A stretch of 64,000 nucleotides of DNA, from positions 1 through 64,000 of the forward strand of contig NZ_RHHB01000007.1 in the NCBI RefSeq assembly GCF_003710805.1. Direction: 5' to 3'. Origin of the DNA: Agromyces tardus. Its GTDB lineage: Bacteria > Actinomycetota > Actinomycetes > Actinomycetales > Microbacteriaceae. The position numbers and the translations under genes are program-made. This document shows positions 1 through 64,000 of this stretch, in pieces (within the stretch, counting starts at the first letter, position 1; the number at the start of each line of letters is the position of its first letter). A model generated the notes under the pieces. The model had not been told where the DNA came from, ran no database searches, and saw only the letters and a program-made list of their open reading frames with translations.

Positions 1-40
1 AGGCTCCCGACGTTCCGGGCACGGATGCCGCAGGGCGCGC

Positions 41-74
41 GGGCGGCGCGACCGGGGTGCCGGTCGCGCCGCCC
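41..74 (-). terminator. Strong hairpin terminator after the sugar-binding protein gene
   Basis: A perfect 15-bp GC-only stem (41-55 pairing with 60-74) closes a 4-base loop. It lies 22 bases beyond the stop codon of the minus-strand binding-protein gene at 97. No U-tract follows, which is usual for high-GC actinobacteria. It may end the transcript or protect the 3' end of the binding-protein mRNA upstream of permease genes lying outside the window. Confidence 0.75.
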
Positions 75-96
75 GTGGTGATGACCATGTCGGAAC

Positions 97-1395
97 TCAC
101 TCGCCGGACTTCTCCGCGACGAGGTCGCCGACCGCGTCGAGGGTGCCCTGTGCGTCGGCCTTGCCCTCGTACAGCTTGAGGAACAGGTCGCTGACGTCGG
201 TGGAGAGTCCCGGCACGACGGCCTCGGCGGCGTAGTCCTCGAAGCCGATGTCGCGCATGTCGAGGAAGGTCTGCGCATGGGCCGGGTAGCCGTCCTCGAG
301 CACGACCTCGTCGGCGCCCTTGATCGACGGCACCGCGTTGCCGCCGCCCTGCAGGCGGAAGACCTGGCCCTCGGCCGAGAGGAACTCCGTCCAGAACGTG
401 AACGCCGCGTCGGTCGCCTTGGTCTTGCCGTTGATCGCGAGGTACGACGTGGCGACGCCCGTCGGGGCGGCTTGGCCGTCGGGCGTCGGCCAGCGCACGA
501 TGTCGTAGCTGTCCTGCTCGCCGGCGCTCGTCACGGTGCCGATCGTGTAGCGGCCCTGCGAGAAGAAGCCTGCCTGATGGGTGACGAACACGCTGTCGGC
601 GCCGGCGCCCTCGGGCATGGTGTCGGCGACGACGAAGGTGCCGTCCTGGAAGTACTCGCCGAGCGTGTCGACGGCGCCGACCGTGGTGGCGTCGGCGTTG
701 CCCACGAATGCGCCGGAGTCGTCGTAGGCGGTGCCGCCCTGCGACGAGATCCAGCTGTAGTGCGTCGCCCAGTAGTTCCAGAACATCGAGCCGACGAGGC
801 CCGCGGCGGCGAGCTTGTCGTTCATCTCGAGGTACTTCTCCGTGGTCCACTCGCCGTTCTCGGCGAGGGTGGCCGGGTCCTCGGTGATGCCCGCCGCGGC
901 GAGCGCCTGCTTGTCGTACCAGAGCACGTCGGGGTTCGAGTCGTTCGGCGCCGCGTAGTACTCGCCGTCCTGCTCGGCCGCGCCGAAGAGGCCCGGGAAG
1001 AAGTCGTCGGGCTTCGTCTGGCTCGCGTCGGACTCCATCAGGTCGGCGAGCGGCATGAGCACCTTCGCGTCGACGAACTGGCCGATCTTGTCGTCGCCGA
1101 TGTAGAAGACGTCGGGCGCCGTGCCGCTCGTGAGCTGGGCGAGCAGCTTGGAGTGGTAGTCGCCGTAGCTGGCCACCGGCTGCAGTTCCACCTTGATGTC
1201 GGGATGCCGCTCCATGAACTGCGCGTTGAACTCCTCGAACCGGGTGAGTTCCTCGGGGGTGCCCCAGGTCGACCACACGACCGTGTTCTCGTCGGATCCA
1301 CCTCCCCCGCCGCTGCAGGCTGCAAGGCCCACGGCCACTGCGCTCGCTGCGCCGATCGCGAGCAGACGTCTCATCGTTGAGTTCGCACGGCGCAT
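97..1395 (-). CDS. ABC transporter extracellular sugar-binding lipoprotein (family 1)
   Basis: This 432-residue protein begins with a positively charged signal peptide and a lipobox (VGLAAC, Cys27), so it should be a membrane-anchored lipoprotein facing outward. The body has the look of CUT1-type solute-binding proteins for mono- or oligosaccharides, including an early VVWSTWG strand and the GTAPDVFYIGDD region. The start at 1395 is preferred because GGAAGAGG lies about 8 bases upstream. An upstream in-frame codon at 1458 would put about 20 extra residues before the signal peptide. No permease or ATPase gene adjoins it here; these may lie left of the window edge. The substrate cannot be told from sequence alone. 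Confidence 0.85.
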   Translation of the reverse strand: MRRANSTMRRLLAIGAASAVAVGLAACSGGGGGSDENTVVWSTWGTPEELTRFEEFNAQFMERHPDIKVELQPVASYGDYHSKLLAQLTSGTAPDVFYIGDDKIGQFVDAKVLMPLADLMESDASQTKPDDFFPGLFGAAEQDGEYYAAPNDSNPDVLWYDKQALAAAGITEDPATLAENGEWTTEKYLEMNDKLAAAGLVGSMFWNYWATHYSWISSQGGTAYDDSGAFVGNADATTVGAVDTLGEYFQDGTFVVADTMPEGAGADSVFVTHQAGFFSQGRYTIGTVTSAGEQDSYDIVRWPTPDGQAAPTGVATSYLAINGKTKATDAAFTFWTEFLSAEGQVFRLQGGGNAVPSIKGADEVVLEDGYPAHAQTFLDMRDIGFEDYAAEAVVPGLSTDVSDLFLKLYEGKADAQGTLDAVGDLVAEKSGE

Positions 1396-1463
1396 CGCGC
1401 CACCTCTTCCGTAGTCGGGTTGATCGATTGCGGGGCTCCACTTCGTTGGAAGCCGCATCCGTA

Positions 1464-1477
1464 TTTTGTATACAGAA
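1464..1477. promoter_or_regulatory. Palindromic operator-like site TGTATACA in the divergent intergenic region
   Basis: The gap 1396-1671 separates the minus-strand binding protein from the plus-strand phospholipase-D-like gene. Within it, TGTATACA (1467-1474) is a perfect palindrome in an AT-rich patch that stands out from the GC-rich surroundings. GntR/FadR-type and some LacI-type repressors use such sites, but no regulator gene adjoins. The site is 70-90 bases upstream of the binding-protein start. Nothing else in the gap was recognised. Confidence 0.4.
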
Positions 1478-1671
1478 CGCAGTGTGCGTCAAGTCCTGAT
1501 TCCTCACCGCCTCCTCCGGATGCCCTGCGGCAGGTGCTCTCGAGGTCATCCACGGCACGCTCAGGAGGGGGGATGCCGCGCAGATCCGGCCCTGGGCGCG
1601 GCAGTCGCCCGCTCGGTCGCCTCAGTGCGTGCACTGGTGCGGCGAGCACGCGACGGGTCCATGCTGCGCCC

Positions 1672-3330
1672 ATGCGCATCTCCGGCACCCGGGACGGGCT
1701 CACGGTGCAGGCGGTCGCCGGCAACCACGTGGTGCTGCTCGGCTGGGACATGGCGCGCGTCGACATCGAAGCGGGCCAGGTCCTCGGCTTCGCGGTGCGC
1801 CGCACCCGCCACTCCGACGGCGACGTGCGATGGATGACGGGACTCAAGACGTTCGCGAGCGTGGAGCCGAACCCGCCGCCCGGTGTCGGCCGCTCGTCGC
1901 GGCGGCATCCGTACCAGTCCTTCCAGTGGGCCGACTACTCCGCGGCACCAGCCGAGCAGTACACGTACCGCGTCGCGGCCATGACCGGCGCGCCCGGCGC
2001 GCTCATCGAGGGGGCCACGGTGGACCTCACGGTCACCACCGAACCCGTCGACCTGGGCCGCCACGCGATCTTCTTCAACCGGGGCGCGATCGCCTCGCAG
2101 GAGTACGCGCGCCGGTTCCAGAACCGACCGCCCGACGAGGTCGGCCAGGCGGCGTTCGACTGGCTCTCCCGCGGCCTGCTCGAAGGGCTCGAGGCGTTCA
2201 TCGCCCAGGCGGGTCCCGGCGACGCGCTGCACGGCGCGTTCTTCGAGTTCACGAACCCGCGCGTGTTCGCGGCGCTCGCAGCCGCGCGGACCCGCGGGGC
2301 GACGGTGAAGGTGCTCTACGACGGCGACACCCAGAAGGCCGGCAACGAAGCCGCCCTCGCCGGCAGCGGCCTCGACGGCGCGGTCGCGCCGCGCCTGAGG
2401 TCGGGACGCTTCGCCCACAACAAGTTCTTCGTGCTGAGCCGCGCGGGCGTGCCGTCGGAGGTCTGGACCGGGTCGACCAACCTGTCGCAGAACGGCATCT
2501 TCGGCCACTCCAACAACGCGCATCTCGTGCGCGATCCCGCGATCGCCGCCGTGTACGCGGGCTACTGGGCGCTGCTCGAGCGCGATGTCACCCGGAAGCC
2601 CACCGCGATCGAGGCGACGGCGCTGACCCCCGCACCCGCGCCGCCCGGGGCGACCGACACCGTGGCGGTCTTCTCGCCCCGCACCGACCTGGCCGCGCTC
2701 GACTGGTACGCCGACCTCGCCGGCGGCGCAACTCGTGCACTCTTCATGACCTTCGCGTTCGGCATGGACGAGCGGTTCGTGCAGGTCTACGACCAGACCG
2801 ACGACGTGCTGCGGTTCGCGCTCATGGAGAAGAAGGGCAGCGGCGCGGACTTCGCCGAGCAGGCGGCCACCATCGACCGCATCCGCCGCCGCCCGAACAC
2901 CACCGTGTCGGTGGGAGCGCGCATCGAGCTGAACACGTTCGACCGGTGGCTCGCCGAGACGGAACGCGCCACCGCCGAGGCGCACGTGCTCTACATCCAC
3001 ACGAAGTACCTGCTGGTCGATCCGCTCGGCGCCGACCCGATCGTGGTGGTGGGCTCGGCGAACTTCTCGGAGGCGTCCACCGACACGAACGACGAGAACA
3101 TGCTCGTCATCCGCGGCAACCCCGCCGTGGCCGACGTGTACCTCGGCGAGTTCATGCGACTGTTCTCGCACTACGCGTTCCGGGAGTCCGTCAAGTTCGC
3201 GGGCGCAACCACGCCGACCGAGGCGCTCAGCCGCAAGCACCTCATCGAGTCGACGTCGTGGGCGGATGCCGGGTACTTCACCCCGGGCACGGATCGGTTC
3301 CTGCGCCGACGGTACCTCGCCGGGCTGTGA
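1672..3330 (+). CDS. Phospholipase D-like (HKD) domain protein
   Basis: A 552-residue protein with two PLD-type motifs. The first is HNKFFVL followed by TGSTNLS (His near residue 249); the second is HTKYLLVD followed by VGSANFS (His near residue 443). Two HKD halves are expected to form one active site for phosphodiester or phosphatidyl transfer chemistry. The first motif lacks the usual Asp after the Lys, so it is slightly degenerate. The N-terminal 150 residues look beta-rich and may be a binding domain. No signal peptide is obvious. The ATG at 1672 has no strong ribosome site, and further upstream the frame stays open, so the start is uncertain. It has no evident link to the sugar genes. 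Confidence 0.75.
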   Translation: MRISGTRDGLTVQAVAGNHVVLLGWDMARVDIEAGQVLGFAVRRTRHSDGDVRWMTGLKTFASVEPNPPPGVGRSSRRHPYQSFQWADYSAAPAEQYTYRVAAMTGAPGALIEGATVDLTVTTEPVDLGRHAIFFNRGAIASQEYARRFQNRPPDEVGQAAFDWLSRGLLEGLEAFIAQAGPGDALHGAFFEFTNPRVFAALAAARTRGATVKVLYDGDTQKAGNEAALAGSGLDGAVAPRLRSGRFAHNKFFVLSRAGVPSEVWTGSTNLSQNGIFGHSNNAHLVRDPAIAAVYAGYWALLERDVTRKPTAIEATALTPAPAPPGATDTVAVFSPRTDLAALDWYADLAGGATRALFMTFAFGMDERFVQVYDQTDDVLRFALMEKKGSGADFAEQAATIDRIRRRPNTTVSVGARIELNTFDRWLAETERATAEAHVLYIHTKYLLVDPLGADPIVVVGSANFSEASTDTNDENMLVIRGNPAVADVYLGEFMRLFSHYAFRESVKFAGATTPTEALSRKHLIESTSWADAGYFTPGTDRFLRRRYLAGL

Positions 3331-3418
3331 CGGGGTGCGGCGGGCTCCGGAGGTCCCGGCACGCGCGACGGCGCATCGCGACGGCGCATCGGAGGACGGC
3401 TCGTCGGGGCACGGCGAG

Positions 3419-4912
3419 TCAGGAGGCGACGTCGCGCCCGGAGTAGCGGAAATCGAGGAATCCCACCGGGCCTTCGGCTGCGAACATGCCGACGACACGG
3501 CCGGTGAACGTCTGCGTCGTCTCGTGGCTCCAGTACCGGCCGTCGAGCTCGGCCAGCACGATCTCGACCGATCCGTCCGCTGCGATCAGCCGGATCCGGT
3601 CGCCGCCGAGGATGGGCGTGCCCGTCATCTCGGTCGTCGGACAGGCCGACTCCATGCGGAGCTCCACGTCGTCGCCGGCCAGCGTGTCCTGCCAGACGTG
3701 CTCGAATCCTGCGAGCGACGCCCGGGCCGTGATCCGCGCGCCCGAATCGGTGCGCTCCGCCTCGATCGAGAACCAGTGCACCTCGGAGTGCCGCGCGGCG
3801 AGGCCGCCGACGCCCGCTGAGGGCGCGAGTCGCGTCGAGACGGTCGCCGCCAGGTGGGTCTGGCGCCGCCCGACGAAGGCCGGCGACGGATCGCGCAGGC
3901 CGTCGCCCGTGCCGACGATGGTCAGCGCGCCGGGCTCGGCGAGCGATGCAACCTCGGCGGGGAAGCGACGGGACGCGATCCAGCCGTCGTCCAGCTCGGC
4001 GGCGGGTTCGCGGAAGTCGATCGAGAAGTCGCCGGCGGCAGGCTCGGCCGCCGGCTGCGGCATCCGAAGGCGGAGCCATCCGTCGACCCACTCGGCGGGC
4101 GCGAGGAACGTCTCCCGCCCGAGCGGCGAGAACGTGGCGATGAATCCGACCGGACGGACGCCGAGCAGCACGGCCGCGGTTCCTCCGTCGGGAGTCCGGA
4201 CGAGGTCGGCGTGGCCGAGGTTCTGCACGGGGAACCCCGTGCTCCGCGCCGAGAGCACCGGGTTGGCGGGATCTCCCGTGAACGGACCCCGCAGGGAGGA
4301 GCCGCGCGCAACGCTCACCGCATGGCCGCGATCGGTGCCGCCCTCGGCGACCACCAGGTACCAGTGCTCTCCGTGACGGTGGACGTGCGGACCCTCCGGG
4401 GCGTACAGCCCGGAACCGGACCACAGGGAGCGCACCGGCTCCAGCGCCTCGCCCGTGCCGAGGTCGACCGCGACCTGCCGGATGCCGCGCCCGATGGCCG
4501 CGAATGTGACGAGCGCCGTGCCGTCCGAGTCCCACGCCAGGTCGGGGTCGATGCCGTCGACGACGTCGATCCTCGTCCCGGTGCTCCACGGACCCGCCGG
4601 GTCGTGTGCTGTGTACACGACGCAGCCCTGGGGCGCGAACATGACGGTCACGATCACGTGGAAGACGCCGTCGCGATGGCGGATCGTCGGGGCCCAGACA
4701 CCGCCGGGAGTCGGAACACCCTGCAGGTCGAGCTGATCCGGTCGGGTGATGACATTGCCGATCTGCTCCCAGTCGACGAGGTCCGCGCTGCGGTACACGG
4801 GGATGCCCGGCAGGTACTCGAACGTCGAGGTGACGAGGTAGTACCAGCCGTCGACGAGCACGATGCTGGGGTCCGGGTTGAACCCCGGAATCAGTGGCCC
4901 CGGCGCGTTCAT
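3419..4912 (-). CDS. Glycoside hydrolase family 43 (beta-xylosidase/alpha-arabinofuranosidase type)
   Basis: A 497-residue enzyme starting with the GH43 signature NPDPSI (catalytic-base Asp near residue 15). It goes on with DGIDPDL (second Asp) and YAPEGPHV (acid Glu), the usual five-blade propeller triad. The C-terminal half, from about residue 310, resembles the concanavalin-like domain of XynB-type GH43 enzymes. No signal peptide is seen, so it should act in the cytoplasm on short imported glycosides carrying xylose or arabinose. It is the last gene of a six-gene operon and overlaps the preceding FAH-family gene by four bases (ATGA), so translation is probably coupled. Specificity between xylose and arabinose cannot be decided here. 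Confidence 0.88.
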   Translation of the reverse strand: MNAPGPLIPGFNPDPSIVLVDGWYYLVTSTFEYLPGIPVYRSADLVDWEQIGNVITRPDQLDLQGVPTPGGVWAPTIRHRDGVFHVIVTVMFAPQGCVVYTAHDPAGPWSTGTRIDVVDGIDPDLAWDSDGTALVTFAAIGRGIRQVAVDLGTGEALEPVRSLWSGSGLYAPEGPHVHRHGEHWYLVVAEGGTDRGHAVSVARGSSLRGPFTGDPANPVLSARSTGFPVQNLGHADLVRTPDGGTAAVLLGVRPVGFIATFSPLGRETFLAPAEWVDGWLRLRMPQPAAEPAAGDFSIDFREPAAELDDGWIASRRFPAEVASLAEPGALTIVGTGDGLRDPSPAFVGRRQTHLAATVSTRLAPSAGVGGLAARHSEVHWFSIEAERTDSGARITARASLAGFEHVWQDTLAGDDVELRMESACPTTEMTGTPILGGDRIRLIAADGSVEIVLAELDGRYWSHETTQTFTGRVVGMFAAEGPVGFLDFRYSGRDVAS

Positions 4913-5781
4913 CGCGCGAAGGTCGTCGTGAGGGTGCCGATACCGTCGATGCGGCTCGTGAGCACCTCGTCGGGCCGGATGAACCGCTTGGGCGTGCGGG
5001 CGTTGCCGATGCCCGCCGGGGTGCCCGTGAAGACGAGGTCGCCGGGCAGCAGCGTCACGATCGCCGACAGTCGCTCGATGAGCTGCGGCACGGTGTAGAT
5101 CATCTGCGAGGTGCGACCGGTCTGCATGACCTCACCGTCGAGGGCGCATTCGAGTGCCAGGTCGTCGCGGTGGGGCAGCTCGTCGGGGGTCACGAGCCAG
5201 GGCCCGGTGGGCCCGAACCCGGGGAACGACTTGCCGAGGCTGAACTGCGGCTTCGTGCCCACCATCTGCACCACGCGCTCCGAGAGGTCCTGGCCGATCG
5301 TGACGCCGGCGACATGCTCCCAGGCGTCGGATGCCGCGACGCGATGCGCCGGGGCGGCGATCGCGACGACCAACTCGACCTCCCAGTCGACGACGTCGCT
5401 CGGCAGTTGCACGACCGTGTCGGGGCCGACGATGCAGCTCGGGAACTTCGTGAAGGTCACGGGCACGGAGTCGGGCGGGTAACCGGCCTCCGCCGCGTGC
5501 TCGGTGTAGTTCACGCCGATCGCGAAGACCTGGCGTGGGCGGGGCACGGGAGCGCCGAGGTCGCCGGGCTCGAACGGCTCGCCCGCGGCATCCTTGACCG
5601 TCGCCGCCGCCGTCGCCGTCGAAGCCCAGTCGCGGAACGCGGCCCAGTCGTCGAAGAGCGCCTGCGGGTCGGCGCCGAAGCGGCCCGCGCTCGCCCGCTC
5701 GACGTCGACGGCACGGTCGCCCGAGCCCTCGGGACCGGCGATGACGAGCACCGCACGGCCGCCGAGGTTCGCGAGCCTCAC
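4909..5781 (-). CDS. Fumarylacetoacetate hydrolase (FAH) family protein 1
   Basis: A 290-residue FAH-fold protein that probably hydrolyses the C-C bond of an acylpyruvate or 2,4-diketo acid, using a divalent metal. Metal-ligand candidates are E134 and E136 in DWEVEL and D165 in GQDLSER. The last motif differs from the usual NDxTARD, so substrate or reaction may differ. The GTG start at 5781 overlaps the stop of the next FAH gene (GTGA), which fixes the start well. Two unlike FAH genes in one operon with two SDRs suggests successive steps of one pathway. It could be diketo-sugar-acid cleavage, as in non-phosphorylating rhamnose/fucose routes, or aromatic ring-fission product cleavage. Confidence 0.8.
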   Translation of the reverse strand: MRLANLGGRAVLVIAGPEGSGDRAVDVERASAGRFGADPQALFDDWAAFRDWASTATAAATVKDAAGEPFEPGDLGAPVPRPRQVFAIGVNYTEHAAEAGYPPDSVPVTFTKFPSCIVGPDTVVQLPSDVVDWEVELVVAIAAPAHRVAASDAWEHVAGVTIGQDLSERVVQMVGTKPQFSLGKSFPGFGPTGPWLVTPDELPHRDDLALECALDGEVMQTGRTSQMIYTVPQLIERLSAIVTLLPGDLVFTGTPAGIGNARTPKRFIRPDEVLTSRIDGIGTLTTTFAR

Positions 5782-6653
5782 CAGTCGACCCGCTGCGGGG
5801 CCGGCTCGCCGTAGGCGTGCTGCCAGCCGACCACCTGGTTGCGCAGGGTGCCGATGCCGGTGATCTCGGCCTCGATCCGGTCGCCGGGCTGCAGGTAGAA
5901 GTCGAACGGGTTCGGCTGCACGGCCGCGACGCCCGAGATCGTGCCGGTCGTGATGATGTCGCCCGCGCTGTAGATCTGCGGCGAGTGGTACGCCACGAGG
6001 TGCGGGAACCTGATGCGCGTCTGGTTGGTGTTGCCCTGCTGGCGCACCTCGCCGTTGACGCGCAACTGCATCGGCAGTTCGTGCATGTCGGGCACCTCGT
6101 CGGCCGTGACGATCCACGGGCCGATGGGGCAGAAGGTGTCGATGCCCTTGCTGAACGAGAACACTCCCGACTCCATCTCCTTGCGCTGGATGTCGCGCGC
6201 GGTGATGTCGTTGAACACGGTGAACCCGGCGATGTAGTCGACCGCCTCATCCGGCCCGAAGAACTTGCCCGCCTTGCCGATGATGATCGCGAGCTCGAGC
6301 TCGTAGTCGAGCTCCTTCGTGAGGCCCTCGGGGTAGACGATGTCGTCGTCGGGGCCGATGATCGCGTCGACATTCTGGAAGAACACGATGCCCTTGTGCA
6401 CCGGGTGCGACCAGTCGACCGCCTCGAGCTCGTTGTGGTGGTCGGCGAAGTTGCCGGCGGTGTGGAAGAACTTCTTCGGGCGGATCGGCGCCTCGAGCTT
6501 CACGTCGGCGTACGCGAGGCGCTCGCCGGTCTCGCGCACGTCGCCGCCGCGCTCGAAGTACTCGCGGGTCGAGGGCACGTCGAGCTCGATGACGACGCCG
6601 TCCTCCAGCTCGAGGCGGCCGACGCGGCCGCCGTCGAAGGTGATGAGCTTCAT
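5778..6653 (-). CDS. Fumarylacetoacetate hydrolase (FAH) family protein 2
   Basis: A 291-residue FAH-family hydrolase with a textbook metal site: E118 and E120 in ELDYELELA, then D149 in FNDITARD. HxxGNFxDHH near residues 64-73 matches the conserved catalytic region of FAH-like acylpyruvate hydrolases. A GAGGAGAG ribosome site precedes the ATG at 6653. It is encoded between an SDR gene and the second FAH gene, all co-directional. It likely cleaves a 2,4-diketo acid made by the neighbouring dehydrogenases, or a ring-fission product of an aglycone; the sequence does not separate these. Confidence 0.85.
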   Translation of the reverse strand: MKLITFDGGRVGRLELEDGVVIELDVPSTREYFERGGDVRETGERLAYADVKLEAPIRPKKFFHTAGNFADHHNELEAVDWSHPVHKGIVFFQNVDAIIGPDDDIVYPEGLTKELDYELELAIIIGKAGKFFGPDEAVDYIAGFTVFNDITARDIQRKEMESGVFSFSKGIDTFCPIGPWIVTADEVPDMHELPMQLRVNGEVRQQGNTNQTRIRFPHLVAYHSPQIYSAGDIITTGTISGVAAVQPNPFDFYLQPGDRIEAEITGIGTLRNQVVGWQHAYGEPAPQRVDW

Positions 6654-6690
6654 GGATGTCTCTCCTCGTGTCTGTTCGTGGGGCGGGCGC

Positions 6691-7470
6691 CTACGCGCCG
6701 ACCATGTTGAAGCCGCCGTCGGCGAGCAGGTAGCCGCCGGTGAGGTGCGCCGACTCGTCGGTCGCGAGCCAGAGGCACGTGCCCGCGACGAACTCGGGCG
6801 GCGGGATGACGCCCATGGGCGTCTGCGAGATGAGCACCTCGCGGCGGCCGCTCTTCCAGTCCTCGCGCTGCAGGAGGCGTTCGGTCTCCATGAAGCCGGG
6901 GGCGAACGTGTTGACGCGCACGGCGGGGGCGAGCACCTTCGCGTAGGACTTCGTGATGCCGAGGATCGCGTACTTCGCCGCGGCGTACTGCGGGGCGCGG
7001 GGCGAGCCCCGCACGATGACGGTCGAGCCCACGTTGATGATGTTGCCGTGGCCCTGCTCCAGCATCCGGTCGCCGAACTCGTGCGTCATGAGCAGCGTGC
7101 CCTTGACGTCGACGTCGACGACCGCGTCGAGCGACTCCTGCGTGAGGTCGCGCCACGACATCTGCTCGGATGACACGTCGCCGACGTTGTTGACGAGCAC
7201 GTCGAGCACGCCGAAGGCCGCGAAGACCTCGTCGGCCATGCGCTTGATCTCGGCCCACGAGCCGATGTCGCCCTGCACGAGGATGCCGTCGCTGCCGGCC
7301 TCGCGGATGCGCGCGAGGGTCTGCTCGGCGCCCGCCTTCGAGGAACGGTAGTGCACCGCGACCTTGGCGCCCTCCTGGGCGGCGCGCACGGCGATCTCGG
7401 CGCCGAACCCGGTGCCGGCGCCCGTGACGAGCACGGTCCTGCCCGCGAAGCGGGGGTAGATCTGGGTCAT
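6691..7470 (-). CDS. Short-chain dehydrogenase/reductase (SDR) 1
   Basis: A 259-residue classical SDR. It has the TGAGTGFG cofactor glycine motif (residues 16-23), NNVGDV (NNAG equivalent), a serine in NVGST and the YAAAK catalytic pair. It should oxidise or reduce a sugar-acid or alcohol carbonyl with NAD(P). The start at 7470 follows AGGAGAG by six bases. It belongs to the operon running from the alpha/beta hydrolase (9171) down to GH43. A role as a 3-deoxy-sugar-acid dehydrogenase feeding the FAH hydrolases is plausible but inferred. Confidence 0.85.
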   Translation of the reverse strand: MTQIYPRFAGRTVLVTGAGTGFGAEIAVRAAQEGAKVAVHYRSSKAGAEQTLARIREAGSDGILVQGDIGSWAEIKRMADEVFAAFGVLDVLVNNVGDVSSEQMSWRDLTQESLDAVVDVDVKGTLLMTHEFGDRMLEQGHGNIINVGSTVIVRGSPRAPQYAAAKYAILGITKSYAKVLAPAVRVNTFAPGFMETERLLQREDWKSGRREVLISQTPMGVIPPPEFVAGTCLWLATDESAHLTGGYLLADGGFNMVGA

Positions 7471-7498
7471 GCTTGCTCTCCTGTCGTCTCTTCGGGTC

Positions 7499-8260
7499 TC
7501 AGACCAGCGTGCGTCCGCCGTCGATGTAGAGCACATGCCCGGTGATGAAGCCGGCGTGCCGTGACGACAGGAACAGTGCCGGCCCGGTGAGTTCGTCGGG
7601 GGTGCCGAGGCGCCCGGCGGGAACGAGGCTCTCGAGCTCCTCCCGCTTGCCGGGCTTCGACAGGTGGCCTGCGGTGAGCGCGGTCTCGACGTAGCCGGGG
7701 GCGAGCGCGTTGACGGTGACTCCGGATGCCGCCCACTCGCGTGCCATGACACGCAGCAACTGGTTGATGCCGCCCTTCGATGCCGCGTAGGGGCCATGGG
7801 AGTGATGAGCCAGCAGGCCCGAGACGCTCGACAGCGCGAGCACGCGTCCGAAGCCCTGCTCGACCATGTGGCGCCCTGCCGCCTGCGCGAGCCCGAAGAC
7901 CGACGAGAGGTTGACCTGCAGGATGTGGTCCCACTCGTCCTCGGTGAATTCGAGGATCGGACGCCGATCGTTGATGCCGACCGCGTGCAGGAGCACGTCG
8001 AGCCCGCCGAGGCGCTCCACCACGTCGGCGACCACTCGGCTGCCCGAGCCGTGCTCGGTGAGGTCGGCCCGGATCAGCTCGTGGCGGGCGCCCGATGCGG
8101 TGAGCTCCGCACCGAGCGCGTCGAGTGCACGCTGATCGCGATCGACGACGGCGACGGATGCACCGGCCTCCGCGTACGCGACCGCGCACGCTCCGCCGAT
8201 TCCGCCGGCGCCCGCGACGAGCACGCGCGAGCCGCGGAGTCCGAGCCAGTCCGCGGTCAT
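7499..8260 (-). CDS. Short-chain dehydrogenase/reductase (SDR) 2
   Basis: A 253-residue classical SDR with AGAGGIGG in the nucleotide-binding position, a serine in LSSVSG and YAASKGG as the catalytic Tyr-Lys motif. Ala replaces the first Thr of the usual TGxxxGxG motif, a mild variation. It overlaps the upstream hydrolase gene by four bases (ATGA) and is followed after 28 bases by SDR 1. Two different SDRs in one operon imply two oxidation or reduction steps on related intermediates. Substrate unknown. Confidence 0.85.
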   Translation of the reverse strand: MTADWLGLRGSRVLVAGAGGIGGACAVAYAEAGASVAVVDRDQRALDALGAELTASGARHELIRADLTEHGSGSRVVADVVERLGGLDVLLHAVGINDRRPILEFTEDEWDHILQVNLSSVFGLAQAAGRHMVEQGFGRVLALSSVSGLLAHHSHGPYAASKGGINQLLRVMAREWAASGVTVNALAPGYVETALTAGHLSKPGKREELESLVPAGRLGTPDELTGPALFLSSRHAGFITGHVLYIDGGRTLV

Positions 8261-9171
8261 GCGACGTCCCGTCCCGCCCGCTCCAGGAGGAACCGCGAGA
8301 CGCGGTCCGCCGTGCGGGCCGCAGCCGGGCTGCCGACCAGGTTGAGGAACCCGTGGATCGCACCGCGCTCGTTCACGTACTCGACGTCGACGCCGCCACG
8401 GGCGAGATCGCCGACGTACGCCTCGGCCGACGGCCGGAGCTCGTCGCCCTCGCTCGCGACGATGAGCGCCGCTGCCGCACCGCGTACGTCGTGGCCGCCC
8501 GGGAAGGCGTAGACCTCATCGGGGGACGCGCCGCCGAGGTAGTTGGCGTTGATCGCGCGCGTCGCCTCGGGCGGGAACCGCAGCCCCGGCGGCAGCTGCG
8601 CGAGGATCGCGGTCAGCTCCTCGTCGGGCTCCGGCAGCACCGCGTGGAGCACGGGGTAGATGAGGACCTGGGCGAGCGGCTGCGCTCCCCCGCGGTCGCG
8701 CAGCCGGAGCGCCGCGCCCGCCGCGAGATTGCCTCCGGCGCTCGCGCCGCCCAGGGCGACCGCGTCGGCGAGGCCGCCGAACTCGGCGGCGTGCTCGCGG
8801 GCCCAGTCGAACGCGGCGACGACCTGCAGTGACGCCACCGGGTAGGGCGCGCGTTCCCGGTCGACGCCGAACGAGGCGGCGAGCTGGTCGGGCGCGGGCA
8901 TTCCGTCGACCGGCTCGAAGGCCGGGAGCGCGGTGACCGCGTCGGTCGACGCGAGCGTGTAGTCGACCGAGATCACGGTCGTGCCGCGGCGGGCGAGCTG
9001 CCTCGCGGTCTCGTCGGCCTCGGGCATTTCGAGGTCGCCGAACATGAATGCGCCGCCGTGGAGCCAGACGAGCACGGTGCCGTCGGGCTCGGCGGCGGGG
9101 TAGACGCGCAGGCGGAACTCGTGCTCCGCTGCGCTGAGCTCGACGTCGCGGACGTGAAGGGTGTCTGCCAT
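8257..9171 (-). CDS. Alpha/beta hydrolase, HSL-type esterase or lactonase
   Basis: A 304-residue hydrolase of the hormone-sensitive-lipase type. It has HGGAFMFGD (oxyanion hole, HGGxxxG class), GGASAGGN (nucleophile Ser), SEGDELR (acid Asp) and AIHGFLN (His). It should cleave an ester or lactone in the cytoplasm. It is the first gene of the six-gene minus-strand operon. The ATG at 9171 is favoured over one at 9195, because GAGAGAAG lies just before it and the earlier codon sits inside the operator-like palindrome. It could deacylate plant glycosides or open a sugar lactone ahead of the SDR/FAH steps. Confidence 0.85.
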   Translation of the reverse strand: MADTLHVRDVELSAAEHEFRLRVYPAAEPDGTVLVWLHGGAFMFGDLEMPEADETARQLARRGTTVISVDYTLASTDAVTALPAFEPVDGMPAPDQLAASFGVDRERAPYPVASLQVVAAFDWAREHAAEFGGLADAVALGGASAGGNLAAGAALRLRDRGGAQPLAQVLIYPVLHAVLPEPDEELTAILAQLPPGLRFPPEATRAINANYLGGASPDEVYAFPGGHDVRGAAAALIVASEGDELRPSAEAYVGDLARGGVDVEYVNERGAIHGFLNLVGSPAAARTADRVSRFLLERAGRDVA

Positions 9172-9190
9172 GACACTTCTCTCGGATAAG

Positions 9191-9255
9191 TTCATTGAAT
9201 GAAAGCTTGTTTCGTCTATTGAATGTATGCTGATCGCAGCGATTCGTCAAATGAA
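9191..9255. promoter_or_regulatory. IclR-type operator region TTCATTGAATGAA with a degenerate second copy
   Basis: The 93-base divergent gap between the hydrolase operon and the CMD gene holds a perfect inverted repeat TTCATTGAATGAA (9191-9203). A related half-matching copy TTCGTCAAATGAA lies at 9243-9255, close to the CMD ribosome site. The region is AT-rich relative to its surroundings. The IclR-family gene at 9862 is the obvious candidate to bind it. The same pattern recurs at 18725-18737. Confidence 0.6.
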
Positions 9256-9264
9256 GGAGCCACG

Positions 9265-9822
9265 ATGGCCGGCCGCGTGCATCCGTTCCCGCCCGACACG
9301 CTCTCGGGCGCGCGGCGCGAGCTCTACGACGCGGTCGCCGGCGGCCCCCGAGCCCGCGGTCCGCAGCACTTCGCACTCACCCGCGCCGACGGGTCGCTGC
9401 GCGGACCGTTCAACGCCTTCCTGCTCTCGCCCGACCTCGGCGGAGCACTGCAGGATGTCGGCGCGGCGATCCGGTATCGCGGGGCGCTGAGCGATCGAGC
9501 ACGGGAGATCGCGATCCTCCTCGTCGCGGCGCACTGGGACAGCGACTTCGAGCGAGAGGCGCACGAGGCCGTCGGCGCCGCCGCGGGGCTGACCGAGGCC
9601 GAGCTCGGCGCACTGCGCCTCGGCGACCTCGCCGCGTTCACCGGCGACGAGTCGCTCGTCGCCGCCGTCACGATGCAGCTGCTCGGCGGCGACCTCGACG
9701 ATCGCGCCTGGAACGAGGCATCCGTCGCCCTCGGCGCAGAGGTCGTGTTCGAGCTCACCGTCCTCGTCGGCTACTACGCGACCCTCGCCCTGCAGCTGCG
9801 CGTCTTCCGCGTCGACTCCTGA
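9265..9822 (+). CDS. Carboxymuconolactone decarboxylase (CMD)-like protein
   Basis: A 185-residue protein with the CMD/AhpD helical fold pattern, notably ALSDRAREIAILLVAAHWDSDFEREAHE. No CxxC pair is present, so an AhpD-type peroxidase role is unlikely; a decarboxylase or isomerase-type role remains possible. The start at 9265 follows AAGGAG by six bases. It is the first gene on the plus side of the divergent region and is followed 39 bases later by the IclR regulator. It probably takes part in the same aromatic or sugar-acid pathway as the divergent operon. Confidence 0.7.
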   Translation: MAGRVHPFPPDTLSGARRELYDAVAGGPRARGPQHFALTRADGSLRGPFNAFLLSPDLGGALQDVGAAIRYRGALSDRAREIAILLVAAHWDSDFEREAHEAVGAAAGLTEAELGALRLGDLAAFTGDESLVAAVTMQLLGGDLDDRAWNEASVALGAEVVFELTVLVGYYATLALQLRVFRVDS

Positions 9823-9852
9823 GATTGCACCCGTCCAAGCCAGGAGATACGG

Positions 9853-9867
9853 TTTCACACGATGAAA
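9853..9867. promoter_or_regulatory. Inverted repeat overlapping the IclR start codon
   Basis: TTTCACACGATGAAA is an imperfect palindrome (TTTCA and TGAAA arms around CACGA) that includes the ATG at 9862. It resembles the TTCATNGAATGAA pattern near 9191. An IclR protein bound here could block its own translation or transcription start. This is inference from similarity and position only. Confidence 0.35.
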
Positions 9868-10695
9868 GCAACTGACGAGTCGGCGACCGAGTCGGCCTCC
9901 GAGTCCGCTCTCGACTCCGCCGCGAAGGCGCCGAGTCGCTACCGCATCGAAGCCCTCGCCAAGGGACTCGACGTGCTGCGACTGTTCGACGAGACCGTCA
10001 CCTCGCTCAAGCTGCGCGAGATCTGCGATCGCACCGGCATCCCGATGCCGACGGCGTTCCGCGTGGTCGCGACGCTCGAGGAGGGCGGCTTCCTCGAGCG
10101 GCTGCCCGATGGGTCGATCCGTCCGGGCGTCGCCGTGCTCATGCTCGGGTCGGCCGCGCTGCGCGGCTCCAGCCTCGTGCAGCTGAGCGAGCAGCCGCTG
10201 CGCCGGCTGTCGGAGGAGACGGGCGAGACCGTCAACCTCGGGGTGCTCGTCGGCGACCAGGTGCTGTACCTCGCGCGGCTGCGCAACTCCGACCTCGTGA
10301 CCGCCAACATCCAGGTCGGCTCGACGCTCCCGGCCGCGTACACCTCGATGGGCAAGCTGCTCCTGGCGTACCTGAGCGACGCCGAACTCGCGGCGACCCT
10401 CGCGAACCACGACTTCGGGGCGGATGCCGGGCCCAACGCCGCGAGATCGCTCGATGAACTGCGCGAACGACTCGCCGCCATCCGCGAGCAGGGCTATGCG
10501 CTGCAGGACCAGGAGGTCGCGGCGGGCCTGCGATCGGTGTCGGTGCCCGTCTTCGGACGCGACCCGAAGCCGGTCGCGGCGATCAACATCGCGGTCGCCT
10601 CGTCGCGTCACGACCTCGACTCGCTGCGCGGCCCGCTGCTCGAGCGCATCCGCGCGACCGCCGACCGCATCTCCCAGCTGCTGCGAGCCACCTGA
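9862..10695 (+). CDS. IclR-family transcriptional regulator
   Basis: A 277-residue regulator with an N-terminal winged helix-turn-helix (about residues 25-88, containing LREICDRTGIPMPTAFRVV). A C-terminal IclR effector domain follows, with ETVNLGVLVGDQVLYL and AYTSMGKLLLAYL as hallmarks. The first 25 residues are an unusual Ser/Glu/Ala-rich tail, probably disordered. IclR proteins often control aromatic or sugar-acid catabolic genes, and their effectors are usually pathway intermediates. Its likely targets are the divergent operon ending with GH43 and, by shared operator, the GH1/GH78 promoter at 18.7 kb. Confidence 0.88.
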   Translation: MKATDESATESASESALDSAAKAPSRYRIEALAKGLDVLRLFDETVTSLKLREICDRTGIPMPTAFRVVATLEEGGFLERLPDGSIRPGVAVLMLGSAALRGSSLVQLSEQPLRRLSEETGETVNLGVLVGDQVLYLARLRNSDLVTANIQVGSTLPAAYTSMGKLLLAYLSDAELAATLANHDFGADAGPNAARSLDELRERLAAIREQGYALQDQEVAAGLRSVSVPVFGRDPKPVAAINIAVASSRHDLDSLRGPLLERIRATADRISQLLRAT

Positions 10696-10708
10696 CACGA
10701 GCGCGGCC

Positions 10709-11482
10709 TCACGTCGCGGTGACGCGCGCGACGAAGTCGAGGGCGCGATCGAACAGCGGGCCGGTGTCGTCGACGCCCTGCCAGAAGTGGCCGCCCCCGG
10801 GCACCGGATGGAACTCGACGTCGACGCCGACCGCGCGGAGCGCCTCCGCGAGCACCTCGCTCTGCGCGAACGGCACGAGGTCGTCGGCAGTGCCGTGCGC
10901 GATGTGGAACGCCGGCGCCCCCGCGTGCGCCTGCAACGCGGGGCTCGCTGCGCGCGCGGCATCCGGCAGCTGCGCCGCGGGCGCGCCGAGCCAGCGCGCC
11001 TCGCGAGTGGCTTCGGCCGGCTCCCCCGTGTCGAGCTCGGCCAGAGCGACGAGGTCGGCGGGACCGAACCAGTCCACGACGCCCCGCACGTCATCCCGAC
11101 GAAGTCCGGTGAGCGCGGCGAGCGTCGCCCCCGCCGACACGCCCCACAGCACCAGCCGCGAGGCATCCGCCCCGTACTCGCTGCCATGCTCGCGCAGCCA
11201 GTCGATCGCGGCATCCACGTCGTCGAGCTGGGACGGGAACCGTGCCTCGCCGCTCAGCCGGTACTCGCACGAAGCGACCGCGAATCCCGCAGCGACGATG
11301 CGGTCGAACGACTGGGCGACACCGATGCCGGGCGTGAAGACCTTGCGGCTTCCGCGGAGCCACCCGCCTCCGTGCAGGAACACGACGACGGGCGCCCCCG
11401 CGGCATCCGGAGTGCGCAGGTCCATCGACAGCGGCCGGAAGCCGGTCGGCTGGGCGAAATCGATCTCGAAGATCGAGGACAC
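10709..11482 (-). CDS. Alpha/beta hydrolase, esterase-like
   Basis: A 257-residue hydrolase with HGGGWLRGS (oxyanion hole), WGVSAGAT (nucleophile Ser), IAHGTADDLVPF (Asp) and GGGHFW (His). This is the BD-FAE/HSL-like arrangement of small esterases. The GTG start at 11482 lies nine bases after the stop of the cupin gene, so the two are co-transcribed. Pairing with a quercetinase-like cupin suggests that it may hydrolyse the depside ester produced when a flavonol is cleaved by a 2,3-dioxygenase. That link is inferred, and a feruloyl- or acetyl-esterase role is equally possible. Confidence 0.8.
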   Translation of the reverse strand: MSSIFEIDFAQPTGFRPLSMDLRTPDAAGAPVVVFLHGGGWLRGSRKVFTPGIGVAQSFDRIVAAGFAVASCEYRLSGEARFPSQLDDVDAAIDWLREHGSEYGADASRLVLWGVSAGATLAALTGLRRDDVRGVVDWFGPADLVALAELDTGEPAEATREARWLGAPAAQLPDAARAASPALQAHAGAPAFHIAHGTADDLVPFAQSEVLAEALRAVGVDVEFHPVPGGGHFWQGVDDTGPLFDRALDFVARVTAT

Positions 11483-11491
11483 GGCGCCGGG

Positions 11492-12037
11492 TCAGTCCCG
11501 GAACTGGAACTCGGGCATGAAGACGGTGGCGTACTTCTCCCCCGCCGCACGCATGACGCCGAAGTCGGGGACGTAGACGCCCTGAGGCTCGGCGGCGTCG
11601 GTCTTCTCGCCGATGGCGTGGAAGAACCGCTCGAAGCCCGCCGTGCCCGCCCCGAACACCGTCGTGGTGTTCTCGATCTTGAACGCATGCACGATGCCGG
11701 CGGGCACGTAGGCGAAGTCGCCCGTGGTCAGGGTGGTCTTGCTGTGGTAGTCGGCCTGGTCGTCCATCCACACCGAGATCTCGCCGTCGACGACGTAGAA
11801 GAACTCGTGGGTCTGCAGGTGGATGTGCGCGGGGATGCGGTCGCCCTGCCGCGCCTTCATCGTCCAGGCTCCGTACTGGTCGTCGGTCTCGTCGCCCGAC
11901 AGGAGGATCTCGAACAACTGGTCGAAGACGAGGGACTTCTCCCCCTCGCCGTTGCCGAGGACGTAGGGCTGGGGAGCCGCAGGCAGGATGCCCGCGAAGG
12001 GCACCTTGTCGGGGTCGTCAGCGGGGAACGTGGTCAT
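11492..12037 (-). CDS. Cupin dioxygenase-like protein (quercetin 2,3-dioxygenase type)
   Basis: A 181-residue single-domain cupin. The first metal motif is AHIHLQTHEFFYVVDG (H71, H73, E78) and the second contributes H117 in PAGIVHAF, giving a His3-Glu metal site. The opening PYVLGNGEGEK and the region YGAWTMKARQGDRIP resemble bacterial quercetinases, which open the C ring of flavonols to a depside plus CO. An AAGGAGG site five bases before the ATG makes the start firm. It is divergent from a LysR gene and followed by an esterase-like gene. Other cupin activities cannot be excluded. Confidence 0.7.
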   Translation of the reverse strand: MTTFPADDPDKVPFAGILPAAPQPYVLGNGEGEKSLVFDQLFEILLSGDETDDQYGAWTMKARQGDRIPAHIHLQTHEFFYVVDGEISVWMDDQADYHSKTTLTTGDFAYVPAGIVHAFKIENTTTVFGAGTAGFERFFHAIGEKTDAAEPQGVYVPDFGVMRAAGEKYATVFMPEFQFRD

Positions 12038-12167
12038 GCTTACCTCCTTGTGAAGCAGTGGCGCCATTAGGCAGGTGGAACGCTCGGGTCACTCCGGTCA
12101 CGCGGTCCAACCCGTCAAGTCTCGCGAGAGCACAGGGCGGAAGGAAGTTCGACATCCCTACTCGGCG

Positions 12168-12182
12168 TTAGCCTGAGGCTAA
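12168..12182. promoter_or_regulatory. LysR-type operator TTAG-N7-CTAA
   Basis: TTAGCCTGAGGCTAA is a perfect 6-3-6 inverted repeat and fits the T-N11-A rule for LysR-type regulators. It ends nine bases before the LysR start at 12192 and lies 131 bases upstream of the divergent cupin gene. This is the usual place for autorepression plus divergent activation. A second copy of the same pattern is at 18671-18685. Confidence 0.6.
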
Positions 12183-12191
12183 GATGAAGCC

Positions 12192-13103
12192 ATGGATGTC
12201 CCCATCCACGTGATCCGGTATTTCTGCGTGCTCGCCGAGGAGCTGCACTTCGGTCGCGCCGCCGAGCGGCTGAGCATCACGCCGCCCTCGCTGAGCCAGC
12301 AGATCAGTCGGCTCGAGCAGCAGCTCGACGTCAAGCTCTTCGACCGGAGCCCGCGCAAGGTCGAGCTCACGAGCTACGGTCGCCAGCTGCTCCCCCTCGC
12401 CCGGCGCGTGATGGACGACCACGACCAGCTCCTCAGCTGGGGTCGATCGATCCAGCGCGACCAGCGCACCCCCCTGCTCCGGGTGGGCGTCGTCGCCGCG
12501 GGAGCCGGCGCGCTGACGACCGCCGCGATCGCCGCGACGATGAACGCGGTGCCCGACGCGCGCATCGAGATGCGGCGCCTCGGGTTCTTCGACGTCGGGT
12601 CGGAGCTCGAGAACGGGCGTGTCGACGTGGTGTTCGCGCCGGCGCCGATGCCGCTGCCGCCGCGCATCCGCACCGAGCCCCTCTGGCGCGAACCTCGCGT
12701 GCTCGTCGTGCCCGCGGAGCATCCCCTTGCGGGCCGTGACTCGGTGTCGATCGTCGAGACGAACGACGAGGTGTTCGTCGCGGTCGCGGGCGGCGTGCCC
12801 GAAGTGGTCGACTGGTGGATCGTCGATCCGCGGCCCGACGGCTCGCGGGTGAAGCGCGGGCCAACTGCCGACAGCGTCGACGGCCTGTTCGAGCTCGTCG
12901 CCGCCGGCGCCGGCGTGAACATCGCGGGCCAGTCGGCGTCTCGCCAGTACCGCCGCGACGAACTGGTGTTCCTGCCGATCTCCGACATCGAGCCCGCGAC
13001 GATCGTGCTGTGCAGCCTCAGCGACAGCACGAACCCGATGGTCCACACCTTCCGAGAGACCGCCCAGGCCCTGTCACCGCTCGTCGACGCGACGTTCCAC
13101 TGA
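12192..13103 (+). CDS. LysR-family transcriptional regulator
   Basis: A 303-residue LysR protein with the N-terminal winged helix (residues about 5-63, including [18 protein letters not shown] and [14 protein letters not shown]). A periplasmic-binding-like co-inducer domain follows from about residue 90. It is divergent from the cupin/esterase pair and convergent with the dipeptide-type ABC operon. TTAG-N7-CTAA sites upstream of itself and upstream of the ABC operon suggest that it controls both. The inducer is probably a glycoside or aglycone, inferred from context. Confidence 0.88.
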
Positions 13104-13108
13104 CCTGC

Positions 13109-13978
13109 TCAGGCGACCGGCGCCGACGCCGACGCCTTCAGCTGCTGCCAGGCCTGCCGCCGACGGGCCTGCTCGTCGGGGTCGGGCACCGGCGAGGCGG
13201 CCATGAGCACTCGCGTGTAGTGCGCCTGCGGGTTGCGCATCACCTCGCGCGTCTCCCCCTGCTCGACGACCCGGCCGCGGTTGAGCACGACGACCCGCTG
13301 GGCGAGGAACTCCACGACCGCCATGTCGTGCGCGATGAACAGGTAGCCGAGGTCGGCACCCGCCCGCAGGTCCGAGAGCAGGTTGAGCACCTGCGCCTGC
13401 GTCGACAGGTCGAGCGCGCTGACGGCCTCGTCGCACACGACGAGGCGCGGGTCGGTGACGAGCGCCCGCGCGATCGCGACGCGCTGGCGCTGGCCGCCCG
13501 AGAACTGGCGCGGGTAGCGCTCCTCCGAGCCGGGTGCCAGGCCGACCGAATCGAGGGCCGCCTGCACTCGGAACGTCCGGTCCGCGCGCGGTACGCCCGC
13601 GACCCGCAGCGGTGCGCTGAGGGCGTCGCCGATGGGCTTGCGGGGATCGAGGGAGGAGAACGGGTCCTGGAAGACGGCCCGCAGGTCGCCCTGCAGGGTG
13701 CGGCGATCCGCGGCGCTGAGGCGCGTGATGTCGCGCCCCTCGAAGATGATCCGACCGCTGGTGACCGGCACCAGCCCCAGGATGGCTCGGCCGATCGTGG
13801 TCTTCCCCGACCCCGACTCGCCGATCAGGCCCAGGGTCTCGCCGCGTCCGATCGTGAACGACACGTCGTCGACGGCCAGCGGACCCTTCCTGCCGTAGCG
13901 GATGGAGAGGTTGCGCACCTCCAGCAGCGGCGTGGCCGCGGCATCCGGCGACGTCACGACGGGTTCCACGGTGCTCAT
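13109..13978 (-). CDS. Oligopeptide/dipeptide-type ABC transporter ATP-binding protein (DppF-like)
   Basis: A 289-residue ATPase with Walker [10 protein letters not shown]-loop VFQDPFSSL, signature FSGGQRQR, Walker B LVVCDEA and the H-loop in IAHDMAV. It would energise import through the permeases encoded just upstream. The start at 13978 overlaps the stop of the fused permease-ATPase gene by four bases (ATGA). It is the last gene of the operon. Family 5 importers carry peptides but in actinobacteria also plant oligosaccharides and glycosides; the adjacent GH1 and GH78 genes favour a glycoside here. Confidence 0.9.
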
Positions 13979-15984
13979 CGCTCTCCTCCGACGGCGACCG
14001 GTCGGCGCCATTCCTCTTGCCTGCCGCGCACGTCGTCGCGCCGGATGCACCGCACGCCGCCGTCGCCCTGCACTCGCGGTTGCAGCGGGATCGCGGCCGT
14101 GCACTCGTCGCTGGCGAACCGGCAGCGTTGGGCGAAGCGGCATCCGCTCGTCCACGAGCCCGGCAGGGGCACCTGGCCGGGGATGGAGGCGAGGCGCGTC
14201 GTGCCCTCGAAGTCGAGGATCGCGTGCGGGTCGGCGGCGAGCAGCGCCATCGTGTACGGATGCTCGGGCCGGACGAGCACGTCGCGGACGGCCCCCGACT
14301 CGACGATCTGGCCGGCGTACATGACCGAGACGTCGTCGCACAGGTCGGCGACGACCCCCAGGTCGTGGGTCACGAGGATGATGGACATGTCGCGCTCGGC
14401 GATCAGCCCGCGCAGCAGCCCGAGGATCTCGGCCTGGACCGTGACGTCGAGGGCGGTCGTGGGCTCGTCGGCGATGAGCAGCTTCGGCCGTCCCGAGAGC
14501 GCGAGCGCGATCGCGACGCGCTGCGCCATGCCGCCGGAGATCTGGTGCGGGTAGCTGGTGAGCACGCGGGGCGGGTCGACGATGCCCACGTCGGTGAGGA
14601 GCTGCAGCGCGATGCGCCGGGCCTCCCGGCCGCCGACTCCGCGGAGCCGCTTGACGGATGCCGCGAGTTGCCAGCCGACGGTGAACATCGGGTCGAGCGC
14701 TCGGGTGGGCTCCTGCGAGATGAACGCGATCTCGTGTCCGCGCACCCGTTGCAGGGTCTTCTCGTCCGCCCGCACGAGGTCGGTGCCGTTCCACAGGATG
14801 CGGCCCGAACGCACCGACAGGCCCGGCGCGAGCAGCCCGAGCATCGCGTAGGACGTGACGCTCTTTCCGCAGCCGGACTCGCCGACGAGGCCCAGAACTC
14901 GGCCGCGACCGACTCGCAGCGAGACGCCGGAGACGAGCTCGGGTCCGTCGTCGACGCCGATGACCAGGTCCTGCACAACGAGCGCACCGTCGGCGTCCGC
15001 CGGCACGTCACCGGCGGATGCCGCGGCCTGCGCCCGCCCCGTCGAAGCCGAGGGCGTTCCTGACTCGGGCGCCGTCGCCGCGGCATCCGCCGGTGTCTTC
15101 CTGCGCTTCAGCGAGACGAGGGACGGCGGCATCGCCGAGCCCCCCGCCAGCACGTCGGCGAGCGAGTTCGCGGCGATGATCGTGAGGGCGAGCACGCCGC
15201 CCGTCGGGATCATCATCCACGGCTGCTGGAAGATGAACTTGGACGCGGTCTGGACCATGCCACCCCACGTGGGTTCGGGCGGCTGGGGCCCCAGGCCGAT
15301 GAAGGCGAGGCCCGCCTGCAGGCCGATCGCCGCGCCGAACAGCAGCACGAACTGCACGATGACCGTCGTCGACATGTTGGGGAGCACGTGGCACATGCTC
15401 GCCGTCATGGGCTTCACGCCGTCGACGGCGGCTGCCTCGACGTAGAGCTGCTGGTGGAGCGACTTCGCCTGCCCGAAGAAGACGCGGTACAGCGCGCCGA
15501 ACAGCAGGAGGCCGAACGCGATCATGACGAGCGGCATGTTCGTGCCGACGGCGGCGATGAACGCCAGGATGATCACCGTGCCGGGGAGCGACAGCACGAT
15601 CTCGCTGAGCCGGTTCACGAAGCCCTCGGCGCGTGCGTAGCGGGCCGCCCAGAGGGTGATCGGCACGGTGACCAGCACGGCCACGATCGGCGTGATCACC
15701 GCGATCAGGAGCGTGGGGGCCGCCGCGGTCACGATCCGGGAGAGCAGGTCTCGGCCGAGCTCGTCCGTTCCGAGGAGGTGCGCCCAGGACGGCCCCTGCA
15801 GGACGGCGGAGAGGTCCTGCTCGAGAGGACCGTAGCGCAGCCACAGCGGCGACGTGAGCGAGGCGAGGACCAGGCCGACGAGCCAGACGAGGGACAGCAT
15901 CGCGGCCGGGGAGCGGAGCACGCGCCCGCCGAGTCGCCGCTGCGGCTTGCGGATCCGCAGGATCGAGGTGGTGTCGACGGTCAT
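13975..15984 (-). CDS. Fused ABC permease and ATP-binding protein (DppC-DppD fusion)
   Basis: One uninterrupted 669-residue frame joins a DppC-type permease (about residues 1-290; [14 protein letters not shown] and the EAA-like loop [11 protein letters not shown]) to a DppD-type ATPase. The ATPase (about 345-669) has Walker A GESGCGKS, signature ISGGMAQR, Walker B LLIADEP and a Cys-rich tail. An Ala/Ser-rich linker of roughly 45 residues separates the parts. The start at 15984 overlaps the stop of the upstream permease gene (ATGA). Such fusions tie one ATPase to its permease. The second ATPase and the other permease are separate neighbouring genes. Confidence 0.88.
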
Positions 15985-16922
15985 GATGCACGCAGTTTCG
16001 GGTCGAGGACGCGGTTGAGGAATTCGAGGGCGAGGTTCACGACCACCACGACGAGGGTCGCCACGAGCACGAGGGCCTGGACGAAGGGAAGGTCGGCCGA
16101 CCCCACCGCCGACTGCATCGCCTGGCCGATGCCGGGGAGGGCGAACAGCACCTCGATGATGACCGAGCCGCCGAACAGGATGATGAACTGGATCGCCACG
16201 CTGGCGAGGATCGGCAGGCTCGCGCCGCGCAGCGCGTGGATGTAGACGATGCGCCACGTGGGCGTGCCGACGGCGCGAAGGGTGCGCATGTGCTCCTGTG
16301 TGAGCGCCTCGCCCATGGAGGCCCTCGTCTGCCGCGCGAGGCCGGCAGCGGACGTGATCGCGATCGTGAGCACCGGGAGGACGAGCGACCTCGCCCAGGC
16401 CTGGGGGTCGACGGCGAAGGGGACGAAGCCCGTCGCGGGGAGCAGCCGCAGCTGCACGGCGAAGACGTAGACCAGCAGGACACCGACCCAGAACGCGGGA
16501 AGCGAGAGCAGGATGCCGGAGAAGGCGGTGATCCCACGGTCGATCGCCCCGCCGCGCACGGCCGCGACGACGCCCATCGTGATTCCGATGACCGCGCTGA
16601 CCAGGGTGCCGAGCACGGCGAGGGCGGCGGTCACGGGCAGTCGCTTCGCGATGTCGGGGCCGATCGGTCGCCCGTCGATGAGCGAGACGCCGAGGTTGCC
16701 CTGCAGCACCTGCCCGACCCACGCGAAGTACTGCTGGAGCCACGGGGCGTACCACCCGACGGACTCGTTGTAGGCGATCACCTGCTCGCGCGTCGCGGAC
16801 TGCCCGAGGGCGACACCACCGGGGGTCGAACCCGAGAGGTGCACGAGCACGAACGCGATCCACGACGCGATCAGCAACGTCAGGATCGCCCAGGCGATCC
16901 GTTTCAGCACGAAGAAGAGCAT
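15981..16922 (-). CDS. ABC transporter permease (DppB-like)
   Basis: A 313-residue integral membrane protein with about six helices. It has the DppB hallmarks: LKRIAWAILTLL at the N-terminus, GNLGVSL before the first large loop, and an EAA-type loop near TLRAVGTPTWRIVYIHALR. Three in-frame starts are stacked (GTG 16928, ATG 16925, ATG 16922). The last is chosen because GGGAG stands five bases before it. It partners the fused DppC-DppD protein to form the membrane channel of the importer. Confidence 0.9.
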   Translation of the reverse strand: MLFFVLKRIAWAILTLLIASWIAFVLVHLSGSTPGGVALGQSATREQVIAYNESVGWYAPWLQQYFAWVGQVLQGNLGVSLIDGRPIGPDIAKRLPVTAALAVLGTLVSAVIGITMGVVAAVRGGAIDRGITAFSGILLSLPAFWVGVLLVYVFAVQLRLLPATGFVPFAVDPQAWARSLVLPVLTIAITSAAGLARQTRASMGEALTQEHMRTLRAVGTPTWRIVYIHALRGASLPILASVAIQFIILFGGSVIIEVLFALPGIGQAMQSAVGSADLPFVQALVLVATLVVVVVNLALEFLNRVLDPKLRAS

Positions 16923-16979
16923 CATCACTCCCAGTGAGGCCGGTGCCGACGGCGCGAGGCCGTCGGCACCGGCGTCGGG

Positions 16980-18539
16980 TCAGGACGCGGGCTGGATGGA
17001 CGCGAGGATCGGGAAGGCCTCGGCGCCCGGGAACGTCGGCTCCGCGACCTTCGCCGTGTTGTAGGCCCACGGCGCGAGCTGCTCGAACAGCGGGATGAGC
17101 CATCCCGAGTCGACGATCGCCCGGTTGAGGTCCTCGAGGGCCGTGGCCTTCGCGGCCTCGTCGCCCTGAGCCGCACCGTACGCCCCGGCGGCGGCCTGGA
17201 TCTCGCCGTTCTCCGCCTTGTGGAAGTTCGCGAAGCCGAACAGCACGCCGAACACGTTGCCGAGCGGGTTGGTCCACGTCAGCGGGATCGGTCCGCCGAC
17301 CGGCTCGGTCTGCACGACCGCGAAGATCTCCTCGGTCGAGGCCGCGTTCTTCAGGTTCACGTTGACGCCGATCGCGGCCCAGTAGGGCTGGAGCGCCTCC
17401 AGGTCGCGCTGGCTCGCGGACGAGATCGTGAAGTCGAAGTCGAAGCCGTCGGGGTAGCCCGCCTCGGCGAGGAGCGCCTTGGCGCCCTCGGGGTCGTAGG
17501 CGTACTGCTCGTCGAGCTCGGGGAGGTAGCCGGGGCTGTCGGCGGGGAGCGCGTTGGCCGTGGGCAGCTCGCCCGGGTGCACGGCCGTGACGTAGGTCTC
17601 GCGGTCGATCGCCATCGAGAGCGCCTGGTAGACGCGCGGGTCCGCCCACTGCGGGCCGAGGGCGCCCACCTTGTCGAACGCGATGAGGTTCTGCACGGTG
17701 CCGCCGTTCGCCACGAGGCCGCTCCCCGCGGACTCGACCTGGGCCTGGGTGTCGGCCGTGATGTACGCGAGGTCGACCTCACCCGAGATCGCCGCGTTCA
17801 CGCGCGCCTGCGGGTCGAGGATGGGACGGAACTCGTACGAGTCGAACGGGTAGTCCTTCGCGTCCGCGGCGTCCTCCTTCTTGACGAGCAGGTAGGAGTT
17901 GCCCTTCACGGTCGCCTGCTCGTCGACCGCCAGCGGGCCGGACCCGTCGGGCGTGGCATCCAGGCTCGAACGGTCGGCGGCGCCGACCGGGCCGACGATG
18001 GCGCCGGCGGGCAGCACGAGGTTCGCCTCGAATCCGGGCTTCGGCGCGGCGAAGGTGAGGGTGACGGTGTCGTCGTCGACGACGGCGACGTCGGTGATCT
18101 CGTTCTCGCCGCCCGCGGCGAAGCCGCTGTACGCGGAGAGGTCGGGGTTGTCGCGCGCGTCGAGGTTCTCCTTGACGAGGTCGGCGCTGAGCGCCGTTCC
18201 GTCGTCGAAGGTGGCGCTGGTGTCGAGGTCGAGCGTGAGCTGGGTCTGGTCGGCGTTGTACTCGACCTTCGTCACGAGCTGCGGAACGACCTGGCCGTCC
18301 TCGTCGAGCACGAACAGCGAGTCGTAGATGCCCTCGAAGAACATCCGCTGGCCGCTGCCGTAGCGCACCGGGTCGTAGCCCAGCGCGGCCTGGTCGGAGT
18401 CGAGGGCGATGATGAGCTTGGACGTGTCGGCGGCGGCGGCGTCGTCCGAGCCTCCGGCGGAACATGCGCTCAGCACGAGGGCTGAGGCGGTGACGGCCGC
18501 GATGACGGCGGCGCCACGGGCTGTGGTGAGTCGAGACAT
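16980..18539 (-). CDS. ABC transporter substrate-binding lipoprotein, family 5
   Basis: A 519-residue lipoprotein with signal peptide and lipobox (VLSAC, Cys26). Its body resembles SBP_bac_5 proteins, including the LTLDLDTSATFDDGTALSADLVKEN region, DPRVYQALSMAIDRE and the late YDPEGAKALLAEAGYP segment. It should capture an oligopeptide, oligosaccharide or glycoside outside the membrane. AGGAG lies six bases before the ATG at 18539. It is the first and probably most highly expressed gene of the importer operon. Its promoter region contains LysR-like and IclR-like sites and is shared with the divergent GH1/GH78 genes. Confidence 0.9.
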   Translation of the reverse strand: MSRLTTARGAAVIAAVTASALVLSACSAGGSDDAAAADTSKLIIALDSDQAALGYDPVRYGSGQRMFFEGIYDSLFVLDEDGQVVPQLVTKVEYNADQTQLTLDLDTSATFDDGTALSADLVKENLDARDNPDLSAYSGFAAGGENEITDVAVVDDDTVTLTFAAPKPGFEANLVLPAGAIVGPVGAADRSSLDATPDGSGPLAVDEQATVKGNSYLLVKKEDAADAKDYPFDSYEFRPILDPQARVNAAISGEVDLAYITADTQAQVESAGSGLVANGGTVQNLIAFDKVGALGPQWADPRVYQALSMAIDRETYVTAVHPGELPTANALPADSPGYLPELDEQYAYDPEGAKALLAEAGYPDGFDFDFTISSASQRDLEALQPYWAAIGVNVNLKNAASTEEIFAVVQTEPVGGPIPLTWTNPLGNVFGVLFGFANFHKAENGEIQAAAGAYGAAQGDEAAKATALEDLNRAIVDSGWLIPLFEQLAPWAYNTAKVAEPTFPGAEAFPILASIQPAS

Positions 18540-18670
18540 CCTGATCTCCTGTGATCGGTGTGTGCTGCGTGCGGACTTCGGTGTCGCGGATCGTGAATGG
18601 GGAATCGATCCTGCGGTACAGGTTGACCCCGCACGGCCGCTTTGGCCATTCGGACTCGTGCTGCGGTGCG

Positions 18671-18685
18671 TTAGCGAGCGCCTAA
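18671..18685. promoter_or_regulatory. Second LysR-type operator TTAG-N7-CTAA
   Basis: TTAGCGAGCGCCTAA lies in the 240-base divergent region 18540-18779 between the importer operon and GH1. It has the same arms and spacing as the palindrome in front of the LysR gene (12168-12182), and both are preceded by CG, giving a shared CGTTAGC string. It lies about 132 bases upstream of the binding-protein start. It is probably bound by the LysR protein encoded at the other end of the importer operon. Confidence 0.55.
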
Positions 18686-18706
18686 CGTGGCCTCGCATTC
18701 GTACTG

Positions 18707-18737
18707 TTCACAGTGAAACATGCTTTCATAGAATGAA
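18707..18737. promoter_or_regulatory. Cluster of IclR-like inverted repeats upstream of GH1
   Basis: Three nested dyads lie in 31 bases: TTCACAGTGAA (18707-18717), TGAAACATGCTTTCA (18714-18728) and TTCATAGAATGAA (18725-18737). The last matches the TTCATNGAATGAA palindrome in front of the IclR-controlled operon at 9191. The cluster sits 43 bases upstream of the GH1 start, where a repressor would cover the promoter. The rest of the gap holds no other recognised element. Confidence 0.55.
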
Positions 18738-18779
18738 GAACTAGGGCATGATGGGAGGCAGTCAGAGAGGACGTACTCC

Positions 18780-20054
18780 ATGCCCGCATCACCCTTCCCC
18801 GCCGACTTCCTCTGGGGCGTCGCGACCGCCGGCCACCAGAACGAGGGCGACAACGTCGACAGCGACACGTGGTTCCTCGAGCACGTGTCGCCCACCGTTT
18901 TCCGCGAGCCCTCCGGCAGGGCCGCGAACGGCTGGGAGCTGTGGGAGTCCGACCTCGACCTCGTCGCGGGCATGGGGCTCAACGCCTACCGCTTCTCGGT
19001 CGAGTGGGCCCGCATCGAGCCCGCCGACGGCGAGTTCTCCGACGAGGCGCTCACGCACTACGAGGCGCTGGTCGACGGATGCCTCGCCCGCGGCCTCGCC
19101 CCGATCGTCACGTTCAGCCACTTCACCTCGCCGCACTGGTTCGCGAAGCGCGGCGCCTGGCTCGACGCCGAGGCGCCCGCCCTCTTCGCCCGCTTCTGCG
19201 GCGTCGTGATGGACCGCTTCGGCGACCGCATCGCCATCGCCGTCACCTTCAACGAGCCCGACCTGCCCGAGATGCTCACGTGGGCCGACCTGCCCGCGTT
19301 CGTGACCGAACTCGAGCGCGCCACCCTCGAAGCCGCCTCGCGTGCGGCCGGCGTCGAGCGCTACCGGGCGGGCAACGTGATGCTGCCCGAGGACTTCCCG
19401 GCGATGCGGGCCGGCATGACGGCCGCGCACCTCGCCGCGAAGGCGGCCGTCAAGGAACGCCGGCCCGACCTGCCCGTGGGACTGTCGCTCGCCATCGTCG
19501 ACGACGCGGCGGCCCCGGGCGGCGAGGCCCTGCGCGACCGCAAGCGCGCCGAGGTCTACGAGCACTGGCTCCTGCTGGCCCGCGACGACGACTTCGTCGG
19601 CGTGCAGAACTACGAGCGCATCACCCACGGCCCCGACGGCCCGCTCCCCCCGGAGCCCGGCGCGACCGTCAACGGCATGGGCACCGCCGTCGAGCCCGAC
19701 TCGCTGCGCGGCGCCGTCGAGTACGTCCACGCGGTGAGCGGCGTGCCCGTGCTCGTCACCGAGCACGGCATCAGCACCCCGGATGACGCGATCCGCGCCG
19801 CCTTCATCGAGCCCTCGCTCGTCGGGCTCGAACAGGCCATCCGCGACGGCGTGCCCGTGCTCGGCTACTGCCACTGGACGCTCATGGACAACTTCGAGTG
19901 GATCTTCGGATACTCCGCGCAGCTGGGCCTGCACTCCGTCGACCGCGAGACGTTCGAGCGCACGCCCAAGCCGAGCGCCGCCGCGTACGCGGCCGCGGTG
20001 CGCGCGCGCCGCGCACCGGCCGAGGTTGCAGCCGCGGCGGCGACCGAGGCGTGA
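18780..20054 (+). CDS. Glycoside hydrolase family 1 beta-glucosidase-like
   Basis: A 424-residue (alpha/beta)8 enzyme. It opens with FLWGVATAGHQNEG (the family FLWGxATxxxQxEG start), has the acid/base Glu159 in FNEP and the nucleophile Glu328 in VTEHG. It ends with YCHWTLMDNFEW, a strong GH1 hallmark. No signal peptide is present, so the substrate must be imported, fitting the divergent ABC importer. It should release glucose or a related sugar from an aryl or oligosaccharide beta-glycoside. The GTGA overlap with the following GH78 gene implies coupled production of rhamnosidase and glucosidase, as needed for rutinosides. Confidence 0.92.
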   Translation: MPASPFPADFLWGVATAGHQNEGDNVDSDTWFLEHVSPTVFREPSGRAANGWELWESDLDLVAGMGLNAYRFSVEWARIEPADGEFSDEALTHYEALVDGCLARGLAPIVTFSHFTSPHWFAKRGAWLDAEAPALFARFCGVVMDRFGDRIAIAVTFNEPDLPEMLTWADLPAFVTELERATLEAASRAAGVERYRAGNVMLPEDFPAMRAGMTAAHLAAKAAVKERRPDLPVGLSLAIVDDAAAPGGEALRDRKRAEVYEHWLLLARDDDFVGVQNYERITHGPDGPLPPEPGATVNGMGTAVEPDSLRGAVEYVHAVSGVPVLVTEHGISTPDDAIRAAFIEPSLVGLEQAIRDGVPVLGYCHWTLMDNFEWIFGYSAQLGLHSVDRETFERTPKPSAAAYAAAVRARRAPAEVAAAAATEA

Positions 20055-22459
20055 GCACGCTCCTGGCGGGCGCGGCGTGGATCCGCCCGCACGAGCCGGT
20101 CGTCGCCGAGCCCGGGCGGCGACCGGCGCACGTGCTCGCCGCGGAGTTCGAGCTCGGCGACGACGTGCGTGCGGCCTCGCTCGGCGTCACGGCGCACGGG
20201 ATCGTCGAGGTCTTCCTCAACGGCGGGCGGGTGGGCTCCGACGAGCTCGTGCCGGGGTTCACCTCCTACCGCAAGCGGCTGCAGGTGTTCACCTACCCGG
20301 TGGGCGAGCGGCTGCGTCCGGGCCGCAATCGCATCGAGGTGCTGCTCAGCGACGGCTGGTTCCGCGGGCGCCACGGCTTCGAGCGCCGCGCCGACGGGTT
20401 CGGCGCCGAGACGGCCCTGCTGCTGCAGCTCGACGTGGTCGACGGCACCGGCGAGCACGTCGCGGTCGCGACCGGCGCGGGCTGGCGGTCCCGGCCGAGC
20501 CACATCACGCGCGCCGATCTCATGGACGGACAGGCGGTCGACTTCCGGCTCCTCCGCGAGCGCGACGGTGCGACCGGCGACGACCTCGCGAGCGACCCCG
20601 ACGGCGGCGCCCGCCCGTGGCATCCGGTCGCCCTCGCCTCCGGCGGCCTGTACGACGACCGCGATCGCCTCGTGGTCCCCGTCGCCGAGCCGGTGCGCCG
20701 CGTCGAGACACTCGTCCCGGCATCCGTCACCCGTCCGCGCCCCGGCACGGCGGTGATCGACGTCGGCCGCAACATCAACGGCTGGCTGCGGCTCGACGAC
20801 CTCGGCCCGCGCGGCACCCACCTCACGCTCACGCACGGCGAGGTGCTCGACGCCGACGGGCTCGTCTCGACCGAGAACCTGCGCGCGTTCGTCTTCGCCA
20901 CGGGCGAGCGCCTCCCGGCCGGGCAGGTCGACGAGGTCATCTCGGCCGGCCGCGCGGGCGACGTGTTCGAGCCGCGCCACACGACCCACGGGTTCCGCTA
21001 CGTGCAGGTCGACGGCGTCCCCGACGGGTGGGATGCCGCGGGCGTGCGCGCCGTGGTCGTGCACACCGACCTGCGCGCGGTCGGCGAGTTCGCGTGCAGC
21101 GACGAGCGGCTCGACGCCCTGCACGAGATCGGCCGCTGGAGCTTCCGTGGCAACGCCTGCGACATCCCCACCGACTGCCCGCAGCGCGAGCGCTCGGGGT
21201 TCACGGGCGACTGGCAGGTCTTCGTGGGCACCGCCGCGCTGCTCTCCGACGTGCACCGCTTCTCGCAGAAATGGCTCGCCGACCTCGCCGCCGACCAGTG
21301 GCCCGACGGGCGAGTGCCCACGGTGATTCCGAATCCCGCCGGCGACGGGCCCTCGGGGGTCGTGTTCGAGGATCTCTCCGCCGGTTCCGCCGGGTGGGGG
21401 GATGCCGCGGTGCTCGTGCCGTGGGAGCTGTGGCGCAGCTCGGGCGACCTCGAGGTGCTGCGGCGGCAGCTCCCGTCGATGCTGCGGTGGGTGCGGTACG
21501 CGGCGAGCGCGGCGGCGGCCACGCGGCATCCGGACCGCGCCGCTGCCCGGCCGGAGCCGGCGCCGGCGCCGTGGGAGCCGTACCTCTGGGACTCGGGATT
21601 CCACTTCGGCGAGTGGCTCGAGCCCGGGGTGCCGCCCCGGCCCGACCCGTCGGCCGACCACTCGATCGTCGCGACGGCGTTCCTGCATCGATCGGCGCAC
21701 CTCGCCGCGGCATCCGCGGAGCTGCTCGGCGAGGCCGACGTGGCGGCCGAGTGCGCGCGCATCGCCGAGGGCGCGCTCGACGCGTGGCGCCGCGAGTTCG
21801 CGACCGCGCCCGGCCGCCTCGCCATCGAGTCGCAGGCGAACTACGCGCGCGGGCTCGCGTTCGGGCTCTTCCCGCCCGCCGACCGCGACGCCGCCGCAGC
21901 CCGCCTCGCCGAGCTCATCGCCGAGAACGGCGGCCACCTCGGCACCGGCTTCCTCAGCACCGGCCAGCTGCTGCCCGCCCTCGCCGACCACGGCCAGGCG
22001 GATGCCGCGTACCGCACCCTGCTCTCGACGGGCGAGCCCTCCTGGCTCGGCATGCTCGAGCACGGCGCGACCACGGTGTGGGAGTGGTGGGACGGCATCG
22101 GCGACGACGGCACCGTGCGCGGCTCGCTCAACCACTACAGCAAGGCCGCGGTGCTCTCCTTCCTGTACACGCACGTCGCCGGCATCCGGCTCGACGCAGA
22201 GCCGGGGTCGGATGCCGCGGGCTATCGCCGCGTGCGCATCGCCCCGCTGCCCGGCGGCGGCCTCGACTGGGCGCGCGCCTCCCTCGAGACGCCGCTCGGC
22301 AGCCTCTCGTCGGCGTGGACCTTCGACGATGCCGGCCGCTTCCGCCTCGAGGTCGAGGTGCCCGACGGGTGCGTGGCGAGCGTCGAGCTTCCCGACGGGA
22401 CGCGGCACGCTGCGGCATCCGGTCGTCACGTGTTCGAAGCCGCGTTGCTCGGCGCCTGA
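20051..22459 (+). CDS. Alpha-L-rhamnosidase, glycoside hydrolase family 78
   Basis: An 802-residue enzyme with the GH78 layout: an N-terminal carbohydrate-binding-like beta domain (DGWFRGRHGF and VEVFLNG), a second beta domain (RNINGWLRL), an (alpha/alpha)6 catalytic barrel and a C-terminal beta sandwich. The catalytic region shows DIPTDCPQRERSGFTGDWQ, close to the family DCPQRxERxGWTGD motif that carries catalytic acids. WDSGFHFGEW and GATTVWEWWDG are further family signatures. The GTG start overlaps the GH1 stop. No signal peptide is seen, so it should act inside the cell to remove rhamnose from plant glycosides. Confidence 0.92.
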   Translation: MSTLLAGAAWIRPHEPVVAEPGRRPAHVLAAEFELGDDVRAASLGVTAHGIVEVFLNGGRVGSDELVPGFTSYRKRLQVFTYPVGERLRPGRNRIEVLLSDGWFRGRHGFERRADGFGAETALLLQLDVVDGTGEHVAVATGAGWRSRPSHITRADLMDGQAVDFRLLRERDGATGDDLASDPDGGARPWHPVALASGGLYDDRDRLVVPVAEPVRRVETLVPASVTRPRPGTAVIDVGRNINGWLRLDDLGPRGTHLTLTHGEVLDADGLVSTENLRAFVFATGERLPAGQVDEVISAGRAGDVFEPRHTTHGFRYVQVDGVPDGWDAAGVRAVVVHTDLRAVGEFACSDERLDALHEIGRWSFRGNACDIPTDCPQRERSGFTGDWQVFVGTAALLSDVHRFSQKWLADLAADQWPDGRVPTVIPNPAGDGPSGVVFEDLSAGSAGWGDAAVLVPWELWRSSGDLEVLRRQLPSMLRWVRYAASAAAATRHPDRAAARPEPAPAPWEPYLWDSGFHFGEWLEPGVPPRPDPSADHSIVATAFLHRSAHLAAASAELLGEADVAAECARIAEGALDAWRREFATAPGRLAIESQANYARGLAFGLFPPADRDAAAARLAELIAENGGHLGTGFLSTGQLLPALADHGQADAAYRTLLSTGEPSWLGMLEHGATTVWEWWDGIGDDGTVRGSLNHYSKAAVLSFLYTHVAGIRLDAEPGSDAAGYRRVRIAPLPGGGLDWARASLETPLGSLSSAWTFDDAGRFRLEVEVPDGCVASVELPDGTRHAAASGRHVFEAALLGA

Positions 22460-22575
22460 GCCCTCGCGTCCGCAGCGCCGCAGGGCCGAGATCGGTCGAG
22501 GGCTTCGTCGCCTCAGTCAAACAGCGCGATCGAGGGAGATCGGGCACCGGGCGAATTTCTGCATGCCGTCCTCGC

Positions 22576-22779
22576 TCACGGCGCCCGGCGACGGCGGATC
22601 GCGATCGCGATCCCGATCAACACCAAGCCGATGAGGAGGACGATCGGGCCGATGGTGGCCCACAACGAGGAACCGCTCATCACCGAACCGCGCAGCACGT
22701 CGAGGCCCTGCAGGGTCCAGACCAGCCCGACGACGCTCAAGACCACGCCGGGGACGAGGAACGGCCAGATTCGCTTCAC
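22576..22779 (-). CDS. Small two-helix membrane protein
   Basis: A 67-residue protein starting MKRIWPFLVPGVVLSVVG with two hydrophobic helices (about residues 7-25 and 40-61) and a basic C-terminus RRRRAP. The arrangement suggests a hairpin in the membrane with both ends in the cytoplasm. It resembles small actinobacterial membrane proteins of unknown role. It stands alone between GH78 and the YecM-like gene. No function can be assigned. Confidence 0.65.
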   Translation of the reverse strand: MKRIWPFLVPGVVLSVVGLVWTLQGLDVLRGSVMSGSSLWATIGPIVLLIGLVLIGIAIAIRRRRAP

Positions 22780-22824
22780 AGGCCCACCCTAGTTCGGCGG
22801 TGCCGATCAGGACGGAAGCGCTGC

Positions 22825-23412
22825 TCAGCGCGGCAGCGGGTTCGGGCCGGTCGCGGTGACCAGCCGCTGCGGGACCCAGCCGTCGACATGGCGGATGCCG
22901 TCGAACGTCCCGCCCTGCAGCTCGACCACCGAGCGCAGCGGGCGGCGGTGGAACTTCACGTGCGTGAAGTCCTCGAACAGGATGTAGTACGGCTCGTTCC
23001 ACTCGTTCTGGAACTGCTGGCCGGTGAGCGCCGCCCGGTGCCGGCGGGAGAACGCATCGACCTCCTCGCCCACCACCACCCCGAAGTGCTCCATGCCCAT
23101 CTTGTACACGCGCTGGTGCACGGGCGGGATGAGCTCGATGAGCGGGATCTCCTTGCCGTCGAGGACGCGGAGCGGCTCGGCCAGGAGGATGAGGGACATC
23201 GGCCGCCCGTTCCAGACGTTCTCCATGTTGGCAGCGGCGTGGCGTTCGAGCAGGGTCCGCACGTGCACGTACTGGTCCCACTCCGGCACGCGGAAGGCGA
23301 GGTGGCCCAGGTCGTACGGCGCGATGTCGATGCCTCGGGCGATGAGGCGGTCACGCTGCTGCGCGGTGAACGCCCGGTAGTCCCCGATGATGTCGCCCAC
23401 CGGATCGGCCAT
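22825..23412 (-). CDS. YecM-like VOC-fold protein
   Basis: A 195-residue protein whose central part (NMENVWNGRPMSLILL, then a long IELIPP segment, then HFGVVVG and VKFH) follows the pattern of E. coli YecM, a VOC-superfamily protein of unknown function. The start at 23412 is supported by GAGGGGG six bases upstream. Potential metal ligands of the fold are His and Glu residues in HLAFRVPEWD and EHFGVVV. It lies on the minus strand after an aldo/keto reductase gene. The biological role is unknown. Confidence 0.6.
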   Translation of the reverse strand: MADPVGDIIGDYRAFTAQQRDRLIARGIDIAPYDLGHLAFRVPEWDQYVHVRTLLERHAAANMENVWNGRPMSLILLAEPLRVLDGKEIPLIELIPPVHQRVYKMGMEHFGVVVGEEVDAFSRRHRAALTGQQFQNEWNEPYYILFEDFTHVKFHRRPLRSVVELQGGTFDGIRHVDGWVPQRLVTATGPNPLPR

Positions 23413-23495
23413 CGAGACCCCCTCTCTCGGCGGCATCCTACGCCCGGGCGGGTGGCGATGGCATCGAGATCGGGCACCACACGATGACGATGAGG

Positions 23496-24359
23496 TCAGG
23501 GCAGCTGGCGCATGCGCACGCGTGGCATGACCGCGGACATCAGCCAACGCGGCATCCGGAACATCGGGCGGCTCCTGCCGAGCGCGTCGATGGCGGCCAT
23601 CTGGTCCTCGGTGAGTTCGAAGTCGTCGATGTCGATGTTCGCCGCGATATGAGCGGGATCGGTGGACTTCGGGATCGCGACGAAGCCCCGCTGGGTGTGC
23701 CAGCGGAGGATGACCTGCACCGGCGACTTGCCGTGGGCCGCTGCCGCCGCGGTGATCGCCGGCTCGCCGAGGAGCCCCTTCGACCCGTGCCCGAGCGGGT
23801 ACCACGCCTCCGCCACGATCTCGTGCTGCGCGAGGTAGGGAAGCAACGCCGGCTGCTGCCAATGCGGATGCAGCTCGACCTGATCGATCACCGGCCGCAC
23901 CCGAGCCGAATCGAGGAGCAGCTCCAGGTCGGGCACGGCGAAGTTGCTCACTCCGATGGACCGCACGACGCCGCGCTCGACCGCGTCCTCCATCGCCTTC
24001 CACGCGCCGAGCACATCGCCGACGGGCTGGTGGAGGAGGAGCAGGTCGATGTACCCGGTGTCGAGGCGTTCCAGCGATCCGTTGATGGTGTCGCGAGCCT
24101 TGTCGAGCCCGTAGTCGGAGGGCCAGAGCTTGGTCGTGAGGAAGATGTCCTCGCGGGCGACGGTCGAGGACCGGATCGCCCGGCCGACCGCTCGCTCGTT
24201 CCGGTATGCGATCGCGGTGTCGACCAGCCGGTAGCCGGAATCCAGTGCCGTGGTCACGCTGGACTCGCACTCGGCGACATCCGTCACCAGGTAGACCCCG
24301 AGCCCGATCCGTGGGATCGTGGCGCCGTCGTTCAAGACGATGTTCCCGTTGATGGACAT
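23496..24359 (-). CDS. Aldo/keto reductase
   Basis: A 287-residue AKR with the catalytic tetrad in place: Asp in LVDTAIAYRNE (Asp and Tyr), Lys in FLTTKLWPSDY, and His in LLLLHQPVG. The C-terminal LRWHTQRGFVAIPKST matches the NADPH-binding site. It should reduce small aldehydes or ketones with NADPH, like 2,5-diketo-gluconate reductase-type enzymes. The ATG at 24359 has only a weak ribosome site, and the gene starts nine bases after the DUF1801 gene, so they may be co-expressed. Nothing ties it firmly to the glycoside genes. Confidence 0.88.
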   Translation of the reverse strand: MSINGNIVLNDGATIPRIGLGVYLVTDVAECESSVTTALDSGYRLVDTAIAYRNERAVGRAIRSSTVAREDIFLTTKLWPSDYGLDKARDTINGSLERLDTGYIDLLLLHQPVGDVLGAWKAMEDAVERGVVRSIGVSNFAVPDLELLLDSARVRPVIDQVELHPHWQQPALLPYLAQHEIVAEAWYPLGHGSKGLLGEPAITAAAAAHGKSPVQVILRWHTQRGFVAIPKSTDPAHIAANIDIDDFELTEDQMAAIDALGRSRPMFRMPRWLMSAVMPRVRMRQLP

Positions 24360-24367
24360 CCCGGTGG

Positions 24368-24820
24368 TTACTCCTGGGCTTTCCACAAGATCTGACGTAT
24401 CGGCCCGGCCTGGGACTTCGACTCGACGAACTCGTAGGACTCTCGGACGATCCGCTCGAGCACTGGCAGTTCGACATCGCCGAGCTGCCTGATGTAGACG
24501 CAGTATCCCGTGGTGGTGTGCTTGCCCAATTTCGCCAGGAGTTCCGAGTGGCGTGCTGTGCCATCCATCAGATAGATGGTCAGTCGGCCGTTCCTCGGAT
24601 AGAAGCCGATCGTGTGACCGTCGCCTTCGCGTCCGCTGTCGTATTGGTAGTGGTAGGTGCCGAACCCGAGCGTGCCGACATTCCACAGCGTCGGCTCGTG
24701 CCCGCTGATGCGCTGCATCATCTCGATGAGCCTCTCGCTGTCCTCGAGCGTCTGCTCATCGAGCGAAGCGGGGTAACGCTCGACTGAGCGGCCGTCGTGG
24801 TCGGTCATTCCATCTCTCAT
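24368..24820 (-). CDS. DUF1801 domain protein
   Basis: A 150-residue protein of the DUF1801/YdhG-like type, recognised from MMQRISGHEPTLWN, GFGTYHY, GFYPRNGRLTIYLMDG and the late LGDVELPVLERIV. Family members are small cytosolic proteins of unknown biochemical role. A second in-frame ATG at 24808 may be the true start, since neither has an ideal ribosome site. It precedes the aldo/keto reductase on the same strand. Confidence 0.7.
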   Translation of the reverse strand: MRDGMTDHDGRSVERYPASLDEQTLEDSERLIEMMQRISGHEPTLWNVGTLGFGTYHYQYDSGREGDGHTIGFYPRNGRLTIYLMDGTARHSELLAKLGKHTTTGYCVYIRQLGDVELPVLERIVRESYEFVESKSQAGPIRQILWKAQE

Positions 24821-24952
24821 CGTCTCCGGCCCAGTGAGGGCGTCGATCCCTGGACGCTACTCCATCGCGAGTGGGGCGGCAGCCTGCCATTGCGCGCGGG
24901 GAGATTGCGGGCCACTATGTGCGGATCGCACTCACCGTCGAAAGGGCCGCGG

Positions 24953-25564
24953 ATGCCGGAGACCACCTGCCACATGTCGATCTCGCTCGACGGTTTCGTC
25001 GCCGGGCCCGACCAGAGTCGCGAGGACCCACTCGGCAAGCGCGGAATCGAGCTCCACCGCTGGCACATCGGCGACGAGCGGGCCACCGAGGCCGACGAGA
25101 TCGCGGCCGGCTGGCTGATGCGCCCACGTGGCGCCTACGTGATGGGCCGGAACATGTTCGGGCCGATCCGCGGGGAGTGGGAGGAGGACTGGCGCGGCTG
25201 GTGGGGACCCGAGCCGCCGTACCATGCACCGGTGTTCGTGCTCACCCACTACGCCCACGAGCCCATCGAGATGGAGGGCGGGACGACCTTCTTCTTCGTG
25301 ACCGACGGCTTCGACGCCGCCTACGCACAGGCGCGTGAGGCGGCCGGTGACGAGGGCGTGGACATCGCGGGCGGCGCCTCGACCGTTCGGCAGGCGCTCG
25401 CCGCGGGGGTCATCGACGAGCTCACGCTCGACATCGCTCCGGTGCTGCTCGGGTCCGGCGAGCGGATCTTCGACGGCGTCGACTCGTTCGGGTTCGAGCC
25501 CGTGGAGGTGCTGCATTCGCCGCTCGCCACCCACATCCGCTACCGCCGACCGGCGGCCCGATGA
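24953..25564 (+). CDS. Dihydrofolate reductase-like (RibD C-terminal) protein 1
   Basis: A 203-residue member of the RibD_C/DHFR-like fold: MSISLDGFVAGPDQ at the start, a central AYVMGRNMFGPI segment and VDIAGGASTVRQALAAGVIDEL near the C-terminus, the usual NADPH-binding strand-helix. The start follows AAAGGG. These proteins are common stand-alone reductases of unknown substrate and not true folate enzymes. It is followed 34 bases later by a second, divergent copy of the same fold. Confidence 0.8.
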   Translation: MPETTCHMSISLDGFVAGPDQSREDPLGKRGIELHRWHIGDERATEADEIAAGWLMRPRGAYVMGRNMFGPIRGEWEEDWRGWWGPEPPYHAPVFVLTHYAHEPIEMEGGTTFFFVTDGFDAAYAQAREAAGDEGVDIAGGASTVRQALAAGVIDELTLDIAPVLLGSGERIFDGVDSFGFEPVEVLHSPLATHIRYRRPAAR

Positions 25565-25598
25565 CGACCCGATGCACGGGTCGGCGGAGAGGGAAGCG

Positions 25599-26168
25599 AT
25601 GAGACCACTTCGATACTCGATCAACGTGACACTCGACGGCTGCTGCCATCACGAGGCAGGGATCCCTCCGGACGAGGAGTCGATGCGCTACTGGACCGCC
25701 CAGATGGAGCGAGCCGATGCGTTGCTGTTCGGCCGGGTGACCTACGAGATGATGGAGTCGGCGTGGCGGAAGCCGGCCACGGGCGCGTGGCCCGACTGGG
25801 TGGGTGAGTGGCAGTTGCCGTTCGCCGAGGCGATCGACAGGGCGAAGAAGTACGTCGTGTCGGCCACGCTGGACGGGGTCGACTGGAATGCCGAGCTGGT
25901 GCGCGGCGACGTGGGGCAAGCGGTGCAGCGGCTCAAGCAGGAGCCAGGCGAGGGCCTGTGGGTCGGCGGTGTGACCCTCCCTGTGGCGTTGGCAGACCTG
26001 GGCCTGATCGACGAGTACGAGTTCGTCGTGCAGCCGGTCCTCGCCGGGCACGGCCCGACATTGCTCGCCGGTCTGCGCGAGCGGATCCAGCTCGAGCTCG
26101 TGGATCGCCACGAGTTCCGGTCGGGGGCGGTCGCCCTTCGATACCGGCCCACGCGAGCGACGTCGTAG
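25599..26168 (+). CDS. Dihydrofolate reductase-like (RibD C-terminal) protein 2
   Basis: A 189-residue DHFR-like protein with YSINVTLDGCCHH at the start, LLFGRVTYEMM in the middle and LWVGGVTLPVALADLGLIDEYEF at the C-terminal cofactor region. GGAGAGGGAAG precedes the start. It shares the fold but little sequence with its upstream neighbour, so the pair reflects an old duplication or co-acquired genes. Substrate unknown. The 119-base gap after it (26169-26287) showed nothing recognisable. Confidence 0.8.
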   Translation: MRPLRYSINVTLDGCCHHEAGIPPDEESMRYWTAQMERADALLFGRVTYEMMESAWRKPATGAWPDWVGEWQLPFAEAIDRAKKYVVSATLDGVDWNAELVRGDVGQAVQRLKQEPGEGLWVGGVTLPVALADLGLIDEYEFVVQPVLAGHGPTLLAGLRERIQLELVDRHEFRSGAVALRYRPTRATS

Positions 26169-26287
26169 CCGCGATCGGACGCATCATTCGCGGCAACGTT
26201 CTTCCAGGACGACGTCGTGGGACCGTGAGCCGCGAAGCGCCAGGAGCGTGCGTCCATACGCATCATCATTCTCCCGGCGCCACGTAA

Positions 26288-26767
26288 CTATGGGGCGTGG
26301 CGCAGCCGGAGCACGAGCTGGACCTCCACGGCGGCGTCGAGCGGCAGGGCGGTCACGCCGACGGACGTGCGCGGATGAGGGCCGAACGCGACGCCGACCA
26401 CCTTGCTCGCTCCGTTCGCGACGAGATGCTGGTTGGAGAAGTTCGGTGCGCTCGCGACGTAGACGGTCATGCTCGCCACGTCGACGTCGTCGAGTCCTCC
26501 AAGGTGACGGTGCGCTGCGCTCAGCGCGTTCAAGGCGGCCAGTGCGGCCTGGTTCGTCCCGTCCTCCTCGGAGACCTCGTCTCCCACGCGCCCTCGGACC
26601 TGGAGTTCGTCGTCGACGAACGGGACCTGCCCGGAGAGGAAGACGAAGTCGCCGACGGTCTTCGCCGGGAGGTAGTCGGCTCGCGGCTCCGGAACCGCGG
26701 GAAGCACATACCCCGCGTCCATCAGGCGTCTGCCGACGACCGTGGATGCCTGAGGTGTGGAAGTCAT
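26288..26767 (-). CDS. RidA/YjgF-family protein
   Basis: A 159-residue RidA-like protein with DFVFLSGQVPF, NALSAAHRHLGGLDDV and TVYVASAPNFSNQH. RidA proteins hydrolyse reactive enamine/imine intermediates in the cytoplasm, but the family is wide and the C-terminal Arg motif here (GPHPRTSVGVTALPLDAAVEVQ) suits the wider YjgF group. The start is supported by GGAGG eight bases upstream. It is a single-gene unit with its own palindromic operator. Confidence 0.82.
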   Translation of the reverse strand: MTSTPQASTVVGRRLMDAGYVLPAVPEPRADYLPAKTVGDFVFLSGQVPFVDDELQVRGRVGDEVSEEDGTNQAALAALNALSAAHRHLGGLDDVDVASMTVYVASAPNFSNQHLVANGASKVVGVAFGPHPRTSVGVTALPLDAAVEVQLVLRLRHAP

Positions 26768-26784
26768 TTCAATCGCCTCCGCGA

Positions 26785-26805
26785 AACATGACGTTATCTC
26801 ATGTT
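26785..26805. promoter_or_regulatory. Inverted repeat operator upstream of the RidA gene
   Basis: AACATGA and TCATGTT form a perfect 7-bp inverted repeat around a 7-base AT-rich centre, just upstream of the RidA ribosome site. The 21-base size suits TetR- or MarR-type repressors. On the minus strand the centre includes GATAAC, a possible -10 element, so binding would block transcription. No regulator gene adjoins. Confidence 0.45.
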
Positions 26806-26866
26806 AGTGCCACCCGGTGCCGTGACTGCGACGGTGGGTGGTTCGGTGATGGCCTCGCACGCGAAT

Positions 26867-26910
26867 CCGGCCCGCCGGGCCGCCCTCGTGGGGCGATCCC
26901 GGCGGGCCGG
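26867..26910 (-). terminator. Hairpin terminator after the extradiol dioxygenase gene
   Basis: A perfect 13-bp stem (26867-26879 with 26898-26910) of only G and C encloses an 18-base loop, 20 bases beyond the dioxygenase stop codon. It separates that transcript from the RidA unit. No U-tract follows. Confidence 0.7.
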
Positions 26911-26930
26911 TCAGGAGGCGGAAGCGGTCG

Positions 26931-27953
26931 TCAGCCGCGGCCCTGCTTGGCGTACGGGTTGAGCAGCGCGTCCTTGATCTCGTCGGGCACGCCCTCCTCG
27001 GTCGCCGAGGGGCCGTCGGCGGCGGGGAACGACTCGGTCATCGACATCGGCATGACGCTGTTGCGGTAGAAGTTGTTCGAGCCGAGCGAGGGCTTCCAGG
27101 TGTTGGGCTCCCAGTCGGGCACGTAGTTGCGGTAGCCGCCCGTGTTGAGCTCGATGCGGAGGGTCGATGGCTCGCGGTAGTAGAGGAAGTTCTGCTCGCC
27201 GATACCGTGGATCGAGGGACCGTACTCGATCGGCACGCCGTTCTCCATGAGGAGGTCGGCGGCGATGAGGAGCTCCTCGCGGGTGTCGACCCAGAACGCG
27301 TAGTGGTTGATGCGTCCGGCGCGGGTGGAGCCGTCGAGCACGACGCCGAGGTCGTGCGACTTCTCGTTCGTGGTGAGCACCGAGAACACCGAGATGGGCG
27401 CCTCGTCGAGCACCGTGCGGGCCATGATGCGGAAGCCCAGCACGTCGTTGTACCACTTCGCGAAGGCGTCGACGTCGCTCGTGGCGACCGTGACGTGATC
27501 GAGCTGGCGCGGAGCTCCGGCGATCCTGCTGCGCCGCGAGGGGCGGTCGGGGTAGATCGACGCGGCCTCGCTGTCGGTGTCGTGGTGGTGCTCGACGTCC
27601 CAGTGCAGGGTCATGCTGTGGCCCCACGGGCCGGTGAAGCGGTAGGCGCGGCCGATGTGCGGCACGTCGTCGACCCACTCGCCCTCGACGCCGGCGGCCT
27701 CGATGCGCTTCGCGGCCTCCTCGAGCGCCTCGGGGCTGGAGGTGCGCCAGGCCATCGTCGCGAGCGAGGGCTCGGCACCGGGCACGACCACGACCGAGTA
27801 CGCGTAGTAGTCGCCCCAGCAGCGCAGGTAGACGGCACCGTCGACGCGGTCGACCACGGTGAGGCCCACCTGCTTCTCGTAGAACTCGACGGATGCCTCG
27901 ACGTCGGGCGACGTGATGGCCACGTACGAGAGGTGGGAGAGCAAGCTGATCAT
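26931..27953 (-). CDS. Extradiol (catechol 2,3-) dioxygenase, two-domain VOC type
   Basis: A 340-residue ring-cleaving dioxygenase with two VOC modules. The C-terminal module holds the iron facial triad: H153 (QLDHVTVAT), H217 (INHYAFW) and E268 (LRIELN). LRIELNTGGYRNYVPDWEP is typical of the family. It should open a catechol-type ring next to the hydroxyl pair. AAAGGA precedes the ATG at 27953 by seven bases. It is read in the same direction as the C-glycoside operon but is separated from it by a terminator and its own promoter region. The likely role is cleavage of an aromatic aglycone fragment; the exact substrate is unknown. Confidence 0.88.
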   Translation of the reverse strand: MISLLSHLSYVAITSPDVEASVEFYEKQVGLTVVDRVDGAVYLRCWGDYYAYSVVVVPGAEPSLATMAWRTSSPEALEEAAKRIEAAGVEGEWVDDVPHIGRAYRFTGPWGHSMTLHWDVEHHHDTDSEAASIYPDRPSRRSRIAGAPRQLDHVTVATSDVDAFAKWYNDVLGFRIMARTVLDEAPISVFSVLTTNEKSHDLGVVLDGSTRAGRINHYAFWVDTREELLIAADLLMENGVPIEYGPSIHGIGEQNFLYYREPSTLRIELNTGGYRNYVPDWEPNTWKPSLGSNNFYRNSVMPMSMTESFPAADGPSATEEGVPDEIKDALLNPYAKQGRG

Positions 27954-28026
27954 CTTCGATCCTTTCCAGGGGGGCTCGGAACTTGCCCCAAACCCACTCT
28001 CGCGGGGAGGCGGTCATCAGGGAACC

Positions 28027-28050
28027 CGATTCTGACTATGCCGTGAATCG
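28027..28050. promoter_or_regulatory. Operator-like inverted repeat upstream of the dioxygenase
   Basis: CGATTC and GAATCG form a 6-bp inverted repeat with a 12-base spacer in the otherwise featureless upstream region of the dioxygenase gene. On the minus strand it contains GTCAGAATCGG, an 11-mer also present just before the ROK start at 59333-59343. It may be a regulator site; the evidence is position and repetition only. Confidence 0.35.
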
Positions 28051-28066
28051 CTCGTGCTGATATGCA

Positions 28067-28102
28067 GACGGGGCGCCGGACCCATCGGTCCAGCGCCCCG
28101 TC
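28067..28102 (-). terminator. Hairpin terminator at the end of the C-glycoside operon
   Basis: A 10-bp GC stem (28067-28076 with 28093-28102) continues, after one mismatch, into a 5-bp inner stem. It lies 19 bases beyond the TAG of the isomerase gene at 28121 and should end the seven-gene minus-strand transcript. Confidence 0.7.
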
Positions 28103-28120
28103 CCATGCGCGGAGAAGCGG

Positions 28121-29122
28121 CTACTTCGTGCTGAACGCGGCGTCGAAGGCGGCGGCGGGCGGGGTGATCTCAGCGAGGGCGCGCACGAAGGCGAGCGCCT
28201 CGGGCGCCCCGATCAGCCGGTCCATGCCCGCGTCCTCCCACTCGACGCTCGTCGGGCCCTCGTAGCCGATCGCGTTGAGCGCGCGGAAGAGCGGCTCCCA
28301 GCGCACGGCGCCGTGGCCGGTGGAGACGAACGTCCACCCGCGCCGCGGGTTCGCCCACGCGAGGTGGGAGCCGAGCACGCCGTTGCGACCATCGAGGTTC
28401 GTGATCGATTCCTTCACGTGCACGTGGAAGATGTGCTCGGCGAAGTCGAGCACGAACGCGATGTAGTCCAACTGCTGCCAGACGAAATGCGAGGGGTCGA
28501 AGTTGAATCCGAAGCTCGGGCGGTGCCCGATCGCGTCGAGGGTGGCTTTCGCGGTCCAGTAGTCGTACGCGATCTCCGACGGGTGCACTTCGAGCGCGAA
28601 ACGCACGCCCACCTCCTCGAACACGTCGAGGATCGGGTTCCAGCGGTCGGCGAAGTCCTGGTAGCCGCGGGCGATGAACGCGTCGGACGCCGGCGGGAAC
28701 ATCGCGACGGCCTTCCAGATCGACGATCCGGTGAAGCCGTTCACCGTCTTCACGCCCAGCTTCGCCGCCATGCGAGCGGTGTCCATGAGATCCTCCGCCG
28801 CCCGGCGACGCACGCCCTCGGGCTCGCCGTCGCCCCACACGCGGTCCGACAGGATGTCGCGGTGGCGCTCGTCGATCGGGTCGTCGCAGACGGCCTGTCC
28901 GGTGAGGTGGTTCGAGATCGCGAACACCGACAGGCCGTTGCGCTCGAGGATGTCGAGCCGCGACTGGACGTAGGCGGCGTCATCCCACCGCGAGACGTCG
29001 AGGTGATCACCCCAGCACGCGATCTCGAGGCCGTCGTAGCCCCACTCGCCGGCGAGCCGTGCGACCTCTTCGAACGGGAGGTCGGCCCACTGGCCGGTGA
29101 ACAGGGTGATGGGTCGTGCCAT
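28121..29122 (-). CDS. Sugar phosphate isomerase/epimerase-type TIM barrel protein
   Basis: A 333-residue xylose-isomerase-like TIM barrel. Likely metal ligands are the Glu in ALEVHPSE, the Asp in FNFDPSHF and the Glu in SVEWEDAG, with HVHVKES as a further conserved strand. It should rearrange or cleave a keto sugar using a divalent metal. AAGGAG precedes the start. It is the last gene of the operon containing C-glycoside deglycosidase alpha and beta genes and a Gfo/Idh dehydrogenase. A role in processing the 3-keto sugar or its dehydrated product is likely. It is distinct from the CGD alpha subunits, lacking their GYEIHAP and DFSSTMH motifs. Confidence 0.82.
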
Positions 29123-29133
29123 TGCTCTCTCCT

Positions 29134-30339
29134 TCAGGTGGATGCCGGGACGCTCACGGCGACGCGAACCCAGGACGATTCGTTCTCGGCACTGCGCTCG
29201 ACCGCGTCGAGCACGCGCTGCACCGAGAGGCCCTCCGCGAAGCTCGGGTGCGGGTCGCTTCCCTCGGCCACGGCAGTGACGAAGTCGACGACCTGGTGGC
29301 TGAAGCCGTGCTCGTAGCCGAGCATGTGGCCGGGCGGCCACCATGCCGCGACGTACGGATGCCGCGCCTCGGTGACGAGGATCTTCGTGAAGCCCTGGCG
29401 GTCGTCCGGCGTCGTCCGATCGTAGAACCGCAGGCTGTTGAGGTCTTCGAGGTCGAACGCGAGAGCGCCCATGTCGCCGGACACCTCGAGGGTCAGGGCG
29501 TTCTTGCGACCGGTGGCGAAACGGGTGGCCTCGAACGACACGAGCGCGCCGCTCGAGAGGCGACCGGTGAAGATCGCGACGTCGTCCACGGTGACTTCGC
29601 CGTACCCCTCGGCGGCCACGCCGGACAGGCCGGAACCCGAACCGAGCAGCGGCCGCTCCTTGACGATCGTGTCGATCGTGCCCGAGACGGCGTCGACGGT
29701 CTGCCCGGTGACGAACTGCGTCATGTCGATGATGTGCGCGCCGATGTCGCCCAGCGCGCCGGAACCGGCGTGCTCCTTCTGCAGCCGCCACGCGAGCGGC
29801 ATCTGCGGGTCGACGAGCCAGTCCTGCCGGTACGCCGCGCGCACCTGCTGGACCGTGCCCACGACGCCTTCGGCGATGAGGTCGCGCAGGAAGGTCACCG
29901 CCGGCACGCGACGGTACGTGAAGCCCACCATGGCGCGGATGCCGCGGGCGGCGGCGCGGGCAGCGGCATCCGCCATCGCCTCGGCCTCGTCGACGGTGTT
30001 CGCGAGGGGCTTCTCGCACAGCACGTGCTTGCCGGCCTCGAGCGCGGCGATCGCGATCTCGGCGTGGGAGTCGCCGGGGGTGACGATGTCGACGAGGTCG
30101 ATGTCGTCGCGCGCGATGACCTCGCGCCAGTCGGTGGCCGACTCGGCCCAGCCCCACTTCGCCGCGGCATCGGCCGTCGCCGTCGCGTTGCGGCCCACGA
30201 CGACGGTCATCTCGATGTCGGCCGGCAGGTCGAACACGTGGGGCGCGGTGCGCCACCCCTGCGAGTGCGTCGCCCCCATGAAGCCGTGGCCGATCATGGC
30301 GACCCGCAGCACCGGCCGCTGAGCCTGTCGAACGGTCAT
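29134..30339 (-). CDS. Gfo/Idh/MocA-family sugar dehydrogenase
   Basis: A 401-residue NAD(P)-dependent oxidoreductase with a Rossmann start [11 protein letters not shown], the family motif CEKPLANT, and a C-terminal domain with [13 protein letters not shown] that carries catalytic Asp and His. In the gut C-glycoside system, DgpA of this family oxidises the sugar C3 hydroxyl before C-C cleavage. This gene sits between a CGD beta subunit gene (ATGA overlap) and an isomerase gene, which makes a matching role, or reduction of the freed 3-keto sugar, likely. Its first codons coincide with an interspersed repeat (30316-30335), so the N-terminus TVRQAQRPV derives from it. Confidence 0.88.
30316..30335. 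repeat. Interspersed CTGAGCCTGTCGAA repeat, copy within coding sequence
   Basis: CCGCTGAGCCTGTCGAACGG is a member of the short, partly palindromic CTGAGCnTGTCGAA family that is scattered through many bacterial genomes. Here it overlaps codons 2-8 of the Gfo/Idh gene, close to the stop of the upstream beta-subunit gene. A second copy lies at 32568-32586, at another gene junction in the same operon. Confidence 0.6.
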
Positions 30340-30752
30340 GCCAGCACGACCTCGCGCTCGACCGGGACGCGGTTGGTGACGTACCGGCCGGGCCCGCCGT
30401 CGACGCCCGGCATGATCTGCATGTACAGCAGGCGCATCGTGAGCACGACCTCGACGGTGAGCTTCTCGCCCGCCGCCGGTGCATCGTCGAGGGAGATCAC
30501 GACGTCGGGCCGGTCGGCGACGAACCAGAGCGTCTCCCACTGGTCGGGCAGCTCCTCGATGCGGTAGCTGCGGCCCTGGAGCTCGAAGCGCAGGCGGTCC
30601 TTGGGGACCTCCACGCCGTTGACGGATGCCGCGACGTCGTCGACGGCCGACAGCCAGAGGCTGCGGTACCAGGGGAGCTGGACCGAGACGGCGATGCCGT
30701 CGGCGGTGCGACGGACGTCCTGCTCGGAGAAGAGGGAATTGTGCGTGGCCAT
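30336..30752 (-). CDS. C-glycoside deglycosidase beta subunit (DUF6379-like) 1
   Basis: A 138-residue beta-sandwich protein. Its marks are [19 protein letters not shown], a central [17 protein letters not shown] and late [22 protein letters not shown]. These are shared with the N-terminal halves of the fused CGD proteins at 51-53 kb and match the small CarC/DgpB-type partner subunits. In known complexes it packs on the TIM-barrel alpha subunit and completes the active site. It lies after an NTF2-like gene and before the Gfo/Idh gene (ATGA overlap). Its alpha partner is likely the 346-residue protein encoded at 31519-32559. Confidence 0.82.
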
Positions 30753-30761
30753 GATCGGTCC

Positions 30762-31526
30762 CTACTTGAAGGTGTCTGCGAAGGTGTCGTGCGCGACCGG
30801 CGGCACCGGTTCGAGCTGCTGCACCGTCGTGGGGCTGTACGGGTGGTTCGTGCTGGGCACCGGCTCATCGGCGGGCGGCATGAACACCGGCTTGCCGTCG
30901 TCGCCGAAGTACATGAGGTCGAGGTCGAAGGCGCCCTGGTTCTTCAGGCCGAAGCTGACCCAGTTCTCCTCGAAGGGCGCGCGGGCGAGCTCGTAGCAGC
31001 GGAACTTCCAGAACCTCCACTCGCCGTCCTGCTTGAGGAAGTCGATGGCGTACTTGCACCAGACCCAGTGCGCCCAGACCTTCTTGCCGAGGACCTCGTC
31101 CGGCGAGTACATGTCGGGGAACGCCTCGGCCACCGTCGGGTCGGTGAGTCCCGACTCGGTGCCGGCCATGAGCCAGACGCCCTTCGCGGTCTCGCCGTCG
31201 GCGGCGACCTCGATGACCGGGGTGGTGGTCGCGTGGAGGATGAGCTTGCCCTCGGGGCTCGGCCGGTCGCGGTGGTAGCGGGTCACGCTCTCCCACGTGG
31301 TGTACTGGCCGGCGTTCGTGTAGCGGGCCCGGATGCCGGGCGTGCCCTCGGCGACCCACAGCGGGATGATCTGCTCGTCCTGGAACGCGTTGTGCAGGTA
31401 CATGTAGCGGTTGAAGAGGTTCTCGACCGCCCCGCGGTCGGCAGCGTGCTGCGCGAGTGCGCGCACGGCGCCCACCTCGTCGCGCAGCGCTGCCAGCTCG
31501 GCCTGGAGTTCGGCGATCTCAGACAA
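30762..31526 (-). CDS. NTF2/SnoaL-like protein in the C-glycoside operon
   Basis: A 254-residue protein. An N-terminal coiled-coil-like helix ([23 protein letters not shown]) is followed by a SnoaL/NTF2-like cone ([50 protein letters not shown]). A C-terminal tail of about 60 residues includes FMPPADEP. No catalytic motif is certain. The start is probably TTG at 31526, overlapping the alpha-subunit gene by eight bases, so translation should be coupled. NTF2 folds often host dehydratases, isomerases or aromatic binding sites. Placement between CGD alpha and beta genes suggests a third component or an enzyme acting on the same substrate. Function unknown. Confidence 0.65.
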
Positions 31527-32559
31527 CGGCCCGCGCCTTCACGGTGTCCTCGATCGCCTGACGCATGAGCGCGTGCTGCTTCTTGACGAGGTCGATCGGG
31601 TCGGATTCGCCGAGGTCGGAGAACGCGTGGCCCTCCCACTCGCTGGAGAGGTAGCCCTGGTACCCGCCCTCGACGAACTGGCGCACGATGCGCGGGATGT
31701 CCATCGCCGGCTCCTGCCCGGTCTCGTCGATGTCGTAGAACTTGGCGTGCACGTGGAAGATCTGCGGCATGATGTCGAGCCACTCCTCCGGCGGCACGAG
31801 CCCGTGCATGTTGAACGCGAGACGCGTGAACGGACCGAAGCGCAGGAAGTCGACGCCTTCGCCCGAGAGGTAGTCCTCGAACTTCTGGTTGCGCACGTGC
31901 ATCGGCGTCGGCTCGTGCCAGATCTCGTCCATCACGGGGAAGTGCTTCTCGTCCATGCCCATCTGGCCGAGCGTGCGCAGCAGGGTCGGCGACAGGCTGT
32001 GCATCGTCGACGAGAAGTCGGCCGTGAAGCCGAGGCGCTCCGACTGCAGCTCGTCGTACATCTCGCGCATCTGCAGCACCTGCGGGTTGTTCGGTCCCGA
32101 CGGCGCGTGGATCTCGTAGCCGAGGTACTGGTCGTACTTCTCGGCCAGCGGCAGGAGGCTGCGCAGCAGCTCCTTGCCGTGCGACCGGATGACGACCTTC
32201 TTGAAGCCGAGCGTGTGCGCGGTCTTCAGCTGGCGCGCCAGGAAGTCGTGCTCCTCGTCGGGCGTCATGTCGCGGTCCTTGCGGCGACCCATGTCGAGGT
32301 TCGTGCCGATGGCGCTGGGCTCGAGTTCGTAGCGGTCCATGCTGTCGCGCCAGATCGTGACGAACTCGTCGTCGACGTCGGGGTAGGTGCGCAGCATCTG
32401 GGCGATGTTGAACTCGATGCCCGGGCCGAGGCCGTGATCGGCCGCTGCCTTGATGAGGGTATCGGGCGTGTAGAGCCCCGCGGCGAACTCGGAGGTGAGC
32501 GAGTAGAGGGTGATCCCGAGCTTGATCCCGGTGCCGGCGATGCCGTTGTCTTCAGTCAT
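31519..32559 (-). CDS. C-glycoside deglycosidase alpha subunit (TIM barrel) 1
   Basis: A 346-residue TIM-barrel protein. Its motifs are GYEIHAPSGP (E149, H151), FTADFSSTMH (D181), FHVHAKFYDIDE (H269, H271) and LSSEWEGH (E307). The Glu/Asp/His/Glu set fits a divalent metal site as in sugar phosphate isomerases and in CarB/DgpC, which cleave the C-C bond of 3-oxo C-glycosides. An AGGGA site lies seven bases before the ATG. That site is part of an interspersed CTGAGCTTGTCGAA repeat. The gene overlaps the NTF2-like gene and is followed by a beta subunit. It is the most canonical alpha subunit in the window. Confidence 0.85.
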   Translation of the reverse strand: MTEDNGIAGTGIKLGITLYSLTSEFAAGLYTPDTLIKAAADHGLGPGIEFNIAQMLRTYPDVDDEFVTIWRDSMDRYELEPSAIGTNLDMGRRKDRDMTPDEEHDFLARQLKTAHTLGFKKVVIRSHGKELLRSLLPLAEKYDQYLGYEIHAPSGPNNPQVLQMREMYDELQSERLGFTADFSSTMHSLSPTLLRTLGQMGMDEKHFPVMDEIWHEPTPMHVRNQKFEDYLSGEGVDFLRFGPFTRLAFNMHGLVPPEEWLDIMPQIFHVHAKFYDIDETGQEPAMDIPRIVRQFVEGGYQGYLSSEWEGHAFSDLGESDPIDLVKKQHALMRQAIEDTVKARAVV

Positions 32560-32567
32560 TTCTGTGT

Positions 32568-32586
32568 CCCTGAGCTTGTCGAAGGG
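32568..32586. repeat. Interspersed CTGAGCTTGTCGAA repeat, intergenic copy
   Basis: CCCTGAGCTTGTCGAAGGG has complementary CCCT/AGGG ends and the same core as the copy at 30316-30335. It fills the 29-base gap between two alpha-subunit genes and supplies the AGGGA ribosome site of the downstream one. It could form a small hairpin that tunes expression of the two halves of the operon. Confidence 0.65.
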
Positions 32587-32588
32587 GG

Positions 32589-33692
32589 TCAGCCGCGGAC
32601 GGGCTGCGCGAGGTGGGAATCGAGGATGCGGCGTGCTTCCGCGGCATCCGTGATCATGCGGGAGCCCGCCGCCTCGGCGGCCGAGCGCTGCACGGCCTGC
32701 TCGCCGCGGATGATGTCGAAGGGGCTCTGCCAGTGGTTCCAGTGCCAGCCCTCGTACTCGCTCGAGATCGCACCCGAGTAACCCTGCTCGACGAGCAGGC
32801 GCACGAGGTCGCGCACGGGAACCGAGGGCTCCTCCCCCGTCTCGTCGATGCCGAAGAACTTGCCGTGCACGTGCCGGATCCACGGCATGATCTCGAGCCA
32901 GTCGTCGACCCGGGCCGGGCCGAACAGGCCGGTGCCGTTGATGCCGAAGTCGATGCCGAGGTCGGGGCGGCCGTTCTGGGCGGCGAGGCCGATGAACGCG
33001 CCGAACCGCTGTCCGTGCTCGGCCTGGTCGGCGGGCGGGCCCTGCTCGTAGAACGTGTTCCACAGGTCGACCACCTTGGCGAGCAGCTCGTCCGACGCGC
33101 CACGACGGCGGTACGCCTCGAGCAGCGACGGGGCGAAGCCCGTGACGGTCGCGCCCCAGTCCATCGTGAAGCCGAGGAAGGGGGACCCGACCTGCTCGTA
33201 CCGGTCGCGCAGCGCGAGGATGCGCGGGTGGGAGGCGTACTGGTCGGCGTGCACCTCGAGCGCGAGCGTCACGCCGTGCGCTTCGGCGATCGGGGCGAGC
33301 GCCTCCATCGAGTCGGGCGTGATCGAGATCTGCACGCGCGCGATCGGGAAGCCGAGCTGTGCCGCCGCCTTGATCTGCAGGGTCATGTACTCGATGAGCT
33401 CGTCCTGCGTGAGCAGGCGATCGCGATGGATGCCGATGTCGGCGTTCACCGCGAGCGACGTCGTGACCAGCCCGGTCTCCGCGACCAGGTCGCGGAACCA
33501 GCCGGCGTACGCGTCGTCGACGGCCGGGAAGCCGCGGAAGCTCGAGAAGCCGATGATCTCCAGTCCGGGGCCGTAGCCCTCGGCGGCGACCTTGCGGACC
33601 AATCCCTCGAGGTCGTACTCCCGGGCGTGGAAGGCGCGCGTGAAGCTGTAGAGCGTGACGCCCTGGATGGGGGTGCCGAGTGCGCGGGTCAT
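32589..33692 (-). CDS. C-glycoside deglycosidase alpha-like subunit (TIM barrel) 2
   Basis: A 367-residue TIM barrel related to the preceding alpha subunit but clearly diverged. Metal-site candidates are LALEVHAD (E146, H148), GFTMDWGA (D178), RHVHGKFFGIDET (H274, H276) and ISSEYEGWHW (E312). The DFSSTMH stretch of the canonical form is replaced by DWGATVTG, so substrate fit probably differs. It overlaps the upstream beta-subunit gene by four bases (ATGA), making a natural beta-alpha pair. It probably acts on a different aglycone or sugar, or as an isomerase of the 3-keto product. Confidence 0.8.
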   Translation of the reverse strand: MTRALGTPIQGVTLYSFTRAFHAREYDLEGLVRKVAAEGYGPGLEIIGFSSFRGFPAVDDAYAGWFRDLVAETGLVTTSLAVNADIGIHRDRLLTQDELIEYMTLQIKAAAQLGFPIARVQISITPDSMEALAPIAEAHGVTLALEVHADQYASHPRILALRDRYEQVGSPFLGFTMDWGATVTGFAPSLLEAYRRRGASDELLAKVVDLWNTFYEQGPPADQAEHGQRFGAFIGLAAQNGRPDLGIDFGINGTGLFGPARVDDWLEIMPWIRHVHGKFFGIDETGEEPSVPVRDLVRLLVEQGYSGAISSEYEGWHWNHWQSPFDIIRGEQAVQRSAAEAAGSRMITDAAEARRILDSHLAQPVRG

Positions 33693-34087
33693 GCCTGCAC
33701 CGCCTTCATGGTCTTGCGGTCGTGCTCTTCGATGTGCAGCGTCTCGCCGTCGCCGATGATGATGTACGGGATGTAGAGCTTCAGGTCGACATCGACCTGG
33801 TGCTCGGCGTCATCCGCCTCGACGGGCAGGTCGCCCGACAGCACCGCGGAGTCGGTGGGGAACCACCACTCGCCGGTCTCGTCGACCAATTCGTCGAAGC
33901 CGAACTCGCGGCCGTTCATCTGCCAGCGCAGCGACTCCGTGGGCGCCTCGACCCCGTCGATGCGCAGCTTCGCACCGGCGATGCAGGACCCGGGGAGCGC
34001 CCGGTACCAGGGCAGGCGGACCTCGACGGCGGAGCGTGCGCCGGTGGTCGTGAGCGTTCCCTGCTCGATGATGCGATCGGGGATCAC
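33689..34087 (-). CDS. C-glycoside deglycosidase beta subunit (DUF6379-like) 2
   Basis: A 132-residue beta protein with AVEVRLPWYRALPGSCIAGAKL, a central REFGFDELVDETGEWWFPTD and late KLYIPYIIIGDGETLHIEEHDR. It aligns by eye with the beta domains at 30.3, 52.6 and 54.0 kb. The GTG start at 34087 is preferred because GGAGG stands five bases before it. It is the first gene of the seven-gene operon and is coupled to alpha-like subunit 2 by ATGA overlap. The C-terminal His/Glu/Asp-rich tail differs from that of beta 1. A 17-codon reading frame ends exactly across its start codon. Confidence 0.8.
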   Translation of the reverse strand: MIPDRIIEQGTLTTTGARSAVEVRLPWYRALPGSCIAGAKLRIDGVEAPTESLRWQMNGREFGFDELVDETGEWWFPTDSAVLSGDLPVEADDAEHQVDVDLKLYIPYIIIGDGETLHIEEHDRKTMKAVQA

Positions 34088-34137
34088 GAGAGCCTCCAGG
34101 TTCTGTGCCGACGCAGTCGGCGGGACATCTTTGTCAT
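34084..34137 (-). other. Possible 17-residue leader peptide overlapping the beta 2 start
   Basis: An ATG at 34137 opens a 17-codon frame rich in arginine (MTKMSRRLRRHRTWRLS) whose TGA stop overlaps the GTG start of the beta-subunit gene. The promoter-like elements just upstream would place the transcript start within a few bases of this ATG, so it could be read as a leaderless coding start that couples translation to the next gene. It may be chance; nothing but position supports it. Confidence 0.25.
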
Positions 34138-34146
34138 GGTTTCTAC

Positions 34147-34175
34147 ATCCTAAAGTCTGAATTCGACATAAGCAA
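34147..34175 (-). promoter_or_regulatory. Promoter with TTCAGAC operator-like box for the C-glycoside operon
   Basis: In the 92-base gap between the GMC oxidase and the beta 2 gene, the minus strand reads TTGCTT (34170-34175), 17 bases, then TAGGAT (34147-34152), a fair -35/-10 pair. The spacer carries CTTATGTCGAATTCAGAC. The TTCAGAC part recurs at the MFS promoter and upstream of ThuA, and CTTANGTCGAA also recurs upstream of ThuA. A common regulator is suspected. Confidence 0.55.
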
Positions 34176-34179
34176 GGAG

Positions 34180-35706
34180 CTAGACGGAACTCGCGAGTTC
34201 CTGCGCGATGGCCCGTGCGCCTCGGACCGCGAGCGCGACGCCGGTCAGCGTCGGGTTGCACGCCGTCGCCGTGGGGATCACGCCGTTGCCGGCGACGTAC
34301 ACCCCGGGTGCGGCCCAGACCTGGCTGTCGGGGCCGCAGACGCTGGAGCCGTCATCCGTCTCGCCCATGCGCACGGTGCCCTGGTAGTGCAGCGACGACC
34401 CGAGCGGCATCGTGAACGGCCGCTCGTCGAGTGGCTCGCCGACGGCCTTGCCCAGGCGCACGATCTCGTCGCCGGCCCGGGAGATGGTCTCGTGATCCTT
34501 CGGCGTGAGCGTGTAGTGGATCGTCATCGCGGGCATGCCGTAGGCGTCGGTTTCGGCCTCCGAGAACTCCACCCGGTCGGACTCCTGCAGGTCCTTCGCG
34601 CAGAAGAGCCCCAGGCCGACGATGGACCCGGGCGCGACCGGGTCGTCCTCGGCGAGCGGCACCGGCGAGGCGTCCAGCTGCATGATCTGCCCGTGGAAGG
34701 GCATGTCGTCGGTGAACGGGACCCAGCTGACGCCGGACTGTTCGCTCAACCCGGTGGCACCGGAGCTGTCGGCGGCATCGGCGACGACATCCCGGATCCG
34801 CGAAGCGAAGACGATCTGCGCCTGGTCGTTCAGGTAGCGCCCGAGCGCAGTCGGACGGATTCCGGACGCCCACAGCAACTGGGGCGTGCGCAGCGCATCG
34901 GCGGCGACCACGACGAAGTGAGCGCGCACGGCGTGCGTCTCGCCGGTGCGCCGGTCGGTGACCTCGACTCCCGCAGCTCGGCCGGCCTCGAGCAGCACCC
35001 GCGTGACGAGGCTCTCGTCGAACAGCGTGAAGTTCCCGTTCCCACGGGTCACGTCGCCGAGCACGACGTCCGATCCCGACCAGACGAGGCGGCCGTCGTC
35101 GCGACGGTGCACCGCGAGCGGCATCTTCTGCACGCGCGTCTCCGGTGAGCGGCCCTCGTCGATCGCGGCGACGAGGCGATCCCGCACGAGCTGCGCATAC
35201 GGCGACGCGTCGAAGGCATCGCTGGTGACGCCCAGGAGCCGCTCGCCTTCGCCCAGCAGCTCGTCGAGGTCGGACAGGAAGGCGATGCGCTCGCTCCCGC
35301 CAGGTCGCGGACACGCGCCGGTCCAGTGCGCGGCCATGCCGCCGACGTTGCTCGACATCGCCGCCACGGGCAGCCCGTCTTCGCCCTCGACCTGGTAGCC
35401 CGTGTCGAGCAGGAACGTGCCGGGGCGGCCCCGACGCTCTCCGCTCTTGACGGCACCGGGGTTGGCGACCGTCGCCGCCCCCGCCCCAGGGCCGGCGGAC
35501 AGTTCCTGTGCTCGAGCCCGCTCCGCCGGATCGGCGATGTTCTTCACGTGCGCCCCGGGAGGGTCGGACACGGTCGGGCCGACCTCGAACATCGCGATGG
35601 TCGCGCCGGGTGCCTGCTCGCTCAGGACCCGGGCGTAGGTCGCGCCCGCCGGTCCGCTGCCGACGATCGCGACGTCGACCGCCTCGGGGTAGGTCCGCAC
35701 GCTCAT
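34180..35706 (-). CDS. GMC-type FAD sugar oxidase (CarA/glycoside 3-oxidase-like) 1
   Basis: A 508-residue flavoprotein with the dinucleotide motif VGSGPAG (residues 15-21), NVGGMAAHWTGACPRP (flavin region like pyranose oxidases), SLHYQGTVRMG (catalytic His440) and ATACNPTLT (Asn484). This His-Asn pair and the overall pattern are those of pyranose oxidase-like CarA enzymes of soil actinobacteria. Those oxidise the C3 hydroxyl of glucose in C-glycosides so that CGD can act. No signal peptide is present. It overlaps the TIM-barrel gene upstream (ATGA) and lies 92 bases before the CGD operon. Confidence 0.85.
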   Translation of the reverse strand: MSVRTYPEAVDVAIVGSGPAGATYARVLSEQAPGATIAMFEVGPTVSDPPGAHVKNIADPAERARAQELSAGPGAGAATVANPGAVKSGERRGRPGTFLLDTGYQVEGEDGLPVAAMSSNVGGMAAHWTGACPRPGGSERIAFLSDLDELLGEGERLLGVTSDAFDASPYAQLVRDRLVAAIDEGRSPETRVQKMPLAVHRRDDGRLVWSGSDVVLGDVTRGNGNFTLFDESLVTRVLLEAGRAAGVEVTDRRTGETHAVRAHFVVVAADALRTPQLLWASGIRPTALGRYLNDQAQIVFASRIRDVVADAADSSGATGLSEQSGVSWVPFTDDMPFHGQIMQLDASPVPLAEDDPVAPGSIVGLGLFCAKDLQESDRVEFSEAETDAYGMPAMTIHYTLTPKDHETISRAGDEIVRLGKAVGEPLDERPFTMPLGSSLHYQGTVRMGETDDGSSVCGPDSQVWAAPGVYVAGNGVIPTATACNPTLTGVALAVRGARAIAQELASSV

Positions 35707-36497
35707 GCGTCGGCCGCGAGCTTCTGGATGAGCTTCACCGACTCGGCCGACGCCGTCGTCGGGTAGTACTCGAGGCCGATCGGGCCGTCGTAGCCCGACC
35801 CCCGCAGCAGCGCGAGGGAGGCCGGCCAGTCGATCGACCCGCTCCCGGGCTCGCCGCGTCCGGGGGCGTCGGCGAGCTGCACGTAGCGGATGAGATCGCC
35901 AGCGTTCGCGAGTTCGGCCGCGACATCCTCGCCCTCGACGGTCGAGTGGTACAGGTCGTAGAGCACGCCGAAGAACGGCGAGTCGACGCCGCGCGCGACG
36001 TACACCGCCTCACTCGTGCGATCGAGCAGCGACCCCGGGTGGTCGACGCGCACGTTGACCGGTTCGAGCACGAGGGTGATGCCCGAGCCGTCGATCTGCG
36101 CGACGGCCTTCTGGTAGATCTCGATGAGCTTGTCGAGCTGCACCTGGCGCTTCCAGCCGCCGAACCCGGTGCCGCTGCCCACGACGATGCGGGGCGTACC
36201 GAGCTCGTGCGCGATCTCCACGCCCTCGTCGAGCTTGCGGAAGAACTCCGAGTGATCCCACGGCGGGATCATGAACTGCGTGCGCGGCTCGGCGAGCTGG
36301 GCGGTCAGCTGGGTTCCGGTCTCCTCGAGCGCGGCCTTGAGCGCGGGCAGGTCCTTGGGGGTCGACGGCGCGTCGACCCCGGTCGGCCCCCACATCTCGA
36401 CGGCGGTGAAGCCGGATGCCGCAGCCGCGCGCACGCGGTCGTGATAGTCGCCGGCCTCGGTGAAGAGGAGTTCGATGTTGGGTGCGAGCTGGTACAT
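35703..36497 (-). CDS. TIM barrel isomerase, hydroxypyruvate-isomerase-like
   Basis: A 264-residue xylose-isomerase-like TIM barrel with VEMWGP, TLVLEPVNVRVDHPG (Glu ligand), FGVLYDLYHSTVEG (Asp ligand, nearby His), VQLADAPGRGEPGSGSIDW and IGLEYYP (second Glu). The GRGEPGSG segment is typical of Hyi-like isomerases and differs from CGD alpha subunits. It likely isomerises or epimerises a small keto sugar released by the pathway. It sits between a SnoaL-like gene and the GMC oxidase, with ATGA overlap to the latter. Substrate not determinable from sequence. Confidence 0.82.
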   Translation of the reverse strand: MYQLAPNIELLFTEAGDYHDRVRAAAASGFTAVEMWGPTGVDAPSTPKDLPALKAALEETGTQLTAQLAEPRTQFMIPPWDHSEFFRKLDEGVEIAHELGTPRIVVGSGTGFGGWKRQVQLDKLIEIYQKAVAQIDGSGITLVLEPVNVRVDHPGSLLDRTSEAVYVARGVDSPFFGVLYDLYHSTVEGEDVAAELANAGDLIRYVQLADAPGRGEPGSGSIDWPASLALLRGSGYDGPIGLEYYPTTASAESVKLIQKLAADA

Positions 36498-36515
36498 GGA
36501 GGCGTCCTTCGGTGG

Positions 36516-36890
36516 TCAGAACATCGGATGGTCGTGGGCGGCATGCACGGGGACCTGTTGCAGCACGTCCCAGTGCTCGACGATCCGGCCGTCCTCGAAT
36601 CGGTAGATGTCCGCGACCGCGGCGTCGGGAGCGCCGGGGCGGGAGGCTTTGACGTGCACCATCGCGAGATCGCCGTCGACGAGGATGCGCTGCACCTCGA
36701 ACCGGGCGTCCGGCGAGCCGTCGAACTTCGGCGTCAGCATCGCGATCGCCGCCGCCGGGCCGTCGCCGATGGTCGGGTTGTGCTGGCGGTAGTCGTCCGC
36801 GACGAGCTCGGCGAAGGCATCCGCCACCCGCTTCCGGGTATAGAACAGCTCCACGAACCGCTCGAAGGCGGCCCGGTTGTCGGTGCTCAT
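36516..36890 (-). CDS. SnoaL-like polyketide-cyclase family protein
   Basis: A 124-residue protein with the SnoaL/NTF2 cone: FVELFYTRKRVADAFAELVADDYRQHNPTIGDG at the start, then VQRILVDGDLAMVHVKA and DIYRFEDGRIVEHWDVLQ. The YRQHNP and HWD residues match the predicted SnoaL-like SnoaL_2 pocket. Family members are isomerases, cyclases or binding proteins. It lies eight bases after the permease gene and before the TIM-barrel gene, so it is part of the same operon. Its role in glycoside breakdown is unknown. Confidence 0.75.
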   Translation of the reverse strand: MSTDNRAAFERFVELFYTRKRVADAFAELVADDYRQHNPTIGDGPAAAIAMLTPKFDGSPDARFEVQRILVDGDLAMVHVKASRPGAPDAAVADIYRFEDGRIVEHWDVLQQVPVHAAHDHPMF

Positions 36891-36897
36891 CTGCCGG

Positions 36898-37734
36898 TCA
36901 GCCCTTCAGCCCGCCGGCGAAGCCCTGGATGAACCGCTTCTGGGCGAACATGTAGAACAGCAGGATCGGGATCATCGAGATGATCACGACGGCGAAGATC
37001 TTGTTCCACGCCGAGACGAGCCCGCCGACGTACGTGTACATCGCGACGGGCAGCGTCTGCGTCTCCGAGCCGCCGAGGAAGATCAGCGAGTTGAAGAAGT
37101 CGTTCCAGACGATGAGGCCCGCGAGGATCGCGACCGTTCCCGTCGCGGGCGACATGAGCGGCAGCACGACCCGGAAGAAGGTCTGCGTCGGCGTGGCCCC
37201 GTCGATGACCGCGGCCTCCTCGTATTCGGTCGTCATGCCCCGGAAGAAGCTCGCATAGAGGAACACGGAGAGCGGAAGCAGGATGCCGATCCACAGCAGG
37301 ATCATGCCGAGCGCATTGCCCGTGAGCCCGACGGTGCGCGCGCCGATGTAGAGCGGCACCGTGCCGAGCTGGGCGGGCAGGATGATCGCGATGAGCACGA
37401 GGTAGTAGGTGAGGGTGCTCCACGTGCGGGTGCGGCGCGCGATGACGTAGGCGGCGATCGAGCCGAGCAGCACGAGGCCGAAGATCGCCCCGGCCGTGAT
37501 GATGACGCTGTTGACGATGCTCATCGGGATGCTGTTGCGGCCCGTGGTGGTGAGCACCTCGACGAACGCGCCGAAGTCGACCGTGGTCGGCGGCGCGATC
37601 GCGCTCGTGGTCAGCGCCTCCTGGTCGGTCTTGAGCGAGGTGACGACGAGGATGTAGAGCGGCAGCAGGCCGATGAGCGTGACGAGCCAGACGAGCAGTT
37701 CCCGGAACGCGGTGAGCTTGGTATAGCGGAACAT
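36898..37734 (-). CDS. CUT1 ABC sugar transporter permease (MalG-like)
   Basis: A 278-residue protein with about six membrane helices and the EAA loop EEAAVIDGATPTQTFFRVVLPLM that contacts the ATPase. LVVWLVTLIGLLPLYILVVTSLK at the N-terminus and the IQGFAGGLKG end are typical of MalG-type permeases. It partners the upstream permease (gap four bases). No ATPase gene is present nearby; a shared MsiK-like ATPase encoded elsewhere is the usual solution in actinobacteria. The likely cargo is a plant glycoside or the sugar part of one. Confidence 0.9.
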   Translation of the reverse strand: MFRYTKLTAFRELLVWLVTLIGLLPLYILVVTSLKTDQEALTTSAIAPPTTVDFGAFVEVLTTTGRNSIPMSIVNSVIITAGAIFGLVLLGSIAAYVIARRTRTWSTLTYYLVLIAIILPAQLGTVPLYIGARTVGLTGNALGMILLWIGILLPLSVFLYASFFRGMTTEYEEAAVIDGATPTQTFFRVVLPLMSPATGTVAILAGLIVWNDFFNSLIFLGGSETQTLPVAMYTYVGGLVSAWNKIFAVVIISMIPILLFYMFAQKRFIQGFAGGLKG

Positions 37735-37738
37735 GGCG

Positions 37739-38698
37739 TCAGTCCTTCCCGAGCGAGCGGTCGCGCGTCACGTACTGCTGCAGGATCGCGAACGCGAGGA
37801 TGATCACGGTGAGCACGAGCGCGAGCGCCGACCCGAAGCCGAACTGCCCGAGCGAGAACGCCTGCTTGTACACCTCGGTCGCCAGGGTCTCGGTCGCCCC
37901 CGCTGGACCGCCGGCCGTGAGGGCCAGGATCTGGTCGAAGATGCGCAGGCCCTGGATGATGCCGAGCGTGGTCGCGATCGCGATCGACGGGCGGATGGCG
38001 GGCACGGTGACGTGCCAGAACCGGCCCCAGATGCCCGCGCCGTCGAGCGCCGCGGCCTCCTCGACCTCGACGGGCACGCTCGCGAGGCCCGCGAGGTAGA
38101 TCACCATCGTGAAGCCGGTCTGCTGCCAGACGACGGTGATCAGGATCGCCCAGATCGACCAGGTCGGGTCGGCCAGCCAGACCTTCTGCAGCTCCTCGAG
38201 GCCGAGGAAGCCGAGCAGGCCGTTGAGGGGCCCGTTGAACTGGAAGATGAACTTCCAGACGTAGGCCACCGCGAGGGGGCTCAGCACCACCGGCATGAAC
38301 AGGAGGGTGCGCAGGAGGTAACGCGTCTTGAGCATGCGGTTGATCGCGAGTGCGTAGAGCAGCCCGAAGACGTTCGTGAGGATCACCGAGGCGAACGCGA
38401 GGAAGAGCGTGTTCCAGACGGCGCCGAGCAGCAGCGGATCCTGGAAGATGCGGACGAAGTTGTCGAGGCCGACGAAGTCCCAATCGCCCAGGCCGGTCCA
38501 GTTCGTGAAGGCGAAGAAGCCGCCCGTGAGCGTCGCGACGTAGTGCACGCCGATCACGAGGGCGATCGCCGGAAGGGCCCACCACCAGTGGCCGAACGTG
38601 ATCAGGGGCTTGCGGCCCCTGCGACGTGGCGGCGGCGTGTTCCGTGCGTCGGGCGGCACGGTGATGGAGCGGGTGCTCTCCTGCATCGTCACGGTCAT
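37739..38698 (-). CDS. CUT1 ABC sugar transporter permease (MalF-like)
   Basis: A 319-residue permease with a basic cytoplasmic N-terminal tail (PPPRRRGRKP), about six helices and the EAA loop EVEEAAALDGAGIWGRFWHVTVPAI. It is the first gene of the minus-strand operon: MalF-like, MalG-like, SnoaL, TIM barrel, GMC oxidase. The ATG at 38698 is chosen; an in-frame ATG at 38713 and a GTG at 38782 are alternatives. The matching solute-binding protein is most likely the plus-strand lipoprotein at 42214, separated by the divergent GH106 gene. Confidence 0.88.
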   Translation of the reverse strand: MTVTMQESTRSITVPPDARNTPPPRRRGRKPLITFGHWWWALPAIALVIGVHYVATLTGGFFAFTNWTGLGDWDFVGLDNFVRIFQDPLLLGAVWNTLFLAFASVILTNVFGLLYALAINRMLKTRYLLRTLLFMPVVLSPLAVAYVWKFIFQFNGPLNGLLGFLGLEELQKVWLADPTWSIWAILITVVWQQTGFTMVIYLAGLASVPVEVEEAAALDGAGIWGRFWHVTVPAIRPSIAIATTLGIIQGLRIFDQILALTAGGPAGATETLATEVYKQAFSLGQFGFGSALALVLTVIILAFAILQQYVTRDRSLGKD

Positions 38699-38768
38699 TC
38701 TGCTTCCTGACATCGTCGTCACGCGCTCCACTGGCATTCGAAGGCGCACGGCTACTCTCCCACGCTTG

Positions 38769-38810
38769 CGTCTAAAACACACATTAGTTGTCGCGATATC
38801 GCGTATAAGT
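38769..38810. promoter_or_regulatory. Divergent promoter region with perfect palindrome CGCGATATCGCG
   Basis: The gap 38699-38856 between the transporter operon and the GH106 gene is AT-rich. It holds a perfect 12-base palindrome (38792-38803) directly followed by TATAAG (38804-38809), a good -10 element on the plus strand. A minus-strand TTTTAGACGCAA box (38766-38777) resembles the TTCAGACG boxes at 34, 57 and 60 kb. A repressor sitting on the palindrome would block the GH106 promoter. Confidence 0.5.
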
Positions 38811-38856
38811 ACGGGGGGCCGTGGGCCGAGGCATCCGACTGGAAGGATTCAACGTT

Positions 38857-41800
38857 ATGAGCGAGCACCCGTCGACGACGCCGTGGCCGGACTCCGATCC
38901 GCTGTGGGACGCCTTCATCGACCCGCCCGACGAGGCCCGCCCCCGCGTGTGGTGGCACTGGATGGACGGGAACGTCGACCCCGCGGGCATCGTGCGCGAC
39001 CTCGAGTGGCTGCACGGCGTCGGCGTGCGCGGCGTGCAGCTGTTCGACGGGGGCATGGGCGGTCCGCTCGTCGTGCCCGAGGCCATCCGCCCCGGCTCCG
39101 AAGCCTGGGCGGAGGCAGTCGGCACGGCGGTAGGCACCGCGTCGGAGCTCGAGATGGAGCTCGCGGTCGCGACCTCATCCGGCTGGAGCGCAGCAGGCGG
39201 ACCGTGGGTCGAACCGGTCGACGCGATGAAGAAGGTGGTCTGGTCGCAGACCCCGGTCGTCGGCGGCGGCGCGGTCGAGACCGCCCTGACCCCGTTGCCC
39301 GACGTGCCGGGGCTCTACCAGGACTGCCCGCGCTGGGGCGGGGGTGACGACGTCGCGCGCTTCGCCGCGGACTGGCGCGTGCTCGCCTTCCCGGCGGATG
39401 CCGCGCGCGAGCCCCTCGTTCCCGCCGAGGTCCACGCCTCGTCCCGGATCGGGGACTGGTCCTGCCTGACGGACGGATCGTTCGCCAGCACTCTCTCGCT
39501 CCCCCGCGATCCCGACGCCTGGTCGGCGGCGTGGGTCGAACAGGAGTTCGCGCAGCCCACCACCGTGCGCTCGGTCGTCGTGGGCCTGCCCGGACCACGC
39601 GGATTCGGCGCGGCCCCGCCGCCCACGGCGGTGCTGCAGGCGAGCGATGACGGCATCGGGTATCAGGACATCGTTGAACTCCCACCCAGCACGGTTCCGG
39701 CGCGCACCGCGAGCTTCCCCGCCGTCACCGCACGTCGATTCCGCGTGGTGCTGTCGGGCGCCTCGGCCGACGACGCCCTGCCGCCGATCGCCGACGGGGT
39801 GCGCGTTCCGCCGGTGCTGCGCAAGGCCGACAGCTTCCTCCTGTCGGAGTTCGCCCTGCGCACGGCCGGCCGTGTGGCCGACGCCGAGGTCAAGGCGGGG
39901 TTCGGTGCGGCGCCCGACTACTTCGCGGTGGAGTCGGACCCTCGCGTCGGCGTCGGCGTCGTCGAGGCATCCGCGGTACTCGACCTCACCGACCACGTTC
40001 GCGACGGCGTGCTGCGCTGGGACGCCCCGCCCGGCTCCTGGAGCGTGCTGCGCCTCGGCGCGTCGCTCACGGGGCAGACCAACGGCCCCGCGCCGGCGGA
40101 TGCGACGGGGCTCGAGGTCGACAAGCTCGACGGCGAGCGCGTCAGCACGTACCTCGACGTGCACCTCTCGCGATTCGGCGGCGGCTTCGGCGCGCTGCTC
40201 AGCGACAGCATCGAGGCGGGCTCGCAGAACTGGACCGAGCGGATCCTCGAGCACTTCGCGCGCCTGCGCGGCTACGACGCCGGTCCATGGCTCCCGGCGC
40301 TCGCGGGGATCCTCGTCGGCTCGCCCGAGGCATCCGATCGATTCCTCTACGACTATCGCCGCACCGTCGCCGAGCTGCTCGCGGCCGAGTACTACGGAAC
40401 ACTCGCCGCAGAAGCGCATGGGCGCGGCATGACCTACTACGCCGAGGCGCTCGAAGACGGCCGCCCGCAACTCGGCGACGACCTCGCGATGCGCTCGCAC
40501 GCCGACGTGCCGATGGGCGCGATGTGGACGTTCGACCCCGAAGCGGGTCCGGCGCCCACCTACCTCGCCGACCTCAAGGGCGCCGCATCGGTCGCGCACG
40601 TGCACGGCAGGCGCTGGGTCGGCGCCGAGGCCTTCACGTCCTTCGACCGGCCATGGGCCTCGTCGCCGCGCTCGCTCAAGCACGTCGCCGACCTGCAGCT
40701 CGCGCTCGGCGTGACCCGGTTCTGCATCCACACCTCGCCGCACCAGCCGATCGCGGCTCCGCCGCCCGGCATCGCCCTCGCGCCGTTCCTCGGGCAGGCG
40801 TTCACGATCAACGAGACCTGGTCGGGGATGGCACGGCCGTGGATCGACTACCTGGCGCGCTGCTCGGCCGTGCTCAGCGGCGGCTCGCCGGCGGTCGACG
40901 TCGCGGTCTTCGTCGGCGAGGAAGCACCCGTCACCGGGCTGTTCGCTCGCGAGATCGACACGACCGTTCCACCCGGGTTCGACTTCGACTACGTCGGGGC
41001 CGACGCGCTCGCGGACGTGCTGCGCGTCGAGGACGGCCGACTCGTCGCGCACGGGGCGAGCTACCGGGCGCTGGTGCTCGGAGGCTCGAGCCGACGGATG
41101 ACCCTGCCGACGCTGCTCGCGATCGAGCGCCTGCTCGACCTGGGTGCCACGGTCATCGGGAATCGGCCCGAGGGCTCGCCGTCGCTCGCCGACGACCCAC
41201 GGGTCGTCGACGAGGTGTGCGAGCGCATCTGGTCGGGCGCGCGGGCGAGCGGCGCGGTCCTCGCGACCGCGGACGTCGCCTCGGCCCTGCGCGAGCTCGG
41301 GATGCGGCCGTCGCTCGAGGTGACGGGCGCGCCGGTGCGCCGGATCTCGCGTCGCATCGACGGCCGGCTCGTGACCTTCCTGGCCAACCCGTCGAGCGAG
41401 CCGGTGGAGCTGGTGGTCTCGATGTGGGAGCCGACGGAACCCCTCGTCGCATGGGACCCGGTCCGGCTCGTGGCCGAACCGCTCCGCGTCGTCGGGCGCG
41501 GTGATTACGTAGTGGCGCTGCCGGCCTTCGGCTCGGTGTTCATCCTGCCCTCGGCCCACGCCCCGGCGCCCACCATGCTCGAGCAGCGCGTGGAGGTGAC
41601 GGGCGACTGGGAGTGCACGGTCGGCGGCTCGCCGACGACGGCGATGCCGGGGCATCCGCGGTTCTGGACCGAGCTCGACGACGCGTCGCGGGCCTTCTCG
41701 GGGATCGGCCGCTACCGGCTCGCGTTCGCGCTGACGGAAGCGCAGGCGGCAGCGGATCGACTCCTGCTCGACCTCGGCACCGTGCGCGACCTCGCGCGCG

Positions 41801-42066
41801 TGACGCTCAACGGGGTCGACTGCGGCGTCGCGTGGACGGCGCCGTTCGTGGTCGACGTCACCCGGGCGGTACGGCCCGGCCGGAACGTCCTCGACGTGGA
41901 GGTGGCCACGCCGTGGCGGAACCGCCTGATCGCCGAAGCCGCCGCGCCGACCGGGGAGGTGTTCGCGCCGATGACCGCGGTGTTCGATGCGACCGCGGAG
42001 CCGATGCCCGCGGGCCTGGCCGGGCCCGTCGCGCTCAGTGCCGCGGTCCGCGCTTCGGCCGAGTGA
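38857..42066 (+). CDS. Alpha-L-rhamnosidase-like, glycoside hydrolase family 106
   Basis: A 1069-residue protein opening with the GH106 signature PRVWWHWMDGNVDPAGIVRDLEWLHGVGVRGVQLFDGG. Later come YYGTLAAEAHGRGMTYYAEALED, HGRRWVGAEAFTSF and FCIHTSPHQP, all in the places expected for the family (catalytic Glu residues lie in this barrel). The last 170 residues resemble the galactose-binding-like beta domain (RVTLNGVDCGVAWTAPFVVDV). No signal peptide is evident, so it should work inside. AAGGA precedes the ATG at 38857. With GH78 at 20 kb it is the second rhamnosidase type in the window, pointing to rhamnosylated plant glycosides. Confidence 0.88.
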   Translation: MSEHPSTTPWPDSDPLWDAFIDPPDEARPRVWWHWMDGNVDPAGIVRDLEWLHGVGVRGVQLFDGGMGGPLVVPEAIRPGSEAWAEAVGTAVGTASELEMELAVATSSGWSAAGGPWVEPVDAMKKVVWSQTPVVGGGAVETALTPLPDVPGLYQDCPRWGGGDDVARFAADWRVLAFPADAAREPLVPAEVHASSRIGDWSCLTDGSFASTLSLPRDPDAWSAAWVEQEFAQPTTVRSVVVGLPGPRGFGAAPPPTAVLQASDDGIGYQDIVELPPSTVPARTASFPAVTARRFRVVLSGASADDALPPIADGVRVPPVLRKADSFLLSEFALRTAGRVADAEVKAGFGAAPDYFAVESDPRVGVGVVEASAVLDLTDHVRDGVLRWDAPPGSWSVLRLGASLTGQTNGPAPADATGLEVDKLDGERVSTYLDVHLSRFGGGFGALLSDSIEAGSQNWTERILEHFARLRGYDAGPWLPALAGILVGSPEASDRFLYDYRRTVAELLAAEYYGTLAAEAHGRGMTYYAEALEDGRPQLGDDLAMRSHADVPMGAMWTFDPEAGPAPTYLADLKGAASVAHVHGRRWVGAEAFTSFDRPWASSPRSLKHVADLQLALGVTRFCIHTSPHQPIAAPPPGIALAPFLGQAFTINETWSGMARPWIDYLARCSAVLSGGSPAVDVAVFVGEEAPVTGLFAREIDTTVPPGFDFDYVGADALADVLRVEDGRLVAHGASYRALVLGGSSRRMTLPTLLAIERLLDLGATVIGNRPEGSPSLADDPRVVDEVCERIWSGARASGAVLATADVASALRELGMRPSLEVTGAPVRRISRRIDGRLVTFLANPSSEPVELVVSMWEPTEPLVAWDPVRLVAEPLRVVGRGDYVVALPAFGSVFILPSAHAPAPTMLEQRVEVTGDWECTVGGSPTTAMPGHPRFWTELDDASRAFSGIGRYRLAFALTEAQAAADRLLLDLGTVRDLARVTLNGVDCGVAWTAPFVVDVTRAVRPGRNVLDVEVATPWRNRLIAEAAAPTGEVFAPMTAVFDATAEPMPAGLAGPVALSAAVRASAE

Positions 42067-42213
42067 GTGAGAGTCAGCGGATCAGCGGGGCTATTGCCTC
42101 GCATAATCAATACTAATGTCGGAATCAGGCGAATGTGTGACAGGCTGACTCTGCGGCCAGCGGCCGAGCCAGCACCCAACGGCTGGCGACAACGACGTCA
42201 CGAAAGGCTCGAC
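42067..42213 (+). promoter_or_regulatory. Promoter region of the CUT1 binding-protein gene
   Basis: This 147-base gap contains CATAAT (a near-consensus -10) and a TACTAAT stretch around 42100-42117, in an AT-rich patch. A 9-bp inverted repeat, AGAGTCAGC at 42070-42078 and GCTGACTCT at 42144-42152, flanks this patch. GTCGGAATC at 42118-42126 resembles a motif seen before the dioxygenase and ROK genes. The repeat could be a looping operator or a long stem in the leader. Confidence 0.4.
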
Positions 42214-43509
42214 ATGTCACAGCACCCCGCTTCGCGGCCCATCCGATGGGCGGCACTCCTCGCCGTACCCGTCACCGGGGCCCTGGTCCTCGCCGGCTGT
42301 TCCTCCGGCGGCGGCGGCGGCAACAGCACGGACGGCGCGGCTGAAGGCTTCAGCATCATGGTCGCCCAGGCCAACGATGCCGACGACTTCTACGCTCAGA
42401 CGGCGAAGAAGTACACCGACGAGACCGGCGTCCCGATCGAGGTCATCCCCTACCCCTCCGACGCCTACAACACGCAGGTGACGACGCAGCTGCAGGCCGG
42501 CAACGCCGCCGACGTCATGATCCTGAGCCCCGGAACGGGCCAGGCCATCTCGGTCGTCACCCTGGCGGACGCAGGGTTCCTCGCCCCGCTCGGTGGCGAC
42601 ACGGCATCGGTCATCCCCGACGGCACCGAAGTGCTCTACGGCTCGGACGGCAAGATCTACGGGCAGCCCACCGCGCTGGCCCCCGTGGGACTGATCTGGA
42701 ACGGCGCCGGCGCCGGCGAGGTCGGAATCGACGAATACCCCTCGACGTACGAAGACCTCCTCGCCGCGTGCAAGACGGCGCGCGATGGTGGGAAGTCGTT
42801 CATGGTCCTGGCGGGCGCGATGCCGCCCAATACCGGACTGCTCAGCCAGATCATCTCTGCGACTCGGGTGTACCAGGAGACTCCGGACTGGAACGAGCAG
42901 CGCGCAGCCGGCGACGTCACCTTCGCCGACAGCGACGGCTGGAAGGAGACGCTCCAGGACATCATCGACATGAAGGACGGTGGGTGCTACCAGGATGGAG
43001 TCGAGGGTGGAACGTTCGACAACATCACCGCCGGCATCGGCGGCGGCACGTCGCTGACCGCAGCCGTTCCCGGCTCTGCGGCGGCATCGATCGGCGGCGC
43101 AACGGGTCTCGACATCACCGTGCAGGCCTTCCCGCCCGCAGACGGCCAGAAGGCGTTCACGCTCGCCTCGGCGAACTACGCGTGGTCGGTCAACGCGAAG
43201 GCCGACGAGGCCAAGCAGAAGTCCATCCAGGCCTTCCTCGACTGGGTGGGCTCGCCGGAGGAGTCGAAGGCGTTCGCCGACCTGTCGGGCCTGGTCCCGA
43301 TCTCGGGAGTGACCGCTGCCGACCTGCTGCCCAGCTACGAGCCCATCGGCGACCTCCTCGAGAACGGCGACTTCACGCCGCTTCCGCTCGAGACCTGGCC
43401 GAACCCGGCCGTCTACGACGCACTCGGCGTCGGCGTGCAGGGCCTGCTGACCGGCCAGAAGACGGTCGACCAGGTCCTGCAGGACATGGACGCGGCCTGG
43501 GGCGAGTAG
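42214..43509 (+). CDS. ABC sugar-binding lipoprotein (CUT1 type)
   Basis: A 431-residue lipoprotein with signal peptide and lipobox (VLAGC, Cys29), followed by a Gly/Ser-rich linker. The mature part has the family-1 binding-protein pattern: EGFSIMVAQANDADDFY, TTQLQAGNAADVMILSPGTG and FLDWVGSPEESKAF. It is exported and anchored outside, presenting substrate to the permeases at 36.9-38.7 kb. GAAAGG lies six bases before the ATG. A strong terminator follows, so it is expressed as its own or a GH106-linked message, often at higher level than permeases. Confidence 0.9.
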   Translation: MSQHPASRPIRWAALLAVPVTGALVLAGCSSGGGGGNSTDGAAEGFSIMVAQANDADDFYAQTAKKYTDETGVPIEVIPYPSDAYNTQVTTQLQAGNAADVMILSPGTGQAISVVTLADAGFLAPLGGDTASVIPDGTEVLYGSDGKIYGQPTALAPVGLIWNGAGAGEVGIDEYPSTYEDLLAACKTARDGGKSFMVLAGAMPPNTGLLSQIISATRVYQETPDWNEQRAAGDVTFADSDGWKETLQDIIDMKDGGCYQDGVEGGTFDNITAGIGGGTSLTAAVPGSAAASIGGATGLDITVQAFPPADGQKAFTLASANYAWSVNAKADEAKQKSIQAFLDWVGSPEESKAFADLSGLVPISGVTAADLLPSYEPIGDLLENGDFTPLPLETWPNPAVYDALGVGVQGLLTGQKTVDQVLQDMDAAWGE

Positions 43510-43517
43510 CCCACCCT

Positions 43518-43556
43518 CGAGTGCGGCCGTCCGGGAATCCCGGGCGGCCGCACTCG
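43518..43556 (+). terminator. Strong hairpin terminator after the binding-protein gene
   Basis: A 12-bp stem starting CGAGTGCGGCCG pairs with CGGCCGCACTCG, and is extended by a wobble pair and a 5-bp inner stem with a three-base loop. It starts eight bases after the TAG at 43507-43509. It separates the binding protein from the GH3 gene. Confidence 0.85.
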
Positions 43557-43595
43557 TCTGTTCCACGGCCCAGAACGAATGACGATCGGCATCCG

Positions 43596-45767
43596 ATGAC
43601 CACTCCGACCCCCGAACGACTCCTGGCCCGCATGAGCTGGGCGGACAAGCTCGCGCAGCTCCAGATCATCTGGCGCCCCGGCGAGCAGGACGCGCTGGCC
43701 CTCGCCCGTGGCGGGATCGGGGCGCTGTTCTGGCCGCAGAGCGCGGAGCGCACCAACGCCCTGCAGCGTGCTGCGGTCGAGGAGAGTCCGCACGGGATCC
43801 CGCTCCTGATCGGGCTCGACGTCATCCACGGCCAGTTCACCATCTTCCCCACCCCGCTCGCGCAGGCGGCCAGCTTCGACGTGACCGTCGCCGAGGCCGA
43901 CGCCCGCGTCTCGGCGGCCGAGGCGCGCTCGGGCGGGGTGAACTGGACGTTCTCCCCCATGGTCGACGTGACCCGCGACCCGCGCTGGGGTCGCGTCGTC
44001 GAGGGCTTCGGCGAGGACCCGCTCGTGGCGTCCGCCTTCGGCGCGGCCAAGGTCGGCGCCTATCAGGGCGCCGACCTGCGCAGCCCCGACGCGCTCGCCT
44101 CGTGCCTCAAGCACTTCGTCGCCTACGGCGCCGCCGAAGCGGGGCGGGACTACAACACGACGGATGTCTCGTGGCGCCGGCTGCGCGAGACGTACCTCGA
44201 GCCGTTCCGGCGCGGGGTCGCCGCGGGGGCCGCGAGCGTGATGGCCGCGTTCAACTCGCTCAACGGAACGCCCATGCACGCGAACCGGCGGCTGCTCACC
44301 GACGTGCTCACCCGCGAGTACAGGTTCGACGGGGTCGTGGTCGGCGACGCGGAGGGCGTCGCCCAACTCGTGCCGCACGGGGTCGCCGCCGACGAGGCCG
44401 ACGCAGTGCGGCGATCGCTGGCGGCGGGCCTGGATGTGGTGATGGGCGGCCCGGAGCTCGCTCACGATGGCGTGGCGCTGCTCGAACCGTCCCAGGTCGA
44501 CGCGGCACGGATCGACGACGCCGTGCTGCGCGTGCTGCGGCTGAAGGCGGCACTGGGGCTCTTCGAGAACCCCTACGCGGATGTCGCGACCGAGCGCACC
44601 GCTCCGACCCCCGAGACGCTGCGCGCCGCCCAGGATGCCGCGGAGCGGTGCGTCGTGCTGCTGAAGAACGACGACGCGCTCCTCCCGGTGCCCGACGCTC
44701 CGCGACGCATCCTGCTCACCGGACCGTACGCGACCAGTACCGATCACCTCGGCGCGTGGGTGCAGCACTTCGGCGCCCCGGCGGGCACGCTCGACGACGC
44801 GCTGCGCGCACAACTCCCGGCGGCGACGTGGACGACCGCAGCGGGCGCCGACTTCCTCGAACCGTCGGACGACCGGATCGCCGAGGCCACGGCGCTCGCA
44901 CGCGAGCACGACCTCGTCATCGTGGCCGTCGGCGAGCCGAGCTCGATCTCGGGCGAGGCGAGCTCCCGCGCCGACATCCGCCTCCCCGGCGACCAGGAGC
45001 GACTCATCCACGCCATCGCCGACACCGGCGTGCCGTTCGTCGTGCTGCTGGCGACGGGCCGGCCCCTCGTCGTCGAGGACTGGATCGACCGCGCGCCCGC
45101 GGTGCTGCTCACGTGGCACCTGGGCACCCGGGGCCCCGAGGCCATCGCCCGCGTCGTGGCCGGCGCGGTGAACCCGGGCGGGCGCGTGCCGATGACCTTC
45201 CCCCGCGCGGTGGGGCAGATCCCGATCCATCACGACCATGAGAACACGGGCCGCCCCGCGCGCACCGGGGGCTCGCTTGCGGCGAAGCGCTGGGACGTGG
45301 GCCTGCAGGGTCCGAACAACCTCGACGACGAGTACACCTCGAAGTTCCTCGACCTCGAGCTCGGCCCGCGGTTCGCGTTCGGGCACGGACTCGGCTACAC
45401 CGAGTTCCGCATGGGGGAGGCAACCGTCTCGAGCCCGCGCATCACCCGCGACGAGCTGCGCCGCGGCACGCACATCATCGTGACGGCGACCGTGCGCAAC
45501 GTCGGCCGACGCGACGGCGACGACGTGGTCTTCGCCCACCTCGCGGATCCGGTCGCGTCGATCGCCCAACCGGTGCAGCGCCTGCGCGGATTCGCTCGCG
45601 TGCACGTCCCGGTCGGCGCCTCGGTGCGGGTCGCGTTCGAACTGGGCTGGGACGAGCTGGGCTTCTGGAACGACGACGACGAGTACCTCGTCGAGACCGG
45701 TGGACTCGTCGTCACCGTCACCGACGGAACCGGCTCCGTCGCGCTCCCCATCGAGATCATCGACTGA
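43596..45767 (+). CDS. Glycoside hydrolase family 3 beta-glucosidase-like
   Basis: A 723-residue GH3 enzyme. The N-terminal barrel has LLIGLDVIHGQ, SCLKHFVAYGAAEAGRDYN (substrate-binding Lys-His) and the nucleophile Asp251 in GVVVGDAEG. The second domain follows from about residue 360, with a Glu-rich region SSISGEASSRADI expected to supply the acid/base. The C-terminal FnIII-like domain spans about residues 600-720. No signal peptide is seen. The ATG at 43596 lacks a strong ribosome site, so the start is less sure. It should release terminal glucose or xylose from beta-linked glycosides in the cytoplasm. Confidence 0.88.
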   Translation: MTTPTPERLLARMSWADKLAQLQIIWRPGEQDALALARGGIGALFWPQSAERTNALQRAAVEESPHGIPLLIGLDVIHGQFTIFPTPLAQAASFDVTVAEADARVSAAEARSGGVNWTFSPMVDVTRDPRWGRVVEGFGEDPLVASAFGAAKVGAYQGADLRSPDALASCLKHFVAYGAAEAGRDYNTTDVSWRRLRETYLEPFRRGVAAGAASVMAAFNSLNGTPMHANRRLLTDVLTREYRFDGVVVGDAEGVAQLVPHGVAADEADAVRRSLAAGLDVVMGGPELAHDGVALLEPSQVDAARIDDAVLRVLRLKAALGLFENPYADVATERTAPTPETLRAAQDAAERCVVLLKNDDALLPVPDAPRRILLTGPYATSTDHLGAWVQHFGAPAGTLDDALRAQLPAATWTTAAGADFLEPSDDRIAEATALAREHDLVIVAVGEPSSISGEASSRADIRLPGDQERLIHAIADTGVPFVVLLATGRPLVVEDWIDRAPAVLLTWHLGTRGPEAIARVVAGAVNPGGRVPMTFPRAVGQIPIHHDHENTGRPARTGGSLAAKRWDVGLQGPNNLDDEYTSKFLDLELGPRFAFGHGLGYTEFRMGEATVSSPRITRDELRRGTHIIVTATVRNVGRRDGDDVVFAHLADPVASIAQPVQRLRGFARVHVPVGASVRVAFELGWDELGFWNDDDEYLVETGGLVVTVTDGTGSVALPIEIID

Positions 45768-45792
45768 GGCGCGGGCGCACGCCGCGTCGGGG

Positions 45793-45807
45793 CCGAGCGC
45801 GGCTCGG
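45793..45807. terminator. Bidirectional hairpin between convergent GH3 and GH43 genes
   Basis: CCGAGC-GCG-GCTCGG forms a 6-bp stem, extended by GG/CC pairing after a bulge. It lies in the 51-base gap between the convergent stop codons. It is the only structure in the gap and may serve both transcripts. Confidence 0.5.
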
Positions 45808-45818
45808 GCCCTCCCGCG

Positions 45819-47297
45819 TCAGTCCGGTAGCGGCCGGTAGCGGAAGTCCCGGAACCGAGCACTGCCGACCCCTGTCGCGTAGAGCGCGGGCCGCAGGCTC
45901 AGCAGGTCGCCCACCGTGTTCGCGTGGTAGCCCGAGGTCTCGTAGCGCACGCCATGTCGGATCCAGTCGCCGCCCGGCAGCCGGTACCAGCCCGTGACGA
46001 TGTGCTCCTCGTTGCGGATGCGCAGGGTGATCCGATCGGCGGATGCCACCGGCTCGCGCCAGTGGGTTCGGATGCCGCCGGAGTAGCTCAGCATCCGCTC
46101 GCCGTCGATGCCCATGCCGCAGAAGAGCCGATTGTTGAAGAAGAGCAGCAGCCCCGCCTCCGCTCCGCGGTCGAGCTCCACGTCGACCTCGATCTCGTAC
46201 GAGTGATCGCCAGTGAGGATGGCGAGCGGTGAGGTGTCGGCGGGGGTGCTGCCCTTGGCCGACATCCGCAGGCCGTCATCGACCGACAGGCGCTCGGCTT
46301 CGCCGGGCGAGGGCGCGTGGAACGCCCACCGCTCCCCCAGGCGCAGGGTCGAGAAGTCGTCGTGGAACCCCGGCGACGGATGCTGCGCCGCCGCGCCGGC
46401 GGGCGCCTCGAGCTCCCCGCCGGGATCGACGATCGTCGTCTCCGGCCAGTCGTCGTCAGTCCACCGGATCGGCTCGAGCAGGATCTGCCGCCCCAGCGTG
46501 CGGAACCCGTGCTCGTACCCGTGCGAGACCATCCACCAGTCGTCGCCGGCGGGCCCCGGCACGAGCGTGGCGTGCCCGCGCGACCACCACCGCTCCGCGG
46601 CATCCTTCGTGCGGGCGATGGGGTTGCCCTGGTGGTTCTCCCACGGCCCATGGATCGACCGCGAGCGCGCGACGATCACCATGTGCCCGGTGGGCGGCCC
46701 GGCAGTGCCGCCCACTGCGCTCACCAGGTAGAACCACTCGCCGCGCCGGAACAGCTTCGGTCCCTCGAGGGCGTACGCCTCGGTGACCCACTCGTCGGGG
46801 TACCGCCAGCCGTCGTAGACCTGCTCGAGTTCGCCGACGGTCGAGTGCCCGTCGTCGGCAAGCGCGATGCGACGGATGCCGCTGACGAAGAGGTAGCGTC
46901 GGCCGTCCTCTCCCACGACGTGGCCCGGGTCGATCGCCCCGCGGATGCCGAGGTCGATCGGCGCCGACCACGGCCCCCGCATCGAGTCCGCGTACACGAC
47001 GAAGATGGAGGCGTCGGTCAAGGTCGACCACGACGTCGGGATGAACGGGATGTAGATGAAGTAGCGACCGTCGTGCTCGGCGATGTCGACCGCGAAGGTG
47101 CTCCCGAGCGGTTCGGGCAGCGCCGAGCCCTCGTACGTCCAGTTCACGAGGTCGGAAGACCGGTAGAGCGGGAGGCCGGGGGCCGACTCGAACGACGAGT
47201 AGGTCATCCAGTACTCGTCGCCGACCTTGATGACGGCGGGGTCGGGGCGATCGCCGGGCAGGACCGGGTTGACGAAGGTCGTGTCGGTCGTGGTCAT
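45819..47297 (-). CDS. Glycoside hydrolase family 43, second copy
   Basis: A 492-residue GH43 enzyme with NPVLPGDRPDPAVI (base Asp), RGAIDPGHV (pKa-modulating Asp) and YALEGPKLF (acid Glu). A C-terminal concanavalin-like domain spans about residues 325-490 (FHDDFSTLRLGERWAF onward). It has no signal peptide. It overlaps the SGNH gene by four bases and ends the eight-gene operon that begins with the MFS exporter. It differs in detail from the GH43 at 3.4 kb, so the two probably hydrolyse different pentosyl groups. Confidence 0.88.
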   Translation of the reverse strand: MTTTDTTFVNPVLPGDRPDPAVIKVGDEYWMTYSSFESAPGLPLYRSSDLVNWTYEGSALPEPLGSTFAVDIAEHDGRYFIYIPFIPTSWSTLTDASIFVVYADSMRGPWSAPIDLGIRGAIDPGHVVGEDGRRYLFVSGIRRIALADDGHSTVGELEQVYDGWRYPDEWVTEAYALEGPKLFRRGEWFYLVSAVGGTAGPPTGHMVIVARSRSIHGPWENHQGNPIARTKDAAERWWSRGHATLVPGPAGDDWWMVSHGYEHGFRTLGRQILLEPIRWTDDDWPETTIVDPGGELEAPAGAAAQHPSPGFHDDFSTLRLGERWAFHAPSPGEAERLSVDDGLRMSAKGSTPADTSPLAILTGDHSYEIEVDVELDRGAEAGLLLFFNNRLFCGMGIDGERMLSYSGGIRTHWREPVASADRITLRIRNEEHIVTGWYRLPGGDWIRHGVRYETSGYHANTVGDLLSLRPALYATGVGSARFRDFRYRPLPD

Positions 47298-48502
47298 CTC
47301 GCGGCACCGACTTCCCGGCTGCCGACGACGGGCAGCGACGCCGCACTGCCCTGCGCCCGGGCGATCCACGAGGCCACGGCTGGGGATCCGGCGAATCGAT
47401 CGGCGATCCGCAGGTACCCCGACGGGCTGGGATGCAGCCCGTCGGGGAGCTCGGCGAGGTCGTCCGGACCGAAGAGCTCCAGCCCGTCGAGGTACACGAT
47501 TGCGGGGTCGTCCACCGACCGCGACGCGACGACCTCCCGCAGGATCTCCCGCACCGATCGCAACGTGAGCGGTGGTTCGAACAAGTCGGGTGCCGTGCTC
47601 GGCGTTCCTCGACGCTCGCCCGTCACCGGGTCGGTGACGGTGGGCCCCGGCGTGTCCTCGTGCATCGGGCAGAGGATCGGCGAGATCACGAGGATCGGCG
47701 TGGTGGGCGCGCCGTCGCGGATCGTGTCGAGGAAGCCGTGCACGGCGGGAATGAAGGTCCGCCGCTTCATGGTGTCGCCGCCGACGATGTTGATGCCGAT
47801 CTTGAGACTGAACAGGTCGGCGCCGGAGTCCCTCATCGCCCGCGCGGTGAAGGGATCGAGGTGGGCGTTCGCGGCGAACCCGAGATTGGTGAGGTCGAGA
47901 CCCAGCCGGTCCGCCGCGGCCACCGGCCACACCCCGCGCGGCGTCGTCGCCTCGATGCAGTGGCTGATCGAGCTGCCGTGGTGCCACCACCGGAGTTGCT
48001 CCAGGGACTCCGCCGGCGCGAGGGGCGCGTCGGCGCGCACGTCGCGGATCTCGACGGTGTCGGTCTGCGGAAGCCACACCACGACCCGCCGCGCTTCGCC
48101 GCCGGCTCCGCCCAGCTCGAAGCGCACGACTGCGGGCTCCCCCGTCTCGAACCGAGGGCCGCCGGGATACCCCAGGTAGTGGCGCGACCCACCCGTCGTG
48201 CGCACGTCGTCCACGGGCCGGCCGTCGACGGTCGCGGAGAACACCGCGGATCGCTCCTCGTCGGGCGCCCAGGGCAGGAACAGGCCGGTCGTCTGCACGG
48301 TCAGCTCGATCCACGTCGCCGCGGTCCGGAACTCGCAGCGCACACCCGAGGCCTGAGCGGAGGCGACGCTCATCCAGTCCGAGTCGAATCGTGCCCGCGC
48401 GCTCACGGGGAGGCGCAGCGGCGTCAGACCGGTCGGACTCGACTCGATGTCGACGTTGCCGTGCAGGCTCGCGCGGATCAGTTCGGTGATGCCCTGTCTC
48501 AT
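47294..48502 (-). CDS. SGNH/GDSL-type esterase with N-terminal beta domain
   Basis: A 402-residue protein. An N-terminal beta-rich domain (about 1-165) is followed by an SGNH hydrolase core: WWHHGSSISHC (nucleophile Ser in GSS), NLGFAANAHLDP, LKIGINIVGG (block III Asn) and DGLHPSPSGY (catalytic Asp-His). The two-domain layout is that of carbohydrate esterases and the SsfX3 type. It should remove acyl groups from sugars. It is placed between an alpha/beta hydrolase gene and GH43 in the operon with GMC oxidase and fused CGDs, which suggests acylated aryl glycosides as substrates. Confidence 0.82.
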   Translation of the reverse strand: MRQGITELIRASLHGNVDIESSPTGLTPLRLPVSARARFDSDWMSVASAQASGVRCEFRTAATWIELTVQTTGLFLPWAPDEERSAVFSATVDGRPVDDVRTTGGSRHYLGYPGGPRFETGEPAVVRFELGGAGGEARRVVVWLPQTDTVEIRDVRADAPLAPAESLEQLRWWHHGSSISHCIEATTPRGVWPVAAADRLGLDLTNLGFAANAHLDPFTARAMRDSGADLFSLKIGINIVGGDTMKRRTFIPAVHGFLDTIRDGAPTTPILVISPILCPMHEDTPGPTVTDPVTGERRGTPSTAPDLFEPPLTLRSVREILREVVASRSVDDPAIVYLDGLELFGPDDLAELPDGLHPSPSGYLRIADRFAGSPAVASWIARAQGSAASLPVVGSREVGAAR

Positions 48503-48503
48503 G

Positions 48504-49445
48504 TCACTCCCGCGCCAGCAGCCAGTCCGCGACCGCCGCGATCGTGCGCGCCGCGGTCGGGTCGGACGGCTCGTCGATGTGCCCATGCCGCGCGCCCGGC
48601 TCGAGGTGCACCGCGACGTCGGCTCCGGCCCGCTCGAGCGTGGCTGCGAACGCCTCGCCCGACGGCCGCAGCTCGTCGTGCTCGCACACCACGATGAGCG
48701 TCGGCGGGAATCCGTGGCCGTCGTCGAGGCCCGCGAACGCCTGCGGATCGGCCAGCGTCTCCGTGGATCCGGCGAAGTTCAGCGACAGCTGACCGCTCGG
48801 CGACGAGAGGTCGAGCTCCGCCGAGGCGGCCGGGCCGTTCGGGTGGACCAACGGGTACACCAGCACCAGCCCGCCCGGCAGGGGCTCGCCCGCGTCGCGA
48901 AGCCTCGTCACCGCGCCCGCCGCGAGGGTCGCTCCCGCGCTCGCGCCGCCCAGCAACAGCGAGGCCGCGTCGACCCCGAGCAGTTCGCCGGCGGCGTTCC
49001 GCGCCCACCGCCATGCCGCCAGCACGTCGTCGGAGGGCACGGGGTAGTGGGCGTCGCCCAGGCACTTCGTGTAGTCGACGGCGACCACCGGAATGCCCCG
49101 CGCCGCGAGCTCCCGGGCGACCCAGTTGGACTCGGGCATGTCGAGGTGGCCGCCGATGAAGGCGCCCCCGTGCACCCACACGAGCGCACGCCCGGCCGGG
49201 GTCGCGGCGGCGTCCCGGTATCGGCGCACCGGGACGGGACCGTGCGGTCCCTCCACGATGTCGTCGACCGTCCCGACCCCCGCGAGATGCGGGAAGCGCC
49301 GGACGAGGGACGCCGTGTCGATGTCGGGCCGCGGGTCGGCCGGCTCGCCGTGCTCGGCCAGCCACCGGATGGCGTCGGGCACGGGCATGCGCCGGAAATC
49401 GGGCAGGCCCGCGACATCCGCCTCGAGTGCGTCGGTCTGGCTCAT
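48504..49445 (-). CDS. Alpha/beta hydrolase, HSL-type esterase
   Basis: A 313-residue HSL-family hydrolase with WVHGGAFIGGHL (oxyanion hole), LLGGASAGAT (nucleophile Ser), VVCEHDELR (Asp) and GARHGHID (His). It resembles the hydrolase at 8.3 kb in layout but not closely in sequence. AAAGGA precedes the ATG at 49445 by eight bases. It is expected to hydrolyse small esters inside the cell. Together with the adjacent SGNH esterase it offers two deacylating activities in one operon. Confidence 0.85.
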   Translation of the reverse strand: MSQTDALEADVAGLPDFRRMPVPDAIRWLAEHGEPADPRPDIDTASLVRRFPHLAGVGTVDDIVEGPHGPVPVRRYRDAAATPAGRALVWVHGGAFIGGHLDMPESNWVARELAARGIPVVAVDYTKCLGDAHYPVPSDDVLAAWRWARNAAGELLGVDAASLLLGGASAGATLAAGAVTRLRDAGEPLPGGLVLVYPLVHPNGPAASAELDLSSPSGQLSLNFAGSTETLADPQAFAGLDDGHGFPPTLIVVCEHDELRPSGEAFAATLERAGADVAVHLEPGARHGHIDEPSDPTAARTIAAVADWLLARE

Positions 49446-49532
49446 CGGACGATTCCTTTCTGCGTGGCGATCACGGCGGACGCATCCTCGTGCACGGTGC
49501 ACCTCCTGTTTCGGTTCTGCCGGGTCATCGGT

Positions 49533-51182
49533 TCAGCTCGCCAGCGAGAGCACGCGGACCCGCGCGGCGCCGACGCGGTCCAGGGGAAGGATCCGGAGAC
49601 GCTCGTCGCCGTTCAGGATCCGTGTCGACTGCCACTGTCCGCTGTGATGCGATCCGGCCTCGACGTGATCCCACTCCACGATCCGTCCGTCCCGGGAGAA
49701 GTCGAGGGACGCGTTCTGGCCCACGATGTGGAATCGGTCGTCTCCCAGCGCGACGACGAGGACGAAGGCCCGCGCATCCGCCGGGTTCGGGAACGCATCC
49801 TCGGCCTCGGTCTCGCTCGGTGGTATGGGTGGCGGCGGCGGACCCTCAACTCCAATGTCCAGGAGCATGCGCGTGAACAGCTCCTGCGTGTTGCGCGCGG
49901 TGAGGGTGTACTCGCCGAGCACGACGTGCGCCTCGCCCTCCCCCGGCTCGAGGACGACGCAGGCGATCCGCGACTCACGCTGGGCAGCGGTGATGAGTTC
50001 GGTCATGCCGACGAGCTCGGTGTACAGCTGCGACACCCGATTGCCCGGGCGGGCGTCCTCCACGCCGAACACCGACCAACCGATGGCCGCATGCCCACCG
50101 AACGCGCGCGCCGCCTCGGCCGCCCGGTACCGGCTCTCCGGGACGATGAGGGGGTTGTCGCCCATGGTGTACCACCGCATCGCCTCGGCCGAGTCATCCA
50201 GGTAGATGTCCGGACCGATCAGGCCGATCGATGGTGCCGCGGCCTGCCAGATGTCGAGCACCCGCCAGCCCGGGCCGCCGCTCGGATACAGGCCCGCCTG
50301 TTCCTGACCCGGCTGCGGCCCGATCCACGAGTTCACGTAGAGCGGGACGGGATGCGCCGCCGCCCCTCGGGCCGCGACGGCGTCGACGTACGTGCCGAAC
50401 GCCCAGGCCATGAAGACCTCGTCGGCTTCCCACCCTGTCCCGAACAGCTCCGGCCAGGTCCCGTGCGCCGGCCGGCCCCGTGCGGCCCACAGCGTCGATG
50501 CCGCGAACCCCGCCGCCCGGTCGGACGTCAGGTGACGGAGCAGCGCCTCGGGGACATCGCGCTGCCATTCCGCCTCTGCGAGCGACGAGCGGTCACGGCT
50601 GTCCGCCAGGAGGCCCACCTCGTTCTCCACCTGCACCAAGGGGACCACACCGGTGACGTCGGCTTCGGCGAGGTGCCGCATGAATGCGGCGAAGGCGCGC
50701 GCGTCCGCCTCACGCAGCTCCTCGCCGAACACCGAGAGGGTCGGTCGCCGCATCGCCCCTGCGTAGGTGAACGCCGGCCGCGCGCCCTCGTTCGCCACTG
50801 CGCGAGGGAATCGTTCCGTGTCGGCCCGCACCCACCTCGGAGCGTAGGTGGAGTGGGCGTTCTTGAACGCACCGAACCAGAGGGGGACCCACATGAGACC
50901 GTGTCGACGTGCCTCGGCGAGCATCACATCGACGAGGGCGAAGTCGAATCGCCCCTCCTCCGGCTCCAGCAGGGCCCAGTCCACGGGAGCGAAGACGGTG
51001 TTCGAACCGATTTCGGCGGCTCGCGCGAACGCTCGCGCGATGCTGTCAGGGTGGGAGGAGGTCGAATTGTGGACCTGCCCTCCGATCAGCAATGTCGATC
51101 GGCCGTGCACGATCAGCTGGGTGACGTCCCCGGAGCGCTCGAGCCGAGCCGTGACGTCCATCGGTGACGAGACTTCAGCCAT
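49533..51182 (-). CDS. GH35-like beta-galactosidase family protein (DUF5597-type)
   Basis: A 549-residue (alpha/beta)8 enzyme with LIVHGRSTLLIGGQVHNS at the start, TVFAPVDWALLEPEEGRFDF and LVQVENEVGLL, where the Glu pair marks the catalytic acid position. The region MWVPLWFGAFKNAHSTYAPRWVR follows the pattern of GH35/GH42-related proteins carrying a C-terminal DUF5597 domain. The last 130 residues are beta-rich. AAGGGG precedes the start at 51182. It is encoded right after a fused CGD gene, so it may trim a galactosyl or related group before C-deglycosylation. Specificity is uncertain. Confidence 0.78.
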   Translation of the reverse strand: MAEVSSPMDVTARLERSGDVTQLIVHGRSTLLIGGQVHNSTSSHPDSIARAFARAAEIGSNTVFAPVDWALLEPEEGRFDFALVDVMLAEARRHGLMWVPLWFGAFKNAHSTYAPRWVRADTERFPRAVANEGARPAFTYAGAMRRPTLSVFGEELREADARAFAAFMRHLAEADVTGVVPLVQVENEVGLLADSRDRSSLAEAEWQRDVPEALLRHLTSDRAAGFAASTLWAARGRPAHGTWPELFGTGWEADEVFMAWAFGTYVDAVAARGAAAHPVPLYVNSWIGPQPGQEQAGLYPSGGPGWRVLDIWQAAAPSIGLIGPDIYLDDSAEAMRWYTMGDNPLIVPESRYRAAEAARAFGGHAAIGWSVFGVEDARPGNRVSQLYTELVGMTELITAAQRESRIACVVLEPGEGEAHVVLGEYTLTARNTQELFTRMLLDIGVEGPPPPPIPPSETEAEDAFPNPADARAFVLVVALGDDRFHIVGQNASLDFSRDGRIVEWDHVEAGSHHSGQWQSTRILNGDERLRILPLDRVGAARVRVLSLAS

Positions 51183-51208
51183 GTGTCGTGCCCCTTGGTT
51201 CTCGTCGC

Positions 51209-52684
51209 TCACGCCGGCTGCAGCGCGCGCATCGAACGACGGATGAGGTCGTGCTGCCGGCGCACGAGCACGAGCGGGTCGACCTCGCCGAGCTCGGCGA
51301 ACGCGTGGCCCTCCCACTCGCTCGACCAGTAGCCGCGGTAGCCGCCCTCGACGAAGACGCGCACGAGCTCGGGGTAGTCGATCGCCGGCTCCTGCCCCTG
51401 CTCGTCGATGTCATAGAACTTGGCGTGCACGTGCAGGATCTGCGGCATGATGTCGGCCCACTCGCGCGGGTCGACGTGGCCGTGCATGTTGAATGCGAGG
51501 TGGGCGAACGAGCCCAGCCGGGCCGGGTCGAAGTCGCGGCCGCGCAGGTAGCCGATGAACTCCTCCTGGCGCTCGCGCATGGGCGCGTCGGTGGCCCAGA
51601 TGTCCTGCAGGCGCTGCACGGCCTCGTCGTCGAGACCCGCCCGGCGAACGGCGCGCAGCAGCGTCGGCGACATCGCGTGCATCGTCGACGAGAAGTCGGC
51701 CACGAACCCGAGCAGCGGGGAGTCGAGCTCGGCGTAGGTCTCGCGCACCTTCAGGATCGGGTCGGCGTTCGGGCCCATCGGCGCGTGGATCTCGTAGCCC
51801 AGCTTCAGCTCGAGCTCCTCGGCAACTGGCAGCAGTCGGCGCAGCAGTTCGGGCTTCGCGCTCTGGATGCGCACGAGCGGGAAGCCGAGCTTCGCCGCCC
51901 CGCGGAACAGCGTCTCGCTGAACTCGAACTCCTCGTCGGGCGTCATGTCGCGGTCGCGACGGCGGCCCATGTCGAGGTTCGCGCCGAACGAGCTCGCGTC
52001 GAAGCCGTGCCGGTCGAACGCGTCGCGCCACGTGCGCACGAACTCGTCGGACACGACCGGGTAGGTCGGCAGCACTTGCGAGGCGACGATCTCGATGCCC
52101 GGTCCGATGCCGAGCTCGGCGACCCGGTCGAGCAGTCCCGAGAAGTCGTACCAGCCCGCGCGGAACTCGGCGCTGGCCGAGTAGAGGGTGAGGCCGAGCT
52201 GGAACGGGTCGGCCTCCGTCGCGGCCGGCGGCGGCGCGACATCCGTCACCATCGCCGGCACAGGCGCGTCGTGATCGGTGACCGTGAGCGTCAGCGACTG
52301 CCGCACGGAGTTCGGCACGTACATGCCGGGGCCGCCGTCGGCGCCGGGCGCGATCTGCATGTACGGCAGGCGCAGCTCGCCGACGACCTCGATCTCGTGC
52401 GTCTCGCCGAGCGCCACCGGCTCGGGCCGGCGCGCGATGAGCAGCGGATGCCGCTGCAGGTACCAGAGCACCTCGCTCTGCTGCGGCAGCTCGTCGATCG
52501 CGTACCGCACGCCGTCGAGCTCGAACGCGAGGTCCGCGGCATCCACCGCTTCGCCGTCGACGGTGACGCGCAGCGTCGAGACCGACGAGAGCCACAGGCT
52601 GCGGTACCACGGCAGCGTGAGCGAGAGCGCCAGGCCCTCGGGGTGGGCGCGCAGGCTGGCGTCGTCGATGAGTCCGTTCGGCAT
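51209..52684 (-). CDS. Single-chain C-glycoside deglycosidase (beta-alpha fusion) 1
   Basis: A 491-residue protein joining a DUF6379-like beta domain (about 8-136; [28 protein letters not shown]) through a Pro/Ala-rich linker (about 140-160) to a CGD alpha TIM barrel (about 162-491). The barrel keeps all motifs of the separate alpha subunit 1: GYEIHAPMGP (E298, H300), VADFSSTMH (D330), LHVHAKFYDIDE (H418, H420) and WSSEWEGH (E456). In characterised CGDs the two subunits are separate chains. AGGA lies seven bases before the ATG. It is followed by the GH35-like gene. It likely cleaves a 3-oxo C-glycoside made by the GMC oxidase of the same operon. Confidence 0.85.
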   Translation of the reverse strand: MPNGLIDDASLRAHPEGLALSLTLPWYRSLWLSSVSTLRVTVDGEAVDAADLAFELDGVRYAIDELPQQSEVLWYLQRHPLLIARRPEPVALGETHEIEVVGELRLPYMQIAPGADGGPGMYVPNSVRQSLTLTVTDHDAPVPAMVTDVAPPPAATEADPFQLGLTLYSASAEFRAGWYDFSGLLDRVAELGIGPGIEIVASQVLPTYPVVSDEFVRTWRDAFDRHGFDASSFGANLDMGRRRDRDMTPDEEFEFSETLFRGAAKLGFPLVRIQSAKPELLRRLLPVAEELELKLGYEIHAPMGPNADPILKVRETYAELDSPLLGFVADFSSTMHAMSPTLLRAVRRAGLDDEAVQRLQDIWATDAPMRERQEEFIGYLRGRDFDPARLGSFAHLAFNMHGHVDPREWADIMPQILHVHAKFYDIDEQGQEPAIDYPELVRVFVEGGYRGYWSSEWEGHAFAELGEVDPLVLVRRQHDLIRRSMRALQPA

Positions 52685-52704
52685 GGTGCGGTCCTGTCTG
52701 TGGT

Positions 52705-52736
<32 letters not shown>

Positions 52737-52746
52737 ATGCCGCGGC

Positions 52747-54051
52747 TCAGTCGAGCCCCGCGGCGATCCGCCGGATGAGGGAGTGCTGGCGGCGCACCTG
52801 CTCGATCGAGCGCCACGGGCTGCGCTCCCCCTCGTACTCGCTGGAGAGGTAACCGGTATAGCCGGACTCCTTGAGGGCGCGCAGCACGGGCTCCCAGGGG
52901 ATCTGCTGGTCCTCGAGGTGCTCGTCGATGTCGTGGAACTTCGCCTGGATGAACACGACGTACTTCGCGATGCCGGCGATGTCGGCCGGGTCGACGCCGA
53001 TGCCGTCGAGGAACGCGGGCCGCCGGCCCGGCAGCTCGCCGGGCCGCAACGGGATGGGCCGGTCCTGGAAGATGCCGGTGTCGAGCAGCAGGCCGAAGTG
53101 CTTCGTGCCGGTGCGCTCGATGAGGTCGATGTAGTCGTCGACCACCGGGTGCTTGATCGGGGTGGGCGAGTGGATCTCGGGGCAGATCACGACGTCGAGC
53201 TCGGCGGCGAGGTCGAGCGAGCGCTCGACCGACTCGGTCCAGATCGGGTCGGGCACGAGGTCGCTCGACACCACCCCGATCTTCGGCCGCACGAACCGGA
53301 AGCCGAGCCGTTTCGCGAGCCGGAGGTCGCGCTGCAGCATCCCCGCGCCCTCCTCGGCGGTCAGCCGCCGGGCGTTCGGGCCGCTCGAGTGCAGGCGGGT
53401 GTCGATCCACGAGCCGTAGTTGGTGGGCTCGAGCCCGTACTGCTCGAGCAGGGCGAACCACCGGTCGATCCACTCCGTGGTGGGTTCGGGGTAGCCGGCG
53501 ATGTGCCCCTCGCCGAGGATCTCGACGCCCGTGGCGCCGACGTCGGCGACGTGGGCGAGCGCCGTCTCGAGGTCGAGCACCGTGCCGTAGTCGGTCATGT
53601 AGCTGTAGAGCGAGACGCCGTACCGGAACGGCCCGCCGTCGCCGTCGGGCGAGAGCGTGATGTGCCGCGTCTCCCGGTAGGTGCTGGGCTGGTGCTCCTC
53701 GGGGATGTACGACATGCGGAGCCGCAGCTCGATCGAGACCTCGTGCACGCCCTGCGGGAGCCCGCCGTCGAGCGGCACGGTCACGATCGCGGCCTCCTCG
53801 AGCGGCCAGCGCACGCCGTCGCCGTCCCACAGCTCGGCGAGCGAGTACGTGCGCCCACCGAAGGTCCAGCGCGGCACCTCCGGGCCGACGTCGACGAGGT
53901 CGCCGACGCGCACGGCGATGCCGTCGATGAGCGACGCCGCCATGCCGCGATACGACGGCATGCGCACGCGGAACTGGAAGCCGGTGACCCGGTCGCCCTC
54001 GCGCAGGTTGCGGAATCCGGTGGATTGCATGAGGTCTCGCTCGAGAAGCAT
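52747..54051 (-). CDS. Single-chain C-glycoside deglycosidase-like (beta-alpha fusion) 2
   Basis: A 434-residue fusion. The beta domain covers about residues 8-135 (GFQFRVRMPSYRGMAASLIDGI, LRLRMSYIPEEHQP). The TIM barrel runs from about 142 (YGVSLYSYMTD) to the end, with almost no linker. Metal-site candidates are PEIHSPTP (E292, H294), LLLDTGIF (D324) and LSSEYEGER (E405). The HVHAK strand of the other forms is FIQAK here (Q369), so one His is lost. It is more distant from the canonical type and may use a different aglycone or be an isomerase-like relative. It lies between the GMC oxidase and fusion 1. An in-frame ATG at 54030 is an alternative start. Confidence 0.78.
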   Translation of the reverse strand: MLLERDLMQSTGFRNLREGDRVTGFQFRVRMPSYRGMAASLIDGIAVRVGDLVDVGPEVPRWTFGGRTYSLAELWDGDGVRWPLEEAAIVTVPLDGGLPQGVHEVSIELRLRMSYIPEEHQPSTYRETRHITLSPDGDGGPFRYGVSLYSYMTDYGTVLDLETALAHVADVGATGVEILGEGHIAGYPEPTTEWIDRWFALLEQYGLEPTNYGSWIDTRLHSSGPNARRLTAEEGAGMLQRDLRLAKRLGFRFVRPKIGVVSSDLVPDPIWTESVERSLDLAAELDVVICPEIHSPTPIKHPVVDDYIDLIERTGTKHFGLLLDTGIFQDRPIPLRPGELPGRRPAFLDGIGVDPADIAGIAKYVVFIQAKFHDIDEHLEDQQIPWEPVLRALKESGYTGYLSSEYEGERSPWRSIEQVRRQHSLIRRIAAGLD

Positions 54052-54120
54052 CGTCGCTCGTCTCTGTCGGTTCGGTGCGTGGGTCGGTCGGTCGTTCGGG
54101 CGGTCGGTTCCGGTCGCCGG

Positions 54121-55722
54121 TCAGCCGGCGACGGATGCCGCGGCATCCGCTCGGGCCGAGAGCTGCTCGACCGCCTTGCGCGCCCCACGCACCGCGATCG
54201 CCACGCTCATGAGCGTCGGGTTCATCGCCGTCGCGGTGGGGATGAGGGCGTTGCCGCCCACGACGAGGTTCTCGACGCCCCAGACGCGCGACCACGGGTC
54301 GGCGACCGAGGTGCCGTCGTCGGCCGGGCCCATGCGCATCGTGCCCTGGTAGTGCAGGCTCGACCCGTTCGGCAGCAGGCGCGGCTCGGCGACGAACGCG
54401 CCGAGCGCCTCGCCGGCCCGCCGCAGCCGCACGGTGGCCACCTCGATCTCGGCGCGCTCCGCGTCGGTGAGCTCGTACTCGATCGTCATGTTCGGGAAGC
54501 CGCGGTAGTCGGGCTCGGCGTCGTCGAACGTGACCGCGTCCTCGTAGCGCGGGAACTTGCGCATGCCGTAGCCCATGTTCACGTAGCCCCAGCGATTGCG
54601 GGCGAGGGGCGCGTCCTCGGGCATCGGGAACGGGGTCGTCTCGGAGTACATGACCTGCAGCGAGAACGGGTGGTCGGGCTCCGAGAACGGGATGCGGTTG
54701 ACGGCCGCGACGGGGTCGGCCGCGTTCGTCGCGCGTCGGGCGAGCTCCTCGTCGAGCTGCTCCTCGGTCGCGAAGCGGCCCATCTTCTCGGCGTCGAGGG
54801 CCACGGTCGAGATCACGACGGGGTGCTCGGTCAGGTAGTGCCCGAGCGCCGCCGGGCGGATGCCCGACGCCCACAGCAGCTGCGGCGAACGGAACGCGTC
54901 GGCGGCCACCACCACGAGGTCGGCGGGCACGAACGAGGTCTGCTTCGTGCGCAGGTCCTCCACCGTGACGCCCGTCACCACGTCGCCGTCGCGCTCGATG
55001 CGGCGCACGAGCGTGAGGTCGCGCAACTCGAACCGCTCGGCGAGCGGGTTGCCCGGCTCGATCAGTGGCCCGAGCACGGCGTCGGCGCCGGCCCAGCGCA
55101 TCGTGCCGTCGGGCTGCGGGTCGCCGGCGACGGGCAGCGTGCTCGGTCCGTAGCCCTCGGGCAGCTCGCCGGCGAACTCCTCCTCGAGCAGCGAGCGGAT
55201 GCCGCCGCCCACCGCCGAGTCCGCGAAGGCCGCGCTCTGCGCGTGCAGCAGGCCCTCGGCGACGACGATGAGGTCGTCCCACTCGGCGTCGTCGATGAAC
55301 GAGACCTTCTCGCTGAACGACGGACGCGGGATGGCGCATGTCCAGTGCGCCCCCTGCCCGCCGACGTTGGTGGCGCCCGCCGCGGCGGGGAAGGTCGGCG
55401 CATGAGCCGAGCCCTCGCCGCCGAAGTCGAGCAGATGGGTGCCCTGACGGGCGGTGAACATGCCCTCGACGACCGTGCCGGCGGGGAGGCCGAGCGACTC
55501 GCGGAACCGCCCCGCCTGTGGGCCCTGCGAGAGCTCGCGGGCGCGGGCCTTCTCGTCGGGGTCGGCGATGTTGCGCACGCTTTCGCCGGGCCGCTCGGTG
55601 AGCTGCGGGCCGGCCTCGAACATGACGACGCGCGCGTCGGGGAGCCCCTCGAGCAGGAGGCGGGCGTACGCGGAGCCGATCGGTCCGCTGCCGACGACGG
55701 CGATGGTGGGGTGGTGGGACAT
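54121..55722 (-). CDS. GMC-type FAD sugar oxidase (CarA/glycoside 3-oxidase-like) 2
   Basis: A 533-residue flavoprotein with VGSGPIG (residues 10-16), NVGGQGAHWTCAIPRPSFSEK, SLHYQGTMRMG (catalytic His457) and ATAMNPTLM (Asn501). It follows the same plan as the oxidase at 34.2 kb but is longer, with an insertion around the substrate loop (MYSETTPFPMPEDAP). GAGGAG lies six bases before the ATG. It is followed by two fused CGD genes, the order expected if its 3-oxo product is passed to them. Pyranose oxidase-like enzymes reduce oxygen or another acceptor; which one is used here is unknown. Confidence 0.87.
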   Translation of the reverse strand: MSHHPTIAVVGSGPIGSAYARLLLEGLPDARVVMFEAGPQLTERPGESVRNIADPDEKARARELSQGPQAGRFRESLGLPAGTVVEGMFTARQGTHLLDFGGEGSAHAPTFPAAAGATNVGGQGAHWTCAIPRPSFSEKVSFIDDAEWDDLIVVAEGLLHAQSAAFADSAVGGGIRSLLEEEFAGELPEGYGPSTLPVAGDPQPDGTMRWAGADAVLGPLIEPGNPLAERFELRDLTLVRRIERDGDVVTGVTVEDLRTKQTSFVPADLVVVAADAFRSPQLLWASGIRPAALGHYLTEHPVVISTVALDAEKMGRFATEEQLDEELARRATNAADPVAAVNRIPFSEPDHPFSLQVMYSETTPFPMPEDAPLARNRWGYVNMGYGMRKFPRYEDAVTFDDAEPDYRGFPNMTIEYELTDAERAEIEVATVRLRRAGEALGAFVAEPRLLPNGSSLHYQGTMRMGPADDGTSVADPWSRVWGVENLVVGGNALIPTATAMNPTLMSVAIAVRGARKAVEQLSARADAAASVAG

Positions 55723-55742
55723 GTGGGTCTCCTCTTCGAGTC

Positions 55743-57236
55743 TCACGCGGTGAGGGGTTCGGTTGCGACATCCGCCGCGGGTTCGTGTTCGTCGGACAGG
55801 CGGCCCGACGGGAGCAGTACGGCCGCGACGATGCCGAGCGCGTAGGCGAGCGCGAGCGCGGCGAACACCGGAGCGAGCACGTCGCCGTAGATCTGCGCGA
55901 CCTGGGCCTGCACGTCGGCCGACGATCCGTGCACGAGCTGCGGCGTGAGCGTCGAGGCGTCGAGCGAGGCGGGCAGCCGCGCCGCGACCCCGACGCCGAT
56001 CACGCCGCCGATGACGGCGGTGGCGACGGTGGCGCCCATCTGCCGCACGAGGTTGACGGTCGCGGTGATCGTGCCGGTCTCGTTGCGCGGCACGGCTCCC
56101 TGCACGACGGCGACGATGAGGCTCATGAACGAGCCGGTGCCGACGCCGACCACGAACATCACGGCCATGGGCACCCAGAGCGGCGTGCCGACGGGCAGCA
56201 GCGACATCACGAGGAGCCCGGCGGCGGCGAGCGACGTGCCGCCGATCGCGTAGACGCGGTACCGCCCGGTGCGGCTGGCGAGCCATCCGGTGGAGAGGTT
56301 CGCCACGAGCATGCCGAACACCGTGGCGATGGGCACGAAGCCCGACACCGTGGCGCTCGTGCGGTAGGCCATCTGGAAGTAGGTGGGCAGGTAGGCCGTG
56401 ACCGAGAAGAGCCCGACGCCGATGATCGCCGAGAGTGCCGTGCCCGCCGCGATCGTGCGATTCGCGAAGAACCGCAGCGGCACGATGGGCTCGACGGCCC
56501 GCAGTTCGATGAGGAAGAAGGCCGCGAACGCGATGGCCGAGATGGTGAACGCGACGACGGCGGCGGATGCGGCGGCCGGGTCGCCGATCCACGTGACCGC
56601 CAGCACGAGTGCGACGAACGCGATCGAGAACGAGACGGCGCCGGCGACGTCGAACCGTCGCGGTGCGCCGACCTCGACGTGCGGCACGGCGAAGACCGCG
56701 AGCCCGAGGGCCGCGAGGCCGAACGGGATGTTGATCCAGAACACCCACGGCCAGCCCCAGTAGTCGGTGATGAGCCCGCCGAGCACGGGCCCGACGAGGA
56801 TCGCGATCGGGAACGCGGCGCCGATGACGCCCATGTACTTCGGGCGCTGCCGCGGCGTCGTCACGTGCGCGACGATCGTCTGCGACATGAGCTGGATGCC
56901 GGCCGAGCTCATGCCCTGCGTGATCCGTGCGACCACGAGCCACGTCATGTCCTGCGCGAAGCCGCAGGCGACGGATGCCGCGAGGAACACGACGAGCGAG
57001 GTGAGGAATACGAGCCGGGGCCCGACGAGGTCGCCGAGCTTGCCGAGCACCGGCAGGAGCACGGTGCTCGCGAGCGTGTAGCCGACGACCACCCAGCTCA
57101 TGTGCTCGAGCGCGCCGAGTTCGCCCGCGACGGTGGCGAGCGAGGTCGCGACGATGGTGTGGTCGAGCGCGCCGAGGAAGGAGACGGTGAGCAGCGACGC
57201 GATGAGGAGGCGCAGCCGGAGAGGAGAGAGGGTCAT
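55743..57236 (-). CDS. MFS transporter, DHA2 (14-helix) family
   Basis: A 497-residue membrane protein with about 14 helices. Motif A is GKLGDLVGPR, and motif C-like glycine-rich helices include VLGGLITDYWGWPWVFWINIPFG, typical of EmrB/QacA exporters. The start MTLSPLRLRLLIASLL at 57236 gives the normal length; earlier in-frame starts would add a charged tail. It is the first gene of the operon with GMC oxidase and fused CGDs. It may export toxic aglycones or take up glycosides. A good promoter with a TTCAGACG box lies 100 bases upstream. Confidence 0.88.
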   Translation of the reverse strand: MTLSPLRLRLLIASLLTVSFLGALDHTIVATSLATVAGELGALEHMSWVVVGYTLASTVLLPVLGKLGDLVGPRLVFLTSLVVFLAASVACGFAQDMTWLVVARITQGMSSAGIQLMSQTIVAHVTTPRQRPKYMGVIGAAFPIAILVGPVLGGLITDYWGWPWVFWINIPFGLAALGLAVFAVPHVEVGAPRRFDVAGAVSFSIAFVALVLAVTWIGDPAAASAAVVAFTISAIAFAAFFLIELRAVEPIVPLRFFANRTIAAGTALSAIIGVGLFSVTAYLPTYFQMAYRTSATVSGFVPIATVFGMLVANLSTGWLASRTGRYRVYAIGGTSLAAAGLLVMSLLPVGTPLWVPMAVMFVVGVGTGSFMSLIVAVVQGAVPRNETGTITATVNLVRQMGATVATAVIGGVIGVGVAARLPASLDASTLTPQLVHGSSADVQAQVAQIYGDVLAPVFAALALAYALGIVAAVLLPSGRLSDEHEPAADVATEPLTA

Positions 57237-57338
57237 TCGATGATCGCCCGAACGATCGGACAGTCGACGCGACCGAGTGTGCCCTCTCCGCACCGTCACG
57301 GCGAGGAACGGATCCGAGCGGATCCCAACGTCAGGTCG

Positions 57339-57367
57339 ATTCTATGCGTTCTTCCGTCTGAAATCAA
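57339..57367 (-). promoter_or_regulatory. Promoter with TTCAGACG box for the MFS-oxidase-CGD operon
   Basis: The minus strand reads TTGATT (57362-57367), a 17-base spacer, then TAGAAT (57339-57344), a near-consensus -35/-10 pair. TTTCAGACGGAA overlaps the end of the -35 box. The same TTCAGACG core is seen in the promoter at 34147-34175 and upstream of ThuA. The start of transcription would be near 57332, leaving a leader of about 95 bases. Confidence 0.6.
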
Positions 57368-57380
57368 CCAAAGGTCGCGA

Positions 57381-58172
57381 TCAGGTGCGGGCCGCGGCGA
57401 TGGCGGATGCCGCGTGCGCGTCCTGCAGCAGGGCGGCGAGGTCGCCCGGCATCCGCTGCTCGGCCAGCGCGTCGATCGCGCGACGCAGGGACGCACGCTC
57501 ACCCGCCTCGAACACGGCGGGCGCCACGAGTCGGCCGCGCGCCGTGCTCGTCGTGAGCTCGCACCGGCCGATCGGCTCGTCGAGCTCGAACTCGGTGGTC
57601 GTCTCGCCGAGCGCCTGCACGCGCAGCAGCGAGCCCTCCGGGCGGGTCACGGCGCTCAGCATCGACCCGACGACACGACCGTCGGCGCTCGAGCGCAGCA
57701 GCGCGGTGCCGCCATCGGCCGTGTGCGCCGCCGACGCGACGACCAGGTCGGTGTCGGCGAGTGCGCGCATCCAGCCGACCGCGTCGCGAAGGGTCGCAGC
57801 GAGGTCGCCCGCGGACGCCCGGCACTCCGCGACGATGACCCGCGGGGGCACGCCCTCGCGGTGCGCGACCGCGAGGGCGACGAGGTCCTCGCGCAGCCGC
57901 GCACGGTGCACGACGACGGGCACGCCGACCTCGGCGGCGAGGTCGGCGAGTGCGGCGACCGCGTCGAGCGGCACGTCGTGCGGCTCGGCCGCCACGATCG
58001 CGGCGGCGCCGGCGTCGATCGCGCCCGCCGCGGCATCCCACCAGCGGGCCGCCCCGTCGACCACGACGATCGCCCCGGCCGCCTCGTCGGCGGCCTGGGC
58101 GCTCAGCGGCAGGCCCGCGACGGCGACGCGGTACCCGGCGAGCTCCGCGACGACGGGGATGCGGCGCGTCAC
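57381..58172 (-). CDS. Uncharacterised protein paired with a Gfo/Idh dehydrogenase
   Basis: A 263-residue, Ala/Val-rich alpha/beta protein that I do not recognise. The first 150 residues alternate hydrophobic strands and Ala-rich helices (VAVAGLPLS, GAAAIVAAEPHDVP, VPVVVHRARLRED, VIVAECRA), suggesting a Rossmann-like fold, and could be a dehydrogenase fragment without a clear glycine motif. The second half is more beta-like (GSLLRVQALGETTTEFELDEP), reminiscent of the C-terminal half of Gfo/Idh proteins. It overlaps the Gfo/Idh gene by four bases (ATGA), so they are made together and may form a complex. Confidence 0.6.
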   Translation of the reverse strand: MTRRIPVVAELAGYRVAVAGLPLSAQAADEAAGAIVVVDGAARWWDAAAGAIDAGAAAIVAAEPHDVPLDAVAALADLAAEVGVPVVVHRARLREDLVALAVAHREGVPPRVIVAECRASAGDLAATLRDAVGWMRALADTDLVVASAAHTADGGTALLRSSADGRVVGSMLSAVTRPEGSLLRVQALGETTTEFELDEPIGRCELTTSTARGRLVAPAVFEAGERASLRRAIDALAEQRMPGDLAALLQDAHAASAIAAART

Positions 58173-59215
58173 GACCGTGCCCCCGCCCGGATCGCGTCCG
58201 CCGCGGCATCCGCGAGGCCGACCGCGAAGAGGGCGTCATCGAGCACCTCGTGGTACTCCATCGTCGCCGAGCCGTCGAGCAGGTCGGCGAGCACCCGCCA
58301 CTCGCGCAGGTAGCCGTCGTCGGCATCGCGCCGATAGGTGGTGGTGCGCAGGTCGCCGCGGCGCACGCGCACCGTCGCGCTGCCCGCGTGCACGAACGAG
58401 GGCGGGAACTCGACGTCCACCCGGTCGGTCGACGTGCCGATCGTGAGCCGCCACACCGGATCGGGGCCGTCGGGGAGCATGACGGCGGTCAGCAGCACGC
58501 GCACGCCGCTCGAGCGGAAGCCCACGGTGTAGCCGATGGGCGGAACGGCCGCGGCGAAGTCGACGCCCTCGAAGTCGGGGGCCAGGTCGCGCACGGCGGG
58601 CAGGTCGTGCACGGCGAGGCCGAGCACGAGCTGGCGCACGACCGCGGCCGCCACGTGCGGATCGGCGAGGTCGGGCGCCCCGCGGGATGATGCGCCGGCC
58701 GGCCCGGGAGCGAGTTCCGTGACGGCGGCGTGGAAGCGGCCGTTCGGCGGCAGGGCCACGGTGGCCGAGATCGTGCGCACGTCGGACTCGAGGGCGACGA
58801 GGTGGTGCTTGGCGCGATCCCAGGCCTCGTCGTAGAAGTGATTGGTGGCGACGAGGAGCGGGATGCCCGCCTGCCGGCAGGCATCGACCACCGATCGCGC
58901 CTCCTCCGCCGTGGTCGCGAGCGGCTTCTCGCACAGGATCGCGCGCACGCCCGCGGCGATGCTCTCGTGGATCTGCCGTGCGTGCTCGGCCGGCGGGCTG
59001 CAGATCGCGACGACCTCGACAGCGGGATCGGCGAGGAGCGCGGCGGTGCCCTGCGAGGTCGCGGCGCCGACGCCGGCGGCGAGCGCGGCGGCGCGGCCGC
59101 TGCCGTGGTCGGCGACGTGCACCACGGTGAAGCGATCGCCCAGCCTCGCCAGCGTGGGCAGGTGCAGTGCACCGACCCCCGGCCCGGCCCCGATGATCCC
59201 GACGCCCCACGGCAT
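58169..59215 (-). CDS. Gfo/Idh/MocA-family oxidoreductase 2
   Basis: A 348-residue oxidoreductase with GVGIIGAGPGVGALHLPTL as cofactor motif, EVVAICSPPAEHARQ and the family CEKPLATT (catalytic Lys). The C-terminal sheet domain has GLAVHDLPAVRDL with a His-Asp pair. The ATG at 59215 has GGAGG seven bases upstream and is favoured over one at 59236. It is divergent from the ROK regulator and coupled to the unknown gene downstream. It may oxidise sugar C3 in glycosides or reduce the free 3-keto sugar. Confidence 0.85.
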   Translation of the reverse strand: MPWGVGIIGAGPGVGALHLPTLARLGDRFTVVHVADHGSGRAAALAAGVGAATSQGTAALLADPAVEVVAICSPPAEHARQIHESIAAGVRAILCEKPLATTAEEARSVVDACRQAGIPLLVATNHFYDEAWDRAKHHLVALESDVRTISATVALPPNGRFHAAVTELAPGPAGASSRGAPDLADPHVAAAVVRQLVLGLAVHDLPAVRDLAPDFEGVDFAAAVPPIGYTVGFRSSGVRVLLTAVMLPDGPDPVWRLTIGTSTDRVDVEFPPSFVHAGSATVRVRRGDLRTTTYRRDADDGYLREWRVLADLLDGSATMEYHEVLDDALFAVGLADAAADAIRAGARS

Positions 59216-59262
59216 CCGACCACCTCCACGCGTCATCGCCCGAAACTTGCTACTTCCGCCTC

Positions 59263-59299
59263 GACTATACAAAAGTTGGAGCGCTTCGTGGCTATAGTC
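59263..59299. promoter_or_regulatory. Inverted repeat GACTATA...TATAGTC in the ROK divergent region
   Basis: GACTATA (59263-59269) and TATAGTC (59293-59299) form a perfect 7-bp inverted repeat with a 23-base spacer, midway between the divergent Gfo/Idh and ROK genes. On the minus strand TATAGTC gives a -10-like patch. This is the natural place for the ROK protein to bind. GTCAGAATCGG follows at 59333-59343, just before the ROK start. Confidence 0.45.
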
Positions 59300-59346
59300 G
59301 GCACGAAATCGGCCTCGAATCGAGCTCGTTGTGTCAGAATCGGTGC

Positions 59347-60615
59347 ATGACACGCGAGTCAACCCTCCGATTCGGGGCCCAGACCGACGAGGTGACGAGC
59401 CTCCTGCGCATCGTCAACATGGTGCGCACCGGCGAGGCCGCCACCCGGCCCGAGATCGGGCGGGTCACCGGCCTCGGCCGCGGCGTCGTGACGCAGCGCG
59501 TCGACCAGGCGATCGAGATGGGCTTCCTCGCCGACGGCGAGTACGGTCCGTCCTCCGGCGGGCGCGCGCCGCGCACGCTCCGGTTCCGCTCGGAGCAGGG
59601 CCGCATCATCGTGTGCGCGCTCGGCGCCCTGCACATCCGCGTCGGCATCGCCTCGCTCGACGGCGACATCGTCGAGCATGCGCATCGCGCGTGGGACATC
59701 GCGCACGGGCCCGCCCAGACGATCGACACGGCGCTCGAGATGCTCGACGAACTCCTGGCCCGCCACGAGGACGTGCCCGTCTGGGGCGTGGCCGTCGGCA
59801 TCCCGGGACCCGTCGACTTCGAGACCGGGCGCCCCGTCGCCCCGCCCATCATGCCCGGCTGGAACGGCTTCGACGTGCGCCGCCGCTTCGAGCAGCGCTT
59901 CGACGCCCCCACCTGGGTCGACAACGACGTGAACCTGCTCGCGTTCAGCGAGCGCTCCCACCGCCACGAGGAGGCGCTCGACCTCATCTTCTGCAAGGTC
60001 GGCTCCGGCATCGGCGCCGGCCTGCTCTCGCACGGGCGCATCCACCGCGGGGCCAACGGTGCGGCCGGCGACATCGGCCACGTGCGCGTGCGCGACTCCG
60101 AGACCGTGTGCCGGTGCGGCAAGATCGGATGCCTCGAGGCCGAGGCCGGCGGCTGGGCGCTCGTGCGCGACGCCGAGCAGGCCGTGTCCGAGGGCGCGGG
60201 CGGTGCGCTCGCCCGGCTGGTGGAGTCGGGCGAGCAGATCACGCCCGAGGCGATCTCGCTCGCCGCGGTCGACGGCGACGCCCTCGCGATCTCGCTCATC
60301 CAGCGTTCCGCGCGGCTCGTCGGCGAGTCGATCGCGGCGCTCGTCAACATGTTCAACCCCGCGGTCATCGTGATCGGCGGCGCGGTGTCGGCGGCGGGCG
60401 AGGTCTTCCTCGCCGAGGTGCGGCAGCGCGTCTACGAGCTCTCGCTGCCGCTCGCCACGCGCGACCTCAGCATCGTGCGGTCGCACGGCGACGAGAAGGA
60501 GCCACTGCGGGGCGGTGCCGAGATGGTGCGCGAGCAGCTCTTCGAGACGACGTTCCCGCGCTGGTTCGCCGAGGGCCGGCCGCTCATCCGCGACGTGATG
60601 CCCGAGGCATCCTGA
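59347..60615 (+). CDS. ROK-family transcriptional regulator
   Basis: A 422-residue ROK repressor type. The N-terminal winged HTH covers about residues 15-80 (VRTGEAATRPEIGRVTGLGRGVVTQRVDQ). The sugar-kinase-like domain shows DNDVNLLAFSE, GSGIGAGLLSHGRIHRGANGAAGDIGHV and the zinc motif CRCGKIGCLE. Such proteins sense sugars or sugar phosphates and repress catabolic genes. The ATG at 59347 has no clear ribosome site, so it could be leaderless. It is divergent from the Gfo/Idh pair and followed by ThuA and a fused CGD, its probable targets. Confidence 0.9.
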   Translation: MTRESTLRFGAQTDEVTSLLRIVNMVRTGEAATRPEIGRVTGLGRGVVTQRVDQAIEMGFLADGEYGPSSGGRAPRTLRFRSEQGRIIVCALGALHIRVGIASLDGDIVEHAHRAWDIAHGPAQTIDTALEMLDELLARHEDVPVWGVAVGIPGPVDFETGRPVAPPIMPGWNGFDVRRRFEQRFDAPTWVDNDVNLLAFSERSHRHEEALDLIFCKVGSGIGAGLLSHGRIHRGANGAAGDIGHVRVRDSETVCRCGKIGCLEAEAGGWALVRDAEQAVSEGAGGALARLVESGEQITPEAISLAAVDGDALAISLIQRSARLVGESIAALVNMFNPAVIVIGGAVSAAGEVFLAEVRQRVYELSLPLATRDLSIVRSHGDEKEPLRGGAEMVREQLFETTFPRWFAEGRPLIRDVMPEAS

Positions 60616-60631
60616 ATCACTTCTTCCTCTT

Positions 60632-60662
60632 TTCGACTTAAGCGCGTATCTTTTCGTCTGAA
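60632..60662 (+). promoter_or_regulatory. Shared-motif promoter region upstream of ThuA
   Basis: The 66-base gap between the ROK and ThuA genes contains TTCGACTTAAG (60632-60642) and TTTTCGTCTGAAC (60651-60662). In reverse these are CTTAAGTCGAA and TTCAGACGAAAA, nearly the same two elements found at the promoter of the CGD operon at 34 kb. A -10-like TATCTT lies between them. The gap is AT-rich compared with the genes. Confidence 0.5.
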
Positions 60663-60681
60663 CACGACGCGAAGGAGCGCC

Positions 60682-61557
60682 ATGCCCGACTCCAAGATCC
60701 CGACGCTCATCATCACCGGGATGACCGACGTGCACCATGACTGGCGGTCGACCACGCCCGCGCTGAAGGAGCTGCTCGAGGGCACCGGCCGCTTCGACGT
60801 GCGCGTCACCGAGGAGTTCCGCGGCGCGACATCCGCCACCCTGGAGCCGTACGACCTCGTCATCCTGAACTACTACGGCCGGCGCGACCCGTGGCGCGAC
60901 GTCCCCGAGGAGCGATTCGGCGAGTCCGCCGAGCAGGCGCTGTTCGACTTCGTCGCGAGCGGCAAGGGCCTCATCGCGTACCACCCGACGCTCGCGGGCG
61001 GGGTCGGCTGGGACCCGGAGTACGAGCGGCTGCTCGGCGGCGTGATGCGCGAGCGGACCTCGCGGCGCGCGCCGAACAACGACTTCCTCATCCACACCGC
61101 TGAGCAGCACCCCATCACCGCGGGGTGGCCGGCGGAGTTCCCGCACTACGGCGACGACCTCTACGTGGGGCTCGAGTGGCCCGAGGGCGTGACGAAGACG
61201 ATCCTCCTCACCGGATGGGACAACCCGCTGCGCTACACGCAGGTGCCGTCGCAGTGGCGCGCGCTCCCCGGCATGGGCGAGGAGCACCCCGTCGCCTGGA
61301 CCGTCGAGTACGGCGCCGGACGCGCGGTGTCGATCGGCATCGGCCACAACGTCGCGGCGATCGGCCACCCCGCGTTCCGGGCGCTGTTCCCGCGCAGCGC
61401 CGAGTGGGCCGCGACCGGCGAGGTCACGATCGCGACACCCGACGACCTCGGCGAGCCGGTCGAGGGCGGCGACTGGTGGCCGACGACGCTCGAGCCGATG
61501 GTGCGGCAGATGTTCGACGAGTGGGTCGCGGCCGGCGAGCCTGCGGCGCAGAAGTGA
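60682..61557 (+). CDS. ThuA-like protein
   Basis: A 291-residue protein of the ThuA family (class-I glutamine-amidotransferase-like fold): IPTLIITGMTDVHHDWRST, ILNYYGRRDPW, FVASGKGLIAYHP, HPITAGWPAEF and GAGRAVSIGIGHN. ThuA is known from rhizobial trehalose use, where it works beside the Gfo/Idh protein ThuB that forms 3-keto disaccharides. AAGGAG is four bases before the start. It is placed directly before a fused CGD gene, so a role in 3-keto glycoside or 3-keto sugar conversion is likely. Its reaction is not certain. Confidence 0.85.
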   Translation: MPDSKIPTLIITGMTDVHHDWRSTTPALKELLEGTGRFDVRVTEEFRGATSATLEPYDLVILNYYGRRDPWRDVPEERFGESAEQALFDFVASGKGLIAYHPTLAGGVGWDPEYERLLGGVMRERTSRRAPNNDFLIHTAEQHPITAGWPAEFPHYGDDLYVGLEWPEGVTKTILLTGWDNPLRYTQVPSQWRALPGMGEEHPVAWTVEYGAGRAVSIGIGHNVAAIGHPAFRALFPRSAEWAATGEVTIATPDDLGEPVEGGDWWPTTLEPMVRQMFDEWVAAGEPAAQK

Positions 61558-61564
61558 GCCGCGC

Positions 61565-63040
61565 ATGACCCTCAGCGCGCTGCGCGACGACGCGCTCTCG
61601 GCCACTGCCGACGGGTTCGAGCTGCGGCTCGGCCTCCCGTGGATCCGGTCGCTGCCCCTCGACTGCGTCGACTCGCTCGAGGTGGCGGTCGATGGCGAGC
61701 GGGTCGATCCGCTCGCCGTCGTGCTCGGCGACCGCGTGGTCGATCCCGGTGCCCTCGCGCACGAGGGCGGCTGGTGGTTCCTGCAAGACCGTCTGGTGCT
61801 CCGGGGCGAGCGGATGCTGCAGCCCGGCGCGCACGACGTGGCCGTCTCGTTCCGGCTCCGCATCCCGTACCTGCAGGCCGGCCCCGACGGCCCGCTCACC
61901 CTGCCCTTCCTCGTCGAGCGCACCCTCGAGCTCGGTGCGACGCCTGCGGGTCGAGGAGCCCGCAGCGCGCCTCGAGACCCCCACGAAGCGGGACTTCAGC
62001 ACGCGGATGCTGCGGCCACCGCCGCCGTCTCGCCTGCTGCTCTCCCCTCGACCTGGACCCTCGCAGCGAGCGCCTTCAACTGGACCCCCGAGGTGATCCG
62101 CGCCGAGCAGCCGGCGCCCGACATCGCCGTCGGCATCGTGACGGCCGGGGTCGCACCCGTCATCGAGGTCGAACCGGGCCAGTTGTGGCGCTCCTTCCCC
62201 GTGCCGGCCGACGCAGAGGTCGACGCCCTGCGGCGCGGACTCGACGCCGCCGGCGGCAGGGTGAGCATCGTCGGGGCGAGCCTCGACGACTGGGTCGGTC
62301 CGACGCAGCGACGCAGTGACGACGACCGACTCGCGTTCCTGCTCCCCCAACTGCACGCCGCACGTCGCGTCGGCGCGGCGGGCGTGCGCCTGCCGATCGG
62401 CCAGGCGGGCGAGCCGCTCCTGCGGCGGGTCGTGCCGACACTGCACGAACTCGACCTCGTGCTCTTCGAGGAGATCCAGGGCCAGCAGACCCCTGATTCC
62501 ACGCCCACCGCGGCGGCCGTCGACACGATCGCCGGCCTCGACGACCCGCGCGTTCGCGTGCTCGTCGACATCAGCATGCTCATGCCCGCGCTGCCGTCGA
62601 GCTACCTCGAGCAGCTCGCGGGCGCAGGCCTGCCGGGCGATCTGCTGGCCCGCCTCACCGACGAGTGGCGCGACCCCGCGACGACGGGCGTCGTCGTCGA
62701 CGTGCTCCGGTCGGGCGCCGTGCCGCCCGCCATCCACACGATGTACATGAACCTGCTGGTGCGCTTCGGACGCTCCGACGCGGGCGTGCTGCGCGACATC
62801 CTGCCCTTGGTCGGCGCGTTCCACCTCAAGTTCTGGGATCTCGACGACACCGACGGTCGCGTCTCCGCGCCCATCCGCGACCTCGGCGCACTCCTCGCGC
62901 CCACCGGCTTCGCCGGCACGCTGTGCAGCGAATGGGGCGGCCACGAGTGGCTCCTCGACGCGGATGCCGCGGACATGACCCGGCGGCATCTCGCTCTCGC
63001 GCGTCAGGCCCTCGCCGAGGGTGCGGCCGCCGCGGCCTGA
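61565..63040 (+). CDS. Single-chain C-glycoside deglycosidase-like (beta-alpha fusion) 3
   Basis: A 491-residue fusion. The beta domain lies at about 12-124 (LRLGLPWIRSLPLDCVDSL, RLRIPYLQAGPDGP). A long disordered Ala/Pro/Arg linker follows (about 125-165). A diverged TIM barrel starts near residue 188. Metal-site candidates are E303 in FEEIQ, D335 in VLVDIS, H420 in FHLKFWDLDD and E456 in CSEWGGHEW. The EIH motif seen in every other alpha domain here is EIQ (Q305), so its His is missing. The barrel also lacks the DFSSTMH stretch. It may be a CGD of altered chemistry. It follows ThuA by seven bases. The first copy of a 94-bp tandem duplication begins in its last codons. Confidence 0.75.
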   Translation: MTLSALRDDALSATADGFELRLGLPWIRSLPLDCVDSLEVAVDGERVDPLAVVLGDRVVDPGALAHEGGWWFLQDRLVLRGERMLQPGAHDVAVSFRLRIPYLQAGPDGPLTLPFLVERTLELGATPAGRGARSAPRDPHEAGLQHADAAATAAVSPAALPSTWTLAASAFNWTPEVIRAEQPAPDIAVGIVTAGVAPVIEVEPGQLWRSFPVPADAEVDALRRGLDAAGGRVSIVGASLDDWVGPTQRRSDDDRLAFLLPQLHAARRVGAAGVRLPIGQAGEPLLRRVVPTLHELDLVLFEEIQGQQTPDSTPTAAAVDTIAGLDDPRVRVLVDISMLMPALPSSYLEQLAGAGLPGDLLARLTDEWRDPATTGVVVDVLRSGAVPPAIHTMYMNLLVRFGRSDAGVLRDILPLVGAFHLKFWDLDDTDGRVSAPIRDLGALLAPTGFAGTLCSEWGGHEWLLDADAADMTRRHLALARQALAEGAAAAA

Positions 63041-63214
63041 GCGAGTGTTGCTCCCTCGAACCCGGTCGCGAAGTATCCGCGGGATACCTTTCCACCGCGG
63101 TTCAGGGAAGGAAGATCGTCAGGCCGCGGCCTGAGCGAGTGGTGCTCCCTCGAACCCGGTCGCGAAGTATCCGCGGGATACCTTTCCACCGCGGTTCAGG
63201 GAGGGAACATCGTC
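63029..63214. repeat. Tandem duplication, two 92-base copies with 94-base period
   Basis: Bases 63029-63120 and 63123-63214 are the same sequence with three differences. The first copy includes the last 12 bases of the fused CGD gene with its stop; the second carries a ghost of that gene end, so it is the derived copy or arose by slippage over the junction. Each copy holds a strong dyad (63073-63087 and 63167-63181) within a larger interrupted one from GAACC to GGTTC. The rest of the 309-base gap, 63215-63349, shows only the LysR leader. Confidence 0.9.
63073..63181. promoter_or_regulatory. Duplicated palindrome GTATCCGCGGGATAC
   Basis: GTATCC-GCG-GGATAC occurs at 63073-63087 and 63167-63181, once in each tandem copy. 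It fits the T-N11-A rule (TATCCGCGGGATA) for LysR operators, and a LysR gene starts 169 bases after the second copy. Flanking AAG and CCTT lengthen the stem with one bulge, so it could also be a transcription terminator for the CGD gene. The two explanations are not separable by eye. Confidence 0.5.
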
Positions 63215-63349
63215 GCGTCCGACGGAGGGACCGCGGGTGGCGGCGGGAATTACGAGCGCGAGGGCATCACGCCGCGCGATGCTCTCGCGCTCGGAATCGA
63301 CGTCGTTGATAGACTGGAGGCCCGTCCTCACCCGAAGGAACACAACGAC

Positions 63350-64000
63350 GTGTCCGACCAGGCTCCGCTCTCCCGGCTCGACCTCAACCTGCTCGTGTCG
63401 CTCGACGCGCTGCTCACCGAGCGCAGCGTCACACGCGCGGCCGAGCGCCTGCACCTCAGCCAACCGGCGCTGAGCGCCTCGCTCGCTCGCCTCCGCACGC
63501 ACTTCAACGACCCGATCCTCGCGCGCACCGGCAACAGCTACGAGCTCACGCCGCTCGCGTCGCGCCTGTCGGAGCACACGGCCGCGGCGCTGGATGCCGC
63601 ACGGCGGGTCTTCGAGAGCCAGGCCGAATGGGATCCGAGCCAGTCGACGCGCGAGTTCGCGCTCTACGGCTCGGACTACAGCTTCGCGACCACGGGCCGG
63701 GCCCTGTCGGGGCTCGCGGCCGAACGGGCGCCCGGCGTTCGCTTCCGGTTCATGCTCCACAACCCGCAGATCGTCGAGGATGCCGTGAACCGCCTCCGCG
63801 GCGCCGACGGTCTGCTCATGCCGCACGGCTTCCTGAGCGACCTGCCGTTCACCGACCTCTGGAACGACACCTGGGTCATCGTGGCCGCCGAGGACAACCC
63901 CGACATCGGCGAGACGGTCACGCTCGACGATGTCGCGCGGTCGCCATGGGTGTTCACCTACCAGTCGCGATCGGCGTTCACCTCGGCCACCCGCCAGATC
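63350..64000 (+). CDS. LysR-family transcriptional regulator, cut by the window end
   Basis: The first 217 residues of a LysR protein: LDLNLLVSLDALLTERSVTRAAERLHLSQPALSASLARL forms the winged HTH, followed by DPILARTGNSYELTPLA and the start of the co-inducer domain. This N-terminus is of the NodD/LinR-like subgroup, which often responds to aromatic compounds. The GTG at 63350 has GAAGGA ten bases upstream. The frame is open to the last base, so about a third of the gene is missing. It may control the neighbouring CGD genes through the duplicated palindrome. Confidence 0.85.
   Translation, partial: MSDQAPLSRLDLNLLVSLDALLTERSVTRAAERLHLSQPALSASLARLRTHFNDPILARTGNSYELTPLASRLSEHTAAALDAARRVFESQAEWDPSQSTREFALYGSDYSFATTGRALSGLAAERAPGVRFRFMLHNPQIVEDAVNRLRGADGLLMPHGFLSDLPFTDLWNDTWVIVAAEDNPDIGETVTLDDVARSPWVFTYQSRSAFTSATRQI

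What the first reader, a model, noticed from the sequence alone, without database searches (positions are those of the whole stretch)
28121..63040. Expanded C-glycoside deglycosylation island with five alpha-type domains and five beta-type domains
The region encodes two free beta subunits, two free alpha subunits, three beta-alpha fusions, two CarA-like GMC oxidases and two Gfo/Idh dehydrogenases, spread over at least three operons. Known systems (CarA/B/C, DgpA/B/C) have one oxidase and one or two alpha-beta pairs. Such multiplication suggests a set of enzymes each tuned to a different aryl C-glycoside or sugar, or extra steps of the pathway not yet described.
Basis: partly seen in the sequence, partly recalled or inferred. 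Interest (0 to 1): 0.88.

Follow-up and report, generated by a model that had tools for sequence, protein, structure and literature searches.

The report
Conserved five-enzyme C-glycoside degradation island
A soil bacterium, probably an Agromyces, carries in one stretch of DNA five versions of a rare enzyme that cuts sugars off plant pigments at a carbon-carbon bond; relatives keep the same set, and one of the five has lost the residues known to make that cut, so it probably does something else.

Summary
The region holds five C-glycoside deglycosidase (CGD) sets (two free beta/alpha pairs, three beta-alpha fusions), two CarA-family oxidases, two Gfo/Idh dehydrogenases, a protein of the 2-hydroxy-3-keto-glucal hydratase family, transporters and glycosidases.

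It is not a local expansion. Nine of 10 CGD-bearing Agromyces genomes and 57 of 57 CGD-bearing Microbacterium genomes carry three or more beta domains. Each of the five classes forms its own clade. Multi-copy CGDs are published (Catenibacillus decagia, six clusters) and a fused CGD is in the PDB (8QRZ/8UN2). Four sets are therefore new members of known kinds.

The surprise is the fifth, fus3 (61565-63040). It keeps all five metal ligands, but beta-Tyr39 is Ile, catalytic His149 is Gln and Glu307 is Gly in 62 of 62 other genomes with it. It is under purifying selection, was found only in CGD-bearing genomes, and travels with a truncated Gfo/Idh-like protein. "Five enzymes, each for a different C-glycoside" is plausible for four and doubtful for the fifth. 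No activity was tested.

The parts
28121..29122 (-). AP1, 2-hydroxy-3-keto-glucal hydratase family (AP_endonuc_2)
   Evidence: 8ro4_A 'hydratase' 129.8 bits, 2zds_A 502 bits
29134..30339 (-). gfo1, Gfo/Idh dehydrogenase, candidate 3-keto-glucose reductase
   Evidence: levoglucosan dehydrogenase model 354.7 bits, below its 650 cut-off; GxGxxG and EKP present
30336..30752 (-). beta1, free CGD beta subunit
   Evidence: PF19906 53.9 bits; Tyr39 kept
30762..31526 (-). SnoaL_4 protein, role unknown
   Evidence: PF13577 59 bits
31519..32559 (-). AP2, free CGD alpha subunit, AgCGD2 type
   Evidence: 7dnm_A 633 bits; all seven residues kept
32589..33692 (-). AP3, free CGD alpha subunit, second type
   Evidence: 7dnm_A 193 bits; all seven residues kept
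33689..34090 (-). beta2, free CGD beta subunit (start approximate)
   Evidence: PF19906 52.3 bits; Tyr39 kept
34180..35706 (-). gmc1, CarA/PsG3Ox-type C-glycoside 3-oxidase
   Evidence: 7dve_A 843 bits, 7qf8_A 841 bits
35703..36497 (-). AP4, hydroxypyruvate-isomerase-like protein, role unknown
   Evidence: TIGR03234 155 bits, below the 353 cut-off
36898..38782 (-). two ABC sugar permeases
   Evidence: PF00528
38821..45767 (+). GH106, ABC solute-binding protein, GH3
45819..51317 (-). GH43, GDSL and alpha/beta hydrolases, GH35-like protein
51209..52684 (-). fus2, fused beta-alpha CGD, AgCGD2-like
   Evidence: 7dnm_A 448 bits, 7dnm_B 97.5 bits; all eight residues kept
52747..54051 (-). fus1, fused beta-alpha CGD, relative of the M. 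testaceum CGD 8QRZ
   Evidence: 809 bits over residues 1-431; H269 is Gln as in 8QRZ
54121..55722 (-). gmc2, second oxidase of the POx/CGOx family
   Evidence: 8qve 368 bits, 7dve 338 bits
55743..57299 (-). MFS transporter
   Evidence: PF07690 170 bits
57381..58172 (-). x263, truncated Gfo/Idh-like fold without GxGxxG or EKP
58169..59362 (-). gfo2, Gfo/Idh dehydrogenase (true start probably near 59212)
   Evidence: PF01408 78.5 bits; nucleotide and EKP motifs present
59329..60615 (+). ROK-family regulator or kinase
   Evidence: PF00480 185 bits
60682..61557 (+). ThuA-family protein
   Evidence: PF06283 93 bits
61565..63040 (+). fus3, fused beta-alpha CGD paralogue with intact metal site and replaced catalytic residues

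Best explanation
The region is a conserved Microbacteriaceae catabolic island for plant aryl C-glycosides. Imported, partly trimmed glycosides are oxidised at C3 of the sugar by gmc1 or gmc2. The 3-keto sugar is split from the aglycone by one of four competent metal-dependent CGDs (beta1/AP2, beta2/AP3, fus1, fus2) through beta-elimination. The released 2-hydroxy-3-keto-glucal is hydrated by AP1 and reduced to glucose by gfo1. The CGD classes split before the species did, which fits division of labour by aglycone and attachment position. The fifth set, fus3, keeps the metal site but has lost the catalytic His, its Glu partner and the aglycone-activating Tyr, so it is probably not an ordinary C-C-cleaving CGD; most likely it acts on another keto-sugar intermediate, with the gfo2/x263/ROK genes beside it. 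Shown here: gene content, families, residues, synteny, co-occurrence. Inferred: every activity, the order of steps, the role of fus3.
For: Families and nearest solved structures. Catalytic residues intact in AP2 (14 scorable rows of 15), AP3 (18 of 18) and fus2 (30 of 32); fus1 intact except H269 to Gln, as in the solved 8QRZ. Beta Tyr39 in 34 of 34, 29 of 29, 10 of 10 and 18 of 18 rows of the four classes. Five clades each for alpha and beta. All five classes in 7 of 7 relatives whose islands were read. gmc2 orthologues 12-15 kb from fus3 in 10 of 10 Microbacterium genomes tested. fus3: Ile/Gln/Gly with all five metal ligands in 62 of 62 other genomes; pN/pS 0.24-0.57.
Against: No enzyme was assayed. 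gfo1 and AP4 lie below the curated cut-offs of their best models. His-to-Ala and Glu-to-Ala mutants of PuCGD kept 10.4% and 49.8% activity (PMC8563793), so the lost residues need not abolish cleavage in fus3. A published O-glycoside route shows CGDs can also act on O-glycosides (PMC13273386), so C-glycosides may not be the only substrates. One 99%-complete and one 100%-complete Microbacterium genome have CGDs but no fus3 match (G890, G956), so fus3 is dispensable.
Confidence: 0.75

Rival explanations
1. All five sets cut C-glycosides, each for a different aglycone or sugar; fus3 uses other residues for acid/base catalysis.
For: fus3 keeps the fold and all five metal ligands. Mutants of PuCGD without the His or Glu keep some activity (PMC8563793).
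Against: In the published MiCGD the same His and Glu mutants fall to 1.8 and 1.9%, and AtOGE without its His is dead (PMC10628242, passages). Tyr39, called critical for C-C cleavage (PMC13273386), is Ile in 62 of 62.
Confidence: 0.15
2. fus3 is a catalytically dead paralogue with a structural or sensing role, for instance reporting keto-sugars to the neighbouring ROK protein.
For: Three non-metal residues lost in 62 of 62; it stands with ROK and with x263, itself a Gfo/Idh-like fold without the nucleotide motif; it evolves faster than the other sets.
Against: Five metal ligands are kept without exception, which a dead protein would hardly need. No interaction or regulation was tested.
Confidence: 0.3
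3. The multiplicity is mere redundancy from recent tandem duplication in this lineage.
For: AP2 and fus2 are sister classes (alpha 54% identical, SH-aLRT 86; beta1 and fus2 beta 43%), so at least that pair arose by duplication.
Against: Window alpha domains are 19-54% identical to each other and each class is its own clade across genera. Of 57 CGDB-bearing Microbacterium genomes none has only one or two.
Confidence: 0.05

Closest known systems
CarA/CarB/CarC of Microbacterium sp. 5-2b; AgCGD1, AgCGD2, MtCGD (PMC8563793, parts 1-4 of 8 read)
   Same: Same oxidase family, same beta plus TIM-barrel alpha CGD, same residues in four of the five sets; AP2 is closest to AgCGD2
   Different: One or two free pairs described per strain there; here two pairs and three fusions, one with replaced catalytic residues
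Fused CGD of Microbacterium testaceum, PDB 8QRZ/8UN2 (titles only; paper not seen)
   Same: Same beta-alpha fusion as fus1 (809 bits over 431 residues), same Gln at position 269
   Different: Known to me as a single structure, not as part of a five-class set
Gene cluster of Pseudarthrobacter siccitolerans around PsG3Ox (PMC10646112, passages)
   Same: Oxidase with two alpha-type and two beta-type genes, like the gmc1 operon
   Different: No fusions or second oxidase mentioned in the passages seen
dgpBC clusters of Catenibacillus decagia (PMC11170127, passages)
   Same: Several CGD clusters in one genome (six)
   Different: Gut Bacillota, separately located DgpA-type oxidoreductases
Levoglucosan pathway LgdA/B1/B2/C (PMC7676230, abstract and passages)
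   Same: Oxidation, elimination, hydration, reduction via 2-hydroxy-3-keto-glucal; hydratase beside a Gfo/Idh
   Different: Other substrate and eliminase; NAD-dependent oxidation

Membership tests
C-glycoside deglycosidase (CGD), for beta1/AP2, beta2/AP3, fus1, fus2 | CGDB beta domain plus AP_endonuc_2 alpha domain | tested here: met
   for fus2 the alpha Pfam score is 26.0, under the 31.1 cut-off, but phmmer gives 448 bits
C-glycoside deglycosidase (CGD), for beta1/AP2, beta2/AP3, fus1, fus2 | Metal ligands E147, D179, H269, K271, E305; His149; Glu307; beta Tyr39 | tested here: met
   fus1 has Gln at 269, as does the solved 8QRZ
C-glycoside deglycosidase (CGD), for beta1/AP2, beta2/AP3, fus1, fus2 | Cleaves 3-keto-C-glycosides | not testable with these tools
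   needs assay
CGD, for fus3 | Beta-alpha architecture and fold | tested here: met
   phmmer; model pLDDT 88.8, pTM 0.87; 7dnm_A TMt 0.85
CGD, for fus3 | Five metal ligands | tested here: met
   62 of 62 other genomes
CGD, for fus3 | Catalytic His149, Glu307 and beta Tyr39 | tested here: not met
   Gln, Gly, Ile in 62 of 62 other genomes and in the window
POx/CGOx GMC oxidases (CarA type) | GMC domains and closest solved relatives CarA, PsG3Ox, DaCGO-like 8qve | tested here: met
   gmc1 843 bits to 7dve; gmc2 338-368 bits; clade of gmc2 not tested
2-hydroxy-3-keto-glucal hydratase, for AP1 | Sequence relation to a characterised hydratase | tested here: met
   8ro4_A 129.8 bits over residues 17-315
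2-hydroxy-3-keto-glucal hydratase, for AP1 | Hydratase activity | not testable with these tools
   needs assay
Gfo/Idh/MocA dehydrogenase, for x263 | GxGxxG nucleotide motif and EKP motif (motifs recalled, from no call) | tested here: not met
   absent in 12 of 12 rows, though the model resembles Gfo/Idh folds

The most novel reading that the evidence does not exclude
fus3 is a new metal-dependent enzyme built on the CGD beta-alpha frame that does not cut the C-C bond. It could be an isomerase that returns 2-keto-C-glycosides, the form into which 3-keto-C-glycosides slip and which PuCGE does not cleave (PMC13273386), to the cleavable 3-keto form by a metal-assisted hydride shift. That would explain the lost acid/base with the kept metal, and why it is found only beside other CGDs.
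Probability: 0.2. Interest if true: 0.75.

Novelty: new variant of a known kind. Interest (0 to 1): 0.55.

Why it matters
CGDs are the described bacterial route for breaking aryl C-glycosides, which resist ordinary glycosidases and matter for plant-carbon turnover and for the fate of flavonoid drugs. A set of five CGD classes and two oxidases inherited almost all-or-none in Microbacterium and Agromyces offers a natural panel for finding what sets C6, C8 and aglycone specificity. A paralogue that keeps the metal site but has replaced the three non-metal catalytic residues in every genome examined points to a step not yet described, testable with a handful of purified proteins.

Tried and rejected
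Considered and dropped: AP1 and AP4 as extra CGD alpha subunits. fus3 as a decaying pseudogene (open frame; pN/pS 0.24-0.57 in seven pairs; key residues invariant). gmc2 as an Agromyces-only oxidase: the first synteny table suggested it, but 10 of 10 Microbacterium genomes tested have a 75-81% identical copy. C6 versus C8 preference of beta2/AP3 from the Asn248/Met249 columns: searches align that stretch differently, so no claim. Promoter and terminator scan at 58000-63500: none found, about none expected.

Dropped rows and cautions: the pairs fus2 with L040, L042, L047, L049 and AP2 with L022, L035, L041, L043 are paralogue pairs and were not used. In one search one of 14 rows labelled fus3 (L057) is a distant non-orthologue with Tyr. 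In one search, 9 of 21 fus3 rows hold no alpha part, and a fragment row of L039 has Ala in the E147 column. A second, 33% identical fus3-like copy in G991 (L102) has Gln and Gly but Tyr at beta 39; it is not counted among the 62. One search warned of long branches for fus3, AP3 and fus1, so the order of the classes is not claimed. The co-occurrence counts rest on the 6-28 best first-look candidates per genome that the tool scored, and Fisher tests treat species as independent. One search's chance figure assumes independent columns. The search for a degenerate CGD in print was narrow (C-glycoside with pseudoenzyme, one irrelevant paper). (PDB codes; DUF6379) found nothing useful.
Full report
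WHAT IS THERE. The window most likely comes from an Agromyces genome: the best named matches to fus1 are five Agromyces records at 91-95% identity; the own assembly has 4.06 Mb in 91 contigs. Genomes of the own genus are therefore called Agromyces here. The genus of G290 is called Microbacterium because contig lengths of two of its genomes (907679 and 81970) equal those of named Microbacterium records. A search of the own genome with the CGD beta family PF19906 gave five matches, all in this window. Gene models come from open frames, family hits and alignments. The first operon runs right to left from 38782 to 28121: two ABC permeases, a SnoaL protein, AP4, gmc1, beta2, AP3, AP2, a SnoaL_4 protein, beta1, gfo1, AP1, with gaps of -8 to 77 bases. 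A second minus-strand run holds gfo2, x263, MFS, gmc2, fus1, fus2, with gaps of -4 to 81 bases. On the plus strand stand ROK, ThuA and fus3. Between fus2 and the permeases lie GH106, a solute-binding protein, GH3, GH43, GDSL and alpha/beta hydrolases and a GH35-like protein.

WHAT EACH SET IS. AP2 is an AgCGD2-type alpha subunit (7dnm_A, 633 bits). fus2 is a fused relative (448 bits alpha, 97.5 beta; 54% alpha identity to AP2; 43% beta identity to beta1). AP3 with beta2 is another clade (193 bits to 7dnm_A). fus1 is close to a fused CGD of Microbacterium testaceum whose structure is in the PDB (8qrz/8un2, 809 bits over 431 residues; titles; no paper on it was found). fus3 is the most distant: 89 bits to 7dnm_A and 41 bits to a beta chain, no Pfam hit for its alpha half. 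gmc1 matches 7dve and 7qf8 at 843 and 841 bits (I recall these as CarA and PsG3Ox); gmc2 is a more distant member (368 and 338 bits). AP1 matches a solved 2-hydroxy-3-keto-glucal hydratase at 130 bits. gfo1's best NCBIfam model is levoglucosan dehydrogenase, 355 bits against a cut-off of 650.

PATHWAY. With published chemistry this gives oxidation, elimination, hydration and reduction: levoglucosan (PMC7676230, abstract and passages); phlorizin and C-glycosides (PMC10628242, passages); the four-step summary in PMC13273386 (part 1 of 3). All activities here are inferred from families and neighbours.

ACTIVE SITES. AgCGD2 numbering could be used because the phmmer alignment puts E147, H149, D179, H269, K271, E305 and E307 at the numbers given in PMC8563793 (parts 1-4 of 8; alignment). 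Scorable rows of AP2 (14 of 15), AP3 (18 of 18) and fus2 (30 of 32) keep all seven; fus1 rows keep six, with Gln for H269 in 32 of 34, as in 8qrz. Beta Tyr39 (PuCGE numbering, called critical in PMC13273386) maps to Tyr34 of fus1 without a gap. It is Tyr in 34 of 34 fus1, 29 of 29 fus2, 10 of 10 beta1 and 18 of 18 beta2 rows. In fus3 it is Ile, H149 is Gln and E307 is Gly, while the five metal ligands stay. Against over-reading this: in PuCGD the His and Glu mutants kept 10.4% and 49.8% activity, though in MiCGD only 1.8% and 1.9%.

HOW FIRM IS FUS3. Matches were found in 54 of 237 Microbacterium genomes and 9 of 60 Agromyces genomes, own included. Residues were read in all 62 apart from the own one: 38 loci, 24 more. 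All 62 carry Ile, Gln and Gly and all five ligands. One genome (G991) has a second, 33% identical fus3-like copy with Gln and Gly but Tyr. For the first 38, identity to the window protein is 56-79%, 94 of 404 well-covered columns are invariant, and eight given columns would all be so with chance about 7e-6 if independent; in 14 of 38 beta and alpha lie in different frames, that is as separate genes, so the fusion is not universal. pN/pS to seven orthologues is 0.24-0.57, against 0.10-0.36 for orthologue pairs of the other four. The AlphaFold2 model has mean pLDDT 88.8 and pTM 0.87, with residues 134-155 unsure. Nearest solved folds are CGDs: 7dnm_A with TMt 0.85 and rmsd 3.0; superposition on the whole M. 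testaceum fusion is poor (rmsd about 18), so the domain arrangement differs or is unsure.

DISTRIBUTION. PF19906 occurs in 16 of 396 genomes of the order and 5 of 396 of the phylum, own counted. In Microbacterium 57 of 237 have it: 3 copies in 4 genomes, 4 in 30, 5 in 21, 6 in 1, 7 in 1, none with one or two. In Agromyces 10 of 60 have it; nine have 4-6 and one has one. The family model misses some fus3 beta domains, so these are lower bounds: all seven relatives with four or more matches whose islands I read hold all five classes. fus3 was found only where PF19906 is: 54 of 57 versus 0 of 180, and 9 of 10 versus 0 of 50 (tests). It is missing in G838, G890 and G956, two of which are 99-100% complete, and in the single-copy Agromyces G015. 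In 248 genomes of the order, strong fus3 matches (694 and 749 bits) appear in two, own included; other CGDs score at most 101 bits. Outside these genera a named Pseudoclavibacter record also has it (L033, 60% identity). Five alpha and five beta classes are each one side of a branch. gmc2 orthologues stand 12-15 kb from fus3 in 10 of 10 Microbacterium genomes tested. So the set is old and inherited together, not expanded in this strain.

THE SUB-CLUSTER AROUND FUS3. In 11 of 11 fetched loci where x263 was found, gfo2, ROK and fus3 stand with it. x263 has no Pfam or NCBIfam hit. Its model (pLDDT 93.2) resembles Gfo/Idh enzymes, but 12 of 12 rows lack GxGxxG and EKP (motifs recalled). Two relatives of pathway enzymes without catalytic motifs thus sit side by side. 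Either they form a sensing or assembly device, or they have taken on a new reaction. I lean to a new reaction for fus3 because a dead protein has little reason to keep five metal ligands without exception.

AGAINST NOVELTY. Multi-copy CGDs are published for Catenibacillus decagia (PMC11170127, passages), two alpha-type and two beta-type genes beside a G3Ox for P. siccitolerans (PMC10646112, passages), two oxidases for a Microbacterium (PMC11673046, passages), and a fused CGD is in the PDB. PMC12724307 (parts 1 and 3 of 5) describes PurA/PurBC of a soil Paenarthrobacter. I did not find the five-class set as a unit or the residue-deprived member in print, but my searches were limited and the library lacks most subscription journals.

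VERDICT. Observation confirmed; interpretation partly supported. A new variant of a known kind: four new members of known CGD types plus one conserved, rewired paralogue that deserves an assay.

Noticed in passing
57381-58172 (-): x263, without Pfam or NCBIfam name, models as a truncated Gfo/Idh fold without GxGxxG or EKP and overlaps gfo2 by 4 bases; found with gfo2, ROK and fus3 in 11 of 11 loci.
   Followed up: partly
52747-54051 (-): fus1 and its relatives have Gln instead of the metal ligand His269 in 32 of 34 rows, as does the solved 8QRZ.
   Followed up: partly
26931-27953 (-): Extradiol ring-cleavage dioxygenase (catechol 2,3-dioxygenase model 245 bits, below cut-off) beside the island; copies 83-87% identical lie in loci L049, L050, L052 and L058. 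Possibly aglycone breakdown.
   Followed up: no
L027 1635-5127: In the M. trichothecenolyticum record, CoA-transferase pair, thiolase and IclR genes lie upstream of fus1, which looks like aromatic-acid catabolism next to the CGDs.
   Followed up: no
30762-31526 and 36516-36890 (-): Two SnoaL-type proteins inside the first operon, conserved in several relatives; role unknown.
   Followed up: no
18780-22459 (+): GH1 and GH78-type rhamnosidase genes about 6 kb outside the given range, fitting rhamnosylated flavonoid substrates.
   Followed up: no
L102 (G991:C8:158000-160800): A second, 33% identical fus3-like copy with Gln149 and Gly307 but Tyr at beta 39, in the Microbacterium genome with seven CGDB matches.
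   Followed up: partly
G585:C1:677547-681261: Four CGDB domains within 4 kb in another family of the phylum; and five in G259 of the same order. Other multi-copy sets exist.
   Followed up: no
24797-26168 (+): Two overlapping open frames both match RibD_C.
   Followed up: no
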